NCBI RefSeq assembly: GCF_011927785.1
Contig: NZ_JAATJK010000001.1
Span: forward strand, 6,136,001-6,200,000
DNA: 64,000 nucleotides
DNA from: Micromonospora profundi
GTDB taxonomy: Bacteria > Actinomycetota > Actinomycetes > Mycobacteriales > Micromonosporaceae
Reading direction: 5' to 3'
A program made the position numbers and the translations under genes. This document shows, in pieces, positions 1 through 64,000 of the stretch. Each line of letters opens with the position of its first letter. Within the stretch, counting starts at the first letter, position 1. The notes beneath the pieces were generated by a model, which was given only the letters and a program-made list of their open reading frames with translations, did no database searches and was not told the origin of the DNA.

Positions 1-1
1 C

Positions 2-214
2 AAGATCGAGATCCTGGCCGTCGCGCCGTACCCGAAGCGGGCCCAGGAGTTCGAACAGCAGAGGCCGGCCCCTGTCACCGAGATCGGTCATGGCTGGTTC
101 TTCCGCCGCGAATGCGGACTGTGCGGGATTGCAGCCATCATGTGGTGTACTCCCTCCGAGGCTCCCGAGGTGGTGCCGTCGGTTACCACCTTCGGGCTCG
201 GGGCGCTCCGGTGA
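2..214 (+). CDS. 3' end of an unidentified protein (truncated by window edge)
   Basis: An open frame enters from the left edge and ends at a TGA at 212-214. The first third reads like ordinary protein (begins KIEILAVAPYPKR); the remainder, with a CGLCGIAAIMWC stretch, is less convincing. No family is recognised. It could equally be a chance open frame, so only the existence of the frame is supported. Confidence 0.25.
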   Translation, partial: KIEILAVAPYPKRAQEFEQQRPAPVTEIGHGWFFRRECGLCGIAAIMWCTPSEAPEVVPSVTTFGLGALR

Positions 215-493
215 ATCAGTCAAGCGTTCATGGATCTCAAGGGAGCGTGGACGCGATGCCGTGCGTGGCGGCTCGAATGCCCGACCTATGCCCTCATGGG
301 CGTTGTGGCAACCTGCCAGTGCGACATTTCCTGCGTGTTCAAGGTGTGGTCGTTTGACTGAAGACAAGAAACCTGATGCGCCCGTGCCGCCGGGCCTGAG
401 CCCGGAAGAGTTGACAGCCGTCAACCGCTGATCGTGCAATAGTGTCGTACCTCATTGCTGAGCAGCGAGAGCTGTGTCGATCGGGGCATTGTC
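215..493. other. Gap with no convincing gene
   Basis: Between the left-edge frame and the LuxR-family gene I see only overlapping frames with poor composition. The promoter of the downstream regulator is expected here, but I cannot point to a clear -10/-35 pair. Confidence 0.4.
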
Positions 494-3244
494 GTGGGAG
501 GCTTGTTCGGGCGGAGCGCCGAGCTGGCGCAGATCGAGCGCTTCCTCGAATCGATTCGCTCCCGCGGTGACATCTGGATGCTCCGGGGCGACGCCGGCAT
601 CGGCAAGTCCGCGATCCTCGCCGCCACTGGCGATGTTGCGGCTGACAAAGGCATGCGGGTGTTGCGGGCGTCCGGCTCGGAGTTCGAGGCGGCCATCAGC
701 TACTCGATCCTCCACCAGCTGTTGTTGCCGCTGCGCGCCGAGATCGAGCGCCTTCCCCCCGGCCTCCGTGACGCGCTGACGGTTGCGCTGGGCCTCGGCC
801 CCGGTCCGGCACCGGCCGCCCTGCTGGTCTGTAATGCCGCTCTGTCGTTGCTGGCGGCTGCCGCCAAGCAGGCGCCGATCGTCCTGCTGGTGGACGACGT
901 CCAGTGGGCCGACCGTCCGAGCGCCGTCGCGTTGGGCTTCATCGCGAGACGGGTCGAGCTTTCCCCGATCGGCGTGGTGGTGTCATCCCGCACCGGCACC
1001 GCCAGCCATCTCGATTGGCGCGGCTTGGCCGAATTGGAGACACTGCCGCTCACCCGGGAGGCGTCCGGGCAACTGGTGGACGCCCGCTTCCCGGGGCTGC
1101 CTCCGCATATCCGACAGAGCCTGCTCGATCTGGCGCAGGGCAATCCGCTCGCGCTGGTCGAGTTGGCGGGGACGCTGATGGGCTCGGCAGCGCATGACTG
1201 GGAACCGACAGTTGTGGTGCCGCTGACCGAAAGGCTTGAGCAGCTGTACTCCAGGCGGATCGCCGAACTGCCGCATGACACCCGCTGCCTACTGCTGATC
1301 GCGACGTTCGAGGGCCACGGAGATCTTCGCGTCCTCCGCGCCATCACCGATCTCGCCCATCTCGCCCCAGCGGAGCGCGCGCAACTCCTAACCGTGGACG
1401 ACGCGGCAGCCCGCGTCACGTTCCGTCATCCGTTGATCAAGTCGGCAGTCGTCGCATCGGCGACCCACGAGGAGCGGCGGCTGGCCCACCTCGCCATCGC
1501 CGACGCGCTCGCCGGCGATCAGGAACGGTACGTCTGGCACCTGGCCGCAGCCACCGACGGGCCGGACGAGACAGTGGCGGCACTGCTCGAGCAGTCGGCA
1601 CCGGTAATCCTGCAACGCGGGGACGTACTGGGGGCTGTCGCCGCCATGGCACGGGCGGCCGAGATGAGCGCCACCAGGGAGAACCGGGCCCGGCGGATGG
1701 TCGAGGCCGCCTACCTCGGGGCCGAGGCGGGCGGCGCCGGGAACGACCTCGACATGCTGCTTGCCGATGCCCGTGCGGTCAGTCCGGACTCCGCTGATTC
1801 GCTGCGTGCGGCTACTGCGGCGGCGTTGTTGATGCTGGACGGCGACGGTGACCTGCACGCAGCGATCCGGCTGCTCGGCGGGGCTGTCGAGATCGGCGAT
1901 CACGGCTGGCGAGGCGACGATCCGGCGGTGGAAGCAGCCATGCAGACATTGCTGCAGCTCTGCTGGTATGCGAGCGACCCCGAGAGCTGGACGGTGTACC
2001 AGCGCGCGTTGAGCCGGCTGACAGACCCGTCGGATGTTCTTGCGGTGGGGAGCGCGATCATCCCCGATCCGGTACGCACCGGCGCCGCCGCACGGCCCGC
2101 GCTCGATGCCCTGCTCGCCACCTTGACCGGCGAGAAGGATTTCGGTCGGGTCATGCGGATCGGTTTTGCTGCGTTCTACCTCGACCGGCTCGGGGACATC
2201 CGGGATTCGTCGTGGCGGGTGCTTCAGTACGGCCGCGAGGGCGGTGCGCCTCGGCTGCAGGTCGGTGCACTGATGTATCTGTGCCTGGACGACTACGCTA
2301 CGGGCCGGTGGGAGGAGGGCAGGAGGCTGGCCGAGGAGGGACAGCAGCTCTGCTCCACGAGAGTGTCGCAGTTCCTGATCTTCAGCTTCCTGTACTGCCG
2401 AGCCCTCCTGGCCGCCGGTCGGGGGGACGTGGGCGAGGCTTTCGAGCTGGCGGACGAGATGACCCGGTGGGCACAGCCGCGTGGTGTCGGTATCGCGATG
2501 ACCATCGCATACCACCCGCGCGTTCTGGCCGCCGCTGCCCAGGGCGATTACGAATCGGCTTACCGGTACGCCAGCGCGATCAGCCCGGCCGGCGTGCTGG
2601 CGCCGTACGTTCAGGTGGCGACGTCCGTGATGTTCGACCTGGTGGAAGCGGCGCTACGCACTGGCCGGACCGCCGAGGCGCGCGCACACGCCGACGCCAT
2701 GCGAGCGGCTGATGTGGCGGCGATCTCGCCACGGATGGCGCTCATCCAGTGCGGGGTCGACGCCTTGGTCCTCGGTGACGATGCAGCCGTGGCGCGGCTG
2801 GAGGAGGCGTTGGCGGAGCCCAGTGCGGAACGCTGGCTGTTCGATGCGTCGCGCATCCGCCTCGCCTTCGCCGAAAGTCTCCGTCGACGCAGGGCACCTT
2901 CAGCAGCCCGAGCCCACCTACTCAACGCGCGGATCGGCTTCGCGGCGATGGGTGCCGAGCCGTGGCTCGCTCGTACCGTCCACGAACTGCGAGCCACCGG
3001 ATATCGGCGCGGTCCTGCCCACCGGCCGCCGGTCGCCCTGACCGCTCAGGAACTCGAGATAGCCGATCTGGCGGCCGGCGGGCTGACCAATAAACAGATC
3101 GCGGAGCGCCTCTACATTTCGCACCGGACGGTGAGCGCCCACCTTCATCGGATCTACCCGAAGCTCGGCATCACGACGCGGGCCGGACTGCGTGACGCTC
3201 TTGCCGGGCAGGAATCCACGGACCGGCACGGCTCCGACGGGTGA
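494..3244 (+). CDS. LuxR-family ATPase transcriptional regulator (LAL type)
   Basis: A 916-residue regulator of the large ATP-binding LuxR type. The N-terminal STAND/AAA-like module opens with LFGRSAELAQI, has Walker A GDAGIGKS near residue 36 and a Walker B-like VLLVDDVQWAD about 100 residues later. The long middle is helical and TPR-like. The last 60 residues are a LuxR HTH (LTAQELEIADLAAGGLTNKQIAERL, split here only for reading, then a recognition helix with SHRTVSAHLHR). GTG 494 is chosen because it puts the usual FGR motif at the N-terminus; a TTG 39 bases earlier is possible. Such proteins usually activate nearby metabolic or secondary-metabolite genes after ligand/ATP binding. The target here is unknown, since the neighbours are unrelated single genes. 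Confidence 0.85.
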   Translation: MGGLFGRSAELAQIERFLESIRSRGDIWMLRGDAGIGKSAILAATGDVAADKGMRVLRASGSEFEAAISYSILHQLLLPLRAEIERLPPGLRDALTVALGLGPGPAPAALLVCNAALSLLAAAAKQAPIVLLVDDVQWADRPSAVALGFIARRVELSPIGVVVSSRTGTASHLDWRGLAELETLPLTREASGQLVDARFPGLPPHIRQSLLDLAQGNPLALVELAGTLMGSAAHDWEPTVVVPLTERLEQLYSRRIAELPHDTRCLLLIATFEGHGDLRVLRAITDLAHLAPAERAQLLTVDDAAARVTFRHPLIKSAVVASATHEERRLAHLAIADALAGDQERYVWHLAAATDGPDETVAALLEQSAPVILQRGDVLGAVAAMARAAEMSATRENRARRMVEAAYLGAEAGGAGNDLDMLLADARAVSPDSADSLRAATAAALLMLDGDGDLHAAIRLLGGAVEIGDHGWRGDDPAVEAAMQTLLQLCWYASDPESWTVYQRALSRLTDPSDVLAVGSAIIPDPVRTGAAARPALDALLATLTGEKDFGRVMRIGFAAFYLDRLGDIRDSSWRVLQYGREGGAPRLQVGALMYLCLDDYATGRWEEGRRLAEEGQQLCSTRVSQFLIFSFLYCRALLAAGRGDVGEAFELADEMTRWAQPRGVGIAMTIAYHPRVLAAAAQGDYESAYRYASAISPAGVLAPYVQVATSVMFDLVEAALRTGRTAEARAHADAMRAADVAAISPRMALIQCGVDALVLGDDAAVARLEEALAEPSAERWLFDASRIRLAFAESLRRRRAPSAARAHLLNARIGFAAMGAEPWLARTVHELRATGYRRGPAHRPPVALTAQELEIADLAAGGLTNKQIAERLYISHRTVSAHLHRIYPKLGITTRAGLRDALAGQESTDRHGSDG

Positions 3245-3482
3245 GGCGCCGCCCTCGTGTTGCCGGTCGTTCGGGCACGGGATCAGTTGGATGACCCGAC
3301 TCCCTGCTTCGGCTTCTTCGACCACGGAGGGCCGCCGGTCGGCCGCTGCGGCCGCCCAGACATCGACGAAAGGGGGCAATCCGGGCTACGCGGCAGAGTC
3401 GTCCGGAGAAGAATGACTGATTCGGTGGCTGCCCGGAGCGGGGGAGAGTGAGCCCTCCAACCGCTAGGGGAAGAGGGCCGCT

Positions 3483-4058
3483 GTGAGCGCCGAACTGAAG
3501 GTTCTGTCCGTCGGCTACGCGGGCGAGAGGGTCGCCGGGACCGTCACGCTGATCCGCGACCGCGACTTCATCGCCGTGATCGATCCCGGAATGGTGGCCG
3601 ATCGCTCGATGATCCTCGACCCGCTCGCCGCGGCGGGAGTCGACGCCGACGAGGTGACGGACGTCGTGTTCAGTCACCACCACCCGGACCACACACTCAA
3701 CGCGGCGCTGTTTCAGAACGCCCGCTTCCACGACTTCCAGGCGACCTACCAGAACGACCTGTGGTTACCTCGCCAGTTCGCTGACGACTCGGACTTCAGC
3801 AGGCTCTCCGACGCGGTACGCCTGGTGCGGACGCCCGGGCACACCGCCCAGGACGTCACCACGCTCATCGAGACCGATGATGGGCTGGTCGCGTGCACGC
3901 ACCTCTGGTGGTCGGAATTCGGCCCGCTGGACGACCCGTTCGCCGTTGACCGCGACGTGTTGCGGGCCTCCCGGGAGCGGGTGCTGGCCATGAATCCGAC
4001 GCTGATCGTGCCGGGCCACGGCCTGCCGTTCACGCCGGACACCAAGACACCTTTCTAG
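3483..4058 (+). CDS. Metallo-beta-lactamase-fold hydrolase
   Basis: A 191-residue single-domain MBL-fold protein. The metal-binding HxHxDH motif is present as SHHHPDH around residues 64-70. A second histidine lies in RTPGHTAQD, an acidic/His site in ACTHLWW, and a terminal ligand in VPGHGLPF. It is short and lacks an RNA-processing or lactonase insertion, resembling MBLAC1-like or glyoxalase II-like hydrolases. Its substrate cannot be inferred. GTG 3483 follows a weak purine-rich site. The 238 bases upstream contain no gene. Confidence 0.8.
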   Translation: MSAELKVLSVGYAGERVAGTVTLIRDRDFIAVIDPGMVADRSMILDPLAAAGVDADEVTDVVFSHHHPDHTLNAALFQNARFHDFQATYQNDLWLPRQFADDSDFSRLSDAVRLVRTPGHTAQDVTTLIETDDGLVACTHLWWSEFGPLDDPFAVDRDVLRASRERVLAMNPTLIVPGHGLPFTPDTKTPF

Positions 4059-4196
4059 GTCGACGCCATGCGACGGGCCGTCATGTCGTGCACGTCCTAC
4101 GCCCTGACTTCGGTGCGGGACGCGCTCATCGCCGGTGGGGTCTCAGCTGTGGACACCAGTGGCACAGCTCGTCACCGGAATCGGAGGGAGCATGAG

Positions 4197-4484
4197 GTGC
4201 ACCAGAGCGCACAGCAACAGGCAGCAGGACGAGGGCTCTTCCGACTCCTCGTCACCCTCACCGATCGGCTACCGCAGGACTTCGTCGAAGCGCTCAGAGC
4301 CCGGCTCGCAGGAGGTCACGAGGTCGAGGTCGCGCAGGCGATCGTGTTCGCGGCCGTCGCTGGGCCAGTGCCGTTGACCGAGCGGGACATCGATCTCCTG
4401 ATCGCCACGCTCGCCGGCGCGGGCGAGGACACCACAATGGCGATGGTCATCGAACGCTGTAGTTTCGCGAAGATGCGGGACTAG
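4197..4484 (+). CDS. Small helical protein of unknown function
   Basis: A 95-residue protein with no recognised domain. GTG 4197 is preferred over upstream in-frame starts because GGAGGGAG lies about seven bases before it. The sequence is mostly amphipathic helix (GRGLFRLLVTLTDRLPQDF, then EVAQAIVFAAVA, then ERDIDLLIATLAGAGED) with a single Cys near the C-terminus. It sits alone between the MBL-fold and SGNH genes on the same strand, with no evidence for co-function. Confidence 0.5.
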   Translation: MHQSAQQQAAGRGLFRLLVTLTDRLPQDFVEALRARLAGGHEVEVAQAIVFAAVAGPVPLTERDIDLLIATLAGAGEDTTMAMVIERCSFAKMRD

Positions 4485-4634
4485 GCCAGTGGCGGCGGCC
4501 GTCGAGTCTCAGCGAAGCGCCGCGGTTCCCTGCGCCACGGGAGACGCTGGATCTACCCGGGGCGTGTCTGTGCTCGCCGTCACCCTGCCGCCGGGTCACC
4601 GCCATGCGACGACGTCAGATGATGGATTGGGAGC

Positions 4635-5813
4635 ATGATGTCCACCTGGATCACCACCCCGATCAGCACGGACCTCCTGCACGGCGCGCTCGACGTGCAG
4701 CGCACCGCCCGTGGGCTGCTTCCGCACAGGTTGCCCGCCTGGGCACGTGCCCAGTACTCCGACGGGCAGCTCGCCATGGTGGAGGCTCAACCCGCCGGCG
4801 TGCACCTGGCCTTCCGTACCCGTGCCACTGCCGTCGAGCTGGACACGCTGCCCACCCGGCACGCCTACATCGGCCTGCCGGGCCGCCCTGACGGTGTTTA
4901 CGACCTGCTCGTCGACGGTCGGCTGACCGACCAGGCCAGCGTCACCGGCGGGGACCTGGTGACCATCGACCCGGCCAACGGGACCGTGGAGCGCCAGTCC
5001 GGTCCGCCCGGCACCGTCCGGTTCACCGGCCTGCCCGACGGGGTGAAGGACGTCGAGATCTGGCTGCCGCACTACGAGACCACCGAACTCGTCGCCCTGC
5101 GCACCGACGCCCCCGTCGAACCCGTACCCGACCGGGGGCGCCGGGTCTGGCTGCACCATGGCAGCTCCATCAGTCAGGGCTCCAACGCCACCAGCCCCAC
5201 CGCCACCTGGCCCGCTGTCGTGGCGTCCCTCGGTGGCGTCGACCTGCTCAACCTCGGCTTCGGCGGCAGCGCGCTGCTCGACCCGTTCACCGCCCGCACC
5301 ATGCGGGACACCCGAGCGGACCTCATCAGCGTGAAGATCGGCATCAACCTGGTGAACGCCGACCTGATGCGGCTGCGCGCCTTCACCCCGGCCGTGCACG
5401 GCTTCCTCGACACCATCCGGGAGGGCCATCCCACCACGCCGTTGCTTGTCGTCTCCCCGATCTACTGCCCCATCCACGAGGACACCCCCGGACCGGGCGC
5501 GTTCGACCTCACCGCACTCAGTACCGGACAGCTGCGCTTCCGAGCCACCGGCGACCCGGCGGAACGGGCGAGCGGCAAGCTCACGCTCGGTGTCATCCGC
5601 GACGAACTGGCGCGGATCACCGCCCAGCGGGCTGCCGACGACCCGAACCTGCACCTCCTCGACGGCCTCGACCTGTACGGCCCGGCCGACTTCGCCGAGC
5701 TGCCGTTGCCCGATCAACTCCATCCAGACACCGCCACCCACCGACGCATCGGCGAACGCTTCGCGAAGCGGGTGTTCAGCGTCGACGGTCCCTTCGCGGG
5801 CCCCAGCTCCTGA
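4635..5813 (+). CDS. SGNH/GDSL-family hydrolase
   Basis: A 392-residue esterase/lipase-type hydrolase. An N-terminal beta-rich domain (residues ~1-170) precedes an SGNH catalytic domain. The catalytic Ser is in HHGSSISQG, the Gly block in GFGGS, an Asn-type block in KIGINLVN, and the catalytic Asp/His in [12 protein letters not shown]. No signal peptide is seen, so it is probably cytosolic, acting on an acyl or acetyl ester. The start is an ATG pair with GGGAG just upstream. The two-domain layout fits SGNH enzymes that deacetylate carbohydrates; the substrate is unknown. Confidence 0.85.
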
Positions 5814-5985
5814 CGGACCGGGTGAACCGGTGAGGAGGGGATCCAACCGTGAGACGCTGGCGATGCCGAATGAGCATGAACACCGCCAGTTCCGTCTTCG
5901 ACCGCATGCCGGATCCCTGTCAGGGTCGAGTCCTGTCCGACCGGCGCCGCCGCGCCGGACCTCACGACACCGACAAGGAGTGATC

Positions 5986-6894
5986 ATGGCGCTTGCGACA
6001 CGCCGTCTGGTGGGCGCGCTGGCAGTGGTGTCACTTGCCGCCTGCGGTCCCGCCGATGCTGCCGGGCAGCCGACGCGGACCCCTGCGGCAACGGCGAGCC
6101 CGTCCACCGCCGCCGCTGACCGGGACCACGAGTTCCGGCGGCTGGAGGAGAGATTCGACGCGCGGCTCGGGGTCTACGCGATCGACACCGGCACTGGCCG
6201 GACCGTGCAGTACCGGGCCGACGAGCGGTTCGCGTACGCCTCGACGTTCAAGGCGTTGGCCGCCGCCGAGGTCCTCGACGAGACCACCGACGCCGAGCTG
6301 GACAGGGTGGTGCGGTACTCGGCGGACGACCTGGTGACCTACTCGCCGATCACGGAGCAGCACGTCGCTGACGGCATGACGCTGCGCGCGATCGCCGACG
6401 CGGCCGTGCGCTACAGCGACAACACCGCCGGCAACCTGCTGTTGCGCCAGCTCGGCGGACCACAGAAGTTCGAGAAGGAACTGCGCGAGATCGGAGACAA
6501 GGTCACCGATCCGGAGCGCTACGAGACCGCGCTCAACGAGGCCAAGCCGGGTGACCGGCGGGACACCAGCACCGCGCGGGCCCTTGCCGGGTCCCTGCGG
6601 GCGTACGCGGTCGGCGATGCCCTCGAGTCGGCGGACCGCGACATCCTCAACGGCTGGCTGCGGGGCAACACCACGGGCGACGAGCTGATCCGCGCCGGTG
6701 TTCCCGACGGCTGGGTCGTCGGGGACAAGACCGGGTCCGGCGGCTACGGCACCCGCAACGACATCGCGGTGATCTGGCCGCCGGATCGGGCGCCGATCGT
6801 CCTCGCTGTGTTGTCCAGCCGTGACGAGAAGGACGCCGACTACGACAACGCGCTCATCGCGAGGGCAACTGAGGTCGTGATCGCCGCGTTGTGA
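5986..6894 (+). CDS. bla: Class A serine beta-lactamase (secreted, probable lipoprotein)
   Basis: A 302-residue class A beta-lactamase with all expected active-site elements: STFK (Ser86-Lys89), SDN (144-146), an ETALNEA omega-loop block carrying the general-base Glu, and KTG (248-250). The N-terminus has a hydrophobic segment ending in LAAC, a plausible lipobox, followed by a Pro/Ala/Thr-rich linker, so it should be anchored outside the membrane. ATG 5986 follows AAGGAG. A 44-codon Arg-rich frame (5849-5983) ends just before it. It converges on a second serine-hydrolase gene 36 bases away. Confidence 0.92.
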
Positions 6895-6930
6895 CGGTCT
6901 GCCGGTGCGGGCGTCCGGGTCGCCAGCTGA

Positions 6931-7851
6931 CTAACTCCACCAGGGCAGGGTGCCCGTGCGGAGGTGGTCGTGCAGTGTCCGGGCGACCTGCGCCATCGTC
7001 GCCTCGCTGGCTGGCTGGGCGGCGGCGGGCACCCGGGAGGCGGTGAGCGCGGCGACAGCGTACGACTGACCGTCGGCGTGGTCCACCACCCCTATCTCGT
7101 GGCGCAGGTGCAGCAGGGTGCCGGTCTTTGACGACCAGCGGGACGCGTCGGAGGTGAAGTCCGGGGCAAGCCGCTGCCGGTGCAGGTTGTCGCCCAACAG
7201 GGCACGTACCCGATCGGCGGTGGCTTCCTGGATCGTCGACGGGCGCCAGAGGGCGTGCAGCAGGTCGACGTAGGCCCGGGCCGAGCCGGTGTTGGCGCGG
7301 GTGACGTCGAGTTGGGCGACCGGGTGACCCTGTCCGGGGGTCCCGGCGCCGATGGCGAGGGAATGGGCCAGGTGTACGTCGTCGGGGCCGAAACGCTCCG
7401 CAGGCGTGTCGGCGAGGTCGCCGACCCGGTGTCGTACGGCGATGCCCTCGATGCGCAGTCGCCGCAGCTCGGCGGCGACCTCAGCCGGCGGGACGAGGTC
7501 GAACAGGGCATCGGCGGCGACGCCGTCGCTGATGGAGGTGCTCAGGTAGAGCAGGTCGTCCACGGCGATCCGCGCGGGATGGCGGAAGCGGCTCAACCCG
7601 GTCGGGCCCGGTGTGGTGATCCGACCGGGCGGGACGTCGACAGGTGTCGCCGGGTCGAGTTCCCCGCGCGCGATCCGTTCGAGCACGGCGACCGCCAGCG
7701 GCACCTTCGCCAGCGACGCCGCCGGGTACGGGGTGTCCGCGTCGAAGCCGATCTCCTCGCCGGTGTCGAGGTTGCGGACCAGGAACGCGCCGCGCAACCC
7801 CGCCTCGTCGAGCAGGTCCTGGGCGTTGCGGACGACTGCGACGGCGCTCAC
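6931..7851 (-). CDS. Beta-lactamase-like serine hydrolase, class A fold with altered motifs
   Basis: A 306-residue protein of the beta-lactamase/DD-peptidase superfamily. The nucleophile motif is SLAK (within PAASLAKVPLAVAVL) and the third motif is SKTGTL. Where class A enzymes have SDN this one has SDG (STSISDG), and I cannot find an ExxLN omega-loop. It may therefore bind or slowly acylate beta-lactams, or act on another substrate, rather than being an efficient beta-lactamase. No signal peptide is apparent. GTG 7851 follows CAGGAG and overlaps the stop of the upstream LysR gene, so the two are translationally coupled. Confidence 0.8.
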   Translation of the reverse strand: MSAVAVVRNAQDLLDEAGLRGAFLVRNLDTGEEIGFDADTPYPAASLAKVPLAVAVLERIARGELDPATPVDVPPGRITTPGPTGLSRFRHPARIAVDDLLYLSTSISDGVAADALFDLVPPAEVAAELRRLRIEGIAVRHRVGDLADTPAERFGPDDVHLAHSLAIGAGTPGQGHPVAQLDVTRANTGSARAYVDLLHALWRPSTIQEATADRVRALLGDNLHRQRLAPDFTSDASRWSSKTGTLLHLRHEIGVVDHADGQSYAVAALTASRVPAAAQPASEATMAQVARTLHDHLRTGTLPWWS

Positions 7852-8765
7852 GCGGAATCTCCTGTCGTGCCGGCCCTGGCCGGCTCCGGGTGCACATCGG
7901 GCGCGCCGAGGCATCGGGCGATGTCCGCGTACAGGACCGTGCTGAGCTGATCGAGGTCCTCGCGTACGCCGGCGGCGACGTCGTAGCCGCGTAGGAGCCG
8001 TGGGCCGACGAGGGGGCACCAGTGCAATCCGAAGTCCTCGGCCTGTTGACGGGAGCAGAGCAGCAGGTCGGGGGAGCCGAGGGCCGCTGCCGCGGCGTCC
8101 ACGAGGGACGGGGCGACCGTCACCTGGGCCGGCACCAGGCCGGCCGACTGGCCGGCACGGGTCAACGGGTCCCGCAGGTGAGCGACGTCGTCCTCGGGTT
8201 GGATCAGGACCCGCCTGCGTGCCTGCGTGCGGGCCCGGCCGCTGCGCAACGTCTCCAGGAACACCGTCGGCGCCGGGAAAGGGGTCCGGGCGGCCAGCCC
8301 GAGCTGCACCTGCCAGGACGCCCCCGCCTCGGGAACCGCCACGATCCCGGCACCGGCCTCCAGGGTCTGACAGAGCCGGGCGCGCTCCGACGGCCCGGCC
8401 GGCCGTACCTCCAGGTGGATCCGCTGCCGCCGCGCCGCGACCACCAGATCGGCGAGGCGGCGCGGCGGGCAGATCTCGGGTACGGCGACCCGCAGCGGAC
8501 GCAATCGCGCACGCTCGGCGTCGTCGCCCATGGCATCGGCGAGGTCGACCAGGCGCCGGGCCGACGGCAGCATGTCCTGCCCGAACGACGTCAGCCGCAC
8601 CGCGCGGGACGACCTGTCGAACAACCGCGCCCCGAAATGCTCCTCCAGTGCGGCGATGCGGCGACTGGCGACCGACTGGGGAATACCCGCCGCGGCGGCC
8701 CCGGAGGTGAAGCTGCCGTGGCCGCTGACCGCCACGAAGGCCCGGCAGGCGGCGACGACATCCAC
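7848..8765 (-). CDS. LysR-family transcriptional regulator
   Basis: A 305-residue LysR regulator. The N-terminal winged HTH includes AFVAVSGHGSFTSGAAAAG and SVASRRIAALEEHFGARLFDR with the usual linker helix, followed by a periplasmic-binding-like effector domain. It overlaps the serine-hydrolase gene by four bases (GTGA) and so regulates from within the same transcript, unlike the usual divergent AmpR/ampC layout. The effector is unknown. Confidence 0.88.
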   Translation of the reverse strand: MDVVAACRAFVAVSGHGSFTSGAAAAGIPQSVASRRIAALEEHFGARLFDRSSRAVRLTSFGQDMLPSARRLVDLADAMGDDAERARLRPLRVAVPEICPPRRLADLVVAARRQRIHLEVRPAGPSERARLCQTLEAGAGIVAVPEAGASWQVQLGLAARTPFPAPTVFLETLRSGRARTQARRRVLIQPEDDVAHLRDPLTRAGQSAGLVPAQVTVAPSLVDAAAAALGSPDLLLCSRQQAEDFGLHWCPLVGPRLLRGYDVAAGVREDLDQLSTVLYADIARCLGAPDVHPEPARAGTTGDSA

Positions 8766-8871
8766 CCACCGAACGTATCGCGGCCGCGTGCCGCCCTGAA
8801 CGGCAGCCGACGGGCGACGTCTTCTCGCGGAGCGTCTCGGATCATCCGCCCCGTCTGAGAGCAGGCAGCGT

Positions 8872-9282
8872 TTACTGCGCGATCGCGGTCGCCTCCAGTT
8901 CGACGAGCACGTCGGGCTCGAAGAGGTAGTCCACGCCGATCAGCGACGCCGGCGGAAGGGGCCAGGGCAGGCCGAGTTCCTCGACGACCGACTCGATCCC
9001 GGCCATGAACGGCCCGATCTTCTCGGGTGCCCAGTCGGTCACGTAGAAGGTCAACCGGACCACGTCCTCGAATGAGGCGTCGGCTCCGGCGAGGGCCCGG
9101 CCGGTGTTGCGCAGCGCCTGCGCCACCTGCCCGGCCAGGTCGCCGGGAGCAACGGCTGTGCCGTCGCCCAGGCGTGCGATCTGACCGCTCACGTGAATGT
9201 GACGCGACCCGGTAGCCACCGCCACGTGAGCGTAGGGCGTGTGCGGCTGAAGACCGTCGGGGCTGAAGCGGGTGACAGGCAT
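8872..9282 (-). CDS. ridA: RidA family reactive-intermediate deaminase
   Basis: A 136-residue RidA/YjgF/UK114 protein, close to the usual family length. Typical features are YAHVAVATGSRHIHVSGQ, an amide-rich middle with FEDVVRLTFYVTD, and ASLIGVDYLFEPDVLVELEA near the C-terminus. The Arg used for carboxylate binding in many RidA enzymes is not obvious (the position reads PPASLIG), so it may be a RidA-like paralogue. It is divergent from an HxlR regulator with which it shares a palindromic operator, suggesting direct control. Confidence 0.85.
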   Translation of the reverse strand: MPVTRFSPDGLQPHTPYAHVAVATGSRHIHVSGQIARLGDGTAVAPGDLAGQVAQALRNTGRALAGADASFEDVVRLTFYVTDWAPEKIGPFMAGIESVVEELGLPWPLPPASLIGVDYLFEPDVLVELEATAIAQ

Positions 9283-9305
9283 CGTGTCTCCTCTGGTGGA
9301 ACCAG

Positions 9306-9328
9306 CTAGGTTTACTATTGATACCTAG
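9306..9328. promoter_or_regulatory. Palindromic operator between ridA and the HxlR gene
   Basis: An inverted repeat CTAGGT (9306-9311) ... ACCTAG (9323-9328) with an 11-base AT-rich centre (TTACTATTGAT) lies midway in the 79-base divergent gap. HxlR proteins bind such spaced palindromes as dimers. The AT-rich centre stands out in this GC-rich region and probably overlaps promoter elements of both genes. Confidence 0.6.
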
Positions 9329-9361
9329 TTGACGAAGGACACTTCAAGGAGACCTGGTTTC

Positions 9362-9739
9362 ATGCGCGATACCACCCCCGCCCGGGCCAGCGAGCTACGT
9401 ATCGACGCGCCTCACCGCGAGCTGCTCGACCAGGTGTTGGACAAGTGGTCGCTCAGCGTTCTCAACGAACTGTGCGAGCGCCCGAGCAGGTTCAACGAGC
9501 TGCGCCGGGCGGTTCCGGCGGTGACGCAGAAGTCGCTCACGGCGACGCTGCGACGACTCGAGCGCAACGGGATCATCGAGCGCCACGTCGTAGCTACCCG
9601 CCCGGTCGCCGTGGAGTACCGGATCACCCCGCTGGGGAAGACCCTGCGTGCACCGATCGACACCCTCCTCGAGTGGGCGGACGCGTACATGCCGCAGATC
9701 GAACACGCCCGCACGGCGTTCGACGCCCAGATCGACTAA
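9362..9739 (+). CDS. HxlR-family transcriptional regulator
   Basis: A 125-residue winged-helix HxlR protein. Family hallmarks are [45 protein letters not shown] and a beta-wing with [15 protein letters not shown] 9362 is preceded by AAGGAGA at good distance; an in-frame TTG at 9329 would start inside the operator. One Cys near residue 37 could be a redox switch as in other HxlR members. It probably autoregulates and controls ridA through the shared palindrome. Confidence 0.88.
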
Positions 9740-9816
9740 CGAGGATGGGCCGCGACCGCGGTGCTACGCGTACGGGTCCGCTGGCGGCGAACTCGTCGAG
9801 CACCGCGGTCACCGCG

Positions 9817-10824
9817 TCATCGGGCGGGGGTGCGGAGCAGTCGCTCGACCACGTCGCTGAGGGTGGTCACCGCCGGGCCGTCCGGTGTGGTGACCACCAC
9901 GAGGTGGTGGCGGGTGTTCCGCATCCTGGCCAGGGCTTCGTAGACGAGCGTCGAGCCGTCCAGCACGAGAACGTCGCGCATCACCTCGCCAGCGGTCCGG
10001 TCGTCCGGTTGGTCCATGGTGTCGCGGACGTGCACCACGCCGACGGCCGCGCCGTCACGCAGCACCACCACCCGCAGGTGGCCCGTGGCGCGGGCCGTCG
10101 CGCGGACGGTGAGCACCGTGTCGGCCGCTTCGACCGAGGTCAACCCGCGTTCCGGGCCGGTGAGGTCGGCCAGGGTGAGCTGGTCAAGATCGAGGGCATC
10201 GGTGAGTTGCGCGGAGTACGACGCGTCGAGCGCACCGACGTTCGCCGAGTGCTCGACAAGGTGCCGCAGGTCGGCGGCGTTCTGGCCGGTGGCGATGGTG
10301 TCCCGGGGCTCGACGCCCACCCGGCGCAGGCACCAGTTCGCGCTGGCGTTGAGGGCACGCAACACCGGGCGGGTGAGCCACATGAAGCCGCGCATCGGGA
10401 TCGCCAGGAAGATGGCGGTCTTCTCCGGGTGCGCGATGGCGTACGACTTCGGTGCCATCTCCCCCACGACAAGGTGCAGGAAGGTGACGACCAGCAGCGC
10501 CAGCGCGAACCCGACCGCGTCGGCAGTCCAGCCCGGCGCGCCCCAGGACAGAAACACGGGGGTCAGCGCGTAGTTGACGGCTGGCTTGGTGACCGCGCCG
10601 AGGCCGAGTGCGCAGGCGGTGATGCCGAGTTGGCAGCCGGCCAGCAGCACTGTCAGCTCGTCGAAGCTGCGCACCGCTGCCCGGGCCGACCGGCTGTGCT
10701 CGGAGCGCGCGTCGAGGCGGTGCCGGCGTGCCGCCAGCAGCGCGAATTCGGCTGCCACGAAGAAGGCGCTGAGCACGATCAGCACTACGGTGACGGCCAC
10801 CACGACCCAGGGGTTGCCGATCAC
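9817..10824 (-). CDS. CNNM/CorC-type membrane protein with CBS domains (downstream member)
   Basis: A 335-residue hemolysin-C/CNNM-like protein. The DUF21 membrane domain begins with [25 protein letters not shown] and contains [14 protein letters not shown] and [15 protein letters not shown] pair follows, and the protein ends without a long CorC/HlyC C-terminal domain. Proteins of this group are linked to Mg2+/Co2+ handling. GTG 10824 overlaps the stop of the upstream paralogue (GTGA), so the pair forms one translationally coupled operon and probably a hetero-oligomer. Confidence 0.88.
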
Positions 10825-12134
10825 CGGTTCTCCTCCGTACGTAGCCGGACCAGCGACGGGACGTGCCGTTCCAGCTCCATCACCTCGAGTGTCAGGAACA
10901 CCGCGTCGAGGCTCAGCTCAGCCGTGGCACCTGGGGCAGGTAGCTCGCCGATCAGTTCGATGACCAGGCCGGCGAGGGTCTCGCTGTCCGATTCGGGTAG
11001 GTCGTGCCCGATGATGCGTTCGACCTCGTCCAGTGGCAGTTGGCCGGCAAGTTCCCAGGCGCCGTCCGCCGGCCCGACCGGCAGCGTGGCCACTGTGGTG
11101 TCGTCGTGTTCGTCCTCGATCTCCCCGACCAGCTCCTCGGCAAGATCCTCGACGGTGACCACGCCGGCCAGCCCGCCGTGCTCGTCGAGCACGCAGGCGA
11201 GCTGGGCGCGCCGCTCGGTGAGGGTCTGCACGACCCGGGGCAGCGGCATCGACGTGGGGACCAGCACCGGTGGCCGCATGATGTCGGCGACTGTGCGGGC
11301 GGCGTCGCGGTCGACAGCGAGCAGGTCGGCGAGGTGCACCACTCCGATCACGTCGTCGCGCTCGTCGAGCACCGGGTAGCGCGAGTGGCCACCGGCCATC
11401 GTGGCCCAGAGTTCCTGGGTGGTCAGGTCGGGCTCCACGACATCGACCCGGGCCCGCGGAACCATCGCGTGGGCGGCGTCACGGTCGGGGAAGTCGAGCA
11501 CCCTGTCGAGCAGCATCGACAGCTCGGCGGGGAGATCACCGGAGTCGCGGGACTCGCTGACGATGTATTCGAGGTCGCGGCGGCTGGCAGCGTGTTCCAC
11601 GTCGTGCACCGGCTCCATGCCGAAAAGGCGCAGCAGGGCATTGGAAGACTTGTCGAAGAAGGCGATGATCCAGCCGAACACCCGCAGGTAGACCTGGGTG
11701 GAGCGGGCCAGCCAGACGGCCACCGCCTCGGGTCGCGAGATGGCGAGGTTCTTCGGGAACAGCTCGCCGAACAGCATCTGTACGAACGTCGAGAGCAGCA
11801 GCGCGCTCACAGTGCCGACGACGATGCCGACACCGGTCGGGACGCCGACGCCGCCGAGGGCTGTGCCGAGCGACTTGCCGACCAACGGTTCGGCGACGTA
11901 CCCCACAAGCAGGGCGGTAACGGTGATCCCGAGCTGGGCGCCGGACAGCATGAACGACGTCCGCCGGGTCACGTCCAGTGCCCGACCTGCGGCCTTGTCA
12001 CCCGCCGCCGCGCGGGCCTTGAGCCGCGACCGGTCGACGGCCATGTACGCGAATTCCTGCGCCACGAAGTAGCCGGTGGCTGCCGTGATCACCAGGATCA
12101 CCAGCAGCCCCAGGAGGAGGCTCAACACCCACAC
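10821..12134 (-). CDS. CNNM/CorC-type membrane protein with CBS and CorC_HlyC domains (upstream member)
   Basis: A 437-residue hemolysin-family transporter-like protein. Four membrane helices in a DUF21 domain ([46 protein letters not shown]) are followed by a CBS pair ([19 protein letters not shown] and [19 protein letters not shown]) and a C-terminal FAD-like CorC/HlyC domain. It is the complete member of the pair. The role in divalent-cation export or homeostasis is inferred from the family. The 5' region of this operon contains a strong hairpin (12283-12311). Confidence 0.9.
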
Positions 12135-12282
12135 GTCGTCGCGCTCCTGCTGTTTGTCGCCTCAGATGAATCAGGCCCGCGCCAGCGGGCCAAAGGTCTC
12201 AGGCGGTGGTCTGCGCCCATCAAGGTCGTGCTCCTCCTCGTACCGACAGTGCCGGAAGCTTGGCACGGCTTTCTGGAAGCAA

Positions 12283-12311
12283 CCTGGTAGCTCCGCTGCT
12301 AGCTGACCAGG
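12283..12311 (-). promoter_or_regulatory. Hairpin in the 5' region of the CNNM operon
   Basis: CCTGGTAGCT (12283-12292) pairs with AGCTGACCAGG (12301-12311), with one bulged base and an eight-base loop. A smaller GTGCC/GGCAC hairpin lies near 12249-12266. Read on the minus strand these fall in the untranslated leader of the two CNNM genes. I could not match it to a known Mg2+ (M-box) or Mn2+ riboswitch consensus. The rest of 12135-12452 has no gene I can support. Confidence 0.35.
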
Positions 12312-12452
12312 AAAAACGTGTTCCGATCGCCGCCAGGCTGGATCAGCCCGCGTAGCCCGATGTGAGCTGCGCGGCACCTGCGAACTTTGCCCCGGGCGCG
12401 CCGTCATTACCTGAGCGACGACGCATACGCGCCTGATCGGAGACGCCAAGTG

Positions 12453-13580
12453 ATGGCCTGGATCACCCGCAAGCTCGCCTTGACCCCTGCCCGTCGTCAC
12501 CCGGTCAGATCGCATTCCCGACCGTCGACGGAGAGGCCGCCCGTGATCGACCTAGGCTCGTACGCCGTGGTGCGACAGGGGTATGCGAAGGGCCGCGTGG
12601 CAGCGCGGCATCGGGCCGTGACCGTGACGTTGGCACTGGAGCTCGTTCTCGTGCTGCTCGGCTGCGGCGCGGCGTGGCAGGTCGCAGCCGGCGGTGGGGC
12701 GCGTCAGGCAACGGCGACCGGCCTCCTGGGCTCCGATTTCGTCGACATCAGCTTCGTCGCGCCCGGCCCGACCTCGCCCGCCACGGCGCCCGGCGCGGCG
12801 ACCGGCACCTACACCTGGGACTGCGGCCGCAACGAGAACGGCCACCGCAACACCGCAAACATCGTGGTGGCGCCCGGCTTTCCCGGGCAGCCGCATCACG
12901 TGCACGACTACGTGGGCAACCTCTCCACCGCCGTCGGCTCGACGCCGAAGACCCTCTCGGCCGCGGGGACGACCTGCGGCAACGGCGACCGGTCGACGTA
13001 CTTCTGGCCGGTGCTCCGTACGGTCGGGCCGATGGACGCCGGGGAGCACGCCGTCCACGGCGGCGAGATCCAGGTGCCTGTCGACGTGACGCTCGCCTTC
13101 TCCGGCAACCCCCGAGGAAACGTCGTGCCGATGCCGCAGCAGCTCGCCGGCACGGTCGGGGACGCGGTGGCTTTCACGAACGGTCCCCAGAAAGCAGCAG
13201 CGACCTGGACCTGCTCCAGCACCCCGGAGCGCCGCACCACCGCGTACCCCCGGTGCCCGGCCGGTGATCAGGTGCAGAGGGTCTTCGACTTTCCGAGCTG
13301 TTGGGACGGGCGGCAGGTGGACAGCGAAAGCCACCGCGCGCATCTGGTCTTCCCGTCCCCTGACGGCTCCTGCGCCCGCAACACGTTTCCGGTGCCGCAG
13401 CTCCGGCTGACAGTGGCGTACGACATCGCGCCGGATGCCCTGTTCCGGATCGACGCCTTCGAGGGCCAGAACAACAGCCCGCTGACCGATCACGCGTTCT
13501 TCGTCAACCTGATGCCGGAGCCCCTGATGGCGAAGGTCGTGGACTGCCTCAACAGCGGGCAGAGCTGCCAGGACGATTGA
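12453..13580 (+). CDS. DUF1996-domain protein, membrane-anchored or secreted
   Basis: A 375-residue DUF1996 protein. After a basic N-terminus comes one hydrophobic segment (VTLALELVLVLLGCGAAW), then the DUF1996 domain with HHVHDYVGN, CGNGDRSTYFWPVL, DFPSCWDGRQVDSESHRAHL and the terminal DHAFFVNLMPEPLM. The family occurs in actinomycetes and fungi, often secreted, with no firm activity. Two starts are plausible: ATG 12453 (GGAGA nine bases upstream) or GTG 12543 (GGAGAGG at better spacing), the latter shortening the basic tail. It converges with the DUF4333 gene. Confidence 0.8.
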   Translation: MAWITRKLALTPARRHPVRSHSRPSTERPPVIDLGSYAVVRQGYAKGRVAARHRAVTVTLALELVLVLLGCGAAWQVAAGGGARQATATGLLGSDFVDISFVAPGPTSPATAPGAATGTYTWDCGRNENGHRNTANIVVAPGFPGQPHHVHDYVGNLSTAVGSTPKTLSAAGTTCGNGDRSTYFWPVLRTVGPMDAGEHAVHGGEIQVPVDVTLAFSGNPRGNVVPMPQQLAGTVGDAVAFTNGPQKAAATWTCSSTPERRTTAYPRCPAGDQVQRVFDFPSCWDGRQVDSESHRAHLVFPSPDGSCARNTFPVPQLRLTVAYDIAPDALFRIDAFEGQNNSPLTDHAFFVNLMPEPLMAKVVDCLNSGQSCQDD

Positions 13581-13603
13581 CCGTACGCCGAGGTGGTCGT
13601 ACC

Positions 13604-14047
13604 TCACTGAGGACGCGCTACCTCGAACCGGCCGTCGGAGGACACCACCGTGACCGTGATCGTCTTCGGTGCGCCGGCGACCTGCGCGGAGCAGGAGAAG
13701 CGGCTGCCCACAGTGACCGGCCGGCCCGGCGGGCAGGTGACGAGGTCGGCGTCGAGCAGGTAGTCGTCACGCAGCACCGACAGCACCCCCTGCTGCAACG
13801 CCGCTGTGTCGAAGACCTTCTTGTCGAGGAATCCGGGCCGGGTCAGGCCCAGCACGGCCACCAGCGCCACCACTGCCACGACCGGGCCGGCAACGGCGAT
13901 CACGAGTCGCCGGGAGAAACGCCGCCGACGCTCAGGGGGCGCCGTCGAGCCGGTGGACGCCGGGCCCCACTGCGCCGGTGGTGCCGGTGCCCAGCCAGGG
14001 GCGGGCGTCGGGGAGTCGCCGTCGGATCCCCGGTACGAACTGGTCAA
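13604..14047 (-). CDS. DUF4333-domain membrane protein
   Basis: A 147-residue protein with a Pro/Ser/Gly-rich cytoplasmic head, one transmembrane helix (LVIAVAGPVVAVVALVAVLGL) and a small extracytoplasmic DUF4333 domain. The domain's conserved cysteines are in VTCPPGRPV and SRFSCSAQVAG. Members are common in actinobacteria as membrane-tethered extracellular domains of unknown function. It lies 17 bases downstream of a COG4315 lipoprotein on the same strand, so the two are probably co-transcribed envelope genes. Confidence 0.8.
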   Translation of the reverse strand: MTSSYRGSDGDSPTPAPGWAPAPPAQWGPASTGSTAPPERRRRFSRRLVIAVAGPVVAVVALVAVLGLTRPGFLDKKVFDTAALQQGVLSVLRDDYLLDADLVTCPPGRPVTVGSRFSCSAQVAGAPKTITVTVVSSDGRFEVARPQ

Positions 14048-14064
14048 CGTCGTCTCCTCCGGAT

Positions 14065-14754
14065 TCAGGGGGCGGTGGGCGTGGTGACCACCTCGGGCAG
14101 GGAGGTGGTGCGGTCACCGACCGGACTGATCGCGAACCAGGTGCCACCAACCCCCTGGCCGTTGATGTCGCCCGGCTTGGCGTCCTTGTCGAACAGGTAG
14201 ACGGGCCAGCCGTCGATGGTCACCTGGCAGGTGCCGTCGGCCCGCTCCACGTAACCGACGAGCTTCGGGTTGATCCCACTCGGGTAGATCTGCCCGCCCC
14301 CCTTGACGAGAAGTGGCGGCCACGTCTTCGCGCAGTCGCCGTTGCAGTTCGACTTCGACGGCTTTGCGGTGTCCTTGTCGAACCGGTAGAGCGTCCGGCC
14401 CTGCCCGTCGGCGACGTACGTGCCGATGTCTTCGGACGCCGTCGCGTTCAACTGGATGATGTTGCTGCCCCGCCCGGTGTCGGGTGCGGGCGTGAGGGGG
14501 ACGTCGGACGGGCCGCTGTAGATCCGTACGCGACCCTGGGTCTTCGCCACCGTCGGCGCCGGCTGCGGGGCCGACGGAGCGTCGACCACCTCGGGTGTCG
14601 TGTCGGCGCCGACGGTCGGGCTCGGCGCGGTCGCCTGTGACGCGGCCGCTGTGGCCGGCGCCGCTGGTCCGGTCGTGGCGTCATCACATGCGGCCAGGAC
14701 GGCCACGCTTGCCAACGCGATCGCCGTCCGGGCGATCCGGCTGTGCAACAGCAT
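14065..14754 (-). CDS. COG4315-type repeat lipoprotein (copy 1)
   Basis: A 229-residue lipoprotein. The signal peptide ends in the lipobox VLAAC, an Ala/Thr/Pro linker follows, then two secreted-repeat units typical of COG4315/Lipoprotein_15: GRTLYRFDKD...SKSNCNGDCAKTWPP and QVTIDGWPVYLFDKD followed by GQGVGGTWFAISP. The paired cysteines in SNCNGDC probably form a disulfide. The family has been linked to extracellular electron transfer or metal binding in some actinomycetes, but its function is not settled. Paralogues lie at 25054 and 27276. Confidence 0.85.
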   Translation of the reverse strand: MLLHSRIARTAIALASVAVLAACDDATTGPAAPATAAASQATAPSPTVGADTTPEVVDAPSAPQPAPTVAKTQGRVRIYSGPSDVPLTPAPDTGRGSNIIQLNATASEDIGTYVADGQGRTLYRFDKDTAKPSKSNCNGDCAKTWPPLLVKGGGQIYPSGINPKLVGYVERADGTCQVTIDGWPVYLFDKDAKPGDINGQGVGGTWFAISPVGDRTTSLPEVVTTPTAP

Positions 14755-14986
14755 CTCTGTTCCACCTCGTGTTCGGAGGACCGTGCCCGTGCGCGCGGTC
14801 CGGCACCCACACGGTGCGGTCGGCGAAGTGGTTCACCGTCGGGATCGGACGAGTCTGCCGTCACGAGGTCGCACCCTGCGCTGAACCGTTTCGGGCCAGC
14901 GTCCGTGTGGGTGGCGGCACCAGCGAAGGGCAGCCCAGGAATGACCGCCCGGAGCCGGCGAAACGATGACACGAGGGGAGCGCAAC

Positions 14987-15283
14987 GTGGCCACGTACCA
15001 CATCGTCAGCGAGGACATCGAGGAATCTTCGACCTGGCTGAAGCAGAACATGCAGACGCTGCTGGACGGGATGAACCAGGCCAAGAGCAAGATCGACACC
15101 CTGATCCAGGGTGGCTACAACACCCCGGCCGCGCAGCAGAAGTTCGGCCCGTACTTCGACGAGTACAAGGGCAGCGTCGACCAGACGCTGAACGGCATGG
15201 AGGGCATCAGCCAGTACCTCTCGCAGGTCAGCACCGCGTTCTCCGACACGGACAACCAGACCGGGGCCAGCCTCGGCCGCTGA
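14987..15283 (+). CDS. WXG100-family type VII secretion substrate
   Basis: A 98-residue all-helical protein of the WXG100/Esx family placed just before the EccC gene. The helix-turn-helix layout is right, but the turn reads QGGYNTPAAQQKF instead of WXG, an actinomycete variant. GTG 14987 is selected because AGGGGAG precedes it by seven bases; an in-frame ATG at 14966 has no site. It is expected to be exported as a dimer through the EccC system encoded next. Confidence 0.85.
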   Translation: MATYHIVSEDIEESSTWLKQNMQTLLDGMNQAKSKIDTLIQGGYNTPAAQQKFGPYFDEYKGSVDQTLNGMEGISQYLSQVSTAFSDTDNQTGASLGR

Positions 15284-15375
15284 ACGACCGGCCGGACCCG
15301 GGGCCGCGTGGTGATTCGCTCACCACGCGGCCCTCGGCCGTTTCCTCCGCCGGACCATCCGACCAGGAGAATCTC

Positions 15376-18300
15376 GTGCGCCTGCAGCTCACCGTTGCGG
15401 ATCCGTCCACCGCCGTCATCGACTACCAGATCGAGGCTGCCCCTGACACCACCGTCGGGGAACTCGCCGAGGCGCTCGCCGCGCGTCGGCCGGAGCCCGC
15501 CGGCACACCGCCGACGATCTTCGTCGCCGGTGCGCCGCTGGATCCGCGACTCACCTTCGCCGAAGCCCCGCTGCGGCAGGGCACGGTGCTCGGCCTGGAC
15601 CGCCCGGTGCCCGAGGCGTCCGCGCAACAGCCGGGTCTGATCGAGGTACGGGTGGTCAGCGGCACCAACGCCGGTGCGGTCCATCAGCTCGACCTCGGTG
15701 AGCACACCATCGGCACCGCCAGCACCAACCGCGTACGCCTCACCGACCCCTCGCTCGCCTCCGTCGTGGCGTCGGTGCGGGTCACCCCCGACGGAACGTG
15801 CCGTGTGCGACCGGTCGGACCCGGCCTCCTGCTCGACCGGGTCGAACTCGACGACGAACAGGCGTGGCCACCCGGCGGTCAGCTCGCCGTCGGATCGTCC
15901 CTGCTGGAGCTGCGCAAACCGCTCCGGGCGGAGGCCGCACTGCAGATCTCCGAGGATCGCACCGGCCTTGACTACAACCGCCCGCCCCGGTTGCTGCCGG
16001 AGGCCCGCACCACCCAGTTCACGCTTCCCACACCACCGTCGCCTCCGGAACGGCGACCGCTTGTGCTGATCACGGTGCTGGCACCGCTTGTCGTCTCCGG
16101 AGCCGCGTACCTCATCACCGGCAACCCGCTGACGCTGCTCTTCGCCATCCTGTCGCCGGTGGCGCTGATCGCCGGTCAGGTCGGCGCCCGACGCCAGGGA
16201 AAAGTCAGCTACCGTACGCGGCTCGCCGACTACGAGGCCAAGAGGGAGCGGATCAGCACCGACGCGCACGAGGCACTGACCGCCGAGCGGCTGGCCCGGC
16301 GGGATAACTTCCCCGACCCCGCCGCCGTACGGCTGATCGCTGTGGGACCTGAGCGCCGCCTGTGGGAACGGCGACGCACCGATCCCGACTTCCTCGAACT
16401 GCGGGCCGGCAGCGCCGACCTCCCGTCCGAGGTGTTGCTCCGGGATCCGAGCCAGGACGAACACCGCCGGGAGGTCCGGTGGAGCGCCCTGGACGTGCCG
16501 GCGACAGTGCCGCTCCGCAAACACGGCGTGGTCGGCATCGCCGGTGACGCCGCCGCCCGGGTGACAGCCCGCTGGATGGTCGCGCAGGCGGCCACCCTGC
16601 ACAGCCCCGAGGACCTCCAGATCTACCTGCTCGCCGGCGCGGGCGACGAGGAGGGCTGGTCCTGGGTCGGCTGGCTACCGCACGTGGCGCCGCGCGACGG
16701 CCAGGGCACTCTCGCCACCGTCGGAACCGACACTCAGACCACGGCCCGACGGGTTGCCGAACTGGTCGCCGTGATCTCCGCCCGCGCCGCCGAACGGTCC
16801 GACGCGGCCTTCCGCGACATCCTCGTGGTGCTCGACGGGGCACGCCGGCTGCGTTCCCTGCCCGGGGTGACGCAGATCCTGCGGGAAGGACCCGCCGTCG
16901 GGGTGTACGCGATCTGTGTCGACGCCGAGGAGAAGCTCCTGCCGGAGGAGTGCCAGGCCGTCGTCGCCGAGCAGACCGACGGCTCGCTGCTGGTGACCCG
17001 TACGCTCGCCGCGCCGATCCCCGGCGTGCATCCGGACCTGCTCTCGACGGAGTGGCTGCGTACCGTTGCCCGCGCGCTCGCGCCGCTGCGTGACACCGGC
17101 GGCGCGGACGACGGCGCCGTACTGCCGGACGCGAGTCGGCTGCTCGACGTGCTCGGCATGGAGCCGCCGGAGCCGGACGCGGTGGCGGCCAGGTGGACCA
17201 CCGGAGGCCGGACCACCGAGGCGGTGCTCGGCGTCTCGCTCGACGGGCCGTTCGCGCTGGACCTGAAGCGGGACGGGCCGCACGCCCTGGTCGCCGGCAC
17301 CACCGGATCCGGCAAGTCGGAGCTGTTGCAGACCCTCGTCGCCTCGCTCGCCGTCGCCAACCGGCCGGACGCGATGACCTTCGTGCTTGTGGACTACAAG
17401 GGCGGCAGCGCGTTCAAGGACTGCGTCCGGTTACCGCACACCGTCGGCATGGTCACCGACCTCGACACGCACCTGGTGAGTCGGGCGCTGACCTCGCTCA
17501 CGGCCGAGCTGCGGCGGCGGGAGCACATCCTCGCCGAGGCGGGGGCGAAGGACATCGACGACTACGTCGACCTGCTGCGCCGCGAACCGACACGGACCCC
17601 GATGCCGCGACTGTTGATCGTGATCGACGAGTTCGCGTCGATGGTCCGCGACCTGCCGGACTTCGTGACCGGGCTTGTCAACATCGCGCAGCGGGGCCGG
17701 TCGCTCGGCATCCACCTGGTGCTGGCGACCCAGCGTCCGGGCGGGGTCGTGTCGCCCGAGATCCGGGCGAACACCAACCTGCGGATCGCGCTGCGCGTCA
17801 CCGACACCAGCGAGAGTCAGGACGTGCTGAACGCCCCCGACGCCGCCTCGATCCTGAAGTCGACGCCGGGCCGGGCCTTCGTACGCCTCGCGCAGTCGTC
17901 GCTGGTGCCGTTCCAGGCCGGGCGGGTCGGCGGGTTCCGCCCGGGTGCCCGCGTCGACGTCCGGCAGCCGCCCTGGCTCGCACCCGTCTCGTGGACGGAC
18001 CTCGGCCGGCCCGTACCCACCCGCCCTGGCGTGAAGGCGGAACCATCCGCCGAACTCACCGACCTCGCCGTGCTGGTGGAGGCCGTCCGGAGCGCCAGTG
18101 AGCAGTTGGCCATCCCGCCGCAGCACAGCCCGTGGCTACAGGCACTGCCGGACACGCTCACCGTCGACGCCCTTCCCCCGCCCCGCGGCAGCGGCTACCA
18201 CCTGGCCCCGGTGGCGTACGGCCTTGTCGACCTGCCGGCCCAGCAGGAGCAGGCGCCGCTGGAGCTGGACCTGGGGACGCTGGGGCACCTGCACATCATC

Positions 18301-19752
18301 GGTTCGTCGCGCAGCGGCCGGTCCCAGGCGTTGCGGACGATCGCCGGCACCGTGGCCCGCACCCACTCCACAGCAGACGTCCACCTCTACGGCGTCGACT
18401 GCGGCAACGGGGCACTGCTCGCCCTCGCCGAGCTGCCGCACTGCGGTGCTGTGGTGCAGCGTACGGAGGCCGAACGGCTCGGTCGCCTGTTCACCCGACT
18501 CGTCGCGGAGCTGGGACGTCGTCAGCAGCTGCTCGCGTCCACCGGCTCGGCTGGGCTCGTGGAGTACCGGGCCGGCGTGGCCGGGGCCGACCGGCCGCCG
18601 CACATCCTTCTGTTGCTGGACCGGTTCGAGGTCTTCGACAAGACGTTCGCCGACTACGACAACGGCAATGTCATGGCGGCCCTCCTGACTCTGCTGCGCG
18701 AGGGCGCCGGCGCAGGCATCCACGTGGTGCTGGCCGGTGATCGGAGCATGTTCACCACGAGGATCTCCTCGACCACGGACGACAAACTTGTGCTTCGGCT
18801 GAGCGAGCGCAGCGACTACAGCATGGTCGGCATCAACTATCGGCAGCTGCCGGACGAGATCGGAACGGGCCGGGCGATCCGGGCGGTCGACAGCGCGGAG
18901 GCGCAGATCGCCCTGCTCACCAATGACAGCTCCGGTCAGGGGCAGGCCCGCGCCATCGCCGCTATCGCCGAGGCGGCGCGGCTGCGGGACGCCGAGGTCG
19001 GCGCCGCCGCCCGCCCGTTCCGGATCGACGTACTGCCGGACGAGCTGACCCTGGCGCAGACCAGCGGCCTGGCGCGGCCCAGCAGACCACTATGGACGAT
19101 GCTGGGGGTCGGCGGGGACGAACTCTCGGCAATCGGCCCGGACCTCGGGACCAATTCCACGTTCATCCTGGCGGGACCGCCACGCTCGGGGCGGAGCACG
19201 ACACTGCTCACGATGGTCGCCGGTCTGTTGACGAAGGGGACACCCGTGGTGATCGCGGCACCCCGCCGGTCGCCGCTGCGGGACCTCGCCGGCCTGCCCG
19301 GCGTACTCGACCTGGTGACGAGCGAGAACTTCACCTCCGCCGGGCTGGCGGCGGCCCTCGACGGTCGTGCCGGACCCGCCGTTGTCGTCCTGGACGACGC
19401 CGAGCAACTGCTCAAGTGCGATGCCGGCAGCGACCTCGGTGACATCGCGCGGGTCGGAACGGAGAAGGGCCTCGGCCTGATCATGGGGGGCTCGATCGAC
19501 GGGCTCTCCAGCGGTTTCGGCGGCTGGCACGTCGACGCCCGCCGGAACCGCCAGGGAGCGCTGCTCAGCCCGCAGGGCCTCGGCGACGGTGAGCTGATCG
19601 GCGCAAAGCTCTCCCGCGGCCAGCTCGGCGGCGGGCGGCCGGGCCGGGTGCTCGCGCATTTCGGCGACGGCAAGCTGCATCTGGTGCAGGTGCCCCGGAC
19701 CGAGCCCGCTGTGCTGCGAGAGCTGCTGGGCGGGGCCGGCGAAGCCGCGTAG
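15376..19752 (+). CDS. eccC: EccC-type FtsK/SpoIIIE ATPase of type VII secretion
   Basis: A 1458-residue secretion motor. It has an N-terminal ubiquitin-like segment (~1-75), an FHA-like domain (~85-170), two membrane helices (~VLITVLAPLVVSGAAYLITG and LTLLFAILSPVALIAG), then three FtsK/SpoIIIE ATPase modules. Module 1 has an intact Walker A (GTTGSGKS) and Walker B (LLIVIDEFAS). Modules 2 and 3 have P-loops with Arg replacing Lys (SSRSGRS and PPRSGRS), so only the first is likely to hydrolyse ATP efficiently; degenerate downstream modules are known in EccC. GTG 15376 follows AGGAGA. It reads downstream of the WXG100 gene and ends at a strong terminator. No eccB, eccD, eccE or mycP is present in the window. 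Confidence 0.92.
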   Translation: MRLQLTVADPSTAVIDYQIEAAPDTTVGELAEALAARRPEPAGTPPTIFVAGAPLDPRLTFAEAPLRQGTVLGLDRPVPEASAQQPGLIEVRVVSGTNAGAVHQLDLGEHTIGTASTNRVRLTDPSLASVVASVRVTPDGTCRVRPVGPGLLLDRVELDDEQAWPPGGQLAVGSSLLELRKPLRAEAALQISEDRTGLDYNRPPRLLPEARTTQFTLPTPPSPPERRPLVLITVLAPLVVSGAAYLITGNPLTLLFAILSPVALIAGQVGARRQGKVSYRTRLADYEAKRERISTDAHEALTAERLARRDNFPDPAAVRLIAVGPERRLWERRRTDPDFLELRAGSADLPSEVLLRDPSQDEHRREVRWSALDVPATVPLRKHGVVGIAGDAAARVTARWMVAQAATLHSPEDLQIYLLAGAGDEEGWSWVGWLPHVAPRDGQGTLATVGTDTQTTARRVAELVAVISARAAERSDAAFRDILVVLDGARRLRSLPGVTQILREGPAVGVYAICVDAEEKLLPEECQAVVAEQTDGSLLVTRTLAAPIPGVHPDLLSTEWLRTVARALAPLRDTGGADDGAVLPDASRLLDVLGMEPPEPDAVAARWTTGGRTTEAVLGVSLDGPFALDLKRDGPHALVAGTTGSGKSELLQTLVASLAVANRPDAMTFVLVDYKGGSAFKDCVRLPHTVGMVTDLDTHLVSRALTSLTAELRRREHILAEAGAKDIDDYVDLLRREPTRTPMPRLLIVIDEFASMVRDLPDFVTGLVNIAQRGRSLGIHLVLATQRPGGVVSPEIRANTNLRIALRVTDTSESQDVLNAPDAASILKSTPGRAFVRLAQSSLVPFQAGRVGGFRPGARVDVRQPPWLAPVSWTDLGRPVPTRPGVKAEPSAELTDLAVLVEAVRSASEQLAIPPQHSPWLQALPDTLTVDALPPPRGSGYHLAPVAYGLVDLPAQQEQAPLELDLGTLGHLHIIGSSRSGRSQALRTIAGTVARTHSTADVHLYGVDCGNGALLALAELPHCGAVVQRTEAERLGRLFTRLVAELGRRQQLLASTGSAGLVEYRAGVAGADRPPHILLLLDRFEVFDKTFADYDNGNVMAALLTLLREGAGAGIHVVLAGDRSMFTTRISSTTDDKLVLRLSERSDYSMVGINYRQLPDEIGTGRAIRAVDSAEAQIALLTNDSSGQGQARAIAAIAEAARLRDAEVGAAARPFRIDVLPDELTLAQTSGLARPSRPLWTMLGVGGDELSAIGPDLGTNSTFILAGPPRSGRSTTLLTMVAGLLTKGTPVVIAAPRRSPLRDLAGLPGVLDLVTSENFTSAGLAAALDGRAGPAVVVLDDAEQLLKCDAGSDLGDIARVGTEKGLGLIMGGSIDGLSSGFGGWHVDARRNRQGALLSPQGLGDGELIGAKLSRGQLGGGRPGRVLAHFGDGKLHLVQVPRTEPAVLRELLGGAGEAA

Positions 19753-19801
19753 ACGCCACCGATCCGGACTCCGCTGGTAAGGCCGGGGTACCGAAACGCG
19801 A

Positions 19802-19832
19802 TCGGGGGGACACCCCCCAGGTGTCCCCCCGA
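19802..19832. terminator. Bidirectional hairpin terminator after eccC
   Basis: TCGGGGGGACAC (19802-19813) pairs with GTGTCCCCCCGA (19821-19832), a 12-bp perfect stem with a seven-base loop. It sits in the 100-base gap between the converging eccC and 19853-20500 genes. There is no U-tract, as is common for actinomycete terminators. Confidence 0.75.
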
Positions 19833-19852
19833 CGCGGGCCGGCAGCCATCCC

Positions 19853-20500
19853 CTAGCTGCCGACCTCCCCCACGGAGGCCGCCGGCGGCGTGAGCGCGGC
19901 GGCCTCCCCCTCATAGGAGAAAGCAAGCGTCGCGGTGATCGTGGCGAACAGCTCGAACAACTCCTTCGCCTCCGCGATGTTCGGGCTGGAACCGGTTACC
20001 ACCAGCACGTTCGCGGTGCCCGGCAGCGGTACGACGGTGTGCATCACGGCGCAGCGCATTGTGGCGCCGTCCTGGGTCACGTTCTGAATGCCGTGGACCC
20101 GGCCGACGGTGCCGATCGCGGGGATCTGTGCGGTGCTCACCCGACGCCAGGTCCCGTCGGCACGGACGGGCTGCACGACAGCTGTCAACGCGCCGAGGAT
20201 GTCCCCGGTCGCGGGCGGGTTGACCACCGACACCAGCACCGTTGCGGTGAGCGGGCCGTCCTCGTACACCTGGAAGGTGCCGGCGGCGTGCACCGCGCCG
20301 GCGTTGCGAGCCTGCCGCACCGACCGGCGTAGCTGCTCGGCGTACTGACCCGCCTGCTGCTCGGTGAACCCAGCCTCGACGGCCCGCGTCCACACCTCGT
20401 TCGCCACCCGGTTCTCGCTCGCCTCGTCGTCGACCGAGAAGTCGACCCAGTCCTCCGGCGTACGCAACTCGAATCCGGTCGGGACAGTCGCTTCGGTCAT
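19853..20500 (-). CDS. Type VII island protein of unknown function
   Basis: A 215-residue protein with no named domain that I recognise. It begins TVPTGFELRTPEDWVDFSVDD, continues with a helical stretch (QQAGQYAEQLRRSVRQAR) and then a beta-rich domain with conserved-looking blocks (QIPAIGTVGRVHG, RCAVMHTVVPLPG, LFATITATLAF). ATG 20500 is chosen for the GGAGGAG eight bases upstream. Position 20 bases downstream of a WXG-like gene on the same strand suggests a dedicated chaperone or accessory protein of the secretion island. That role is an inference. Confidence 0.7.
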   Translation of the reverse strand: MTEATVPTGFELRTPEDWVDFSVDDEASENRVANEVWTRAVEAGFTEQQAGQYAEQLRRSVRQARNAGAVHAAGTFQVYEDGPLTATVLVSVVNPPATGDILGALTAVVQPVRADGTWRRVSTAQIPAIGTVGRVHGIQNVTQDGATMRCAVMHTVVPLPGTANVLVVTGSSPNIAEAKELFELFATITATLAFSYEGEAAALTPPAASVGEVGS

Positions 20501-20520
20501 CGACGTGACTCCTCCGCTTG

Positions 20521-20823
20521 TCAACTCGTCGCCCCCGCAGGGTTCTCCAGAGCGGCGACCGTCTGCTCGTCGGTTTCCCGGAACGCGTCGGCCACCGCCT
20601 TCGCGGCGTCGCGGACCCCGTCGAGGTCCTTGGCGATGACGTACCGTCCGTCACCCCACCGCTTCTCGAACTCGCGCGCGGCACCTTCCAACTCGCGCTG
20701 CCCGAGCGTGTCGACGACAGCGCCCATCGACCTGATCGACGCGCTGTCCATCAGCTCCTTGGTGCGTCGCAGCAGGTCGTGCACCCGCTCCAGTTCCCCA
20801 CCGGGTACGTCGATCACGCTCAT
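20521..20823 (-). CDS. WXG-like small helical protein, type VII island
   Basis: A 100-residue protein predicted to form two long helices with a central turn at KRWGDGRY, resembling the WXG turn. The size and helical content fit ESX-type partners. The start ATG overlaps the stop of a 13-residue frame (ATGA at 20820-20823), so translation is probably coupled. The gene is divergent from the large putative effector at 21027. Confidence 0.7.
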   Translation of the reverse strand: MSVIDVPGGELERVHDLLRRTKELMDSASIRSMGAVVDTLGQRELEGAAREFEKRWGDGRYVIAKDLDGVRDAAKAVADAFRETDEQTVAALENPAGATS

Positions 20824-20861
20824 GCCGGCACCTCGGTGCCGAGCCTGATCCGCTCGCTCAT
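20820..20861 (-). CDS. 13-residue ORF translationally coupled to the WXG-like gene
   Basis: ATG at 20861-20859 opens a 13-codon frame (MSERIRLGTEVPA) whose TGA overlaps the ATG of the WXG-like gene. A GGGAAG-type site lies upstream. It may be a leader used for coupled initiation rather than a functional peptide. Confidence 0.35.
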   Translation of the reverse strand: MSERIRLGTEVPA

Positions 20862-21026
20862 CCCCGCTTCCCTTCCCGACCGGTCAACCACTTCCCGCCG
20901 TACACGGGCGGTCGGGCGGATTGGTTCAGCCGGGCTGAACCGATCCCGCATCCGCTACGTGTGCGAGTCGGCTTCCGGCGTCGACCGGAGCGGCGGGACC
21001 GATCGGGTGCGATGGGGAGGTTGGGC

Positions 21027-22892
21027 ATGACGCGTCCAGGGGACGCCGAGTGGTCGGTGTTGCAACTCGACTCCGATCCGGTGCCGGGTGATCCGGAGTC
21101 CTTCGCGGAGATCACGCGGGCCTACCAGGAGCTGGCCACCGCCACCCGGGAGGCGCACGACCTGCTGGCCTCCGGCGGCCGGATCGACGTGGGCCAGGGC
21201 AAGGCGATGGAGGCGTTCAAGGATCTGGTCGGGCAACTGCCGGGTCGGCTGGACCGGATGGCGCATTCCTACTCCACCGCCGCGGAGACGTACCTGAGGT
21301 ATCTGCCGTCCCTTGAGGAGGCGCAGACGATGTCGCTGCGTGCCCTGGAGCAGGCGCGGCAGGCCGCCGGTGACCAGGGCGCGGCGCAGGCGGCACTGGT
21401 CTCGGCGCAGGCGGCGCTCACCGGGCTCGGTGCGGATCCGGAGGCGGGCCAGGTCGCCAGGGACGAGGCGACCGACGAGGCCACCGCTGCGCAGAACCGC
21501 GCCGACGACGCTCAGCAGGCCATCGACCAGGCGAAGGCGTTGCTGGGTCAGGCCACCGCGCTGCGCGACCAGGCGGCTCGGACGGCAGCCGAGACGTTGC
21601 GGCAGTTGGCGAAGGACGCTCCGCAGCGGTCGCTCTGGGAGAAGATCGTCGAGGCGTTCGAGGCGTTCATCGACTTCCTCCGCAGCACCGTCATCGAGTG
21701 GATCACCACAATCCTGGACGTGATCGCGACGATCGCGTCGTTCATCTTCCCGCCACTCGGCGCGGCAATCGGGATGCTCTCCGGCGCGATCGACCTCGCC
21801 GCCACGGCGCTGTCCGGGGACCCTGCCGCGATCGGGTTGGCCGCTGGCGGTCTGGCCCTCGGCCTGGTCCCGGGCGGCCGCATCGCCTCACGGGTCATGA
21901 AGTTCGCCGCCAAGGGCACGATCAAAGACGGCGTCAAGGCTGGCACCAGACAACTCACCAACACGAAAAGCCCCGACGCGACGAGCTATGGCCCAGGGAA
22001 GATGATCAAGGGTGCATTCGTGTCCGTCGGGCAGAACCTGAACGACCTAAGCAACGTTGTGTCGGCACGGTTGAGACCCCGACCCCCGGTGAACGAGAGC
22101 ACCATCGTCGGCAAGAACAGTTGGGGCATCAGGACGACTTTCGACCTCAAGGAGGTCCGGGCCGACCCGGTTCTCGACGCTCACGGCCGGCAAGTCGGTG
22201 TGAGTTTTCCGTTGAGCGACCGCGACAGGCAGAGCCGCAAAGAGTGGGCGGCCATCGGGACCAACCTCGCCACCGGCCGATACGAGGGCCCGGACCTGGC
22301 CCCCGACGGTCGAAAAGTTTTCAAGAGCGCGCCTGGCCTCATGCCAGCTGAGGCGGCGGGTAAGTCGCGCAACGGGCCAGCGCCGGAATTCGAGTTCGAT
22401 CAGCTTCGTCGCGCGCCCTGGGACGGGGAAGCGAACGACCCAATTCTTGTCATGGCGCACAGCGGTCCGAAGGACGTTGGGCTGCAGCTGAGCAACGGCA
22501 AGGTGGTCAACGTACCGGGTGGGGAATTCGCCAAGGTGCTACACCACAACACGGTGTTCCAGAGCGCGACCGGGGCTAACCCCGGCAGTTCAATCACCAT
22601 GATCGCCTGCAAATTCGCTGCGCCGGATGGCAGCGCCGCCCCAGAGTTCAGCCGGGTGATGCGTGACCTCGGCAATGATCGGCAGATCTACGCCGCGACC
22701 GACACCGTGTGGACCACTCGCGCAAATGATTTCGGCAACACACTCAATCCCAACGTCATGAGCGGGGATTTCGCCACCATTGCGGTCTCCAACAGCGGAA
22801 AGTTCCGCCCGCTGGTCTCTCCAGCTGACCTGCCCCCTCCGCGGCTTCCCGACTTGGACTTGGGCGAGCAACTGCCCGACTTCAGCCGGTAA
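21027..22892 (+). CDS. Putative type VII-exported effector with C-terminal His/Cys peptidase-like domain
   Basis: A 621-residue protein. The N-terminal ~220 residues are helical and Ala/Gln-rich, resembling WXG/LXG-type export modules. A hydrophobic segment follows (IEWITTILDVIATIASFIF, then PPLGAAIGMLSGAIDLAATAL), then a low-complexity linker and a C-terminal domain from ~460. That domain has His478 in ILVMAHSG and Cys528 in SSITMIACKFA, the spacing and context of a clan-CD, lonely-Cys/caspase-like dyad seen at the ends of large actinomycete exported proteins. This suggests a proteolytic toxin or self-processing domain. ATG 21027 follows GGGGAGG. Downstream genes are type VII associated. No obvious immunity gene is recognised. 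Confidence 0.6.
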   Translation: MTRPGDAEWSVLQLDSDPVPGDPESFAEITRAYQELATATREAHDLLASGGRIDVGQGKAMEAFKDLVGQLPGRLDRMAHSYSTAAETYLRYLPSLEEAQTMSLRALEQARQAAGDQGAAQAALVSAQAALTGLGADPEAGQVARDEATDEATAAQNRADDAQQAIDQAKALLGQATALRDQAARTAAETLRQLAKDAPQRSLWEKIVEAFEAFIDFLRSTVIEWITTILDVIATIASFIFPPLGAAIGMLSGAIDLAATALSGDPAAIGLAAGGLALGLVPGGRIASRVMKFAAKGTIKDGVKAGTRQLTNTKSPDATSYGPGKMIKGAFVSVGQNLNDLSNVVSARLRPRPPVNESTIVGKNSWGIRTTFDLKEVRADPVLDAHGRQVGVSFPLSDRDRQSRKEWAAIGTNLATGRYEGPDLAPDGRKVFKSAPGLMPAEAAGKSRNGPAPEFEFDQLRRAPWDGEANDPILVMAHSGPKDVGLQLSNGKVVNVPGGEFAKVLHHNTVFQSATGANPGSSITMIACKFAAPDGSAAPEFSRVMRDLGNDRQIYAATDTVWTTRANDFGNTLNPNVMSGDFATIAVSNSGKFRPLVSPADLPPPRLPDLDLGEQLPDFSR

Positions 22893-22946
22893 GCGTCTGC
22901 GGACAGAGCTAATGAACAGTAGACAGGACAGAAGGAAGGATCGTCC

Positions 22947-23003
22947 ATGGGCGCATTCGTCGAATTAAAGCCGAGCGGTTCTTTCAAGGGGGCGGCCAGG
23001 TGA
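22947..23003 (+). CDS. 18-residue ORF with strong ribosome site and TTA codon
   Basis: ATG 22947 is preceded by GAAGGAAGGA at ideal spacing and opens an 18-codon frame (MGAFVELKPSGSFKGAAR) whose TGA overlaps the GTG start of the next gene (GTGA). It contains a TTA leucine codon, rare in high-GC actinomycetes and a developmental control point in Streptomyces. It looks like a translated leader for the 23000 gene. Confidence 0.5.
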   Translation: MGAFVELKPSGSFKGAAR

Positions 23004-23599
23004 GCAAACAGGACGAAACTGGTTTTGAGCGTAACTGGATGCTGCTGCTGGACAGTGACTGGTCGCCGCCACCGGAGGCTGACGACCGGTCCCGGGCGGT
23101 ACCGCCGGTGGAGTCGATCGTCGGCGGTTGGCTCGTCAACGACGAGGGAACGGTTGAGGCCTTCGAGCCCAACCCGCTCTATCTGCCCGTCGGCGAGGAC
23201 GCGCCGACCGGACCTGTCGATGCGGCGGCGAAGCTGGTCGTGGCAGGGCGTGCCGAGCCGAGCATTGTGGTGCTCGCGATACGTGACAGCCTGGTCGAGG
23301 TCGCGGTCGACGACGAGGAACGCGTCATCGTGGCCCCCGCTCCCGACGGGGTGCCGTGTGTGTGGGTCACCACGGGGGCGGCGGACCAGCTTCGGGTGTC
23401 AGCACCAGGCTGGCTGCGGGTCAGTAGCGCCGAGTTGGTGGAGCTGCTACCCGAGGACGTCGACGTGCTGCTCAACCCGGGCGGTTCCGCCTCGATGCGG
23501 CTGTTCGCCAACGTGCTGCGCGAGGCCGTCGTCGGAGCGAACGAGCCCGGCGAATCCTGGGCGGGCGCGGAGCTTTCTACGGATCCGGGGCCGAGATGA
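23000..23599 (+). CDS. Type VII secretion system-associated protein
   Basis: A 199-residue cytosolic protein. The block PPVESIVGGWLVNDEGTVEAF followed by EPNPLYLP and PTGPVDAAAKLV matches what I recall of the actinomycete family annotated as type VII secretion system-associated proteins; its molecular role is unknown. It overlaps both the 18-residue frame before it and the LysM-like gene after it (ATGA at 23596), giving a tightly coupled set behind the putative effector. Confidence 0.65.
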   Translation: MSKQDETGFERNWMLLLDSDWSPPPEADDRSRAVPPVESIVGGWLVNDEGTVEAFEPNPLYLPVGEDAPTGPVDAAAKLVVAGRAEPSIVVLAIRDSLVEVAVDDEERVIVAPAPDGVPCVWVTTGAADQLRVSAPGWLRVSSAELVELLPEDVDVLLNPGGSASMRLFANVLREAVVGANEPGESWAGAELSTDPGPR

Positions 23600-25011
23600 A
23601 CCCGTCGGTTCCGAGTGCGTGTTCGGCTCGGCCGAATCCACGCCTGCGGCTCATCAGTGCGAGTTACGGCTTCGCCGTGAGCGGGGTATTCGTGCGGCGG
23701 CTGCTCCGTACCGCCTTTGCCTGTGCGTCGCGCACGGCGGGGGGCGGGTTGCTGGCCGTCGCTGCTGTGTTCCTGCTCCTGCCGCTGAGTGTAGGCACGG
23801 CGAGCGCCGTCGAGCCGTCGGCGCCGTACTGGGTGGTGCCTGGAGAACCAGGCGCGGTGAGCGACCTGACGCTGCCCGGGGTCGCCGACCGGGTGCTCGG
23901 CGACAGTCAGCGCTGGCCGGAGATTTTGGAGCTCAACCAGGGGCGTATCCAGCCGGACGGCGGCGCGCTCACGGACCCGGCTCAGCCGATCCGCGCCGGC
24001 TGGGTGTTCGTCCTGCCCGAGGGCGCGACCTCCGGTGAGATCCGGGTCGGCACGCCGCCGGCGGCCAGGCCAAACGAAGGGCAGCCCGAGGCACCACCTG
24101 TCGACCGACCACCGCCGGTGGCGGACGGCGGCGGGATGCTGGGGCTCCGACCGGTCACAGCCACCTTGGTCGGTGTCGGCACGGTGCTGCTGACGCTCGC
24201 CGTGCCGATGCTGATCATGCTGGTCCGGCGACGCCGCGCGGCCGTGGCGGCGCGACCGGCCCCGACCCCGGGCTCACGGCAGGTTCTGGACCGCGCCCTG
24301 CGGCAGCTCACCGCGCAGGCCGCCCAGGCCAAGGTGTACGCGGCGCTGATCGGTCCGGAGCAGGTCTCACTGCGGCTGGCACCCGCGCTGCCGGACGCGC
24401 CGCCTCCGTGGCGGGCGCGGGAGCAGGGTGCGATCTGGGAGGCGCCGAGCTGGCAGTTCGACGAGAGCGTCGACGCGGGCGACGGGTTGCCGCTGCTGGC
24501 CACCGTCGGCACGGTCGAGGGCGAGTTGGCAGTGGTCAACCTGGGCCGCGCGCCGGGAATCGTCGCGCTCACCGGGGATCCGGTAGCTGCCATGCGCACA
24601 GCCCGAGCCTTCCTCGACGAGATCGGCTGGCACGCCGCAGCCGCGTCCCTCACGGTCAGTGTGGTAGGCCCGCCGTCGCCCATGTGGCCGCCATCGGAGC
24701 AGGTACGGGTCGTTCCCGACGCGCGTTCGGTCCTGACGTCGCCCGGTGACGGCGCGACCGGTCAGCCCGACGTGCTGCACGACCACCTGGTGCTTGTCAC
24801 CACCACGCTTCCGCAGGCGGAGCTGGAGCAGCTCGGCGCGCTTGCGGCCGCCTCGGTCGGTACGGCGGCGGTAGTGGTCGTCGGCGACGTACCGAACGCC
24901 GCCTGGCGGTTCGAGGTCGATGCCGACGGGACGCTCGACGTCGGTGTGCTGGGGCTCGACCTCGACAGCCCGGCACCGAGTGGTCGGCTCGTCCCGAACC
25001 TGCGCCGCTGA
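23596..25011 (+). CDS. Membrane protein with LysM-like extracytoplasmic segment
   Basis: A 471-residue protein. It has an N-terminal hydrophobic segment (LLAVAAVFLLLPLSVGTASA) and a LysM-like domain (YWVVPGEPGAV...GDSQRWPEILELNQGRIQPDGG...AGWVFVLP). A Pro-rich linker and a transmembrane helix (VTATLVGVGTVLLTLAVPMLIMLV) follow, then a ~250-residue cytosolic domain. The layout suggests peptidoglycan contact outside and partner binding inside. ATG 23596 overlaps the previous stop, but a later GTG near FVRRLLRT would give a more normal signal sequence. It probably belongs to the type VII island. Confidence 0.7.
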   Translation: MNPSVPSACSARPNPRLRLISASYGFAVSGVFVRRLLRTAFACASRTAGGGLLAVAAVFLLLPLSVGTASAVEPSAPYWVVPGEPGAVSDLTLPGVADRVLGDSQRWPEILELNQGRIQPDGGALTDPAQPIRAGWVFVLPEGATSGEIRVGTPPAARPNEGQPEAPPVDRPPPVADGGGMLGLRPVTATLVGVGTVLLTLAVPMLIMLVRRRRAAVAARPAPTPGSRQVLDRALRQLTAQAAQAKVYAALIGPEQVSLRLAPALPDAPPPWRAREQGAIWEAPSWQFDESVDAGDGLPLLATVGTVEGELAVVNLGRAPGIVALTGDPVAAMRTARAFLDEIGWHAAAASLTVSVVGPPSPMWPPSEQVRVVPDARSVLTSPGDGATGQPDVLHDHLVLVTTTLPQAELEQLGALAAASVGTAAVVVVGDVPNAAWRFEVDADGTLDVGVLGLDLDSPAPSGRLVPNLRR

Positions 25012-25053
25012 CCCGTCTTCCCCGCCCGGACACGTCGATCGATTGGTGTGACG

Positions 25054-25656
25054 ATGATGGCACTCACCCCCCGTACCCTGGCCGGTTCCCTCGCGCTGAC
25101 GCTCGCGCTCCTGGCCTCCGGGTGCACCACCACTGTCACCGACCCGGTCGGCGCACCGCAGCCGGAGGCCGGCGGGCCGGGGCCGCAGCCAAACGCGGCG
25201 CAGAGCTCGCAGGGGTCCGCCGCGCCGGACGACCTGGGGCAGCGCAGCCGGGACGGGGGTTACTGGCCGGCGTCGGTGCAGCTCGGCGAACACCCGGAAC
25301 TCGGCCCTGTGGTTCTCGACGGGCAGGGCTTCACGCTCTACCGGTTCGACCGGGACAACGCCGCACCCTCGCAGTCGAACTGCACGGAGAGTTGCCTGAC
25401 CCGGTGGCTGCCGGTGCTGGTGAACGAAAAGGTGAAGTTCAAGGATCTTGACCCGTCCCGGCTCGGCGCAGCGGCCCGTCCCGATGGAACCCAGCAGGTG
25501 ACGGTGGGCGGGTGGCCGGCCTACCGCTTCGTGGACGACCGGGTGCCCGGCCAGATCTCCGGACAGGGTGCCGACGGGCTCTGGTTCGTCGTCGCTCCGG
25601 ACGGAGGCAAGGCCGCCGCACCGATCGGCCAAAACGGCGAAAGTTCACCCAGGTGA
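25054..25656 (+). CDS. COG4315-type repeat lipoprotein (copy 2)
   Basis: A 200-residue lipoprotein with lipobox LASGC and two COG4315 repeat units: GFTLYRFDRD...SQSNCTESCLTRWLP and QVTVGGWPAYRFVDD followed by GQGADGLWFVVAP. The cysteine pair reads NCTESC. It lies upstream of an ECF sigma/anti-sigma pair and shares the general plan of copies 1 and 3. The start is ATG 25054 (a GTG six bases earlier is also in frame). Confidence 0.82.
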   Translation: MMALTPRTLAGSLALTLALLASGCTTTVTDPVGAPQPEAGGPGPQPNAAQSSQGSAAPDDLGQRSRDGGYWPASVQLGEHPELGPVVLDGQGFTLYRFDRDNAAPSQSNCTESCLTRWLPVLVNEKVKFKDLDPSRLGAAARPDGTQQVTVGGWPAYRFVDDRVPGQISGQGADGLWFVVAPDGGKAAAPIGQNGESSPR

Positions 25657-25769
25657 GCATAGAAACACATGCGCTCCGGGCTGCCGGTTTTCGCAAGTAC
25701 GGCAGGCATCCTGGTGACCCGGATGCGCCGGTGGCCACGCCAGCGCAGGGTCAGCAGAGGACGGTAAGA

Positions 25770-26318
25770 ATGGCGGGGCTGAGACCCGTTCGCCAACGGG
25801 AAGTAGCGGACGAGGCGTTGGTCCGAACGCTCTACGAAGAGCACGGCCGGGCGATGCTCGCGTACGCGACGCAGTTGACCCGCGACCGTGCTGCCGCGGA
25901 AGACATCGTCCAGGAAGCGCTGGTGCGAGCCTGGCGCCACCCGGACAGCCTGGTCAACGGCAAGGGGTCGGTACGGGGGTGGCTGCTCACCGTTGTTCGT
26001 AACCTCTTCACCGACTCCGTGCGCGCCCGGAAGGCGCGGCCGCCGGAGGTGCCGGAGAGCCCGACAGACGTCGCGGTCGAGCGGGACCACGCCGACCAGG
26101 TGGTCAATTCGATGGTGGTGGTGGACGCTCTCAACCGCCTCTCGCAGGAGCACCGCGAGGTCCTTGAGCAGGTATACCTACTCGGGAGTACAGTCGCGGA
26201 AGCCGCGAAGGCGCTGGGTATCCCGCCAGGCACGGTCAAGTCACGCTCCTACTACGCACTCCGTGCGTTACGCGACAGCGCGGGACGCTCGACCGGGGTG
26301 GAACGGTCTGCCTCATGA
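25770..26318 (+). CDS. ECF RNA polymerase sigma factor
   Basis: A 182-residue ECF sigma factor. Region 2 is LVRTLYEEHGRAMLAYATQL...AAEDIVQEALVRAWRHP with the -10 recognition helix RGWLLTVVRNLFTDSVRAR. Region 4 is LSQEHREVLEQVYLLG...EAAKALGIPPGTVKSRSYYALRALR. ATG 25770 is taken because it starts just before region 2. The stop overlaps the ATG of the zinc anti-sigma gene (ATGA), a standard sigma/anti-sigma pairing. The flanking COG4315 lipoproteins are likely members of its regulon. Confidence 0.9.
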   Translation: MAGLRPVRQREVADEALVRTLYEEHGRAMLAYATQLTRDRAAAEDIVQEALVRAWRHPDSLVNGKGSVRGWLLTVVRNLFTDSVRARKARPPEVPESPTDVAVERDHADQVVNSMVVVDALNRLSQEHREVLEQVYLLGSTVAEAAKALGIPPGTVKSRSYYALRALRDSAGRSTGVERSAS

Positions 26319-27049
26319 AATCGGACAGCTTGATGCCGGCCGGTGACCACGTGGACATCGGCGGCTACCTGACGGGCGAGCTCGACCCCGAGCAGCTCCG
26401 GCAGGCGGAGGAGCACCTGGCGGGCTGCGCGGAGTGCCGCACCGAGGTCGAGTCCCTCAAGGAGTGGCAGACCGCGCTCGAAGCCGTACCCGAGGCGATG
26501 TTGCTCGACGGCCCGCCGGAGGGCGGCGACCTGCTGTTGCAGCGGACCCTGCGCCAGGTGCGCAGCGAATCGGCCGGGCATCGCCAGCGCCGCGGGATGC
26601 TCCTGAGCGCCGCCGCTGTGGTGGCTCTCGCCGCCGCGACCGCTGGCGGCGTCCTGCTCGGCCGCAGCACCGGTGACGCGCCTGACACGCGTGCGCTGCC
26701 GACCCCGCCCGCCCCGTCGACAGCGGTGTCCGCCGCCAACCCCGCCACCCGGTACGCCAGCACGACCGACCAGGGCACGGGTGCCCGACTCACCGTCGCG
26801 GTGGTCCCGGCGGCTGGCTGGGTGCGTGTCAACGCTGCGGTGTCCGGGATCCCGCAGGGGGAACGCTGCCGGTTGCTGGTCCTCGGCAAGGACGGAAGTA
26901 CGGTGGTGGCGGGCAGTTGGCTGGTGTCCGAAGACGGGGCGGCCGGGGGCACCACGCTCGATGGCAGCGCCCTGATCGACCCCGCCCAGGTCGACGGTGT
27001 GCGTGTGGAGAACACCGACGGCAAGACGTACGCCGTCGCGAAGCTGTAG
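26315..27049 (+). CDS. Zinc-finger anti-sigma factor
   Basis: A 244-residue membrane anti-sigma factor. A ZAS-type zinc site is visible (HLAGCAEC near residues 33-40, with an upstream His in GDHVDIGGYLTGELD). A single transmembrane helix follows (MLLSAAAVVALAAATAGGVLL), then a secreted C-terminal domain with GWVRVNAAVSGIPQGERCRLLV. It binds and holds the upstream ECF factor until an envelope or redox signal releases it (family knowledge). It ends before a perfect terminator. Confidence 0.9.
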   Translation: MKSDSLMPAGDHVDIGGYLTGELDPEQLRQAEEHLAGCAECRTEVESLKEWQTALEAVPEAMLLDGPPEGGDLLLQRTLRQVRSESAGHRQRRGMLLSAAAVVALAAATAGGVLLGRSTGDAPDTRALPTPPAPSTAVSAANPATRYASTTDQGTGARLTVAVVPAAGWVRVNAAVSGIPQGERCRLLVLGKDGSTVVAGSWLVSEDGAAGGTTLDGSALIDPAQVDGVRVENTDGKTYAVAKL

Positions 27050-27211
27050 CCGGGCGGACCCGTGCCGTGGCCCAGCGCCCGGCCCATCGGCTCTGCGCCC
27101 ATGTTGTGAGACCTCATCTTTCGTCGCCCTCGCGGCGGCGAGGCGCGGGCACGGCACCTCGATCGGCAAAGGTCGACAGGGCGCATGCCGGCCACGGCTC
27201 GACCGGTACGA

Positions 27212-27256
27212 AAACGGGTGTGCCCCCCGGCAAGGAGCCGGGGGGCACACCCGTTT
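27212..27256. terminator. Perfect 20-bp stem bidirectional terminator
   Basis: Bases 27212-27231 are the exact reverse complement of 27237-27256, with a five-base loop (AAGGA). The outer AAACGGG/CCCGTTT gives an A-tract before and a T-tract after the stem. It therefore acts in both directions for the converging anti-sigma and lipoprotein genes. Confidence 0.92.
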
Positions 27257-27275
27257 GTCGAGCTGGGACCGTCGG

Positions 27276-28208
27276 TCAGTTGAAGCGGACCGAGACGACG
27301 GCCTCGTCGAAGCCGATCGTCGCCAGGTCGGCGACGTCCCCGTCGATGACCTGGGACCGGCCCGTGCAGTCGCGACCCGCCCAGATCTTCAGCGAGCCGA
27401 GGGCCGCGACGGAGGAGGCAACGCCCGGACGGGCCAGGTTCTGGCACCCGTTGCCGGCCACGCCCTGCGAGGCGCCGTTGTCGCTGAAGTTGGCCTCGTC
27501 GAAGAAGACGGCGCTGGTGGCGGGCGGAGCGGTTCCGTTACCGGTGCCCGGGGTTTCCTGACCGCCCTCCGGCGCGCCGGCCTTGCCACCGGCCGGGGTT
27601 ACGCCGAACCAGGTGCCTCCGACGCCCTGACCGAGGGTGTCCCCACGCTTGGTGTCCTTGGCGAAGCGGTACACCGGCCATCCGCCGATGGTGACCTGCC
27701 GCGTGCCGTCGGCGCGCCGGACCGTACCGACCTTTGACTTCTTGATCCCCGCGATGAAGATCTTGCCGCCCGGTGCCACCGTGACCGGCGGCCAGGTCTG
27801 GGCACACTCGCCGTTGCAGGTCGAGGTGGGCGGGTTGTTGCTGTCCTTGTCGAAGCGGTAGAGCGTCAGTCCCGCACCGTTGACGACCACCGGGTTGAGG
27901 TCGCCTGCCCGGCTCGCTGTCAACTGGACCCACCGTTGCGCCGACTGCCGGGCCGCGCCCGCCGCGACACCGCCGTTCGGCACCGCCCAGTCACCGGTGT
28001 TGGCTGCCGAGTTGTTCGACTTCGCGGTGCCGGAGAGCAGCGCGAGGTCGCCGCCCACAGCGTCGTTCGCGGGTGCCGTGGCCTCGCCACCGGCCGGTGC
28101 GGACGCCCTCGCCGGGGCAGGCGCCTCGGGGGTCGAACTGCACGCCGACAACGCCACCGTGCCGGCCGCCATGACGGCGACGAGGGGCACCAGGTGCTTG
28201 CGCATCAT
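27276..28208 (-). CDS. COG4315-type repeat lipoprotein with extra C-terminal domain (copy 3)
   Basis: A 310-residue lipoprotein, lipobox VALSAC. The two repeats are GLTLYRFDKD...TSTCNGECAQTWPP and QVTIGGWPVYRFAKD with GQGVGGTWFGVTP, closest in wording to copy 1. Unlike the other two copies it carries a ~90-residue C-terminal domain (AVFFDEANFSDNGASQGV...CQNLARPGVASSV...GRDCTGRSQVI) with two cysteines, resembling small beta-gamma-crystallin/inhibitor-like folds. ATG 28208 follows GGGAG. It points toward the ECF sigma locus. Confidence 0.82.
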   Translation of the reverse strand: MMRKHLVPLVAVMAAGTVALSACSSTPEAPAPARASAPAGGEATAPANDAVGGDLALLSGTAKSNNSAANTGDWAVPNGGVAAGAARQSAQRWVQLTASRAGDLNPVVVNGAGLTLYRFDKDSNNPPTSTCNGECAQTWPPVTVAPGGKIFIAGIKKSKVGTVRRADGTRQVTIGGWPVYRFAKDTKRGDTLGQGVGGTWFGVTPAGGKAGAPEGGQETPGTGNGTAPPATSAVFFDEANFSDNGASQGVAGNGCQNLARPGVASSVAALGSLKIWAGRDCTGRSQVIDGDVADLATIGFDEAVVSVRFN

Positions 28209-28421
28209 TTTCGGGATCTCCCAGGTTCTCTCCGCTTCCAGTACGTCCGGAAGCCGTTCGGCATCCACACGGACCTCACTCGGAATCGGTTCAGCCGACT
28301 TCGGCCCTGACTACCTCCGGCGCCTCAGCGGAGAGTCACCGCACGAACACTATTGAGGTGCAGTGATAGATCCACTAAGTTCGATCACAGTCCAGCTTCG
28401 ACGTTCCCGGAGGGTGACCCC

Positions 28422-28970
28422 ATCGCACACATCGATCTAGGGGTGGACGAGACCGAACTCCCCGGCATCCGTGGCCCCCTGCGCTTCCGGCCCGAGACCG
28501 GCGGACCGTTGCTTGAGCTGGTTGAGGTGCTGCTACGCGGGCCGCACCCCCTCTCACCGGGGGAGCGGGAGTTGATCGCCGCGTACGTCTCCGGTCGCAA
28601 CGAGTGCACCTACTGCTGCTCGGCGCACTCGGCGTACGCGGCGGCGCAGCTCGACGAGGGCATGACCCTTGTCGACCAGGTGCGCGCCGATCCGGACAGC
28701 GCCCCGATCTCCGCGAAACTGCGCGCACTGCTGCGCATCGCCGGTGCCGTCCAGGTCAGTGGCCGGGAGGTCACCTCCGAAATGGTCGCGGCGGCCCGTG
28801 CCGAGGGCGCCACGGATCTGGAGATCCACGACACGGTGCTCATCGCGGCGGCCTTTTGCATGTTCAACAGGTACGTCGACGGCCTCGGCACGCAGCCGGC
28901 GGCCGACCCGCTGTGGTACGCGCAAGCGTCCGACCGCATCGTCAACATCGGTTACCGCCAGGTCGTCTGA
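28422..28970 (+). CDS. AhpD-like carboxymuconolactone decarboxylase family protein (copy A, apparent ATC start)
   Basis: A 182-residue alkylhydroperoxidase/CMD-family protein with the redox motif ECTYCCSAHSA (CxxC followed by His) and C-terminal FNRYVDGLGT. It is a tandem duplicate of 29039-29587. Where the copy begins ATGGCACACATCGAC this one reads ATCGCACACATCGAT, with GGAGGG seven bases upstream and no other in-frame ATG or GTG. An ATC start at 28422 gives exactly the same length as the copy. The alternative is TTG 28353, adding 23 residues. The family reduces peroxides or acts on small carboxylic lactones; the substrate here is unknown. Confidence 0.8.
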   Translation: MAHIDLGVDETELPGIRGPLRFRPETGGPLLELVEVLLRGPHPLSPGERELIAAYVSGRNECTYCCSAHSAYAAAQLDEGMTLVDQVRADPDSAPISAKLRALLRIAGAVQVSGREVTSEMVAAARAEGATDLEIHDTVLIAAAFCMFNRYVDGLGTQPAADPLWYAQASDRIVNIGYRQVV

Positions 28971-29038
28971 CGACGACGATCCCGGCGTCACCGCACCGAG
29001 CCCTGCCCACCTACGAGCAGAACCCGGAGTTGCAGGCA

Positions 29039-29587
29039 ATGGCACACATCGACCTGGGCGTGGACGAGACCGAGTTTCCCGGGGTCCGGGGCCTGATGAA
29101 GTACCGGCCGGTGACCGGGAAGCCGATGATGGAGCTGGCCGAAACCCTGCTGCGTGGGCCGCTGAGTCTGCCGACGGCTGATCGGGAGTTGATCGCCGCG
29201 TACGTCTCCGGTCGCAACGAGTGCACCTACTGCTGCTCGGCGCACTCGGCATTCGCGGCGGCCCTGCTCGACGAGGGCATGACGGTTGTCGACCAGGTAC
29301 GCGCCGATGTGGACACTGCCCCGGTCGGCGCGAAACTGTGCGCTCTGCTGCACATCGCCGGGGCCGTGCAGCGCAGCGGCCGCGAGGTCACCCCCGAGTT
29401 GGTCGAGGCGGCCCGCACCGAGGGCGCCACCGACGAGGAGATCCACGACACGGTGCTGATCGCGGCGGCCTTCTGCATGGTCAACAGGTACGTCGACGGC
29501 CTGGGCACGTTCGCCCCGAGTGATCCGAAGTTCTACGACGAGGCGGCCCAAAGGATCACCAGCGTCGGCTACCGCAACATGGCCTGA
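29039..29587 (+). CDS. AhpD-like carboxymuconolactone decarboxylase family protein (copy B)
   Basis: A 182-residue paralogue of copy A, with near-identical N-terminus (AHIDLGVDETE), the same ECTYCCSAHSA redox motif and the same HDTVLIAAAFCM block. It starts at ATG 29039 with a weak ribosome site, 68 bases after copy A stops, so it probably depends on the same transcript. It likely forms oligomers with peroxidase or related activity. Confidence 0.87.
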   Translation: MAHIDLGVDETEFPGVRGLMKYRPVTGKPMMELAETLLRGPLSLPTADRELIAAYVSGRNECTYCCSAHSAFAAALLDEGMTVVDQVRADVDTAPVGAKLCALLHIAGAVQRSGREVTPELVEAARTEGATDEEIHDTVLIAAAFCMVNRYVDGLGTFAPSDPKFYDEAAQRITSVGYRNMA

Positions 29588-29678
29588 GCGCTCTTGTCGA
29601 TCCGCGCCCGGGCGGCCGAGGGCGGCAACAGTCGTACCCATGGACCGGTTTGTTGTTTGGTAGCGCCATGATGCGTGC

Positions 29679-30239
29679 GTGAACATGTGGCGACGACGCT
29701 CGTCGGTCTGGGCGAACCTCGGTTGCGTGTTGCTGGTGGTGGCCGGAGGCGCATTGCTGTGGCTGCCGTTCCACACCCAGTTCGAGCTGGACGACTGGGC
29801 AGCCGAGCTGAGGACGAGGGGCGTGCCGGCGCGGGCGGTCGTCGACGACCGCGTGACGAAGGAAGGCGGCAATCGGGAGAGCCCGTCCACCACAATGTAT
29901 TTCCGGTACGACCTGTCCGGCCGGACGTACGAGCAGGAGGTCGGCTGCGTCGAGGTGTGCCGGTCAGCCGGAGACGAGGTGTCGATCTGGGTGAACCCCG
30001 CCGACCCTGGGGACTTTGTCACGGACTTCGGCCAGCTCAGCGGGCACCGCGGTCGCGTGCAGGGAGTGCTGGGGGCCGTGGGGTTTGGGATCCTGGTCCT
30101 TGCGGTTCCGCTGCTGCTGTCACGAGTTCCGTTCCGCCGGTGGTTTCCTCGGCGTACCCGGCGCCGGCCTGTCGCGCTGGTACGGGGTGGCGGCAGATTC
30201 ACGGGCCGCTCCAAGCACAAGGGGTACGGCCGGCGTTGA
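29679..30239 (+). CDS. DUF3592-like two-helix membrane protein
   Basis: A 186-residue protein with transmembrane helices at each end (LGCVLLVVAGGALLWLPF and GVLGAVGFGILVLAVPLLL). Between them is a small extracytoplasmic beta domain (ARAVVDDRVTKEGG...TTMYFRYDLSGRTYEQEV...VSIWVNPADPGDFV) as in DUF3592. Two cysteines close together (GCVEVC) may form a disulfide. GTG 29679 is followed by an in-frame ATG two codons later. Function unknown. Confidence 0.75.
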   Translation: MNMWRRRSSVWANLGCVLLVVAGGALLWLPFHTQFELDDWAAELRTRGVPARAVVDDRVTKEGGNRESPSTTMYFRYDLSGRTYEQEVGCVEVCRSAGDEVSIWVNPADPGDFVTDFGQLSGHRGRVQGVLGAVGFGILVLAVPLLLSRVPFRRWFPRRTRRRPVALVRGGGRFTGRSKHKGYGRR

Positions 30240-30407
30240 CAACGCCGGCGGGAAGGTGAACCTCTACCGTCCGTCCTGTCCACAGGTGGAAAGCGGACGG
30301 AAGGGCGATGGCAAGGATGTGTTGCCAAGCTTTGCGGCATCGAGTCGAAGGCGGTCCGTAGTTCGCAGGGCACCGCCAGGAACGCTTGAGCTGTGAAGGG
30401 GTGAACC

Positions 30408-30578
30408 ATGATCCGTATGATCGAGAACATCGGATACAAGGCGCTTTCGCGTCTTGTTCCGACCGCCTCGGCCTCCGCGTACAACTGCCTTTGCGAGGCC
30501 AATTCCTGGTGGCGCAGCATGGGAAAGATTTGTTACTGCACGCCGGACTGCAAGTCGGTCAAGTGCTACTGGGGATAG
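30408..30578 (+). CDS. Orphan six-cysteine, Trp-rich small peptide
   Basis: A 56-residue peptide preceded by GAAGGGGTGAACC, a fair ribosome site. The first ~24 residues are leader-like (two Met, then ALSRLVPTASASA). The remainder holds Cys27, 29, 42, 44, 48 and 53 and Trp34, 35 and 55, ending KCYWG. Codon use is less GC-biased than neighbours. It could be a secreted disulfide-rich antimicrobial or signalling peptide, or a RiPP precursor. No lanthionine synthetase, radical-SAM, YcaO or dedicated exporter lies beside it. The gene is followed by a strong terminator, supporting a real transcript. Confidence 0.6.
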   Translation: MIRMIENIGYKALSRLVPTASASAYNCLCEANSWWRSMGKICYCTPDCKSVKCYWG

Positions 30579-30654
30579 TGGCCGGTAGCCGGAACAGGTA
30601 GGAGACGGCCGAACTCCGTGCACGATCAAGTGCGGGGGCGTGTGACACACGTGG

Positions 30655-30685
30655 ACGGGTGGTGAGCAGTGCGCTCACCACCCGT
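30655..30685. terminator. Perfect hairpin terminator after the Cys-rich peptide
   Basis: ACGGGTGGTGAG (30655-30666) pairs fully with CTCACCACCCGT (30674-30685), with a seven-base loop, between the peptide gene and the converging 30711-30941 gene. Confidence 0.85.
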
Positions 30686-30710
30686 TCGGCTGCTTGGGGT
30701 TGAGCCGGGG

Positions 30711-30941
30711 TCAGAGCTCGTCGGCTGCTCGGCGGCGGTCCGCCTCGGCGTCCGCCGCACCGACCGGGGTGCCGTCGTTGTCGCGGTGGGCGCGGGACAG
30801 GTCCACGTCCGCTCCGGCTCGGGCGGCGTCGGCCGCAGCGTCGTCCGCTCCGACGACGGTCCCGCCAGCCTCGTGGCCGGCGTCGTCGATCAGTCGTTCA
30901 GGCGCGGCCAGCCCGATGGGTGCATATCTGGGGTCGGTCAT
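30711..30941 (-). CDS. Small acidic Ala/Asp-rich protein
   Basis: A 76-residue, strongly acidic, probably unstructured protein (MTDPRYAPIGLAAPERLID followed by Ala/Asp/Gly-rich sequence). ATG 30941 has GGAGGG six bases upstream; seven further codons are open before it. No family is recognised. Confidence 0.55.
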   Translation of the reverse strand: MTDPRYAPIGLAAPERLIDDAGHEAGGTVVGADDAAADAARAGADVDLSRAHRDNDGTPVGAADAEADRRRAADEL

Positions 30942-31073
30942 CTCGATCCCTCCTTGGGTCACGGCTACCCCTATTCGCTACCCAGGTTGGAGCCGGGCAC
31001 ACACATAGGCGTACACATCGACGAGTATCGACGTATGGTGATTGGGTCACCTTTCCTCTCCGAAGGGGCTGCC

Positions 31074-32129
31074 ATGATCCCGTCAGCTCTCCCCGTACCC
31101 CGGCTTGGCAGCCGCCTCGCCGTGCTGGTCGCAGCTATCGCGGTGGTCGCGGCCGGCGGCGCGGTGGTGACCGCGCGCCCGTCGGACGCCGCGCCGCCCG
31201 GTGCCGCGGTCCCTCTGGCCGCCGCCACCCCGACCGTCCCACCGGCCGCCTACCCCAACCCGGGAGTGGTGACGGGCAACGTCGGCGTGCACGACCCGAC
31301 GATTGTGCGCCGGCCCACCGGCGGCTATCTGCTGGCGCATACCGGCGACAACATCGCCCTGAAGACCTCCACCGACCGGACCGCGTTCCGCAATGCCGGC
31401 AGCGCGTTCCCCGGCGGTGCCCCGTGGACCACTGCGTACACCGGCGGCAGCCGCAACCTGTGGGCACCGGACCTCACCTACCGCGACGGCCGGTACTGGA
31501 TGTACTACTCGGCCTCCACCTTCGGGTCCAACCGGTCGGCGATCTTCCTGGCGACAAGCACCACAGGTGAGTCCGGCAGTTGGACCAACCAGGGCCTGGT
31601 GATCGAGACCCGTACCTCGGACAACTTCAACGCCATCGACCCGAACCTGTTCGTCGACTCCGACGGCCGATGGTGGCTGAGCTTCGGCTCGTTCTGGTCC
31701 GGCATCAAACTGATCGCGCTCAACCCGACGACCGGTAAGCGCGCCGACAACACGATCCACAGCATCTCCGGCCGTGGCGGCGGCGCAATCGAGGCGCCGG
31801 TGATCGTCAAGCGCGGCTTCTGGTACTACCAGTGGGTGTCCTTCGACAGGTGCTGCCAGGGCGCCTCCAGCACGTACCGGGTCATGGTCGGCAGGTCGAC
31901 AAGCGTCACCGGCCCGTACGTCGACCGCAACGGCACCCCGATGAACGCGGGCGGCGCGACCCAGGTGCTTGCCAGCCACGGCAGCATCCACGGCCCCGGT
32001 CACCAGGCCGTCATGGCGGACAGCGACGCCGACGTGCTCGTCTACCACTACTACGCGAACAACGGCACTTCGCTGCTCGGCATCAACCTCATCGGCTACG
32101 ACACCGCCGGCTGGCCGTTCGTCTACTGA
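31074..32129 (+). CDS. Secreted GH43 endo-arabinanase
   Basis: A 351-residue secreted glycoside hydrolase. A Sec signal (LAVLVAAIAVVAAGGAVVTA) precedes a five-bladed propeller domain of GH43. The catalytic base Asp is in GVHDPTIV, the pKa-modulating Asp in NFNAIDPNLF and the acid Glu in GGGAIEAPVIV; NLWAPDL is the usual substrate-binding block. The enzyme should cut alpha-1,5-arabinan outside the cell. ATG 31074 follows GAAGGGG. It stands alone, with no arabinose operon nearby. Confidence 0.9.
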   Translation: MIPSALPVPRLGSRLAVLVAAIAVVAAGGAVVTARPSDAAPPGAAVPLAAATPTVPPAAYPNPGVVTGNVGVHDPTIVRRPTGGYLLAHTGDNIALKTSTDRTAFRNAGSAFPGGAPWTTAYTGGSRNLWAPDLTYRDGRYWMYYSASTFGSNRSAIFLATSTTGESGSWTNQGLVIETRTSDNFNAIDPNLFVDSDGRWWLSFGSFWSGIKLIALNPTTGKRADNTIHSISGRGGGAIEAPVIVKRGFWYYQWVSFDRCCQGASSTYRVMVGRSTSVTGPYVDRNGTPMNAGGATQVLASHGSIHGPGHQAVMADSDADVLVYHYYANNGTSLLGINLIGYDTAGWPFVY

Positions 32130-32473
32130 GAGGACAGCGCTGCGAGTATGTGGGGGCTGCGAAGAGTTCCGCGCGGCCGCGACGTTGGACTACCGACAGG
32201 ACCGCTCGGAAGCTCCTCGACTTCGCTCTGATGGCGGCCGTCAGGTCACAACTGCAGAGCCGACGGTGAGCACGTGCGCACTGTCCACAGTCACCCTCAG
32301 CCGTTAGCATGGTGAGGTTCTTCAGCTGACGGGCTTCGATGTTGCCCGCCGCGGTCCCACGCCGGCCCAATCGGCCGTGCCGGATGGTGACTGCTGAGCA
32401 CATGCGAACGGTAAGGAGATCAGGGCATGGGGGTTCCTGCCGGCTGGCCGGTGACACCGGCGGAACGTCCGCA
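32130..32473. other. Gap before the phosphonate cluster
   Basis: No convincing gene. It should hold the promoter for the MFS/ATP-grasp pair. An in-frame ATG at 32402 could lengthen the MFS protein, but the extra residues look non-coding. Confidence 0.4.
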
Positions 32474-33886
32474 GTGAGGTTCCTGCGCCGCTACGTGCCG
32501 CGAGAGCCACAGATCCGTACGCTGGCCATCGCCGCACTCGTGGACTCGATCGGTAGCGGGCTCTTCCTTGCTCTTCTTCCGGTCTTCGTGGTGACGGAGC
32601 TGCACGTTCCGGCCGTGCAGGTTGGCCTGGTGGTAGGGGCGGCCAGCGTGTTCGGGCTGGTGTCACCCTTCCCCGCCGGCCACCTGGCTGACCGGTTTGG
32701 CGCGGCCCCTGTCTGGAGTGGGCTGCTGGTCACCCGGGCGGCCTGCTACACCGGCTTCCTGTTCGTCGACTCGCTGGTGCAGTACGCGGTCATCGCGTGC
32801 CTCTGCACGATGCTCGATCGAGCCAGCGGCACGGTGCAACAGACCTACGTCGTGTGCCTCGCCGCCGGAAGCAACCGCTCCGAATCGATGGCAGCCCTAC
32901 GGACGGTGAAGAACATCGGACTGAGCGTAGGTCTGGTGGGTGCCGGTGGCCTCATCGCGATTGGCGGCCGAGGGGCATTCCTGGCCGGCTTCGCGGTAAA
33001 CGCCGCTTCGTACCTGGTGCTGCTGACCACGGTACGCACGATCGAACGTCGTCGACGCGCTGGAATGGCCACCGCCGCGCCTGCCCCGGTACAGCAGGCG
33101 GTGCCGGACTTGACCGCTTCCCCGAGCGCCGCCCACGGGGCCGGTCCACCACCCGTGCTCGGCGGCCCAGCATCACCGCTGCGTAATCGCGCGTACGTAC
33201 TTCTCACGGCCGGAAACGCGATCCTCCTGCTGCACGACTCGGTACTTTTCACCCTCCTCCCACTCTGGGTGATCACCCGCACGTCGCTGCCGCACGGCTT
33301 GGTCGGCCCCCTGCTGGCACTGAACACCGTGCTCACCGTCGCCGTGCAGGTGCCGCTGACCCGCTGGTCCGATGGCGTCACGGCGGCCCGGCGGATGCTG
33401 CTGCTAGCGACGGTGCCGCTGTTGGGAGCGTGCGCGCTGTTCGCTGCGTCCGAGCCAGCGCCGCAGCTGGTGGCTATCCTCCTGGTCGCGGCGGCGGTGG
33501 TTCTGCTTACCGCCGGGGAGAACCTGCACACGGTGGGCGCATTCGAACTGGCGCACCAGTTGGCCCCGGACCGTTTCGCCGGAAGGTACCTCGGTCTGTT
33601 CAACGTCGGCGTGTCGGCGCAGATGGTGTTCGGGCCGCCGGTCATGACCGGGCTGGTACTGCGGGGCCCGCTGGGGTGGCTGGGCCTGGCCGCCGCGTTC
33701 GCGGCCGGAGCGGGTGCGCTGCTGGCCGGGGCACGCGACCCGGACAAGAACCAGACCCGCCTGGCACGTCGTTCGGACACCCCGCGGCGCTTCCGGTCGC
33801 GGCCGCCCAGCATCCCCGTTCCAGTCCCGACACCCGTCGCCGGCGCGAGTGCGCCGACGGTTGGGTCGACGTCGGAGCAGACCTGA
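32474..33886 (+). CDS. MFS exporter at the edge of the phosphonate cluster
   Basis: A ~470-residue major facilitator with about 12 helices. It begins RFLRRYVPREPQIRTLAIAALVDSIGSGLFLALLPVF, with the inter-helix loop PFPAGHLADRFGAAPVWSG resembling the MFS signature and a long Pro/Ala-rich central loop. GTG 32474 places the first helix correctly. It ends 10 bases before an ATP-grasp ligase with its own AAGGAGAG, so the pair is one unit. It is the likely efflux pump for the phosphonate product (inference from location). Confidence 0.8.
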   Translation: MRFLRRYVPREPQIRTLAIAALVDSIGSGLFLALLPVFVVTELHVPAVQVGLVVGAASVFGLVSPFPAGHLADRFGAAPVWSGLLVTRAACYTGFLFVDSLVQYAVIACLCTMLDRASGTVQQTYVVCLAAGSNRSESMAALRTVKNIGLSVGLVGAGGLIAIGGRGAFLAGFAVNAASYLVLLTTVRTIERRRRAGMATAAPAPVQQAVPDLTASPSAAHGAGPPPVLGGPASPLRNRAYVLLTAGNAILLLHDSVLFTLLPLWVITRTSLPHGLVGPLLALNTVLTVAVQVPLTRWSDGVTAARRMLLLATVPLLGACALFAASEPAPQLVAILLVAAAVVLLTAGENLHTVGAFELAHQLAPDRFAGRYLGLFNVGVSAQMVFGPPVMTGLVLRGPLGWLGLAAAFAAGAGALLAGARDPDKNQTRLARRSDTPRRFRSRPPSIPVPVPTPVAGASAPTVGSTSEQT

Positions 33887-33896
33887 AGGAGAGACG

Positions 33897-35174
33897 ATGT
33901 CGGGCACCGAACACGTGCTGATCGTCGGCGGCGGCCGGGAGATTCCCCAGTTGCTGCGGCGGCATGGAGCTGGCAGTCGTACGTCGGTGCTGTGCCAGCT
34001 CCCTCTGCTGCCGAAGCTGCGTGACGTCGACGAGCACGAGCGTGTCATCGGGTTGCGTGCGGACGCCTCCGACGAGGAGTGGATCGTGGCGGCGCAGCAG
34101 GTTCACGGGGCCTCGCCCGTTACCCGCATCGCATCCTTCGGCGAGCGTGACCAGATTCGGCTGGCGGTGGTCGGCAGCGCTCTGGGGCTGTCCACGCACA
34201 CTGCCGAGACGGTGGCGGCTGTGCACGACAAGCACCTGATGCGGCGGGTCCTCGCCGACGCGGGCGTGGAGAAGGTCGTGGCCGTCCGGCTCGACAACGA
34301 GGCGGCCGTCGTCGAGTGGGTGCGCGCGAATCCGGGCACCTGGGTCCTCAAACCCGTCGACGGTACGGCGAGCGCCGGGGTGGCGCTGGTCCGTAGTCAT
34401 CGGGAGGCGGCGGCGGCCTACCAGCGCTGCGTGGCCACGGAGCACACTGGCCGACGCCACTCACCCGAGGTGCTTCTGGAGGAGTATCTGACCGGGCCGC
34501 AGGTGAGCGTCGAGTCGCTGTCCGAAGACGGCGAACACGTCGTCGTGGCATACACCGGGAAATACTCCGACCCGGCAACCTTCGTCGAGTTGGGGCACGT
34601 GGTGCCGGCTGTGATCGACGACGCCGCCCGCGCCGGACTTGCGGCGCACACCACCGAGGTACTCGACGCGCTCGGCGTACGCGACGGGACCTGTCACACC
34701 GAGTTCGTGCTCACACCCGACGGGCCTCGCACCATAGAAACCCACCTTCGGGTCGCCGGAGACGAGATCCCCTACCTGGTGCATGACGCGACCGGGGTGG
34801 ACCTCATCGGGTGCGTGGTGCGGCAGACATTCGGCGAGCGGGTCCTACCTGAGGTTCGCCGTACGCTGGCGGCGACACCTGTTCGTCCGCAGGCGATCTG
34901 GTTCGGCACGGCGCCCTGTGCGGGCGAGGTGGATCGGTGGGAGGGGCTCGACGAGGCCCGCGCGGCAGGTCCGTCAGTGACGCTGACGGTGGAGGCCCAC
35001 CCCGGCGATCGGGTGGTGCCGCTCGGAGACTCGCACTCCCGGGTGGTGTGGGCCCGTGCCGAAGGCGGGACCGCCGACGAGGCGCTGCGTCGCGCGTACA
35101 CGGCCGTCGCCGCGTGTCGGTTGGTCGTGACCGTACCGACCGTGCCCGACGGCGGCGTCCAGACAGCCCTGTGA
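33897..35174 (+). CDS. ATP-grasp amide (amino acid) ligase 1
   Basis: A 425-residue ATP-grasp ligase. It has an N-terminal Rossmann-like domain (HVLIVGGGREIPQLLRR), the ATP-grasp core with WVLKPVDGTASAGVALV (phosphate loop) and VLLEEYLTGPQVSVESLS, and the Mg-binding block HTEFVLTPDGPRTIETHLRVAGDEIP. The ExH/GDEIP ending is shared with ligase 2 but not ligase 3. Enzymes of this class join a carboxylate, via an acyl-phosphate, to an amine, as in dipeptide antibiotics. A phosphonoacetate or amino acid carboxylate is the likely substrate. Confidence 0.87.
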   Translation: MSGTEHVLIVGGGREIPQLLRRHGAGSRTSVLCQLPLLPKLRDVDEHERVIGLRADASDEEWIVAAQQVHGASPVTRIASFGERDQIRLAVVGSALGLSTHTAETVAAVHDKHLMRRVLADAGVEKVVAVRLDNEAAVVEWVRANPGTWVLKPVDGTASAGVALVRSHREAAAAYQRCVATEHTGRRHSPEVLLEEYLTGPQVSVESLSEDGEHVVVAYTGKYSDPATFVELGHVVPAVIDDAARAGLAAHTTEVLDALGVRDGTCHTEFVLTPDGPRTIETHLRVAGDEIPYLVHDATGVDLIGCVVRQTFGERVLPEVRRTLAATPVRPQAIWFGTAPCAGEVDRWEGLDEARAAGPSVTLTVEAHPGDRVVPLGDSHSRVVWARAEGGTADEALRRAYTAVAACRLVVTVPTVPDGGVQTAL

Positions 35175-35241
35175 CAGGTGGCAGGCCGTGCCCCGGCACC
35201 GGGTCACTCCGGGTGCCGTGCCGGGGCGTCGGCCGTGTCGC

Positions 35242-36285
35242 TCAGGAGAGGATGTCGCGGGTATCGAGTACGCCGAAGCGCTCCGGTCGGTACCAGCGGG
35301 CCTCACGGTCGGTGTCGGCGACCTGGTCGGCGACGTCGAGAACGAGCGCGAACAGGGCCATCCGGACGGGGATGCCGTTGTCGGTCTGCCGGAAAATCGC
35401 GAGCTCGGGACGGCTGTTGAGGTCGTCGGCGAGTTCGCTGGCCCCACCGCGGCTGTCGCGCGGGAGTGGGTGCATCAGCACGGTGCCGGGCCGGCACACC
35501 TTGTCGTACAAGGCGGCGTCGATCCTGAAGCGGTCCCCGTTGGCAGCGACGGTGCTGCCCTGCGGCAGACGCTCCTGCTGCACCCGCGTGGCGTAGATGA
35601 CGTCCACGTCGCGGATGCCTTCGGCCAGGTTGTCGGTCAATTCGACGGTGTGCCCCTGCTGCCGTAGCTTGAGCACCAGTTCGTCCGGGATCTGTAGTTC
35701 CTCTGGCGCGACGCAGACGAACGTCAGCCCGCTCTCCAACGCCAGCAGCTTGGTGAGGCTGTGCACCGTCCGTCCGTAGCGGAGGTCGCCCACCACCGCG
35801 ATCCGCATCCCGCCCAACCCGCCTGGATGTAGTCCCCGCTCGCGGCACAGCGTGTACAGGTCGAGTAGCGCCTGGGTGGGGTGTTCGCCCGGTCCGTCGC
35901 CACCATTGATCACGGGGACGTTGATTGCGGCGGCGAACTCCGCCACCGCACCCTCCTCCGGGTGCCGTACGACGAGAATGTCCATGTATCCGCTGACCAC
36001 GCGGCTGGTGTCGTAGACCGACTCGCCTTTGGCCATCGAGGAGAAGGCGAACCCCGTGGTCTCGCGGACGTATCCGCCAAGACGGTTGAAGGCCGCCCCG
36101 AAGCTCAACCGCGACCGGGTACTCGGCTCGAAGAACAGGTTACCGAGCACCGCTCCCTCGAGCACCCGCGTCGACCGCTCCCGTCGCGCGTACGGCAGCA
36201 TCCGGTCCGTCACCTCGAAGAGCCGCTGGATATGGGCCAGCTCGAACTGCTCCACGGTAAGAACGTGCGCCCCGGCGAACACCAC
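35242..36285 (-). CDS. pyrB: Aspartate carbamoyltransferase, probable self-resistance copy
   Basis: A 347-residue complete ATCase catalytic chain. Carbamoyl-phosphate loop FFEPSTRSRLSF (STRTR in E. coli), mobile loop SSMAKGES with the Ser/Lys pair, RHPEEG, GEHPTQ, GDLRYGRTVHS, TRVQQER and HPLPR are all present, so it should be active. Two changes flank the phosphate loop: Thr to Ser (STRSR) and the usual SFE to SFG. The HPLPR type is that of E. coli/eukaryotic enzymes, whereas the actinomycete pyr-operon enzymes I know have HPGPM. No pyrI, pyrC or carAB is nearby. GTG 36285 has AGGAGG seven bases upstream and is preferred to GTG 36303. It sits inside a phosphonoacetate-forming cluster. Confidence 0.93.
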   Translation of the reverse strand: MVFAGAHVLTVEQFELAHIQRLFEVTDRMLPYARRERSTRVLEGAVLGNLFFEPSTRSRLSFGAAFNRLGGYVRETTGFAFSSMAKGESVYDTSRVVSGYMDILVVRHPEEGAVAEFAAAINVPVINGGDGPGEHPTQALLDLYTLCRERGLHPGGLGGMRIAVVGDLRYGRTVHSLTKLLALESGLTFVCVAPEELQIPDELVLKLRQQGHTVELTDNLAEGIRDVDVIYATRVQQERLPQGSTVAANGDRFRIDAALYDKVCRPGTVLMHPLPRDSRGGASELADDLNSRPELAIFRQTDNGIPVRMALFALVLDVADQVADTDREARWYRPERFGVLDTRDILS

Positions 36286-36415
36286 TCGACCGCCTCCTGT
36301 CACCTGCCCGACGGCGGACCCATCGGGGCACTCGCCACCGTAGGAGCTTACCGAGGTCAGACGCCTGACCCGACGTCGGCCACCGTGAGCGGTGAGGTGA
36401 AGTCGAAAGGGGCGC

Positions 36416-37648
36416 TCAGGTCGCTCCGACCGTGACGGTGAGCGTGTCGATCGCCCGTCGGGCGGCCTCCTCGGCCGTCTCGCTGTCGTCCGCCACGCTG
36501 GTGCAATAGCCGACCCGATCGACGGAGTCCCGGATGGGGGTGATCAACTCGTCGCCCGGATCCTTGAGGAGCGCACACCCGGTGACAAAGGGCAACGACA
36601 TGGCGTGCCCGGTGTGCTCCACCGAGACGAGCCGACCCGACCGTGGCGGAACCAGATACCGGATGGCACCGACCCGGCGCGGCCGGTCGGGTGCGACGAG
36701 TAACGCGTCGAGGCGCGGGAGTACGCGTTCACCCAGCACCTGTCGGACGGCCAGCTCCACCAGGTCGATGCCGGCCGCCGCAGCTAACAGGGCAGGGATC
36801 TGGTCGCCACCGGCCCGTGTGTGGGTCTCCACGACGCGGGGTCCTCCGCCGGTGAGGATCAACTCCGTGTGCGTGGGGCCCTGGGTGATTCCCATGGCGT
36901 TCAGGACCTGCCGCACGTAGGCGACCACGTGGCTGTCGTCGGGGCCAGGCTCGCGGACCACATGCCCGAGTTCGACGAAGTTGTCGTCTTTGATCTTGTG
37001 GGTGATGCCGACGATCCGGTGCTCACCTCGCTCCGAGAAAGCCTCGACGCTCACCTCGGCGCCAGTGAGGAACGGCTCGACCACCACCGGGGACCCGGGC
37101 GGTGCCGAGTGGACCGCACGATCCAGCCCTTGATCGAGGTCAGTGAGATCATCGACCCTGACGATGCCGAGGCTGCCTGTGCCGCACTGCGGCTTGAGGA
37201 TCACGGGGAGCCCGTGGTCGTCGGCGAAGCGGCGCAGCTCTCCGACCGTGGAGACGGTCGTCGAGGGCACCTCCTCGACGCCCGCGGCGCTGAGCCGGCG
37301 GCGCATCGCCACCTTGTCGTACACGGCCGCGATGACCTCTTCGCGATGAAACGGCAGGTTCAGGGCCGACGCGATGGCCGCCGCGTGGTCCTGGTCGAAC
37401 TCGCCGAACGCCCCGACCGCCTCGATCGGCTGCCGTCGGTGCACGTGCTGCGCGACGGCCACCCACTCCTGCGGGTCAGCGGCCTCGTCGAGAGCGAGTA
37501 CCCGCGCACACTCCGTCGGGTGGCGGACCTTTGCCAGTCGCTGCGTCGCGACGAGGGTGGTGATGCTGACGGCGGGGTTGAGGCGACGTAGCACCGGCGT
37601 GACATCCCGAGCGCCGGCTACGACGAGCACGTGCTTGAACACCGTCAT
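36416..37648 (-). CDS. ATP-grasp amide (amino acid) ligase 2
   Basis: A 410-residue ATP-grasp ligase and paralogue of ligase 1. Matching blocks are HVLVVAGARDVTPVLRR, VILKPQCGTGSLGIVRV, VVVEPFLTGAEVSVEAFSE, NFVELGHVV and HTELILTGGGPRVVETHTRAGGDQIP. The two share the ETHxRxxGDxIP ending, so they probably bind similar carboxylate acceptors. It is transcribed divergently from pepM and is followed by the ATCase on the same strand with a ~130-base gap. ATG 37648 has GGAG upstream. A candidate for the phosphonoacetyl-aspartate amide bond, given its pairing with the ATCase. Confidence 0.87.
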   Translation of the reverse strand: MTVFKHVLVVAGARDVTPVLRRLNPAVSITTLVATQRLAKVRHPTECARVLALDEAADPQEWVAVAQHVHRRQPIEAVGAFGEFDQDHAAAIASALNLPFHREEVIAAVYDKVAMRRRLSAAGVEEVPSTTVSTVGELRRFADDHGLPVILKPQCGTGSLGIVRVDDLTDLDQGLDRAVHSAPPGSPVVVEPFLTGAEVSVEAFSERGEHRIVGITHKIKDDNFVELGHVVREPGPDDSHVVAYVRQVLNAMGITQGPTHTELILTGGGPRVVETHTRAGGDQIPALLAAAAGIDLVELAVRQVLGERVLPRLDALLVAPDRPRRVGAIRYLVPPRSGRLVSVEHTGHAMSLPFVTGCALLKDPGDELITPIRDSVDRVGYCTSVADDSETAEEAARRAIDTLTVTVGAT

Positions 37649-37938
37649 CAGGCTCCAGATCGACGATTGTGATAGTCATTCGTACTAATTAGACAGACCC
37701 AGTGGTGTATTCCAGCCAACTGGCAGGTTGATGCGACTGCAACGAGCAGCGACCTAGCGTATACAAAGCCCGATGCGGCGTGGCAGGCTGAGCAAGCGCT
37801 GCGCACCGTCCTTTATGGACACTGATGGTGGACGTCCATGACTGTCCCCATCGCACATGTCCGCGCCGCAGCAACACGTGCCTTCGCGTCACCGTCGACG
37901 CTCGAAACTCCACGGACGACGTGATCGTGAGGAGAACC
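37649..37938. promoter_or_regulatory. Divergent promoter region of the phosphonate cluster
   Basis: This 290-base AT-richer gap drives the pepM operon rightward and the ligase 2/ATCase operon leftward. A perfect palindrome TGGACGTCCA (37829-37838) lies ~100 bases before pepM, with a further ATGGAC half-site at 37815-37820. A TAATTAG-rich stretch near 37685-37692 is the best leftward -10 candidate. No regulator gene lies in the cluster. Confidence 0.45.
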
Positions 37939-38889
37939 ATGAGCAAGGCCAAGAGCCTCGCCGACCTGTTCCAGCGTCCCTCGCTGGACTTTCTGATGGG
38001 AGCGCACGACGCCCTGTCGGCGCAGATTGCGCAGGATTGTGGCTTTCCCGGTGTATGGGTCTCGGGGCTCGGGCTCTCGGCCTCCAGCGGCCTCCGTGAC
38101 TCCAACGAGCTCTCGTGGACCCAGGTCATGGAGCGCACCGAGCTTGTGGCGGACCGGGTCTCGGTGCCGGCACTTGTCGATCTGGACACCGGATACGGTG
38201 ACTTCAACAACGTCCGGCTGGTGATGCGCAGGCTGCAACGGGCGGATGTGGGCGGCGGATGCATCGAGGACAAGCTGTTCCCGAAAACCAACTCGTTCAT
38301 AGGTGCGGGACAGCAACTGGCCGACCCGCACGAGTTCGGTGGCCGGATCAAGGCAGCCAAGGACACGGTCGGGGACGAGGTCTTCCTGGTCGCCCGATGT
38401 GAGGCGCTGGTCGCCGGCCGGTCGATGACCGAGGCCACCGACCGGTGTGGCGGTTACGCCGAGGCGGGCGCCGACGCCATTCTGATCCACTCCAAGATGA
38501 CCTCACCTGACGAGATCGTCAGCTTCATGGCCTCGTGGGACGGACGGGTCCCGGTCGTGATCGTGCCGACCAAATATTCGAAGGTGCCTGCGGATGTCTT
38601 CGAGCGGGCCGGAATCTCGGTGGCGATCTGGGCTAACCAGACCCTTCGGGCAGCGATCCGCAGCATGGAAAAGCTCTGCGTGGCCCTGCGCGAGCAGCGC
38701 ACGATGCTGCACCTGGAAGGCGAGATCGCTGACCTGTCGCGGGTGTTCGACCTGACCAACAACGCCGAGCTGGAGCTGGCCAAAGAGCTGTACGCGAGCC
38801 ACCCGGCGGGCAGCTCGCTGAAGGCGCTGGCCGATGACGGCGGGCCTGCGGGAAACCACCTGGTCGGCGCGGGCCCGACGTCGGCTTGA
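37939..38889 (+). CDS. pepM: Phosphoenolpyruvate mutase
   Basis: A 316-residue PEP mutase, which isomerises PEP to phosphonopyruvate and forms the C-P bond. The diagnostic signature EDK(x5)NS is present as EDKLFPKTNS (residues 110-119), separating it from isocitrate-lyase relatives. Also present are VDLDTGYGD (Asp cluster for Mg2+), LVARCEAL and ILIHSK. The length is typical. ATG 37939 follows GTGAGGAG; the longer upstream open frame is not expected to be coding. It is the first gene of a rightward operon running to the Nudix gene, with most junctions overlapping. Confidence 0.97.
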   Translation: MSKAKSLADLFQRPSLDFLMGAHDALSAQIAQDCGFPGVWVSGLGLSASSGLRDSNELSWTQVMERTELVADRVSVPALVDLDTGYGDFNNVRLVMRRLQRADVGGGCIEDKLFPKTNSFIGAGQQLADPHEFGGRIKAAKDTVGDEVFLVARCEALVAGRSMTEATDRCGGYAEAGADAILIHSKMTSPDEIVSFMASWDGRVPVVIVPTKYSKVPADVFERAGISVAIWANQTLRAAIRSMEKLCVALREQRTMLHLEGEIADLSRVFDLTNNAELELAKELYASHPAGSSLKALADDGGPAGNHLVGAGPTSA

Positions 38890-38938
38890 GCCACATGGAC
38901 AGCAGGACGACAACGGCCCCAGACAGCGGCGCGGCACC

Positions 38939-40171
38939 ATGACGACAACCGCCACATCCGGGGCCGGCCTGGATCCGGTCCAGGAAACCGACCGCCTCCA
39001 CCGGGCCTGGTCGCACCGGTCGGCGAATCTCGGTGATCCGGTCGCCGACCTGCTGGGACACCTGCACGACAAGGTGCCGTACTACCGCGGCGGCCGGGGC
39101 GGACGGCTCCCCGGGTTGCCGGTCGTCGACCGCGCGCTGTACCGGGCGCGCGGCGATGAGTTCCGGGCGGCAGGGGCGACACCTGCCTACACCATCACCT
39201 CCAGCGGCAGCACCGGCGAGCCGCTGGAGGTGGGGCTCGACGAGGCGGCGTGGTACGCGGTCAACTACCACTTCTTTCACCAGATCGTCGAGCTCGCCGA
39301 TGTGCCGATGGAGACGTTCCACGCCGGTTCGGTGGCGGTCGCGTTCGTCAGCAACAAGCCATCCCGTCGGGCGGTCGTTCGGCCACTGCCCGAGCTGCGG
39401 CATGGCCTGTACGCGCGGGTCCAGCTCGCCGCGCCGGCCGCCGACCTCGCCGCGCTGTTCGACCGGCTCCGGCCAGCCATCCTGTACGGCAAGCCCACCT
39501 ACCTGCTCGACTTGCGACTGGCCCTCCTGCAAGCCGGCGTCACCTGCCCGACCTGGGCACCCCGGCTGCTGCTGACGAGCGGTGAGCCGCTGCACAGTGA
39601 CGACCGGGCGAGGCTCACCGGCTACTTCGGCGCGCCTCTGGTCGACGCTCTCGCTTCCACGGAGGGCGGGCTGATCGCAGCCACTCGTCCAGACGAGCCG
39701 GAGTACGAGGTGTTCGGCGACAACGTCCGCCTCGAGGTGCGCACTGGCGAGGGCTCGGTGGCCGCCGCCGGGGAGGGCGAGCTGCTGGTGACGAATCTGA
39801 TCTACCGCGACATGGTGTTCGCGCGGTACCGCACCGGCGACCGGGCGGTGCTCGACCCCGGGAGAGCCGACGGCATTCAGCGGCTCGCCCGGCTGTGGGG
39901 GCGTGAGCCGCAGGAGGTCAGGTTCCGCACTGGTCCGATTCTGGCCGAGACCCTCACCCGGCGGCTCGGGTTCCTTCCAGGCCTGGCGGATTTCCAGGTG
40001 CGGATGGAGCCGGTCGGTGCGGTGCTGCGGTGGATGCCGGACGGCATCGGTGCCGACCCGGAGCCTGCCCTTCGGGAGGTCATGGCCGAGCTGCTACCGA
40101 GGGAGGACGTCCGGTACGAGCGGTGTGCCCGGATAACGCCGCTGGGTGGCAAGAAACGGAGATTCGGATGA
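38939..40171 (+). CDS. PaaK-like adenylate-forming enzyme
   Basis: A 410-residue member of the phenylacetate-CoA ligase/coenzyme F390 synthetase group of adenylating enzymes. ATP phosphate-loop TITSSGSTGEPLEV is near residue 80, the adenylate-binding region LASTEGGLIA, hinge RYRTGDRAVL, and the catalytic C-terminal Lys in GGKKRRF. It would activate a carboxylate as acyl-AMP; there is no carrier domain in the protein and no separate carrier-protein gene that I recognise. Its stop overlaps the aminotransferase ATG. The substrate may be phosphonoacetate, an amino acid or an aryl acid; the sequence does not decide. Confidence 0.82.
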   Translation: MTTTATSGAGLDPVQETDRLHRAWSHRSANLGDPVADLLGHLHDKVPYYRGGRGGRLPGLPVVDRALYRARGDEFRAAGATPAYTITSSGSTGEPLEVGLDEAAWYAVNYHFFHQIVELADVPMETFHAGSVAVAFVSNKPSRRAVVRPLPELRHGLYARVQLAAPAADLAALFDRLRPAILYGKPTYLLDLRLALLQAGVTCPTWAPRLLLTSGEPLHSDDRARLTGYFGAPLVDALASTEGGLIAATRPDEPEYEVFGDNVRLEVRTGEGSVAAAGEGELLVTNLIYRDMVFARYRTGDRAVLDPGRADGIQRLARLWGREPQEVRFRTGPILAETLTRRLGFLPGLADFQVRMEPVGAVLRWMPDGIGADPEPALREVMAELLPREDVRYERCARITPLGGKKRRFG

Positions 40172-41232
40172 CGTTCGATCTGACCTGGACGGGTAGCCAG
40201 TTCCTGGACCCCACCGCGCACAGCCGGGGCGTCCTGTCGGCCTTGGAAGCGGTCGACCTGACCACCAAGGACGACACCTGGTCCAGCCGGGTAGCCGAGG
40301 CGATCGCCGAACACTTCACGGTCCCGACGCCGTGGATCCGGGTCGGCGCCGGATCGACACAGCTTATCGAGGTGCTGCTGCGTGAGCTGAACCGTGGTGC
40401 TGTCGTCGACGTCGTACCGAACTTCCACCTCGCCGCCACGGTGGCCCGGCAGGAGGGGTGGGCCTACCACAGCGTGCCGGTCCGCGAACCGGCCGAGTTG
40501 CTTCCCGCACTGGAGCCGTACCTCGGCCGCGCCGACGTCACCATCGCACTGTCCTCGCCGCGCAACCCCCTTGGTTACCAGTTCGACCTTGCTGACATCG
40601 AGGACCTGCTGCGCCGGGCAGCCGGCCCGGTGATCCTCGACGAGGTCTACGCCGACTTCGCCCCGGACTCCGCGCTGCGGCTGCTCGGCGCGTACCCGAA
40701 CCTGTACATCGCGCGGACCTTCTCCAAGGCATGGGGGCTGGCAACCCTGCGGGCCGGGTTTGTCGCGTCCTCCGCCTTCGACGACCCCTCCGGGTCTGTC
40801 CGCCGGCGGCTGCTGCCCAACAGCGTCTCGGGCATCGCCCAGCACGCTGTGCGCCACCTGCTGGCGCATCCGGAAGCCGTACGGGACAGCATCGCCGCCG
40901 CGCAGCGCGCCCGCGACCTGATGCTGGCCGGACTCGCTCGGATCCCCGGTGTGCGCGTCTGGCCGTCCGCGGCCAACTACGTCTGCCTGGAGACCCCGCT
41001 CGCCGGGCCGGTGACCGAGGCCCTGGCGGCTGCCGGTTACCGGGCACGACTGCTGCACGATCTGCGCGGGTTCCCGGAGAGTTGGCCGGCTGGGATCCGG
41101 CTGTCGGTCCCGCCGCAGCCGCACCTGGACAGGGTGGTGGCCTGCGTCGAGGCATGCCATCGCGGCGCGGTCGAAACGGTTCAGGCGACGGGGTTCGCTG
41201 AGGTGGTTCCATCCCCTCAGGCAGCACGGTGA
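40168..41232 (+). CDS. PLP-dependent class I/II aminotransferase (HisC/CobD-like)
   Basis: A 354-residue fold-type I PLP enzyme closest in layout to histidinol-phosphate aminotransferase and threonine-phosphate decarboxylase. PLP-site blocks are VGAGSTQLIEVLLRE, ALSSPRNPLGYQ, VILDEVYADF (Asp/Tyr) and the Schiff-base Lys in FSKAWGLATLRAGF. The C-terminal Arg is in PAGIRLSVPP. HisC-like members bind phosphate-bearing substrates, so a phosphonate substrate such as phosphonopyruvate/phosphonoalanine or a phosphonate aldehyde is reasonable. Both ends overlap their neighbours (ATGA and GTGA). Confidence 0.85.
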   Translation: MTFDLTWTGSQFLDPTAHSRGVLSALEAVDLTTKDDTWSSRVAEAIAEHFTVPTPWIRVGAGSTQLIEVLLRELNRGAVVDVVPNFHLAATVARQEGWAYHSVPVREPAELLPALEPYLGRADVTIALSSPRNPLGYQFDLADIEDLLRRAAGPVILDEVYADFAPDSALRLLGAYPNLYIARTFSKAWGLATLRAGFVASSAFDDPSGSVRRRLLPNSVSGIAQHAVRHLLAHPEAVRDSIAAAQRARDLMLAGLARIPGVRVWPSAANYVCLETPLAGPVTEALAAAGYRARLLHDLRGFPESWPAGIRLSVPPQPHLDRVVACVEACHRGAVETVQATGFAEVVPSPQAAR

Positions 41233-43220
41233 GCGTCCCGGGCGCCCTGGGTGTCCCCGTCGGGGAACTCAACGGACAGCCGTCCATGAGCGCCGACGGC
41301 CGGTACGTCGCCTGGCTGACCAGCGGCGCAGCGGGGAACCGCCTCGTGCTCTACGACGTGACGGCCCGGCGGCCGTCCGCCAGCCTGCCCGTCGCGGCCC
41401 GGCGGGTGCGGGCCTTCACCTGGACGCACCTGCCCGGCGTCGGTATCGGGGTGGCCGATCCCACGGGCGGTGAGAACTGGTCCCTGTACCGGGTCCGGGT
41501 CGACACAGGGGAGTGGGACGTGCTCGGGCCACCCGTCGGGGCGCAGACCCGTGTGGTCCGGCTGAGCCCACGCCAGCCGGACTCGGTGCTCGTAGCCACG
41601 AACGGGCGTGATTCCCGGTTCCATGACTACGATCTGGTCTCCCTGGGCACCGGTACCCGTCGACGGCTGCTGGCGAACACCGGGTACGCGGCGGCCTACT
41701 TCGACGACGAGTTCGCGCTCCGGCTGGTGGAGACCGTCGACGACGACGGAGCACGTACGTGGTGGCACGGTGATCCGGCCGGGGGACGGCGGTTCCTGCA
41801 TGTTCCGCACGAGGACGCGCTGACCGCCCGGATCCTGAATTTCTCCGGTGACGGACGCATTGCCTATGCCGTGCTGCCGGGCGGCGACGACGCGGTGCGT
41901 CTGGTCGGTCTGCACTGCGTCGTTGACGAGCCGGCCACGGTGGTGGAGACACTGCTGACCGTGCGGCGGGCCGACATCGACCGGATCCTGGTCGCACCGG
42001 AGACCGGTCGGCCGGAGCTGGCGCGGGTGGAGCGCTTCCGACCCCGTACGGTCGCACTCGCCCCCGGTCTGGTGCCGGCCCTTACCGCGCTGAGGGCCCG
42101 GCTCGGCGAGGAGCCCACTGTGCTGCAACGCCACGACGATGGCCGACTGTGGCTGGTGGCCGTGCACCGACCCGAGGTGGACGAACGGTACTTCGGTTAC
42201 CAGCCGCACGACGACGCGTTGTGGCCGTTGTCGGCCGCCAGGCCCGACCGCCGACCGCTGGCGATCTCCTGTCGCCCGGTCGACATCCCGGTCCGGGACG
42301 GTCGGCGCGCTGTGGCCTACCTGACCACACCGAAACGGGCGGCGTCCGGCTCGGCGCCGGCGGTCCTGCTCGTCCACGGGGGCCCGTGGCGGCGCAGCCG
42401 GTGGGACTACACCGAGCGACGTGGCTGGCTGGCGGCCCTCGGCTACACGGTGATCGAACCGAACTTCCGCGGTTCGACCGGCTTCGGTCGGGGCTGGATC
42501 AACGCCGGTGACCGGCAATGGGGTGCCGCGATGCAGGACGACCTGCTGGACGCGCTCGACTGGGCGGTCCGCCGGGGAGTGTGCGACCCCGACCGGGTGG
42601 GCCTCGTCGGCGGGAGCTACGGCGGGTACGCAGCCCTTCAGCTCGCCACCGCCGCGGAACGCCCGTTCCGGTGTGTGGTGGCCACCTCCCCCGTCACCGA
42701 CCTGGTGGCGTTCCTGGAAGCGCCGCCGCCGTATTGGCGCTCGGCCGTACCCATGATGCGCCGTCGGATCGGCGACCCGTCCGATCCGGCGCAGCGCGAG
42801 GCCCTCGCCGACGTGTCACCGGTGCACCACGCCGACCGGATCCGCTGCCCGGTGCTGCTGGTCCACGGACTGAACGACAGCCGGCTGCCCGCTGAGATGA
42901 CCACGAGGATGTTCATGGCACTGGCCAACGCCGATCGGGACGCCAGCATGGCCCTGTTCCCCGACGAAGGCCATGAGATCGTCAGCGCCGCGAACCGGGT
43001 GGCCGTCGCCGACCTGCTCGCCGACTTCCTCGCCCGGCACCTGCCCGCCGCCGGCTTCCCGCCGGTCGCGGCGGTTCCTTCCGAGCCGGCGGATTCCGGG
43101 CCGGCCGAGGCGTCGCCGGAAGCGGACCGGATACCGGCGGGATCGACGCTCAAGCTGTTTCACACCCCGCGTCACCAGCGGACGAAGGCCGACCGGACCA
43201 TACAGAAGGTGCGTCCATGA
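41229..43220 (+). CDS. S9-family prolyl-oligopeptidase-like serine peptidase
   Basis: A 663-residue cytosolic peptidase. A propeller domain (~1-390) precedes an alpha/beta-hydrolase domain with nucleophile GGSYGGYA, Asp in LLVHGLNDSRLP and His in LFPDEGHEIV, plus the oxyanion block LLVHGGPWRRSRWDYTERRGWLAALGY. Such enzymes cut short peptides or aminoacyl groups. In this operon it may trim a peptide intermediate, release product from a peptide scaffold or detoxify it. GTG 41229 overlaps the aminotransferase stop, and its own stop overlaps the ppd ATG. Confidence 0.87.
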   Translation: MSVPGALGVPVGELNGQPSMSADGRYVAWLTSGAAGNRLVLYDVTARRPSASLPVAARRVRAFTWTHLPGVGIGVADPTGGENWSLYRVRVDTGEWDVLGPPVGAQTRVVRLSPRQPDSVLVATNGRDSRFHDYDLVSLGTGTRRRLLANTGYAAAYFDDEFALRLVETVDDDGARTWWHGDPAGGRRFLHVPHEDALTARILNFSGDGRIAYAVLPGGDDAVRLVGLHCVVDEPATVVETLLTVRRADIDRILVAPETGRPELARVERFRPRTVALAPGLVPALTALRARLGEEPTVLQRHDDGRLWLVAVHRPEVDERYFGYQPHDDALWPLSAARPDRRPLAISCRPVDIPVRDGRRAVAYLTTPKRAASGSAPAVLLVHGGPWRRSRWDYTERRGWLAALGYTVIEPNFRGSTGFGRGWINAGDRQWGAAMQDDLLDALDWAVRRGVCDPDRVGLVGGSYGGYAALQLATAAERPFRCVVATSPVTDLVAFLEAPPPYWRSAVPMMRRRIGDPSDPAQREALADVSPVHHADRIRCPVLLVHGLNDSRLPAEMTTRMFMALANADRDASMALFPDEGHEIVSAANRVAVADLLADFLARHLPAAGFPPVAAVPSEPADSGPAEASPEADRIPAGSTLKLFHTPRHQRTKADRTIQKVRP

Positions 43221-44374
43221 TCGATCCAGCCTGGTTCCTGTCCGAACTGACCCGACACCGGATCGGCTGCGTCACTGGTGTGCCCTGCTCGTACGTCTCG
43301 GGCCTGTACACCCTCCTTGAGGGTGAGAAGGAGCGCTACGTCTCGGCGACCAACGAGGCAGAGTCGGTGGCGATCGCCGCCGGTGTCTGGCTCGGCGGTT
43401 CGCAGGCGGTCGCGCTGTGCCAGAACTCCGGCCTGGGCAACATGACCAATCCGCTCAGCTCGCTCGCGGGCCCGTACCGGATCCCGGTGCTCCTCGGAGT
43501 CTCGCGGCGAGGCTGGCCAGCCGGCACCGACGAGCCCCAGCACGCCCTGATGGGGCGGATCACGCCGGAGCTGCTCGGCCTGCTGGAGGTGTCGACCGAG
43601 ATCCTTGACCCCACGCCGGAGTTCGCGGCGCAGCAGATTGAAGCGGCGGTCCAACGGTGCGCCGACCGGCGTTCCGCCGCGCTGATCATCGAAAAGGGCG
43701 TGTTCGACAACGCTGTCCCGGCACCGGCCGTACCGAATGTCGACGTACTTCCGCCCGCAGTGGTACACACGCTGTCCGGCGGGAAGCGGCCCCGGCGTGG
43801 CGAGGTGATCGCGGCCTATCTGGCGATGGCGCCGGCACGCGTCACCGTGGCTACCACCGGTTACACGGGCCGTGAGCTGTACGGCATTGACGACCGGGAC
43901 ACCAACTTCTACATGGCCGGCTCCATGGGTTGCGCGGCAGGCATCGGGATCGGCCTTGCCATGACCGGCCATCCGGTGACCGTCCTCGACGGGGACGGCG
44001 CACTGCTGATGCGGCTCGGCTCACTCGCGACGGTGGGTCGCTACGTGCGTTCGCCCTACCTGCATGTCGTCCTCGACAACGGCCAGCACGAATCGACAGG
44101 TGGCCAGCGTACGAACGGCTCCGCCGTCGACTTCGCCGCAGTGGCCGTGGCCTGTGGTTACCGGGCCGCGTGGCGATGCGACGGCGTCGACGCGGTCCGG
44201 ACGGCTCTGCACCAGGCCGCCCAGGTGACCGACGGCCCGGTCCTGGTGCACTGCCGCGTCGAGGCCGGCTCCAGCGGCACCCTTCCCCGCCCCGAGCAGC
44301 GACTGGACGACCTCGCGTCGCGGCTGCGTGCCCACCTGAACCGAGTGACCGTACCCGCGTCCGTCTCGCTCTGA
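43217..44374 (+). CDS. ppd: Phosphonopyruvate decarboxylase
   Basis: A 385-residue thiamine-diphosphate enzyme that converts phosphonopyruvate to phosphonoacetaldehyde, making PEP mutase thermodynamically productive. The N-terminal Pyr domain includes GVPCSYVSGLY and the catalytic Glu region ATNEAESVAIAAG. The C-terminal TPP-binding motif is GDGALLMRLGSLATVG ending in LDNGQHESTGGQ. Length is typical for the family. The start overlaps the peptidase stop (ATGA). Context with pepM makes the assignment firm over sulfopyruvate decarboxylase. Confidence 0.95.
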   Translation: MIDPAWFLSELTRHRIGCVTGVPCSYVSGLYTLLEGEKERYVSATNEAESVAIAAGVWLGGSQAVALCQNSGLGNMTNPLSSLAGPYRIPVLLGVSRRGWPAGTDEPQHALMGRITPELLGLLEVSTEILDPTPEFAAQQIEAAVQRCADRRSAALIIEKGVFDNAVPAPAVPNVDVLPPAVVHTLSGGKRPRRGEVIAAYLAMAPARVTVATTGYTGRELYGIDDRDTNFYMAGSMGCAAGIGIGLAMTGHPVTVLDGDGALLMRLGSLATVGRYVRSPYLHVVLDNGQHESTGGQRTNGSAVDFAAVAVACGYRAAWRCDGVDAVRTALHQAAQVTDGPVLVHCRVEAGSSGTLPRPEQRLDDLASRLRAHLNRVTVPASVSL

Positions 44375-44388
44375 CCTTAGGAGAAACT

Positions 44389-45630
44389 GTGGCACTCCTC
44401 TTCACTCGTACCAACGCTCTCCTGTTGCTGGTGCCGAAGACCGGCAGCACGTGGATCCGGGCCAAGGCGCGGCAACTCGGGCTCGCCGTCGAAACGGTCG
44501 GTGATCCGGCGATGCGTGATCACGACCTGCTCGACCAGTACGACCGGTCCCGGTACCGGCACATCGGGGCCTTCGTCCGCGACCCGATCGAGTGGTACCG
44601 GTCGTACTGGGCCTACCGGATGGAGCGGGGCTGGCGTCCGCAGTATCCGCTGGACGAGCACTGCGCCAGCGACGACTTCGAAACCTTCGTCCGTAAGGCC
44701 GCGTCGATCCTGCCGGGTGCTCTGGAGAACATCTACGCGTCCTACGTGGGCCCTCCGCAGGCGGAAATCGACTTCGTCGGGCGGCAGGAGCACCTGGTCG
44801 ATGACTTCGCCCGTTTCCTGCGCCTGATCGGTGAGGAGTTCGACGAGGCGACGTTGCGGGAGGGTAGCCGGGTCAACGCGACGACGACGGTGCCGGACTA
44901 TCCGGAGGAGCTGAAGGAGCTCATCACCCTGTCCGAATGGAACACGATGCGGCGATTCGGCTATCTCGCCGACCGGCCCGATCCGTTCGGACTGGCAGAG
45001 ATGCAGGCACAGTTCCCCGAGTATGCGGAGGACCACCGTCTGCTGGCCCTCTGGACGGAGAAGATCCACTGGGCACCGGACGACGTGAAGAGGGCGGCTG
45101 GCCGGCCGATCCGCCAGCAGACCCGGCACGCTCGCGTACACAGCAACTTCGCCCTCCTCGCCCAGCACAAGTACGGCGACCAGGACTACGCCGAACGGCG
45201 GTATCAGCGGGCGCTCGAGCTGGATCCCAACCACCCGCGCACGCTGTGCAACTACGCGCTGTTCCGCTGGCAGGTCCGGGGAGAACCGCAGGAGGCCCGC
45301 CGTCTGATGCTGCGTGCCCTGGCCGGCCGGCCGATGCACCCGTACACCCTAGGCAAGCTGGCCCGGCTCTCGGACCGCGCGCTGGGCGACCCGGATCTGG
45401 CCGAGGTGCTGTACCGGCAGAGTCTCGCCGGCAATGACAGTCAGCAGGATGTGCCTGTCGAACTGGCCGAACTGCTCGTGCGACAGGGACGTCCCGGTGC
45501 GGCGGTCGGTTTGCTCACCGAGCGGGCTGCCCGCCCGGATGCGAGCGACATCATTCGGTCGGCCCTGGCGGTTCTGCGGCAGCGCGTCGAGCCGGCGGAC
45601 TCGGCCCAGCTCCAGCCAGCGTTGGCCTGA
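44389..45630 (+). CDS. Sulfotransferase-family protein with C-terminal TPR region
   Basis: A 413-residue protein. The N-terminal ~240 residues match PAPS-dependent sulfotransferases: the 5'-phosphosulfate loop PKTGSTW at residues 16-22 and the 3'-phosphate block GAFVRDPIEWYRSYW. The C-terminal ~160 residues are TPR-like (NFALLAQHKYGDQDYAERRY, then RALELDPNHPRTLCNYALF and more). GTG 44389 follows TAGGAGAA. It predicts sulfation of a cluster intermediate or binding of a sulfated partner. A fused sulfotransferase-TPR architecture is unusual in a phosphonate cluster. Confidence 0.8.
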   Translation: MALLFTRTNALLLLVPKTGSTWIRAKARQLGLAVETVGDPAMRDHDLLDQYDRSRYRHIGAFVRDPIEWYRSYWAYRMERGWRPQYPLDEHCASDDFETFVRKAASILPGALENIYASYVGPPQAEIDFVGRQEHLVDDFARFLRLIGEEFDEATLREGSRVNATTTVPDYPEELKELITLSEWNTMRRFGYLADRPDPFGLAEMQAQFPEYAEDHRLLALWTEKIHWAPDDVKRAAGRPIRQQTRHARVHSNFALLAQHKYGDQDYAERRYQRALELDPNHPRTLCNYALFRWQVRGEPQEARRLMLRALAGRPMHPYTLGKLARLSDRALGDPDLAEVLYRQSLAGNDSQQDVPVELAELLVRQGRPGAAVGLLTERAARPDASDIIRSALAVLRQRVEPADSAQLQPALA

Positions 45631-45662
45631 CGAACCAAACCCTCTGAGGAAGGACACCACGA

Positions 45663-46538
45663 ATGTCTGGCGACGACTTCTCGGGCGAGAGCATCGTCCG
45701 TAACCATGTAGCTGCCGGCGGCAAATCATTCGACGCGCTGGTCGCCGAGTCACGCGCGATGCTCGAACGCAACCGCATCGTCCTGATCCGCGATTTTCCG
45801 CTCGACCCTGATCAGTACCTGGCCTTCCTGGGGCAGTTCGGCACCCCGTTGTCGAATTACTCCTCCCGCAGCGACCTGGCCAAGGACGATCCGCATCCGC
45901 AGATCAACCGGGTCAAGTACAAGCCGAAAGGCCAGTACGTCAAGCAATCCGTGCACTACGTCGGCGGCGAGCTACGGCCGCACTCCGCCCGCTCCTGGTG
46001 CACCCCTCGGCCGGCGTACTTCGCGATGCTGATGGTCGACCCGGGTTGGCGGGACACGCCGGAGGGCGAACGGGGTGAGTCGGTGGTGCTGGCCTGGCGG
46101 CACCTGTTCGAGCAGCTGTCAGCCCGGGACGGTGAGGCGTTCGAGGCGCACCTGGCCCACCTCACCGGTACCGCGATCACGTTCGAGGCCAACAACGTAC
46201 GCGAGGAACTGTCGAACCTGCCGCTGTGCTACCCACTTGCCGACGCTGCCGCTCCGCTCGATCTGGGAGTACGGATGAAGCAGGATATCCAGGACAAAAT
46301 TATGGGTCTGCGTGATCAGATCGCGGACTACGACGGTTACCGGCGTGCGCTCGACTACGTGGTGGAGAACGCCGCCGAGGAGAAATTCCAGGCGTGCTTC
46401 CCGATGGACAGTGGCGACCTGCTGCTCCTGGACAACAACCGGTTCGGGCACGGCCGCCGGAAGATCGTCGGTGAACGTACCGAGGATGGCGCCACCGCGG
46501 TCAACAAACGGGAGCTGTGGAGCGTCACCGTTGTCTGA
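45663..46538 (+). CDS. TauD/SyrP-like Fe(II)/2-oxoglutarate enzyme with HxA in place of HxD/E
   Basis: A 291-residue jelly-roll 2-oxoglutarate-dependent enzyme. N-terminal LIRDFPLDPDQYLAFLGQFG is typical of the TauD/clavaminate-like branch. The proximal metal motif reads His107-Ser108-Ala109 within LRPHSARSW, where oxygenases have HxD/E. The distal His263 is in LDNNRFGHGRRK, and Arg283 is about 20 residues later as expected for the 2-oxoglutarate carboxylate. Loss of the carboxylate ligand to Ala is the hallmark of the radical halogenases (SyrB2 type), in which chloride takes the site. The alternative is a non-canonical oxygenase. ATG 45663 follows GAGGAAGGA. Confidence 0.82.
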   Translation: MSGDDFSGESIVRNHVAAGGKSFDALVAESRAMLERNRIVLIRDFPLDPDQYLAFLGQFGTPLSNYSSRSDLAKDDPHPQINRVKYKPKGQYVKQSVHYVGGELRPHSARSWCTPRPAYFAMLMVDPGWRDTPEGERGESVVLAWRHLFEQLSARDGEAFEAHLAHLTGTAITFEANNVREELSNLPLCYPLADAAAPLDLGVRMKQDIQDKIMGLRDQIADYDGYRRALDYVVENAAEEKFQACFPMDSGDLLLLDNNRFGHGRRKIVGERTEDGATAVNKRELWSVTVV

Positions 46539-46568
46539 CCGCCCCAACCACAACGGAGGAGATTCCGC

Positions 46569-46772
46569 ATGACCAGTCCCGAGACCACTCCCGCCGCCGA
46601 CCGGGCCGCCCTGGCCGATAGCTGTGCCCAACTCCAGGGTGAACTGGACGCTCTGCTGCAGGGCCAGGACGGGCAGAAGGCCGTCGACTCGTTGGACAAC
46701 GCCGTCGCCTCGCTCAAAGAGGTGGAACAGCGCAACGTCTCGTCGGTGCAGCTCGTTGCCCTGGCCGACTGA
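46569..46772 (+). CDS. 67-residue helical peptide ending in Asp
   Basis: A small protein with a good GGAGGAG site, between the 2-oxoglutarate enzyme and the DUF1611-like gene. It is predicted as one or two amphipathic helices (AALADSCAQLQGELDALLQG, then KAVDSLDNAVASLKEVEQ), with a single Cys19 and the C-terminus SSVQLVALAD. No family is recognised. It could be a scaffold peptide extended by the ATP-grasp ligases, a RiPP-like precursor or a structural partner. Its position inside the operon argues for a dedicated role. Confidence 0.7.
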   Translation: MTSPETTPAADRAALADSCAQLQGELDALLQGQDGQKAVDSLDNAVASLKEVEQRNVSSVQLVALAD

Positions 46773-46860
46773 CGGCCCGGACGTATGGATGGGTGGACGC
46801 AGCTGAGCGTCCGCCCGTCCCCGTACCGCCCACCTACCCACCCACCGACGAAACAGGTAG

Positions 46861-47979
46861 ATGATGTCGTTGGCACCGACGAACGGCTGGCGTGCCCGTG
46901 CCGGCGGACTCTCGGTCAAGCTGATCAACTCGTGTGTGCGGCGGGCCGCCGATCTTCTCGACGGACGTGAGCAGCTCTTCCCCCGCAACCCGGCCCCGCG
47001 CGATGGTGACCTCGTCGTCGTGCGGTGCCTGGCCGGAACCGGCGCCTACGATCATGTCGAGGACAGCGCCGGAATGCCGGTCAAGCTGTACCCGGGTGAC
47101 CTTTTCGTTGCGACGCTCGGAACACGACGCTCCGGCACCAACCTCATCGGCGAGGTGCCGACGGCCCCCGTCGCGGCCGGCGACCGGCTGGATCTCGTCG
47201 CGCAGGGTGGCCTGGTGGCCAGGTGCACGGCGGTCCCGGCCTACTACGGCACCCGTGCGCTGCCGCTGGAGGTCGTCGGTTTTCCGGCGGACGTCGCCGG
47301 GCGCGTCCGCAACATCGACGAAGCCCCCGTCGTGCCGATCCGCGACAGCCGACGGCCGCGCACCGACACTCCCGTGCTGTTCGTCGCCGGAACCTCGGCC
47401 GAGGTGGGCAAAACCACGCTCGTCTGCCGGCTGAACATCGTGGCCAGGGAGTACCGACCGGGTCTGCGTACCGCGGCCATCAAGGCGTGCGGCACCGGGC
47501 GGGCGAAGGACGTGTTGAGCTACCGCGCCGCGAACTACGACGTGGTGACCGATTTCGTGGACGCGGGCATGCCGTCGACCTACGGCGTGGACCCGCACCG
47601 GTTCCGGGCCATGCTGCACACGCTCATTGAGCACTGCGCGGAACGCGTCGACCTCATCGTGGTGGAGATCGGCGGCGACTTCCTGGAGGCGCGGGCACCC
47701 GAGGCGCTGGAGATCATGGCGGAGATCGACGCCGCCTGCGTGATGATGGTCAACGACGCGATGGGCGCGCTGGAAGGCCTGCGCCAGCTCCGGGAGCTCG
47801 GAAGGGCACCGCTCATGATCGGTACGTTCCGGCAGAACCTGCACGCACTTGCCGACCGACTCGCCGTACCCGTGGAACGGGTCATCAACTCCACGGACGC
47901 GGCTGCGCTGCGGCGCCTCCTCGACGCGACGTGCCCGTCGGAGCAGACGGCCGGCCTGATGGCCGGAGCGGCTGGCTGA
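46861..47979 (+). CDS. DUF1611-like P-loop protein
   Basis: A 372-residue protein. An N-terminal beta-rich domain (~1-160) precedes a DUF1611/dethiobiotin-synthetase-like P-loop domain with Walker A GTSAEVGKTT (177-186), then AAIKACGTGRAKDVL, a VTDFVDAG block, an LIVVEIGGDFLEARAPEAL Walker B-like strand and VERVINSTDAAAL. The family includes DgcN, which N-acylates D-glutamate, and other enzymes of amino-acid modification. A role in acylating or activating an acidic amino acid, such as Asp, would fit the cluster but is only an inference. The start region has a weak AGGTAG. Confidence 0.75.
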   Translation: MMSLAPTNGWRARAGGLSVKLINSCVRRAADLLDGREQLFPRNPAPRDGDLVVVRCLAGTGAYDHVEDSAGMPVKLYPGDLFVATLGTRRSGTNLIGEVPTAPVAAGDRLDLVAQGGLVARCTAVPAYYGTRALPLEVVGFPADVAGRVRNIDEAPVVPIRDSRRPRTDTPVLFVAGTSAEVGKTTLVCRLNIVAREYRPGLRTAAIKACGTGRAKDVLSYRAANYDVVTDFVDAGMPSTYGVDPHRFRAMLHTLIEHCAERVDLIVVEIGGDFLEARAPEALEIMAEIDAACVMMVNDAMGALEGLRQLRELGRAPLMIGTFRQNLHALADRLAVPVERVINSTDAAALRRLLDATCPSEQTAGLMAGAAG

Positions 47980-47981
47980 CC

Positions 47982-48713
47982 ATGGACGAGCTCATGCTCC
48001 TCGCCGCGGTGGCGTTACTGGCGGTGGTCCAGTCGGTGTTCGGGGTCGGCCTGCTGCTCTTCGGCACGCCCCTGCTGCTGCTGGCAGGTTACCCCTACCT
48101 CGAACTGCTCTACGTCCTGCTGCCGGCGTCGGCCACACTGAGCGCGTTGCAGCTGCGCTTCGACCACTCCGTACGGCCGCGTGAGGTCGGCGGCTACGTC
48201 CTGTGGGTCGTCCCGGCGATTTTCGTTGGCACGGTTACGTCACTGCTCTATCTGACAGGCCTCGACATCCGCATTCCGGTGGCGGTTCTGCTCGCGGTCA
48301 CCGGCGTGCTGCGCCTGAGCCAGCGGACCCGGGTGAAGCTGCAGGCGGCATGCGCTGCGGCCGGTCGGCCGGCGTTGAGCCTCATCGCCCTCGTGCACGG
48401 GCTGACCAACATGGGTGGCGGCCTGCTGGCCATGTACGCGGGTGCGCGCAGCGACCAGAAGCGCGAGGTCCACCGGATCGTGGCGGTGGTCTATCTGCTG
48501 TTCGCCGGATCCCAACTGGTGGTGCTGTACGTCGTGCACGGCCCGCCTCCGCTGGATCTACGCCTGGTCGTGTCGACGGTCGGTGTGGCCGTGCCCTACC
48601 TGCTGCTGGGCCGGCGGGTGTTCCAAGCCATGTCGGACCGCCGGTATCAAACCGCCTTCTCGGCCTTCATGTTGTGCTGTGCGGGAGTCCTCACCTGGCA
48701 GGCGGCACAATGA
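47982..48713 (+). CDS. TauE/SafE-family anion exporter
   Basis: A 243-residue membrane protein with about seven or eight helices and the two half-repeats of the TauE/SafE (sulfite/organosulfonate exporter) family, e.g. VFGVGLLLFGTPLLLLAGYPYLEL and ALVHGLTNMGGGLLAMYAG. Family members export small anions such as sulfite and sulfoacetate. Phosphonoacetate is a close analogue of sulfoacetate, so export of a phosphonate is likely. It starts two bases after the DUF1611-like stop and overlaps the dehydrogenase (ATGA). Confidence 0.85.
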   Translation: MDELMLLAAVALLAVVQSVFGVGLLLFGTPLLLLAGYPYLELLYVLLPASATLSALQLRFDHSVRPREVGGYVLWVVPAIFVGTVTSLLYLTGLDIRIPVAVLLAVTGVLRLSQRTRVKLQAACAAAGRPALSLIALVHGLTNMGGGLLAMYAGARSDQKREVHRIVAVVYLLFAGSQLVVLYVVHGPPPLDLRLVVSTVGVAVPYLLLGRRVFQAMSDRRYQTAFSAFMLCCAGVLTWQAAQ

Positions 48714-50167
48714 GCGCCGCACCGGAGAGCGCCTCCTGGCGGTACCGGCACGAAGGGCTGCGGATCGGCGGGGAGACGCTGAACCGGGACCGCACGTTCG
48801 CGGTCCACCATCCGCACACCGGCGACCGGGTCGCCACCGTCGCCATGGCGACCGCAGACGACGTGCGCCACGCGGTGCTCGTCGCCGAGCGGTTCCGCAG
48901 CCGGCTGAGCCGGCACGATCGGTACACGATTCTCATGCGGGCACGCGAGCTGATCGACAGCCGGCGTGAGGAGTGGGCACGTCTCATCACAATGGAGTCC
49001 GGCCTGTGCCTCAAGGACACCGATTACGAGGTGGGCCGCGCCTGTGACGTCCTGATGTTCGCCGCCAACCAGGCACTTGTCGACGACGGTGAGATCTACT
49101 CCTGCGATCTGACCCCGCACGGTCGTGCTCGTAAGGTGTTCACCACGCGGGAGCCGCTGCTCGGCGTCATCGGTGCGATCACGCCTTTCAACCATCCGCT
49201 CAATCAGGTGGTGCACAAGGTGGCGCCGGCGGTCGCGACGAACAACCGGCTGGTGCTCAAGCCGTCGGAGAAGACTCCGCTGGCCGCATTGGCCTTCGCT
49301 GACACCCTGTACGAGGCGGGACTACCGCCCCCGATGTTTCAGGTGGTCACCGGCGACCCCGCCGAGATCGGTCCGGTGCTGATCGGGGATCCGCACGTCG
49401 AGTTGGTGACGTTCACCGGCGGCACCGAGGTAGGCAAGCGGGTGGCCGCTAGCGCCGGGTACCGACGTACCGTCGTCGAACTCGGCGGGACCGATCCCGC
49501 GATCGTGCTCGACGACGCCGACCTGGCGGAGACGGCGCGGCTGGTCCTTCTCGGGGCCTGCAAGAACTCGGGGCAGCGCTGCACAGCCGTCAAACGAGTC
49601 CTGGTGCAGGCCGGGGTCGCTGACGAGTTCGTCGCTCTCCTGACCGAGCAGGCGCGGCAGTTGCGGACCGGCGACCCGTTCGACAGCCAAACCGACATCG
49701 GCACGGTCATCGACGAGCAGGCGGCCCGCAGGATCGGGGCCGCGGTCGACGATGCCGTCCGGGCTGGTGCCGTGCTACGGCACGGCGGTGTCCGTTCCGG
49801 CGCACACTACGCTCCGACGGTGCTCGACCATGTCGTGCCCACCATGGCCGTCGTGACCGAGGAGGTCTTCGGACCGGTTGCCCCGGTGGTGCGGTTCACC
49901 ACCGACGAGGAGGCCGTGCAAATTGCGAACTCCAGTCGGTACGCCCTGTCGGCCGGCGTCTTCACGAAGGGCCTGGACCGAGCCCTGCGATTCGTCAACG
50001 AGCTGCACGCCGGCACCGTCAACATCGGCGAGGTTCCCGGCTACCGGATCGAGTCGACGCCCTTCGGCGGCATCAAGGACTCCGGACTCGGCTACAAGGA
50101 AGGCGTGGTCGAGACCATGAAGGCGTACACGAACGTCAAGACCTTCTCGCTGCCGTGGCAGCCGTGA
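48710..50167 (+). CDS. phnY: Phosphonoacetaldehyde dehydrogenase (PhnY-like)
   Basis: A 485-residue aldehyde dehydrogenase with catalytic Cys in NSGQRCTAVKR, the Glu in VVELGGTDPAIV, the cofactor-binding GAITPFNHPLNQVVHKVAPA and FTGGTEVGKRVA. The CKNSGQRCTAVKR block and overall match are those of the phosphonoacetaldehyde dehydrogenase subgroup known from bacterial aminoethylphosphonate degradation. It should oxidise phosphonoacetaldehyde from Ppd to phosphonoacetate. No phosphonoacetate hydrolase or phosphonatase is present, so the product is kept for biosynthesis. Overlaps the TauE stop. Confidence 0.88.
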   Translation: MSAAPESASWRYRHEGLRIGGETLNRDRTFAVHHPHTGDRVATVAMATADDVRHAVLVAERFRSRLSRHDRYTILMRARELIDSRREEWARLITMESGLCLKDTDYEVGRACDVLMFAANQALVDDGEIYSCDLTPHGRARKVFTTREPLLGVIGAITPFNHPLNQVVHKVAPAVATNNRLVLKPSEKTPLAALAFADTLYEAGLPPPMFQVVTGDPAEIGPVLIGDPHVELVTFTGGTEVGKRVAASAGYRRTVVELGGTDPAIVLDDADLAETARLVLLGACKNSGQRCTAVKRVLVQAGVADEFVALLTEQARQLRTGDPFDSQTDIGTVIDEQAARRIGAAVDDAVRAGAVLRHGGVRSGAHYAPTVLDHVVPTMAVVTEEVFGPVAPVVRFTTDEEAVQIANSSRYALSAGVFTKGLDRALRFVNELHAGTVNIGEVPGYRIESTPFGGIKDSGLGYKEGVVETMKAYTNVKTFSLPWQP

Positions 50168-50191
50168 CCTGACGAGCAATTGGAGGCATAC

Positions 50192-51436
50192 GTGCGCATC
50201 CTCGTCCTGCACCAGAACAAGTTCGACCGCCTCGGGTACGCCAACGCCTTCGATCACACCCGCCACGACGTCACGTACGCCGGCACTGCCGGGTACATCG
50301 ACACGATCCCGGCTGACGTGCGCTGCACCAGGGTGGTTCTGGAGCCGGACCAGCCGGTGGTCGACCAGCTGCGTCCCCGGCTGCTGGCGTGGCCGCCGTT
50401 CGATCGGATCCTCACCCGGCACGAGCTGCTCATCGCTCCGGCAGCCGAGCTTCGGGCCGAGTTCGGTGTCCGCGGTATGCGACCCGACCTGGCGCGCAAC
50501 TTCCGCGACAAGGTGGCGATGAAGACCGCCGTCGCCGGCCGCGGCCTGCGGGTTCCACGGTTCTTGCCGGCCACCGACCTGCTCAAGGTGGACGTGGAGG
50601 TGCCATGGCGGGGCCGCACCATCGTCAAGCCGCGTGGCGGGTCCGCCAGCCGAGGAGTGTCCCTCTGCGAGGATTTCCACCAGGCCCGCGAGTTTGTCGC
50701 ACGGGAGCAGCGCGGCGACGCCAGCTTCGCCGAGCGGTACGAGGTCGAGGAGTACGTCGAGGGTGGCCTCTGGCAGATCGATGGTTTCCTGTTCCGTGGC
50801 GAACCGGTTGCGATCCAGGCCAGCCGGTACGTGGGCAGTTGCCTGTCGTTTGAGAACGGCGGGCCGCTCGGCGTGGTCCAACGTCCCCACCCCGAGCTGG
50901 AGGCGTTCGCCGTCGACTGCCTGCGTGCGCTCGGCGGTGACACGCTTACCTTTCACCTGGAGGCAATCACCACCCCGCAGGGACCGGTCTTCCTGGAGGC
51001 GGCCGCCCGGTGCGGCGGCGGCTACACGGTGACGGCCTTCCGTCGACGGACCGGAATCCACCTGCACACCCTGGACATGGCCACCGAGGTGGCGGATGAG
51101 CTGGCCACCGAGCACATCCACGCACCGGAGACCACCGAACTGCACGGGGAGTTCCAGTTCCCCGGCCACGTCTACGGCGGTGCACCGATCACCGTCGACG
51201 TACCGGCCGAACTGCTCGCCGACCCGCGCGTCCTGACGTACCAGGTCTACCCGGCCGGCAAGCCCACCCCGATGAAGGGCTCGTACCGTCCGGAGAACCT
51301 TCCGCTGTCCGGTCTGATCACCGACTCGGACCCGGATGTGCTGGAGAGCTGGCTCAGCGATCTGTTCGCCAAGGTCACCGTTACCCCGCAGTCGGGCGTC
51401 CCGGCACCGCTTGTCGCCGCGCAGGCGGCCTCGTGA
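50192..51436 (+). CDS. ATP-grasp amide (amino acid) ligase 3
   Basis: A 414-residue ATP-grasp enzyme of a different subgroup from ligases 1 and 2. It starts VRILVLHQNKFDRLGYANAF, has RTIVKPRGGSASRGVSL and YEVEEYVEGGLWQIDGFLF, and ends the metal site with FHLEAITTPQGPVFLEAAARCGGG (ExA...GGG, as in dipeptide-forming L-amino acid ligases). GTG 50192 follows GGAGG. It probably adds an amino acid to a phosphonate or peptide intermediate. Its stop overlaps the Nudix start. Confidence 0.86.
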   Translation: MRILVLHQNKFDRLGYANAFDHTRHDVTYAGTAGYIDTIPADVRCTRVVLEPDQPVVDQLRPRLLAWPPFDRILTRHELLIAPAAELRAEFGVRGMRPDLARNFRDKVAMKTAVAGRGLRVPRFLPATDLLKVDVEVPWRGRTIVKPRGGSASRGVSLCEDFHQAREFVAREQRGDASFAERYEVEEYVEGGLWQIDGFLFRGEPVAIQASRYVGSCLSFENGGPLGVVQRPHPELEAFAVDCLRALGGDTLTFHLEAITTPQGPVFLEAAARCGGGYTVTAFRRRTGIHLHTLDMATEVADELATEHIHAPETTELHGEFQFPGHVYGGAPITVDVPAELLADPRVLTYQVYPAGKPTPMKGSYRPENLPLSGLITDSDPDVLESWLSDLFAKVTVTPQSGVPAPLVAAQAAS

Positions 51437-51891
51437 CGGTACGGGTCCGGGCCATCGTCCTCACGCCTACCGACGGTTGGTTGGTGTTCCGGCGCACCCG
51501 ACCCGGCCGCGACGTCTACTGGTCCCTGCCGGGTGGCGGCGTGGAGCCGGACGACGCGGATCGCCGGGCCGCGCTGCTGCGGGAGATGCGCGAGGAGGTG
51601 GGCGGTGCGGTCTTGATCCACAGCCTCCGGCACATCCTTGACACACCGGCGGGCCAGCAGCACATCTACCTCTGCCGGATCGAGACGTGGTGCGAGGCGG
51701 AGCGGACCGGGCTGGAGTTCAGCGACCCGGCGGCGGGCGAGTATCTGCTCGAGACGCGGCGGCTGGACCACGAGACGCTGGCGGCGATCACTTTGAGCCC
51801 GCCCGGTCTTGCGGACCTGCTCGCCGACGATCTACGCCGATCCGGTGGAAACCTGTTCAGCCTGCCGGGATTGCAGGAAGGTCCGGGTTGA
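51433..51891 (+). CDS. Nudix hydrolase
   Basis: A 152-residue Nudix protein. The Nudix box is close to consensus but has one extra residue and Asp in place of the first Glu: GGGVEPDDADRRAALLREMREEVG. The usual strand WSLPGGG precedes it. It hydrolyses a nucleoside diphosphate derivative and may clear adenylated by-products. GTG 51433 overlaps the ligase 3 stop (GTGA), and it is the last gene of the pepM operon. Confidence 0.85.
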   Translation: MTVRVRAIVLTPTDGWLVFRRTRPGRDVYWSLPGGGVEPDDADRRAALLREMREEVGGAVLIHSLRHILDTPAGQQHIYLCRIETWCEAERTGLEFSDPAAGEYLLETRRLDHETLAAITLSPPGLADLLADDLRRSGGNLFSLPGLQEGPG

Positions 51892-52015
51892 CGGATCCGC
51901 TGGGCGGTGGCTTTCCCAGCGGACCTCACTCGTTGCTGTCGTCGTCGATCAGCCGCCCGGCGGCGGCCAGCCCGATTGGTACTTACGGATGCGGTCGCTG
52001 GGCCGCAGCGGCGGA

Positions 52016-52597
52016 TCACACCACCTCGTACTCGAGAAGGAGCACGCCCGTGCTCGTCGGCGTGCAGGAGGTCAGCCGCAGCGGCCTCGGCCGGGCCGTC
52101 TCGCGGAACAACCGCTTGCCGGTGCCGAGTAGGAGGGGGTGCAGGAACAGCCGGTACCCATCGACCAGGTCGTTCGCGACGAGGTCCTGCACGAGCACCC
52201 CGCTGCCCAAGACGGCGATCGTGCCGTCGCCCTGCGCCTTCAGGTCGGCGACCGCCGGGGCGAGGTCTCCGTCGAGCCGCCGGGCGTTCGACCAGGTGAA
52301 ATCGGTCAGAGTACGGCTGGCGACGTACTTCGGTGTCGCGTTGAGGTGTGCGGCCATCGGGTTGTCGTCGGGCTGGTTCGGCCAGAACCCGGTCATCTTC
52401 TCGTAGGTCCGGCGACCGAACAGGTACGCCGTCGTCGACCGCAGCCCTTCCACCGCACTGGCTGTCTGGATGTCGTCGAAGTACGGCGCTGCCCAGCCGC
52501 CGTGCTCGAACCCCCCGTCGCGGTCCTCGTCCGGCGACCCCAATCCCTGCATTACCCCGTCCAGCGTCACGAACTCGATGACCACCAGCTTCCGCAT
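52016..52597 (-). CDS. RibD C-terminal/DHFR-family reductase-like protein
   Basis: A 193-residue stand-alone dihydrofolate-reductase-like domain (RibD_C family): MRKLVVIEFVTLDGVMQG, FGRRTYEKMTGFWP, KYVASRTLTDFTW and IAVLGSGVLVQDLVANDLVD, then LHPLLLGTGKRLF. Such proteins use NADPH, but the substrates are mostly unknown. ATG 52597 has AGAGG upstream; a longer in-frame start adds ten residues. It converges on the phosphonate operon and is not thought to be part of it. Confidence 0.85.
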   Translation of the reverse strand: MRKLVVIEFVTLDGVMQGLGSPDEDRDGGFEHGGWAAPYFDDIQTASAVEGLRSTTAYLFGRRTYEKMTGFWPNQPDDNPMAAHLNATPKYVASRTLTDFTWSNARRLDGDLAPAVADLKAQGDGTIAVLGSGVLVQDLVANDLVDGYRLFLHPLLLGTGKRLFRETARPRPLRLTSCTPTSTGVLLLEYEVV

Positions 52598-52717
52598 GAC
52601 GGCACCTCTCGACTCGGTGGGCGACACCGCGCGTCACCCGCTCGCCCTCTACACGAACGCAACGCGCGCCGATCGACAGTCGATCCGGCCGAGTTTCCGA
52701 TCGGGCAGGACCCGTCG

Positions 52718-53380
52718 TCAGAGCCAGACGACGATCCCGGTCAGGTCGTTGAGCACGGCGGCCACGCCCGCCCGGATGGCGGCGGCGCACCGCTCGGCCG
52801 TGAACGAGTCCGGGTCGTACGTCGAGGACATGCCGAGCCCTTCGCCGCGGAACGACGCGCCCGACCAGTCGACGGCTGTGACGTTGTGGGTGGGCTCGGC
52901 CAGTTCGGCGCCCACCACGAGGAACTTCTCGTCGAGGTGGTTGGGGGTGACCATCGCTAGAGCGTCGATGAGGTCGTTGCCCGCGCTGACGACGAGATCC
53001 GGGCCCATCTCCATGGCCTTGACGATGCTCGGAACGGCGTCGTGGGCGGTGCCTACCGTGATCGTCCGAAGGGCGACGTCCTCGTCCTCGGCCCAGTCCT
53101 TGACCGCCGTCACGAGGGCCCTGGTCGGCTCGTCGTCACCGGCGGTGAGCAAGACGACCCGATAGTCCTTCGGCGGGTGGACGCCGGCCCACGAGCCGGG
53201 CTGCGGCGTGATTGTCGCCTCCGGTGTGGGCTTCGCCGAGGGATCGACGAACCCTGGGCCCAGGGTGCCGACGGCGCTGGGCGCGGGGCGTGGCTGTGAC
53301 CAGTCGTCGCTGGAGTCGCAGCCGGCGACCAGCGCGGCGGTCGCGACCAGGATGGCAACGGCCCGAAGCGGGGGGCGCAA
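52718..53380 (-). CDS. BMP/PnrA-like substrate-binding lipoprotein
   Basis: A 220-residue lipoprotein with signal and lipobox LVAGC, a Pro-rich linker, then a half-length periplasmic-binding-like domain (DYRVVLLTAGDD, PDLVVSAGNDLIDALAMV, EKFLVVGAE, RCAAAIRAGVAAVLND) reminiscent of basic membrane protein (nucleoside-binding) lipoproteins. No ABC transporter genes accompany it. It is divergent from the HupE-like gene. Confidence 0.7.
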   Translation of the reverse strand: MRPPLRAVAILVATAALVAGCDSSDDWSQPRPAPSAVGTLGPGFVDPSAKPTPEATITPQPGSWAGVHPPKDYRVVLLTAGDDEPTRALVTAVKDWAEDEDVALRTITVGTAHDAVPSIVKAMEMGPDLVVSAGNDLIDALAMVTPNHLDEKFLVVGAELAEPTHNVTAVDWSGASFRGEGLGMSSTYDPDSFTAERCAAAIRAGVAAVLNDLTGIVVWL

Positions 53381-53561
53381 GGCGGTCGTCCTTTCGAAGG
53401 TGTGGAGAGGTGCGCGTACTGCCTCGTATTCCTATCTCAATTCCGGCCGCCGACAATCGGCGTGCTGCCCTGCCGGTTGTTTGTTCTTCGGCGGTTCGTC
53501 AACGGTCGGCTCGCTGTTCACCCACGGCATGCAACGTGCACTGGCCAACCGAGGGAGTCGC

Positions 53562-54779
53562 ATGTCAGGGCACGTTCGCCGTACCGTTGTCGCCGTCGCT
53601 GCCGGAATCGCTCTGGCGGTGTTTCCGTTTCTGGGCGTCAAGGCGGCGTCAGCGCACGGCTTTTCGTCCACTGTGTACGCCAAGATAATCGCCGGAGACG
53701 AGGGTCACATTCGCACGGCTGTGGAACTCGAATACGACCTCCTCGTCGTGTCGGCCGCCGATGCCGGCGACGACGACCCGCTCTTCAGGGCCGGCACCGC
53801 CGCCTTCGAGGCGGGCGACACGGGGGCGCAGGCGGCGGCGCTGAAGGCCCACACCGCGACAGTGCTGAGGTACGTCGCCGACCGCTTCTCGATCGACGCG
53901 GGGGGTGCGGCCTGCCGACCGGGTCAGGTGGGCGACCCGACGATCGGCGAGCGCGAGGGCGTGCCGTACGCGACTCTGGTGCTGGACTGGACCTGCACCG
54001 GCGGAGCCGACGAGCATGAGGTGCGCAGCGGCCTGTTCCCCGACGACGAGGGGTACGTCAAGGGCACCAAGACGATCGTCACCTACGAGATCGACGGCCG
54101 CTCCGGCAGCGCGGCGCTCGACGTCGACCACCCCTCCTTCTCGACAGCGCAGGCCTGGTACGAGCGGTTCGGGGAGTTCTTCCTGCTCGGTGCCGAGCAT
54201 CTGCTGTCCGGCATCGACCACATTCTGTTCCTGCTGGCGCTCATCGCCGGGTCGCGGCGCCTTCGGGAGATAGTGCTCGCGGCCACGAGTTTCACAGTGG
54301 CGCACTCGGTGACGTTCATGCTGGCGGCACTGGGCCTGGTCGAGGTGCCGGGGACGATCGTGGAGCCGGTCATCGCGCTGTCGATCGCCGTCGTCGCCGG
54401 CTGGCACCTGTGGGGAATCTGGCGGCGCGGTGAGCACGCGGCTGACCTGGACACGACCGGACGCGGTCACGTCAGCCTGGACCGGGCCGGCTGGATCCGC
54501 CTCGGTGTGGTGTTCTGCTTCGGCCTCGTGCACGGGCTGGGTTTCGCGGGCGCGCTCGGCATCGACGAGGCGTGGTCGTGGACGCTGCTGTGGTCCCTGC
54601 TGGTGTTCAACATCGGCATCGAGGTCGTCCAGTTGGGGATCATCGCGGTCGTCTTTCCGCTGCTGCTCGTGCTGCGCCGCCGTACGCCGAAAGCTGGCGT
54701 CTGGATGACAGGCGCTGTTTCGGCAGGCGTGTCCATTATGGGGCTGGTCTGGTTTGTGCAGCGTGTTTCCGGGTCGTGA
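53562..54779 (+). CDS. HupE/UreJ-family membrane protein
   Basis: A 405-residue protein with a signal peptide (VVAVAAGIALAVFPFLGVKAASA), a ~190-residue extracytoplasmic domain and a C-terminal multi-helix HupE/UreJ_2 module (GAEHLLSGIDHILFLLALIAG, SFTVAHSVTFMLAALGL, FGLVHGLGFAGALG). The His-rich helix motifs (HLLSGIDH, AHS, HGLGFA) suggest metal permeation, as for nickel/cobalt HupE, though the substrate in this two-domain form is unknown. ATG 53562 follows GGGAG. Confidence 0.8.
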   Translation: MSGHVRRTVVAVAAGIALAVFPFLGVKAASAHGFSSTVYAKIIAGDEGHIRTAVELEYDLLVVSAADAGDDDPLFRAGTAAFEAGDTGAQAAALKAHTATVLRYVADRFSIDAGGAACRPGQVGDPTIGEREGVPYATLVLDWTCTGGADEHEVRSGLFPDDEGYVKGTKTIVTYEIDGRSGSAALDVDHPSFSTAQAWYERFGEFFLLGAEHLLSGIDHILFLLALIAGSRRLREIVLAATSFTVAHSVTFMLAALGLVEVPGTIVEPVIALSIAVVAGWHLWGIWRRGEHAADLDTTGRGHVSLDRAGWIRLGVVFCFGLVHGLGFAGALGIDEAWSWTLLWSLLVFNIGIEVVQLGIIAVVFPLLLVLRRRTPKAGVWMTGAVSAGVSIMGLVWFVQRVSGS

Positions 54780-54915
54780 GCAGAGCTGATTAGTTCGGGA
54801 AGTGCAGCCATCTGCAAGATCGCGTTCATTGTCGGTTCATCGGGCAACGAAAGCTTGGATCCGCCTGCCCGGCGTCGGGCAGGGACAATCCATCTCTCTA
54901 TTCGAAAAGGGAACA

Positions 54916-56901
54916 ATGTCGATGACATTGAGCACCTCGACACGGGCCTCCGGGCTCGTGCGGCGGCGCCTGGTCGCCGGGGTCGTAGCCGGATGCCTCG
55001 GGATGGGCGCGGCCCTCGGCAGCGGCCTGATGACCGGCGCCAGCGCGGCCGAGTCCACCACGATCAGCAGCGTCATCCTCGGCGTCGGCGCCAACGAGAC
55101 CCAGCGCATCGTGACCTGGTACTCCTCCGCCGACACCGCGCAGAAGATCCAACTCGCCCCGACCGCCGAGATCGTCAACGGCGAGTTCCCGGCCAGCGCG
55201 GTCAACTTCGACGCCGTCGGTGCGGCGAACACCTCGACCACCGGCTTCAACCGGCACGCCACGATCAGCAACCTGCGCGAGAACACGGCGTACTCGTACC
55301 GGGTCGGCTCCGAGGGCAGCTGGTCCCCGGCGTACGCATTCAAGACGCAGGACTTCGAGGGCGACTACGACTTCCTGTTCTTCGGTGACCCCCAGATCGG
55401 CTCCTCCGGCGACCGGCTGATGGACCAGGCCGGCTGGGAGGAGACCCTGAAGGTCGCCACAGCGGCCAACCCGAACGCCGAACTGCTGGTCTCCGGCGGC
55501 GACCACGTCGAGTCCGCGAACGACGAGGGGCAGTGGACGTCGTTCATGGCGCCCGACCAGCTGCGCCAGTACCCGGTGGTCGCCACCATCGGCAACCACG
55601 ACGTCGGCGGCAAGTCCTACGAGCAGCACCACTTCACCCCGAACACCGACCGGTCGGCCCCGTACTACGACAACGGGAACCCGGCCGGCACCAAGTCCGG
55701 CGGTGACTACTGGTTCGTCTACAAGGACGTGCTGTTCATCGACATCAACAGCAACAGCTACAAGCTGTCGACCGACGGCAGCAACGCCGGTGACGCCGCG
55801 CACGTCTCGTACATCACCGACGTGGTCAACAAGCACGGCTCCGAGGCCAAGTGGAAGGTGCTTGTCTACCACCACTCCATCTACTCGCCTGCCAGCCACG
55901 CGACCGACAGCGACAACAAGCAGCGACGCGAGGACTTCACCACTGCGTTCTCCAACCTCGGCATCGACATGGTGTTGCAGGGCCACGACCACAGCTACTC
56001 GCGCAGCTACTCCATCAAGAACGGGCAGAAGGAGAACCCGGCCGAGAAGCCGGGTGCCGCCGACGTGTTCCCCGGCCCGGGCGGCGTCATCTACGTGACG
56101 GCCAACTCGGCCTCCGGCTCGAAGTACTACGACATCAAGAAGCCGGACAGCAGCGGCACCGGCATCCGTGGCAATGGCCCGGACCCGCTGGACCCGAGCA
56201 AGTACTGGTACAACTCGGTGCAGAACCAGGAGCACGTCCGCAGCTACGTCAAGGTGCAGGTGCGCGGCGACAAGCTGGTCCTGGCAAACGTCCGCAGCGG
56301 CACCTGCGCGGCGCCGAACGCGGCCGTCGAGAAGGGCCTCTCCTGCGTCAACACCCCGGACGGCCAGCCGGTCGGCTCGATCGTCGACAACGTGACGGTG
56401 CACCCGTACAACGGTGACGGCCAGTCCATCCAGGTCAACGTGCCGAACCCGGCGCCGGGCGAGTTCGGTTGGACGATCGACGGCTACAACGGTCTGGTCG
56501 ACCTCGGTGTCGCGCAGGAGCGTGACGGCACCTACTTCCAGGCCAACGGCAAGATCAACCCGATTCTCGTGTCGGACAGCCGCCGCTCTCTCGCCCCGTG
56601 GTCGATCTCGGCAAACGTGGGTGACTTCCAGGACGGCGACAAGAAGTTCTCCGGCTCGTACCTGGGTTGGACCCCGTACGTCCTCGACGCCGGTGCCGGC
56701 GCCGAGGCCGGTGCTCCGGTCCTGTCGTCCTTCGACGACCAGGGCAAGGGACTCTCGGTCTCCAGCGGCCTCGGTGCGGCCGGCCAGGGCCACCCTCGGG
56801 GCGGCGCGAAGCTCGGCGCCGACCTGGACCTGAAGATCCCGGACAGCGTCGTGAAGGGCAGCTACCGCGCCACCCTCACGATCACCGCGCTGAGCAGCTG
56901 A
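54916..56901 (+). CDS. Secreted purple-acid-phosphatase-like metallophosphoesterase
   Basis: A 661-residue secreted enzyme. It has a signal peptide (RRLVAGVVAGCLGMGAALGSGLMTGASAA split across the cleavage site), an N-terminal fibronectin-like domain, then a calcineurin-type phosphoesterase with motifs GDPQIG, GGDHVE, GNHD, VYHHSIY and QGHDHSY. The C-terminal ~180 residues form a beta-rich domain ending LKIPDSVVKGSYRATLTITALSS, similar in style to the surface protein downstream. It likely releases phosphate from organic esters outside the cell. ATG 54916 follows AAAGGGAAC. Confidence 0.88.
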   Translation: MSMTLSTSTRASGLVRRRLVAGVVAGCLGMGAALGSGLMTGASAAESTTISSVILGVGANETQRIVTWYSSADTAQKIQLAPTAEIVNGEFPASAVNFDAVGAANTSTTGFNRHATISNLRENTAYSYRVGSEGSWSPAYAFKTQDFEGDYDFLFFGDPQIGSSGDRLMDQAGWEETLKVATAANPNAELLVSGGDHVESANDEGQWTSFMAPDQLRQYPVVATIGNHDVGGKSYEQHHFTPNTDRSAPYYDNGNPAGTKSGGDYWFVYKDVLFIDINSNSYKLSTDGSNAGDAAHVSYITDVVNKHGSEAKWKVLVYHHSIYSPASHATDSDNKQRREDFTTAFSNLGIDMVLQGHDHSYSRSYSIKNGQKENPAEKPGAADVFPGPGGVIYVTANSASGSKYYDIKKPDSSGTGIRGNGPDPLDPSKYWYNSVQNQEHVRSYVKVQVRGDKLVLANVRSGTCAAPNAAVEKGLSCVNTPDGQPVGSIVDNVTVHPYNGDGQSIQVNVPNPAPGEFGWTIDGYNGLVDLGVAQERDGTYFQANGKINPILVSDSRRSLAPWSISANVGDFQDGDKKFSGSYLGWTPYVLDAGAGAEAGAPVLSSFDDQGKGLSVSSGLGAAGQGHPRGGAKLGADLDLKIPDSVVKGSYRATLTITALSS

Positions 56902-56918
56902 CCGGCCCCGTGTGAGCC

Positions 56919-56952
56919 GCGGGGTAGGCACCTTCGCGGGTGCTTACCCCGC
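56919..56952. terminator. Hairpin terminator after the metallophosphoesterase
   Basis: GCGGGGTAGGCACC (56919-56932) pairs with GGTGCTTACCCCGC (56939-56952), 14 bp including one G-U, with loop TTCGCG. It lies between two same-strand genes, so it may also act as an attenuator for the downstream DUF916-like gene. Confidence 0.75.
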
Positions 56953-56990
56953 CGCTCGTTCCCACCTCCGACCCGCCTGAGGACCCCGAG

Positions 56991-58073
56991 ATGCCAACGA
57001 CCGCAACGCGCCGGAAAGCCACCGTCGCCGCCCTGCTCCGTACGACAGCTCTGTCCCTGCTCGCCGCCGTCGCTGCCGTCGGCGTCGTCGGCGCCGGGCC
57101 CGCCGTGGCGGCGGACGGCGACGTCGCCTGGACGGTCCGGACGGCCTCCAACAGCTACGGCGCCGCCCGGTCCAGCTACAGCTACAACGTCAACCCCGGC
57201 GGCACTGTCGAGGACGCCATGGTGGTGGCCAACCGCGGCACCGCGGCACTGAAGCTGTCCGTGTACGCCGCCGACGGTTTCACCACCGACGCCGGCCAGC
57301 TCGACCTGCTGACCAGGGACAAGAAATCCGTCGCGATCGGCGCCTGGGCGCACGCCGGCACCGACAGCGTGGTGATCCAGCCCGGAAAGACCGCGCAGGT
57401 CCCGTTCCGGATCAGCGTTCCCGGCAACGCCACGCCCGGTGACTACGTCGGTGGCGTCCTCACCGCGCTGACCCAGGCCAACCAGGCCGAGGGCATCAAC
57501 GTGGACCGTCGCCTCGGCATCCGGATCAAACTGCGCGTCGGCGGCGAACTCACTCCGGACCTCGTCATCGAGGACTTCCACGTGCGCTACGACGGCACCC
57601 TCAACCCGTTCGGCAAGGGCGACGCGACAGTTTCGTACCGGATCCACAACACCGGCAACGCGGCCCTGTCCGGCCAGCAGGACGTCTCCGTCTCGGGCCC
57701 GTTCGGCATGCTGCGGGTACGGGCCGACGAGATCGCCGCGCCCCCGGAGCTGCTTCCCGGCGAGAGCTGGGACGTGACGGTGCCCGTGCACGGCGTGACC
57801 CCCGCGGTCCGGCTCGCGTCGACCGCCACCCTCACACCTCTGCTCACCGACGTGTCCGGCTCCACCACCTCGCTCAAGCCCGTTCGGGCCACGGCGCACG
57901 GATGGGCAGTGCCCTGGATGCTGACGTTGGCGGTGGCCGCCCTGATCGTCGTACTCGTGGGTGCTCTTCTGTACCGGCGGCGCAGCCGGTCCCAGCGCAG
58001 GACGCGGGAGGACGCCCGGGTCCGGGACGCCGTCGCCAAGGCGCTGCGCGGCCAGGGCACGCAGACGGCCTGA
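56991..58073 (+). CDS. DUF916/WxL-interacting-like surface protein with C-terminal anchor
   Basis: A 360-residue secreted, membrane-anchored protein. Signal peptide (ALSLLAAVAAVGVVGAGPAVAA), a DUF916-type domain (AWTVRTASNSYGAARSSYSY, PGGTVEDAMVVANRGTAAL, PGDYVGGVLTALTQ), a second Ig-like domain (FGKGDATVSYRIHNTGNAALSG), one transmembrane helix (WMLTLAVAALIVVLVGALLY) and a basic tail. DUF916 proteins are known as surface WxL-interacting proteins in Gram-positive bacteria. ATG 56991 follows TGAGGA. Confidence 0.78.
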   Translation: MPTTATRRKATVAALLRTTALSLLAAVAAVGVVGAGPAVAADGDVAWTVRTASNSYGAARSSYSYNVNPGGTVEDAMVVANRGTAALKLSVYAADGFTTDAGQLDLLTRDKKSVAIGAWAHAGTDSVVIQPGKTAQVPFRISVPGNATPGDYVGGVLTALTQANQAEGINVDRRLGIRIKLRVGGELTPDLVIEDFHVRYDGTLNPFGKGDATVSYRIHNTGNAALSGQQDVSVSGPFGMLRVRADEIAAPPELLPGESWDVTVPVHGVTPAVRLASTATLTPLLTDVSGSTTSLKPVRATAHGWAVPWMLTLAVAALIVVLVGALLYRRRSRSQRRTREDARVRDAVAKALRGQGTQTA

Positions 58074-58174
58074 CGCCCGGCCCCTTGTGGGTGAACACCG
58101 CCCAGCCGAGGGCCGGCAGCACCGCGTAGCCGGCATGCTGCGACGGATGACGCCGGCACGGAGGGGGATTCCAG

Positions 58175-59146
58175 ATGATTGACGGGGATGTGCCAGAGCG
58201 GATGCAGGTCGCGGCCTTCGACGAGTTCGGTGGGCCGGAAGTGATCACCCTGCGGAAACTGCCAGTGCCGGAGGTCGCCGCCGACGAGGTGCTGATCAAG
58301 GTGTTGAGCGCCGGCGTGGGCGTGTGGGACGTGTTCGAGCGGCAGGGTGTGCTGGTGCCCGAGGGCACCGAGTTCCCGATCGTGCCCGGTTCCGACGGCG
58401 CCGGGACGGTCGTCACAGTGGGCAGCCAGGTCACCGGCATCGCGGAGGGCGACCTCGTCTACGTCTCCGCCACCACGCGACCGAAGGGCGGCTTCTACGC
58501 CGAGTACGCGGTGGCGAAGGCGGAGTACGTGGCGAAGGTGCCCGACGGTGTGCCGGCCGAGCACGCCGGTGCCCTGTCCACGGACGCGCTTACCGCCCTA
58601 GCCGGACTGGACGCCCTCGGCCTGCCGTCCAACGCCTGGCTGTTGATCTTCGGGGCGAGCGGCGGTCAGGGCCACCTGGCCGTCCAGTTGGCCAAGCGGC
58701 AGGGGCTCAACGTGATCGCCGTCGCCTCCGGCCCGGACGGGGTGGCTCTGGTGACCCGGCTTGGTGCTGACGTGTCCCTCGACGGCCACGGCGACACCGC
58801 CGAGCTGCTCGCGCGGATCCGGGACTCGGCACCCGACGGGGTGGCAGGCATCCTGGCGATGGCCGGCGGCGAAACGCTCGACCGCCTTACCGAGGCGCTG
58901 GCCGACGGTGGCGCTGTCGCGTTCGCCCACGGCGTGCGACCGGAGCCGAGCGAACGGCCCGGCGTGCAGGTCCGGGCGTACGACGGTGTATCCAACCCCC
59001 GCCAGTTGCAGCGCCTCAACGAACTGATCGAGGCCGGGCCGTTCGTGGTGCACGTGGCCGAGAAGTTCCCGCTGGGCAAGGTACGGGAGGCACACCAGCG
59101 CCTGGAGACCTCCTACCTGGGCAAGCTGCTGCTGACCATCGCCTGA
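58175..59146 (+). CDS. MDR-family quinone/NADPH oxidoreductase
   Basis: A 323-residue medium-chain dehydrogenase/reductase of the quinone oxidoreductase branch. QVAAFDEFGGPEVITLRKLPVPEVAADEVLIKV begins the GroES-like domain, and IFGASGGQGHLAVQLAKRQG is the NADPH-binding loop. Zinc-ligand Cys residues are missing. ATG 58175 with GGAGGG is used; ATG 58202 is an alternative. Role uncertain beyond NAD(P)H-dependent reduction. Confidence 0.85.
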   Translation: MIDGDVPERMQVAAFDEFGGPEVITLRKLPVPEVAADEVLIKVLSAGVGVWDVFERQGVLVPEGTEFPIVPGSDGAGTVVTVGSQVTGIAEGDLVYVSATTRPKGGFYAEYAVAKAEYVAKVPDGVPAEHAGALSTDALTALAGLDALGLPSNAWLLIFGASGGQGHLAVQLAKRQGLNVIAVASGPDGVALVTRLGADVSLDGHGDTAELLARIRDSAPDGVAGILAMAGGETLDRLTEALADGGAVAFAHGVRPEPSERPGVQVRAYDGVSNPRQLQRLNELIEAGPFVVHVAEKFPLGKVREAHQRLETSYLGKLLLTIA

Positions 59147-59150
59147 GGCG

Positions 59151-59741
59151 TCACGCGGTGCGCTGCTGCGGCACGCGTACCGACGCCATGCCCGCCGCGG
59201 TCGCGGCCTGGATGCCCAGGTCGGTGTCCTCGAAGACCAGGCAGGAATCCGGGGGTACGCCCAGCTGCCGCGCCGCGAGCAGGAAAGCCTCCGGGTCCGG
59301 CTTGGCACGGGTGTAGTCGTCCGCACAGACCAGCACGTCGAAGCGGTCCAGCAGACCGAGCGCGTCGAGCGAGGAGGTGACCGACGCCCGGGTGCTGCCG
59401 GAGACGACGGCGAACGGGACCCGCCGGTGCGCGTCGTGGATGTGCGCCAGCACCTCCGGCACGGCGGCCAACTGCGGCAGCAACTCCTGGTAGTAGCGCT
59501 CACGGTTCTCGACGACTGCCGCCACCGGCATGCGCAGACCCTGCTGCTCGTTCAGCGCCACAACGATGTCGGCGGTCGGCCGCCCGCCCCACGCGTAGAA
59601 GAGGTCCTCCGGGAACTCGCAGCCCCACTCGTCGAGGGCATGCTGCCAGGCCAGATAGTGCAGCGGCATCGAGTCGACGATGGTGCCGTCGCAGTCGAAC
59701 AGGTACGCGGCGAACTCACCGGGAGGCAGAGGCAGACTCAC
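59151..59741 (-). CDS. HAD-family phosphatase (beta-phosphoglucomutase/YqaB-like)
   Basis: A 196-residue HAD subfamily IA enzyme. DCDGTIVDSMPLHYLAWQHAL is motif I with the usual cap, VVSGSTRASV motif II, KPDPEAFLLAARQLG motif III and VFEDTDLGIQAATAAGM motif IV. It is similar to YqaB-like sugar-phosphate phosphatases. GTG 59741 is inferred from the family N-terminus; the ribosome site is weak. Confidence 0.87.
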   Translation of the reverse strand: MSLPLPPGEFAAYLFDCDGTIVDSMPLHYLAWQHALDEWGCEFPEDLFYAWGGRPTADIVVALNEQQGLRMPVAAVVENRERYYQELLPQLAAVPEVLAHIHDAHRRVPFAVVSGSTRASVTSSLDALGLLDRFDVLVCADDYTRAKPDPEAFLLAARQLGVPPDSCLVFEDTDLGIQAATAAGMASVRVPQQRTA

Positions 59742-59761
59742 CGGGGAAAGGGTACAGCGCT

Positions 59762-61018
59762 TCAGTCGTCCGCCACGGACGCCAGCCGGCGCAGCAGGTG
59801 CGCCCGTTCCGGCTCCGTGCCGACAAGAGCCAACGCGCTGCGGTACGACGCCGCGGCCTCGTCGTCGCGGCCGAGCCGGCGCAGCAGGTCGGCGCGGGTC
59901 GCCGGATACAGGTGGTAGCCGCGCAGCCGTGGATCGTCGGCCAACCCGTCCAACAGCGCGAGCCCCGCCTCCGGCCCGTCCCGCATCGCCACGGCGGCAG
60001 CCCGGTTGAGCGCCACGACCGGCGAGGGGACCATGGTCAGCAACACGTCGTAGAGCGCCACCACCTGCGGCCAGTCGGTGCTTGCCACATCGGCGGCCTC
60101 GTCGTGCAGCGCGGCGATCGCCGCCTGCACGCCGTACGGGCCCGGCTGCCCTCCGGTGAGCGCTACCAGCACCAACGCCCGCCCCTCGTCGATCATCGCG
60201 TGGTCCCAACGGGTGCGGTCCTGGTCGTCCAGGAGGACGACCTCGCCGTCCGGGCCGGTTCGCGCGGCACGCCGGGCGTCGGTGAGCAGCATCAACGCCA
60301 GCAGCCCGGCGACCTCCTGCTCGCCGGGCAGCAGCCGGCGCAGGATCCGGGCCAGCCGGATGGCCTCCTCGGTGAGGTCGGTCCGCTGCAGGTCCGGGCC
60401 GGAGCTTGCCGCGTACCCCTCGGTGAAGATCGAGTAGACGGCCTGGAGCACCGTGGGCAGCCGCTCGGGCAACTCGTCGGCGCCGGGCACCCGGAACGGG
60501 ATGCGCGCGTCCCGGATCTTCCGCTTGGCCCGGACGAGCCGCTGGGCCATTGTCGTCGGCGGCACCAGGAAGGCACGCGCGACCTCGGTAGTGGTGAGAC
60601 CGGCGAGGAAGCGCAGGGTGAGCGCCCCGCGATCCTGGGCGGGAAGGGCCGGATGCGCGCAGGTGAAAAAGAGCGCCAGCCGGTCGTCGGGCAGGTCGCG
60701 GTCGGCATCGGCGGGCGGAGCGGGCCCGGCCCGCTCGGCCTCCGCCTGGAGCACCGCGAGCCGGGTCGCCAGCACCCGGTCGCGACGCAGCCGATCCACG
60801 GCGCGGCGGCGGGCCGTGGTGAGCAGCCACGCGCCGGGCCGGCTCGGGACACCCTCGGCCGGCCAGTGCACCAACGCCGCCTCGATGGCCTCGGAGGTGA
60901 CCTCCTCGGCCAGGTCCAGGTCGCCGAATCGGTGCACGAGCGAGGCGAGCAGCCGTCCGCGTTCCTCCCGGAACACCGCCTCCACGGACGAGCCGACAGC
61001 TGCCCCCTCGCCGCGCAC
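59762..61018 (-). CDS. ECF42-type sigma factor with C-terminal TPR-like extension
   Basis: A 418-residue sigma factor, much longer than a plain ECF. Regions 2 and 4 occupy the first ~190 residues (FGDLDLAEEVTSEAIEAALVHWP; LPAQDRGALTLRFLAGLTTTEVARAFLVPPTTMAQRL). The rest is a helical extension (AVYSIFTEGYAAS..., AALHDEAADVASTDWPQVVALYDVLL) typical of ECF42, where it is needed for activity. It lies three bases after the DGPF/YCII gene, the standard ECF42 arrangement. No anti-sigma is present or expected. Confidence 0.9.
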   Translation of the reverse strand: MRGEGAAVGSSVEAVFREERGRLLASLVHRFGDLDLAEEVTSEAIEAALVHWPAEGVPSRPGAWLLTTARRRAVDRLRRDRVLATRLAVLQAEAERAGPAPPADADRDLPDDRLALFFTCAHPALPAQDRGALTLRFLAGLTTTEVARAFLVPPTTMAQRLVRAKRKIRDARIPFRVPGADELPERLPTVLQAVYSIFTEGYAASSGPDLQRTDLTEEAIRLARILRRLLPGEQEVAGLLALMLLTDARRAARTGPDGEVVLLDDQDRTRWDHAMIDEGRALVLVALTGGQPGPYGVQAAIAALHDEAADVASTDWPQVVALYDVLLTMVPSPVVALNRAAAVAMRDGPEAGLALLDGLADDPRLRGYHLYPATRADLLRRLGRDDEAAASYRSALALVGTEPERAHLLRRLASVADD

Positions 61019-61021
61019 GTG

Positions 61022-61375
61022 TCAGACCCCGACCGGGATCTCGGCGATCGGACGCACCTGCACCGACGCGCCGCCGGTTGCCCCGGGGCTGCGCGCCGCC
61101 CACTTCAGCGCCGCGTCCAGGTCCGGGACGTCGATGATGTCGTACCCGCCGAGCACCTCGCGGGTCTCGACGAACGGCCCGTCGGTGATCGTGCGTTCGC
61201 CGTCCGCGCCGACCCGCACGCTCGTGCACGTCGTCAGGTCCTGCAACGGGTGCCCGGAAACCCAGATCCCGGAATCCTTCATCTCCCGCTCGTAGCGGAT
61301 CCAGTCCTCGAAGGTGCACTGGTCGCCGGCCTCCGCGTCGGTGGCGGCGCTCATGTACAGCAGCATGTACTTCAC
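61022..61375 (-). CDS. DGPF/YCII-domain protein
   Basis: A 117-residue YCII-related protein with the literal DGPF motif (TITDGPFVETREVLGGYDIIDV) and an N-terminal KYMLLYMSA strand. It is the partner gene that defines ECF42 loci; a small-molecule or enzymatic role is presumed but unproved. GTG 61375 is chosen because GAGAGGAG precedes it by seven bases; the longer open frame upstream is unlikely to be translated. Confidence 0.9.
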   Translation of the reverse strand: MKYMLLYMSAATDAEAGDQCTFEDWIRYEREMKDSGIWVSGHPLQDLTTCTSVRVGADGERTITDGPFVETREVLGGYDIIDVPDLDAALKWAARSPGATGGASVQVRPIAEIPVGV

Positions 61376-61487
61376 GTTTTGGCTCCTCTCGGTGCGGCAG
61401 GGTCGCCGTACAGCATGACGACGAACGAAGCCCGAGGATGTCGACACGGCAGTCGGAGAACTTTTCGCGGCCCGCCGTCCGACGGTC

Positions 61488-62546
61488 TCAGGCCGGGGCG
61501 TCCGTCCGGCGACGGCTCCGCTCGGCCCGCCGCCGCACCTGCTGGTACGCGCCGGTCAACCCCATCGCCCGGCGTACCTCCACCAGGGTATGCCGCACCA
61601 CCTGCCGGGTCCGTTCGGTGCCCTCGACGATCAGCCGGTCGACAAGCCCACGGTCCGCCTCGATCTCCGCCCGCCGCTCCCGGATCGGCGCCAGGAACCG
61701 TTCCAGCGCCACGACCAGGCGCTCCTTGACCTCCACGTCACCCACCTGCCCGGCCCGGTACCGCCGGGCCAGGTCCGCGACCTCGTCGCGGTCCGAGTTG
61801 AAAACCTCGTGGTACGCGAAGACGGGGTTTCCCTCCACCGATCCCGGTACGTCCGCCCGTACCCGGTTCGGGTCCGTGTACATCCCGCGCACCTTCCGGC
61901 GCACAGTTGCCGGGTCGTCGGAGAGGGCGATCGTGTTGCCCCGGCTCTTGCTCATCTTCGCCGCGCCGTCGGTACCCACCAGACTCGGTGTGTCCGCCTG
62001 GATCAGCTCAGGCACCGGGAAGACCGGCCCGTACAGATGGTTGAACCGCCGGGCGATCTCCCGGGTCACCTCGACGTGCGCGGCGTTGTCCCTGCCGACC
62101 GGGACCACCTCGCCCTTCACGCAGAGGATGTCAGCGGCCTGGAGCACCGGATAACCCAGCAGCCCGTACGGCATCTCCTCCTTGCCAGCGTCGCGGGCCA
62201 TGTCCTTGAGCGACGGCACCCGTTCCAGGCGCGGCACGGTCACCAGGTTCTGTAGCAGGGTGTTGAGGTCGCCCACCTCCGGGATGGCCGACTGGAGGTA
62301 GAAGGTTGCCCGGTCCGGGTCGACGCCTGCGGCGAGGATGTCGGTCACCATCTCCCGGGCGTTGCCGGAAACCTGGTCGATGTCCTCGCGACGGTTGCGC
62401 GTGGTGAGCATGTGCAGGTCGGCGATGATGAAGAAGCTCTCGTACCGCTGGTGCAGCCGCACCCGGTTGGCGATGCTGCCGACGTAGTGGCCGAGGTGCA
62501 GGCGACCGGTTGGCCGGTCGCCGGTGAGCATGCGTGGGACGGACAT
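61488..62546 (-). CDS. trpS: Tryptophanyl-tRNA synthetase (GDRPTG type)
   Basis: A 352-residue class I synthetase. The HIGH-equivalent is GRLHLGHYVGS (with TGDRPTG just before) and KMSKSRGN is the KMSKS loop; LLGYPVLQAADIL and PVGRDNAAHVEVTREIARRFN are the tryptophan and adenylate blocks. The GDRPTG start is that of the second TrpRS type, distinct from the GIQPSG type, and in some actinomycetes this is the auxiliary, antibiotic-tolerant paralogue. Whether a second trpS exists cannot be seen here. A hairpin sits in its leader. Confidence 0.92.
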   Translation of the reverse strand: MSVPRMLTGDRPTGRLHLGHYVGSIANRVRLHQRYESFFIIADLHMLTTRNRREDIDQVSGNAREMVTDILAAGVDPDRATFYLQSAIPEVGDLNTLLQNLVTVPRLERVPSLKDMARDAGKEEMPYGLLGYPVLQAADILCVKGEVVPVGRDNAAHVEVTREIARRFNHLYGPVFPVPELIQADTPSLVGTDGAAKMSKSRGNTIALSDDPATVRRKVRGMYTDPNRVRADVPGSVEGNPVFAYHEVFNSDRDEVADLARRYRAGQVGDVEVKERLVVALERFLAPIRERRAEIEADRGLVDRLIVEGTERTRQVVRHTLVEVRRAMGLTGAYQQVRRRAERSRRRTDAPA

Positions 62547-62594
62547 GGTGGTGTGCCTTTCGTGCGGGAAGGTGGGCTACGCGTGGGCGCGCGT

Positions 62595-62620
62595 CGAGCG
62601 GGGCGAATCCGCCCCGCTCG
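62595..62620 (-). promoter_or_regulatory. Perfect hairpin in the trpS leader
   Basis: CGAGCGGGGCG (62595-62605) pairs exactly with CGCCCCGCTCG (62610-62620), with loop AATC. It lies between the 55-residue ORF and trpS on the minus strand and is a terminator or attenuator candidate. Confidence 0.6.
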
Positions 62621-62635
62621 GTCGGCGGGATCGAC

Positions 62636-62803
62636 TCAGCGAGCCGTCCGCCATCGCGCGCCGGCGCGGTAGCGCAGGCCACCGGCACGGAGGACATCCA
62701 GGAGCTGCTCACGGCCGTCGCCGGAGCTGGTCGGGAACGGGGGCACCACAACAGTCAGGAGATCGTCGACCGTCTCCGATGTGCAGCTGCCCGTCTGGAC
62801 CAC
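62636..62803 (-). CDS. 55-residue ORF between the PRC-barrel gene and trpS
   Basis: GTG 62803 starts four bases after the PRC-barrel stop and opens a 55-codon frame. The sequence looks protein-like (VDDLLTVVVPPFPTS, then GREQLLDVLRAGGLRYRAGARW) with strong third-position GC. It has one Trp and one Cys and no recognised family. It may be a coupled small protein; it is not a Trp-rich attenuator peptide. Confidence 0.4.
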   Translation of the reverse strand: MVQTGSCTSETVDDLLTVVVPPFPTSSGDGREQLLDVLRAGGLRYRAGARWRTAR

Positions 62804-62807
62804 AGGC

Positions 62808-63278
62808 TCAGATTACCCGCGGCGCCGACCCGGGGGGCGGAACGTACCGGTCGCTGTAGTAGTTGCCGACGCGCTCCCGGTACTCCGGGTCGACCTGCTC
62901 CGCTTCGAACGGCGGAGCGTCCTTGATCTCCTGCCGGGTCCTGTCGACGTGCACGACGCGCTCCTGGTGGTTCACCTCGGCCACCGTGCCGGCCGGCAGC
63001 AGCACCTTCTGGCCGAAGATCCACGGCCCGGTGTCCACCACCAGGTACCCGGCATCGGTCTCGTCGCTCGCCTCGTCGATGGTGCCGATGCGCCCGTCAC
63101 TCGCCTGCACCTGGTAGCCCACCAGGTCCACGGGCGTTCCGGGTCCGGGTGCGTCCGGGCGGCCGTCCCCGCCGTCCTGGCGCTGCGGCGGTGTGACCGA
63201 CGGGGTGGTCTGGCCGTACCCGCCAGCGAGGGCGGACGGGTCCCGCCAGGTCCAGGGATTGAAGATCGAGGGTTGCAT
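62808..63278 (-). CDS. PRC-barrel domain protein
   Basis: A 156-residue protein. The N-terminal half is Pro/Gly-rich (starting MQPSIFNPWTW), followed by a PRC-barrel domain (VDLVGYQVQASDGRIGTIDEA, AGYLVVDTGPWIFGQKVLLPAGTVAEV) and a C-terminal tail with YSDRYV. Such proteins are common in actinomycetes, with proposed stress or membrane-associated roles. ATG 63278 has GGAGG five bases upstream; GTG 63284 is an alternative. Confidence 0.85.
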   Translation of the reverse strand: MQPSIFNPWTWRDPSALAGGYGQTTPSVTPPQRQDGGDGRPDAPGPGTPVDLVGYQVQASDGRIGTIDEASDETDAGYLVVDTGPWIFGQKVLLPAGTVAEVNHQERVVHVDRTRQEIKDAPPFEAEQVDPEYRERVGNYYSDRYVPPPGSAPRVI

Positions 63279-63434
63279 GGGCACCTCCGGTGGACGGCGA
63301 CAAGCTGTCCCCTCTCGCAGTGCCCACCAGGCTGTCCCCGGAAACGGACGCGCTCCCCACCGGCAGGACCCGTCGACGCCGGCTCGCGTCCGTGATCAGG
63401 CTGTTGAGCAGGGCCGCTGGCATACTCGACTGCC

Positions 63435-63689
63435 ATGGTGTTGTCACGGGGGTGGGCCCTCTTCCTTGTCGGCGTCGGGATCTGGACCTGGGTGATCTGG
63501 CCGAGGTTCGCTGTCGCCATCTGGAACGACCCACGCTCCTGGGCGTCCGGCACGGTGGCCGACGGCGCCGGCACGAGCTTCCTCTGGGTGCACGCACTGC
63601 TGATCGCCGCGTCGCTGCTCATCGGGACGACAGTCGGCGTCCTGGGCGTCCGGGCCTGGTTGGCCGCCCGTCGGCGGCAGGCGTCCTGA
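63435..63689 (+). CDS. SCO4848-like two-helix membrane protein
   Basis: An 84-residue membrane protein with two helices (WALFLVGVGIWTWVIWPRFAVAIW and FLWVHALLIAASLLIGTTVGVLGVR) and a basic tail. The pattern LSRxxxxFLxxxGxWxWxIW and WVHxLL matches the actinomycete SCO4848 family, whose function is unknown. Confidence 0.8.
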   Translation: MVLSRGWALFLVGVGIWTWVIWPRFAVAIWNDPRSWASGTVADGAGTSFLWVHALLIAASLLIGTTVGVLGVRAWLAARRRQAS

Positions 63690-64000
63690 CCTCTCCGGAG
63701 CAGCTCGACGCCTGCCACCTCGATCGACGCTCGCCGGACCGCCAGTCCGCCCCTCCGAGGTGAGCCATCCGGCCGCGGCGGAAGTGTGACGCGGACCGCT
63801 ACCCACGGATTTGACGATCAAACCCGCAGGCGCGTAACTTTCTCTCTGCCAGCGCGGAACGGGGCAAACGGGACGAAAGTTCTGGAGCCCCGAAACGGAC
63901 TGGCACCGGGTCAAGCAGGGGTTCGCTCCTGTGCGACGCGGTCCGGGCGGGGCTCGCCGGATCGGCCGTGAGGCGGATTTGGCGCAGCGAGACCGACCGG
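63690..64000. other. Right-edge region without a gene; possible structured leader RNA
   Basis: No convincing coding frame. AACTTT (~63836-63841) can pair with AAAGTT (~63877-63882), and GGGGC (~63862-63866) can pair with GCCCC (~63887-63892), interleaved like a pseudoknot. This could be the leader of a gene beyond the edge; no known riboswitch consensus is matched. Confidence 0.25.

What the first reader, a model, noticed from the sequence alone, without database searches (positions are those of the whole stretch)
32474..51891. A phosphonate cluster predicted to make N-phosphonoacetyl-L-aspartate (PALA) or a PALA-based peptide, with a resistant ATCase
PEP mutase, phosphonopyruvate decarboxylase and a PhnY-like dehydrogenase give phosphonoacetate. 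ATP-grasp ligases can join it to an amino acid. The same cluster carries a full aspartate carbamoyltransferase, the enzyme that PALA (phosphonoacetate amide-linked to aspartate) inhibits as a transition-state analogue. Product logic and target gene therefore agree: the cluster should make the target-matched inhibitor and encode a protected copy of the target. PALA is known to me as a synthetic compound; a natural pathway would be striking. The extra tailoring genes suggest a decorated or peptide-masked form.
Basis: partly seen in the sequence, partly recalled or inferred. Interest (0 to 1): 0.97.

Follow-up and report, generated by a model that had tools for sequence, protein, structure and literature searches.

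The report
PALA-type phosphonate cluster with spare ATCase
A Micromonospora phosphonate gene cluster carries a second aspartate carbamoyltransferase and is predicted to make a natural relative of PALA, the classic laboratory inhibitor of that enzyme, with the spare enzyme likely shielding the producer.

Summary
Window 32474-51891 is a 17-gene cluster with PEP mutase, phosphonopyruvate decarboxylase and phosphonoacetaldehyde dehydrogenase (the phosphonoacetate route), three ATP-grasp genes and a complete aspartate carbamoyltransferase, ATCase. The ATCase is a second copy, of another subfamily than the genome's PyrB, and rare: 2 of 160 genomes of the genus. Its clade (34 listed proteins, 73-100% identity; 100/100 support) keeps the PALA-contact residues, apart from Thr to Ser in 30 of 34. 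Four of four clade loci that I opened lie in phosphonoacetate-type clusters. In Actinoplanes the ATCase is about 82% identical while the biosynthetic proteins are 27-42%: it behaves like a shared protection gene, not a pathway enzyme. Against: Nocardia colli has the pathway without the ATCase; intact contacts do not predict resistance; no call shows which amino acid is joined to phosphonoacetate. A natural PALA-type inhibitor with a duplicated target is the best reading (about 0.6); the product is probably not bare PALA.

The parts
32474..33886 (+). MFS transporter (likely export)
   Evidence: PF07690, 117.1 bits; start codon chosen by eye
33897..35174 (+). ATP-grasp ligase AGL1, L-amino acid ligase type
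   Evidence: PF13535 55.8 bits, PF18603 47.5 bits; own counterpart only in G128 among the four relatives
35242..36303 (-). Second aspartate carbamoyltransferase (ATCase)
   Evidence: TIGR00670 over cut-off; contacts; tree
36416..37648 (-). ATP-grasp ligase AGL2, L-amino acid ligase type
   Evidence: PF18603 58.7 bits, PF13535 49.9 bits; solved match L-amino acid ligase 30vh, E 6.9e-17
37939..38889 (+). PEP mutase
   Evidence: PF13714; 1m1b match; under TIGR02320 cut-off
38939..40171 (+). AMP-binding (adenylate-forming) enzyme
   Evidence: PF00501, 26 bits, under the cut-off of 29.9; kept in both Nocardia
40168..41232 (+). PLP enzyme, CobD/HisC-like
   Evidence: PF00155 85.9 bits; TIGR01140 135.2 bits, under cut-off
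41229..43220 (+). S9-family peptidase
   Evidence: PF00326, 158.3 bits
43217..44374 (+). Phosphonopyruvate decarboxylase
   Evidence: TIGR03297, 343.7 of 312.5
44389..45630 (+). Sulfotransferase-like N-terminal part with TPR tail
   Evidence: TPR matches; PKTGSTWI and AFVRDPIEWYRSYW read as PAPS-site motifs (recalled); no profile match
45663..46538 (+). TauD-type Fe/2-oxoglutarate enzyme with HSA in place of HxD/E
   Evidence: PF02668, 49 bits; HSA in 5 of 5 aligned
46569..46772 (+). Conserved 67-aa peptide, role unknown
   Evidence: 4 of 4 aligned share VEQRNVSSVQLVAL near the C-terminus
46861..47979 (+). P-loop protein, dethiobiotin synthetase/CTP synthase-like fold
   Evidence: No Pfam match at 0.001; model pLDDT 94.7; Foldseek E 7.7e-8
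47982..48713 (+). TauE/SafE-type exporter
   Evidence: PF01925, 47.2 bits
48704..50167 (+). Phosphonoacetaldehyde dehydrogenase (PhnY type)
   Evidence: TIGR03250, 729.8 of 635.65
50180..51436 (+). ATP-grasp protein AGL3, candidate phosphonoacetate-amino acid ligase
   Evidence: PF13535 21.5 of 27 bits; 3vot match E 7.3e-6; directly after PhnY in 4 of 4 clusters of this type
51433..51891 (+). NUDIX hydrolase
   Evidence: PF00293, 46.6 bits

Best explanation
The cluster encodes the phosphonoacetate route beside a second complete aspartate carbamoyltransferase, and likely makes a phosphonoacetyl-aspartate (PALA-type) inhibitor of that enzyme, with the extra copy likely keeping pyrimidine synthesis running in the producer. 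Read from sequence: PEP mutase, phosphonopyruvate decarboxylase and PhnY, a set that takes PEP to phosphonopyruvate, phosphonoacetaldehyde and phosphonoacetate. Inferred: an ATP-grasp ligase (AGL3 favoured, because it follows PhnY directly) activates phosphonoacetate and joins it to the amino group of aspartate. Inferred: the TauD-type enzyme (possibly a halogenase), the sulfotransferase-like protein and AGL1/AGL2 decorate it or mask it as a peptide, and the MFS protein exports it. Inferred: the cluster ATCase takes over when the housekeeping PyrB is inhibited, as ArgK does for phaseolotoxin producers. Its means of resistance (kinetics, loops, subunit contacts or dose alone) is open.
For: Route enzymes over or near curated cut-offs. 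ATCase is a second copy, apart from PyrB in pyrR-pyrB-pyrC, complete and with canonical aspartate and carbamoyl phosphate contacts. Rare: 2 of 160 genus, 2 of 300 family, 1 of 397 order genomes, the window's own included each time. 4 of 4 clade loci opened are in phosphonoacetate-type clusters: window, G128, N. tenerifensis, Actinoplanes. Five more clade proteins share contig length and source with a P-loop or PepM hit (P0006, P0011, P0014, P0021, P0032), and Amycolatopsis cihanbeyliensis has both an ATCase and a P-loop hit. Actinoplanes: ATCase about 82%, pathway proteins 27-42% identical; the two ATCases group at 100/98. 0 of 8 PepM-type loci without PhnY have a carbamoyltransferase. Parallel cluster with an ornithine-type carbamoyltransferase on a Priestia plasmid. 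ArgK precedent.
Against: N. colli keeps the pathway but has no ATCase of this clade (best 33%), so it is dispensable there. A second PhnY-type locus of N. colli lacks it too. The published 31A4/K. fiedleri type, to which the Actinoplanes cluster is related, is not shown to have it: the words carbamoyl and aspartate do not occur in that paper's text, and none of the few named clade members is Streptomyces or Kitasatospora. Contacts for PALA are intact, so resistance is not visible. No ligase specificity was tested; the Actinoplanes ATP-grasp protein matches AGL1 slightly better than AGL3, and its dehydrogenase is far under the PhnY cut-off (280.2 of 635.65). Much of the cluster (AMP-binding, PLP, S9, peptide) is not needed for PALA.
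Confidence: 0.6

Rival explanations
1. The ATCase is a biosynthetic enzyme: it makes N-carbamoyl-aspartate, or carbamoylates another amine, as a building block of a carbamoylated phosphonopeptide.
For: Transcarbamylases do make building blocks in the zwittermicin, viomycin and padanamide clusters (PMC4581275, passages). The ATCase is conserved and apparently active. ArgK itself also carbamoylates a pathway precursor (PMC4530439, abstract).
Against: N. colli keeps the pathway genes and lacks it. It is far more conserved than the pathway between cluster types (about 82% against 27-42%). Its residues are those of an ordinary aspartate enzyme.
Confidence: 0.2
2. The cluster makes a phosphonoacetate compound joined to another amino acid or with another target; the ATCase only feeds pyrimidine nucleotides to the pathway or is a passenger.
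For: N. colli manages without it. O-phosphonoacetyl serine is a known phosphonoacetate product (PMC12723261, passages). A NUDIX gene may point to nucleotide chemistry. A carbamoyltransferase is one of many genes that could drift into a cluster.
Against: 4 of 4 clade loci opened, in three genera and three arrangements, lie in phosphonoacetate-type clusters; 0 of 8 PepM-type loci without PhnY have any carbamoyltransferase in the stretch. The genome already has PyrB.
Confidence: 0.15

Closest known systems
Phaseolotoxin cluster with ArgK, a resistant ornithine carbamoyltransferase (Pseudomonas syringae)
   Same: A carbamoyltransferase inhibitor that mimics the transition state, made as a peptide, with a second carbamoyltransferase in the cluster that replaces the housekeeping one (PMC4530439, abstract and introduction).
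   Different: Ornithine enzyme instead of aspartate enzyme; a sulfodiaminophosphinyl group, not a C-P phosphonate; resistance is shown there and only predicted here.
Phosphonoacetate clusters of Kitasatospora fiedleri, Streptomyces sp. 31A4 and MMG1121, and the O-phosphonoacetyl serine cluster of NRRL F-525
   Same: PepM, Ppd and an aldehyde dehydrogenase leading to phosphonoacetate; ATP-grasp, TauD-type and PLP genes; PAPS-supply genes (K. fiedleri; also flanking both Nocardia clusters here) (PMC12723261, passages and sections 11-12).
   Different: Ppd is two genes there and one here, the gene order differs, and the paper's text mentions no carbamoyltransferase. The Actinoplanes cluster with ATCase is the nearer relative of that type: its PepM is 67% identical to that of 31A4.
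Rhizocticin cluster (Bacillus) with a threonine synthase homologue
   Same: Phosphonate peptide made by ATP-grasp ligases, with self-resistance in the producer (passages of PMC11867202; title of a rhizocticin self-resistance paper in the reference list of PMC13302981; that the cluster holds a target copy, RhiB, is recalled).
   Different: Other warhead and other target.
PALA (N-phosphonacetyl-L-aspartate), a laboratory transition-state analogue of ATCase
   Same: Predicted core of the product; the contacts that bind it are kept in the cluster ATCase.
   Different: Known to me as synthetic; the natural product is likely decorated. A reference title in PMC4581275 calls N-phosphonacetyl-L-isoasparagine a potent inhibitor, so a change at one carboxylate need not abolish activity.

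Membership tests
Phosphonoacetate-type phosphonate cluster | PEP mutase | tested here: met
   PF13714 over cut-off, 1m1b match; but 295.5 of 319.55 for TIGR02320
Phosphonoacetate-type phosphonate cluster | Phosphonopyruvate decarboxylase and phosphonoacetaldehyde dehydrogenase | tested here: met
   TIGR03297 and TIGR03250, both over cut-off
Phosphonoacetate-type phosphonate cluster | Phosphonoacetate is made | not testable with these tools
   Needs enzyme assay or NMR
K. fiedleri / 31A4 cluster type | Dehydrogenase, PepM and a two-gene Ppd in that order | tested here: not met
   Window has one fused Ppd and another order; Actinoplanes has dehydrogenase, PepM and split Ppd in that order
Aspartate carbamoyltransferase | Curated model and active-site residues | tested here: met
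   TIGR00670, 283.6 of 236.95; contacts kept, Ser for Thr at 64. Under the cut-offs of PRK11891 (473.7 of 560) and PRK08192 (472.1 of 512)
Self-resistance by target duplication (ArgK type) | Second copy of the target enzyme in the cluster beside a separate housekeeping copy | tested here: met
Self-resistance by target duplication (ArgK type) | Cluster copy is insensitive to the product | not testable with these tools
   No loss of PALA contacts seen
Self-resistance by target duplication (ArgK type) | Product inhibits the housekeeping enzyme | not testable with these tools
   Product unknown
PALA biosynthesis | Ligase joins phosphonoacetate to aspartate | not testable with these tools
   Three candidates; ligase class only
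PAPS sulfotransferase (44389-45630) | Match to a sulfotransferase model or structure | tested here: inconclusive
   No match; model pLDDT 53.7; motifs (recalled) and CysD/CysNC beside both Nocardia clusters favour it
Fe/2-oxoglutarate halogenase (45663-46538) | HxA or HxG in place of the HxD/E metal ligand | tested here: inconclusive
   HSA in 5 of 5 aligned; the matches to solved structures do not reach that column, so the alignment is by eye; motif meaning recalled

The most novel reading that the evidence does not exclude
PALA is a natural product family. Actinomycetes make decorated phosphonoacetyl-aspartates and carry a dedicated, horizontally shared ATCase as the antidote. A Priestia plasmid does the parallel thing for ornithine, with a phosphonate cluster and its own altered ornithine carbamoyltransferase, so bacteria hold a whole class of carbamoyltransferase-guarded phosphonate antimetabolites that chemists later reinvented as PALA and PALO.
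Probability: 0.4. Interest if true: 0.95.

Novelty: new variant of a known kind. Interest (0 to 1): 0.85.

Why it matters
PALA is the textbook transition-state inhibitor of pyrimidine synthesis, known to me as a synthetic compound. A natural route would give enzymes to make PALA analogues, an ATCase perhaps pre-adapted to it, and a rule for reading products of silent phosphonate clusters from the carbamoyltransferase beside them. In the listed parts of my ten paper searches (several lists were capped at 15 or 20) I saw no paper on a natural PALA or on an ATCase in a phosphonate cluster, and a 2026 phosphonate review has neither PALA nor carbamoyl in its text. Most subscription journals are not held.

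Tried and rejected
ATCase as the genome's only copy: rejected; three other carbamoyltransferase genes lie elsewhere, PyrB among them.

Resistance read from lost PALA contacts: rejected; all kept apart from Thr to Ser. Fifteen positions set the clade apart from the other 86 listed homologues; none is a contact and I draw nothing from them.

The P-loop gene as a marker of phosphonate clusters: rejected for distant relatives. Of 19 genomes of the class sample with a match to the Actinoplanes protein, one is the window's own; the other 18 loci (31-40% identity) show no PepM, Ppd or ATCase in the fetched stretches (three stretches are shorter because the contig ends). With the window's protein at E 1e-30 the class sample gave 1 of 394, itself.

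Sulfotransferase by profile or fold led nowhere. A plasmid search with the ATCase gave nine records at 54-60% in Burkholderiales; the one that I opened (Comamonas) lists no phosphonate genes near by, the other eight were not opened.

The comparison of PhnY-type loci (ATCase in 4 of 6) with the others (0 of 8), Fisher p 0.015, is descriptive only: the Actinoplanes locus was found with the ATCase itself, loci of one cluster type are not independent, 3 of the 8 (L091, L093, L094) showed no Ppd and may not be phosphonate loci, and two of the six dehydrogenases (Actinoplanes, second N. colli locus) are called by 37-43% identity only.
Full report
What is there. The window lies in a 6.93 Mb single-contig genome. 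Its genus is Micromonospora, inferred from genus mate G135, whose contig of 7127635 bases equals that of Micromonospora sp. WMMD1120. Genes 32474-51891: MFS, ATP-grasp AGL1, ATCase (-), ATP-grasp AGL2 (-), PEP mutase, AMP-binding enzyme, PLP enzyme, S9 peptidase, phosphonopyruvate decarboxylase, sulfotransferase-like/TPR protein, TauD-type enzyme, 67-aa peptide, P-loop protein, TauE exporter, phosphonoacetaldehyde dehydrogenase, ATP-grasp AGL3, NUDIX.

Route to phosphonoacetate. Decarboxylase and dehydrogenase pass their curated cut-offs (343.7 of 312.5; 729.8 of 635.65). PEP mutase passes the Pfam cut-off, falls short of the NCBIfam one (295.5 of 319.55), and matches solved PEP mutase 1m1b over nearly its length at E 4.9e-81. 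Phosphonoacetate as an intermediate follows from the known order PepM, Ppd, dehydrogenase (PMC12723261, passages and sections 11-12).

The ATCase is a second copy. The genome has four carbamoyltransferase genes by PF02729: PyrB in pyrR-pyrB-pyrC with carB near by (L015), ArgF with argininosuccinate genes (L016), one beside a carrier-domain protein that looks like an NRPS (L017), and the cluster copy (neighbour names are my reading of the sequences). At E 1e-60 the cluster query finds only itself in its own genome, so it is far from PyrB. The nearest NCBIfam models are PRK11891 and PRK08192 (473.7 and 472.1 bits, under their cut-offs of 560 and 512).

Clade and active site. Of 7423 homologues at E 1e-60 among 8000 scored candidates, the best 120 are listed: 34 at 73-100% identity, then a drop to 66% or less. 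The residues that hold PALA in the Arabidopsis enzyme (T137, S163, K166, R187, H215, R248, R310, Q312, L350; PMC7878868, passages) correspond to S64, S89, K92, R113, H141, R178, R240, Q242 and L280. These are invariant in 34 of 34, except position 64, which is Ser in 30 and Thr in 4; among the other 86 it is Ser in 55 and Thr in 31. The enzyme should therefore be active on aspartate, and its sequence does not announce resistance. A maximum-likelihood tree of 66 rows (33 of the 34 clade members plus the window, G128 and Actinoplanes copies; 29 of the 86 others; PyrB) gives the clade 100/100 support.

Relatives of the cluster. The second Micromonospora (G128, probably strain WMMD882) has 17 of 17 genes at 83-94% identity. 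A genome scan with PepM returned 2 loci, Nocardia tenerifensis and N. colli. N. tenerifensis has PepM, AMP-binding, PLP, S9, Ppd, sulfotransferase-like, TauD, peptide, P-loop, PhnY, AGL3, AGL2, MFS and then the ATCase (73%), on one strand. N. colli has the same without the ATCase; its genome's best match is 33%, and no significant remnant lies beside the cluster. At E 1e-30 the P-loop protein is in 2 of 150 genomes of that genus, these two. Both Nocardia clusters are flanked by divergent CysD and CysN/APS-kinase genes, which would supply PAPS; no such genes were found in the window or in the fetched G128 and Actinoplanes stretches.

The key comparison. ATCase searches gave 2 of 160 genomes in the genus, 1 of 397 in the order sample and 2 of 300 in the family sample, the window's own included each time. 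The new one, G1170, is Actinoplanes sp. L3-i22 by its contig of 12014766 bases. There the ATCase (82-83%) lies tail to tail with a different phosphonoacetate-type cluster: dehydrogenase 37%, PepM 41%, split Ppd 36%, P-loop protein 32%, ATP-grasp 27%, MFS 29%, TauD 42% identical. Its dehydrogenase scores 280.2 of 635.65 for PhnY, so its phosphonoacetate step is weaker evidence. Its PepM is 67% identical to that of Streptomyces sp. 31A4, for which phosphonoacetate has been proposed. The window, G128 and Actinoplanes ATCases, with P0003, form a group at 100/98, while N. tenerifensis, whose pathway is the window's, lies outside it. I read this as transfer of the ATCase between phosphonoacetate clusters, the behaviour of a protection gene. 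A PepM 71% identical to that of Actinoplanes, in Micromonospora G135, has neither a PhnY match nor a carbamoyltransferase in its stretch.

Counts with misses. PepM query in 160 genus genomes: 9 genomes, 10 loci. Two are the clusters with ATCase and PhnY. The other 8 loci show no PhnY and no carbamoyltransferase at E 1e-6 in stretches of about 20 kb (8 of 8), and 5 of the 8 show a Ppd. PhnY-type loci opened: 6, with ATCase in 4; the misses are both N. colli loci. Fisher p 0.015 is descriptive, for the reasons under Tried and rejected. Of the 34 listed clade proteins I could tie 8 to a cluster: the window's own and N. tenerifensis by context; P0006, P0011, P0014, P0021 and P0032 by equal contig length and source with a P-loop or PepM hit; Amycolatopsis cihanbeyliensis by organism name. 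The other 26 were not placed.

How it would work. Phosphonoacetate is activated by an ATP-grasp enzyme and joined to aspartate, which gives a mimic of the ATCase transition state. ATP-grasp ligases build phosphonopeptides in phosphonoalamide biosynthesis (PMC11867202, passages). Which ligase acts is open: AGL3 directly follows PhnY in 4 of 4 clusters of this type, but the single Actinoplanes ATP-grasp protein matches AGL1 (26%) and AGL3 (25%) about equally. Extra groups are likely: the TauD-type enzymes of 5 of 5 clusters have HSA where hydroxylases of this fold have HxD or HxE (motif and its halogenase meaning recalled), which suggests halogenation; the sulfotransferase-like protein suggests sulfation. 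The ATCase would then act like ArgK, which replaces ArgF in phaseolotoxin producers (PMC4530439, abstract and introduction).

A parallel. Plasmid NZ_CP085446.1 of Priestia megaterium KF18 carries MFS, an annotated ornithine carbamoyltransferase, two ATP-grasp genes, split Ppd, a P-loop protein (30-36% to ours), M20 peptidase, an LLM monooxygenase and PepM. Its carbamoyltransferase scores best as ornithine type (319.3 bits, under that model's cut-off of 373) but reads HDMP where ArgF reads HCLP, and WVDMEHF where ArgF reads WTSMGQE. No PhnY-type dehydrogenase is annotated there, so phosphonoacetate is not assured. It was the only plasmid record with this carbamoyltransferase at E 1e-60. If it makes a phosphonoacetyl-ornithine, the carbamoyltransferase type follows the amino acid.

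Verdict.

Noticed in passing
L074 (NZ_CP085446.1 85461-94149), Priestia megaterium KF18 plasmid: Phosphonate cluster with its own ornithine-type carbamoyltransferase whose HCLP and SMG motifs are changed; a candidate guard for a phosphonoacetyl-ornithine-like product.
   Followed up: partly
window 46569-46772: 67-aa peptide kept in 4 of 4 aligned clusters, with VEQRNVSSVQLVAL invariant near its C-terminus; carrier, scaffold or precursor peptide.
   Followed up: partly
window 45663-46538 and relatives: TauD-type enzymes of 5 of 5 clusters have HSA where hydroxylases of this fold have HxD/E, as in Fe/2-oxoglutarate halogenases (motif meaning recalled).
   Followed up: partly
window 46861-47979: P-loop protein without a Pfam match at 0.001; confident model (pLDDT 94.7) with a dethiobiotin synthetase/CTP synthase-like part; distant relatives lie outside phosphonate clusters in 18 of 18 class loci.
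   Followed up: partly
N. colli, L030 (about 20 kb beyond its first cluster): A second PepM-Ppd-PhnY-type set (41-44% to the window's) in the same genome, with AMP-ligase and carrier-like genes beside it.
   Followed up: no
L017, G000:C1 about 4716130: A further carbamoyltransferase beside a carrier-domain protein that looks like an NRPS; perhaps a diaminopropionate- or diaminobutyrate-type transcarbamylase as in PMC4581275 (passages).
   Followed up: no
window 35242-36303, residue F87: Phe at the place of Arabidopsis F161, which there limits PALA to one per trimer; it is Phe in 34 of 34 clade members and 64 of 86 other listed homologues, so this bacterial subfamily may share that behaviour.
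   Followed up: no
P0143: Acidovorax temperans has a P-loop protein 61% identical to the cluster's, on a contig of 48 kb: possible transfer of the cluster to a betaproteobacterium.
   Followed up: no
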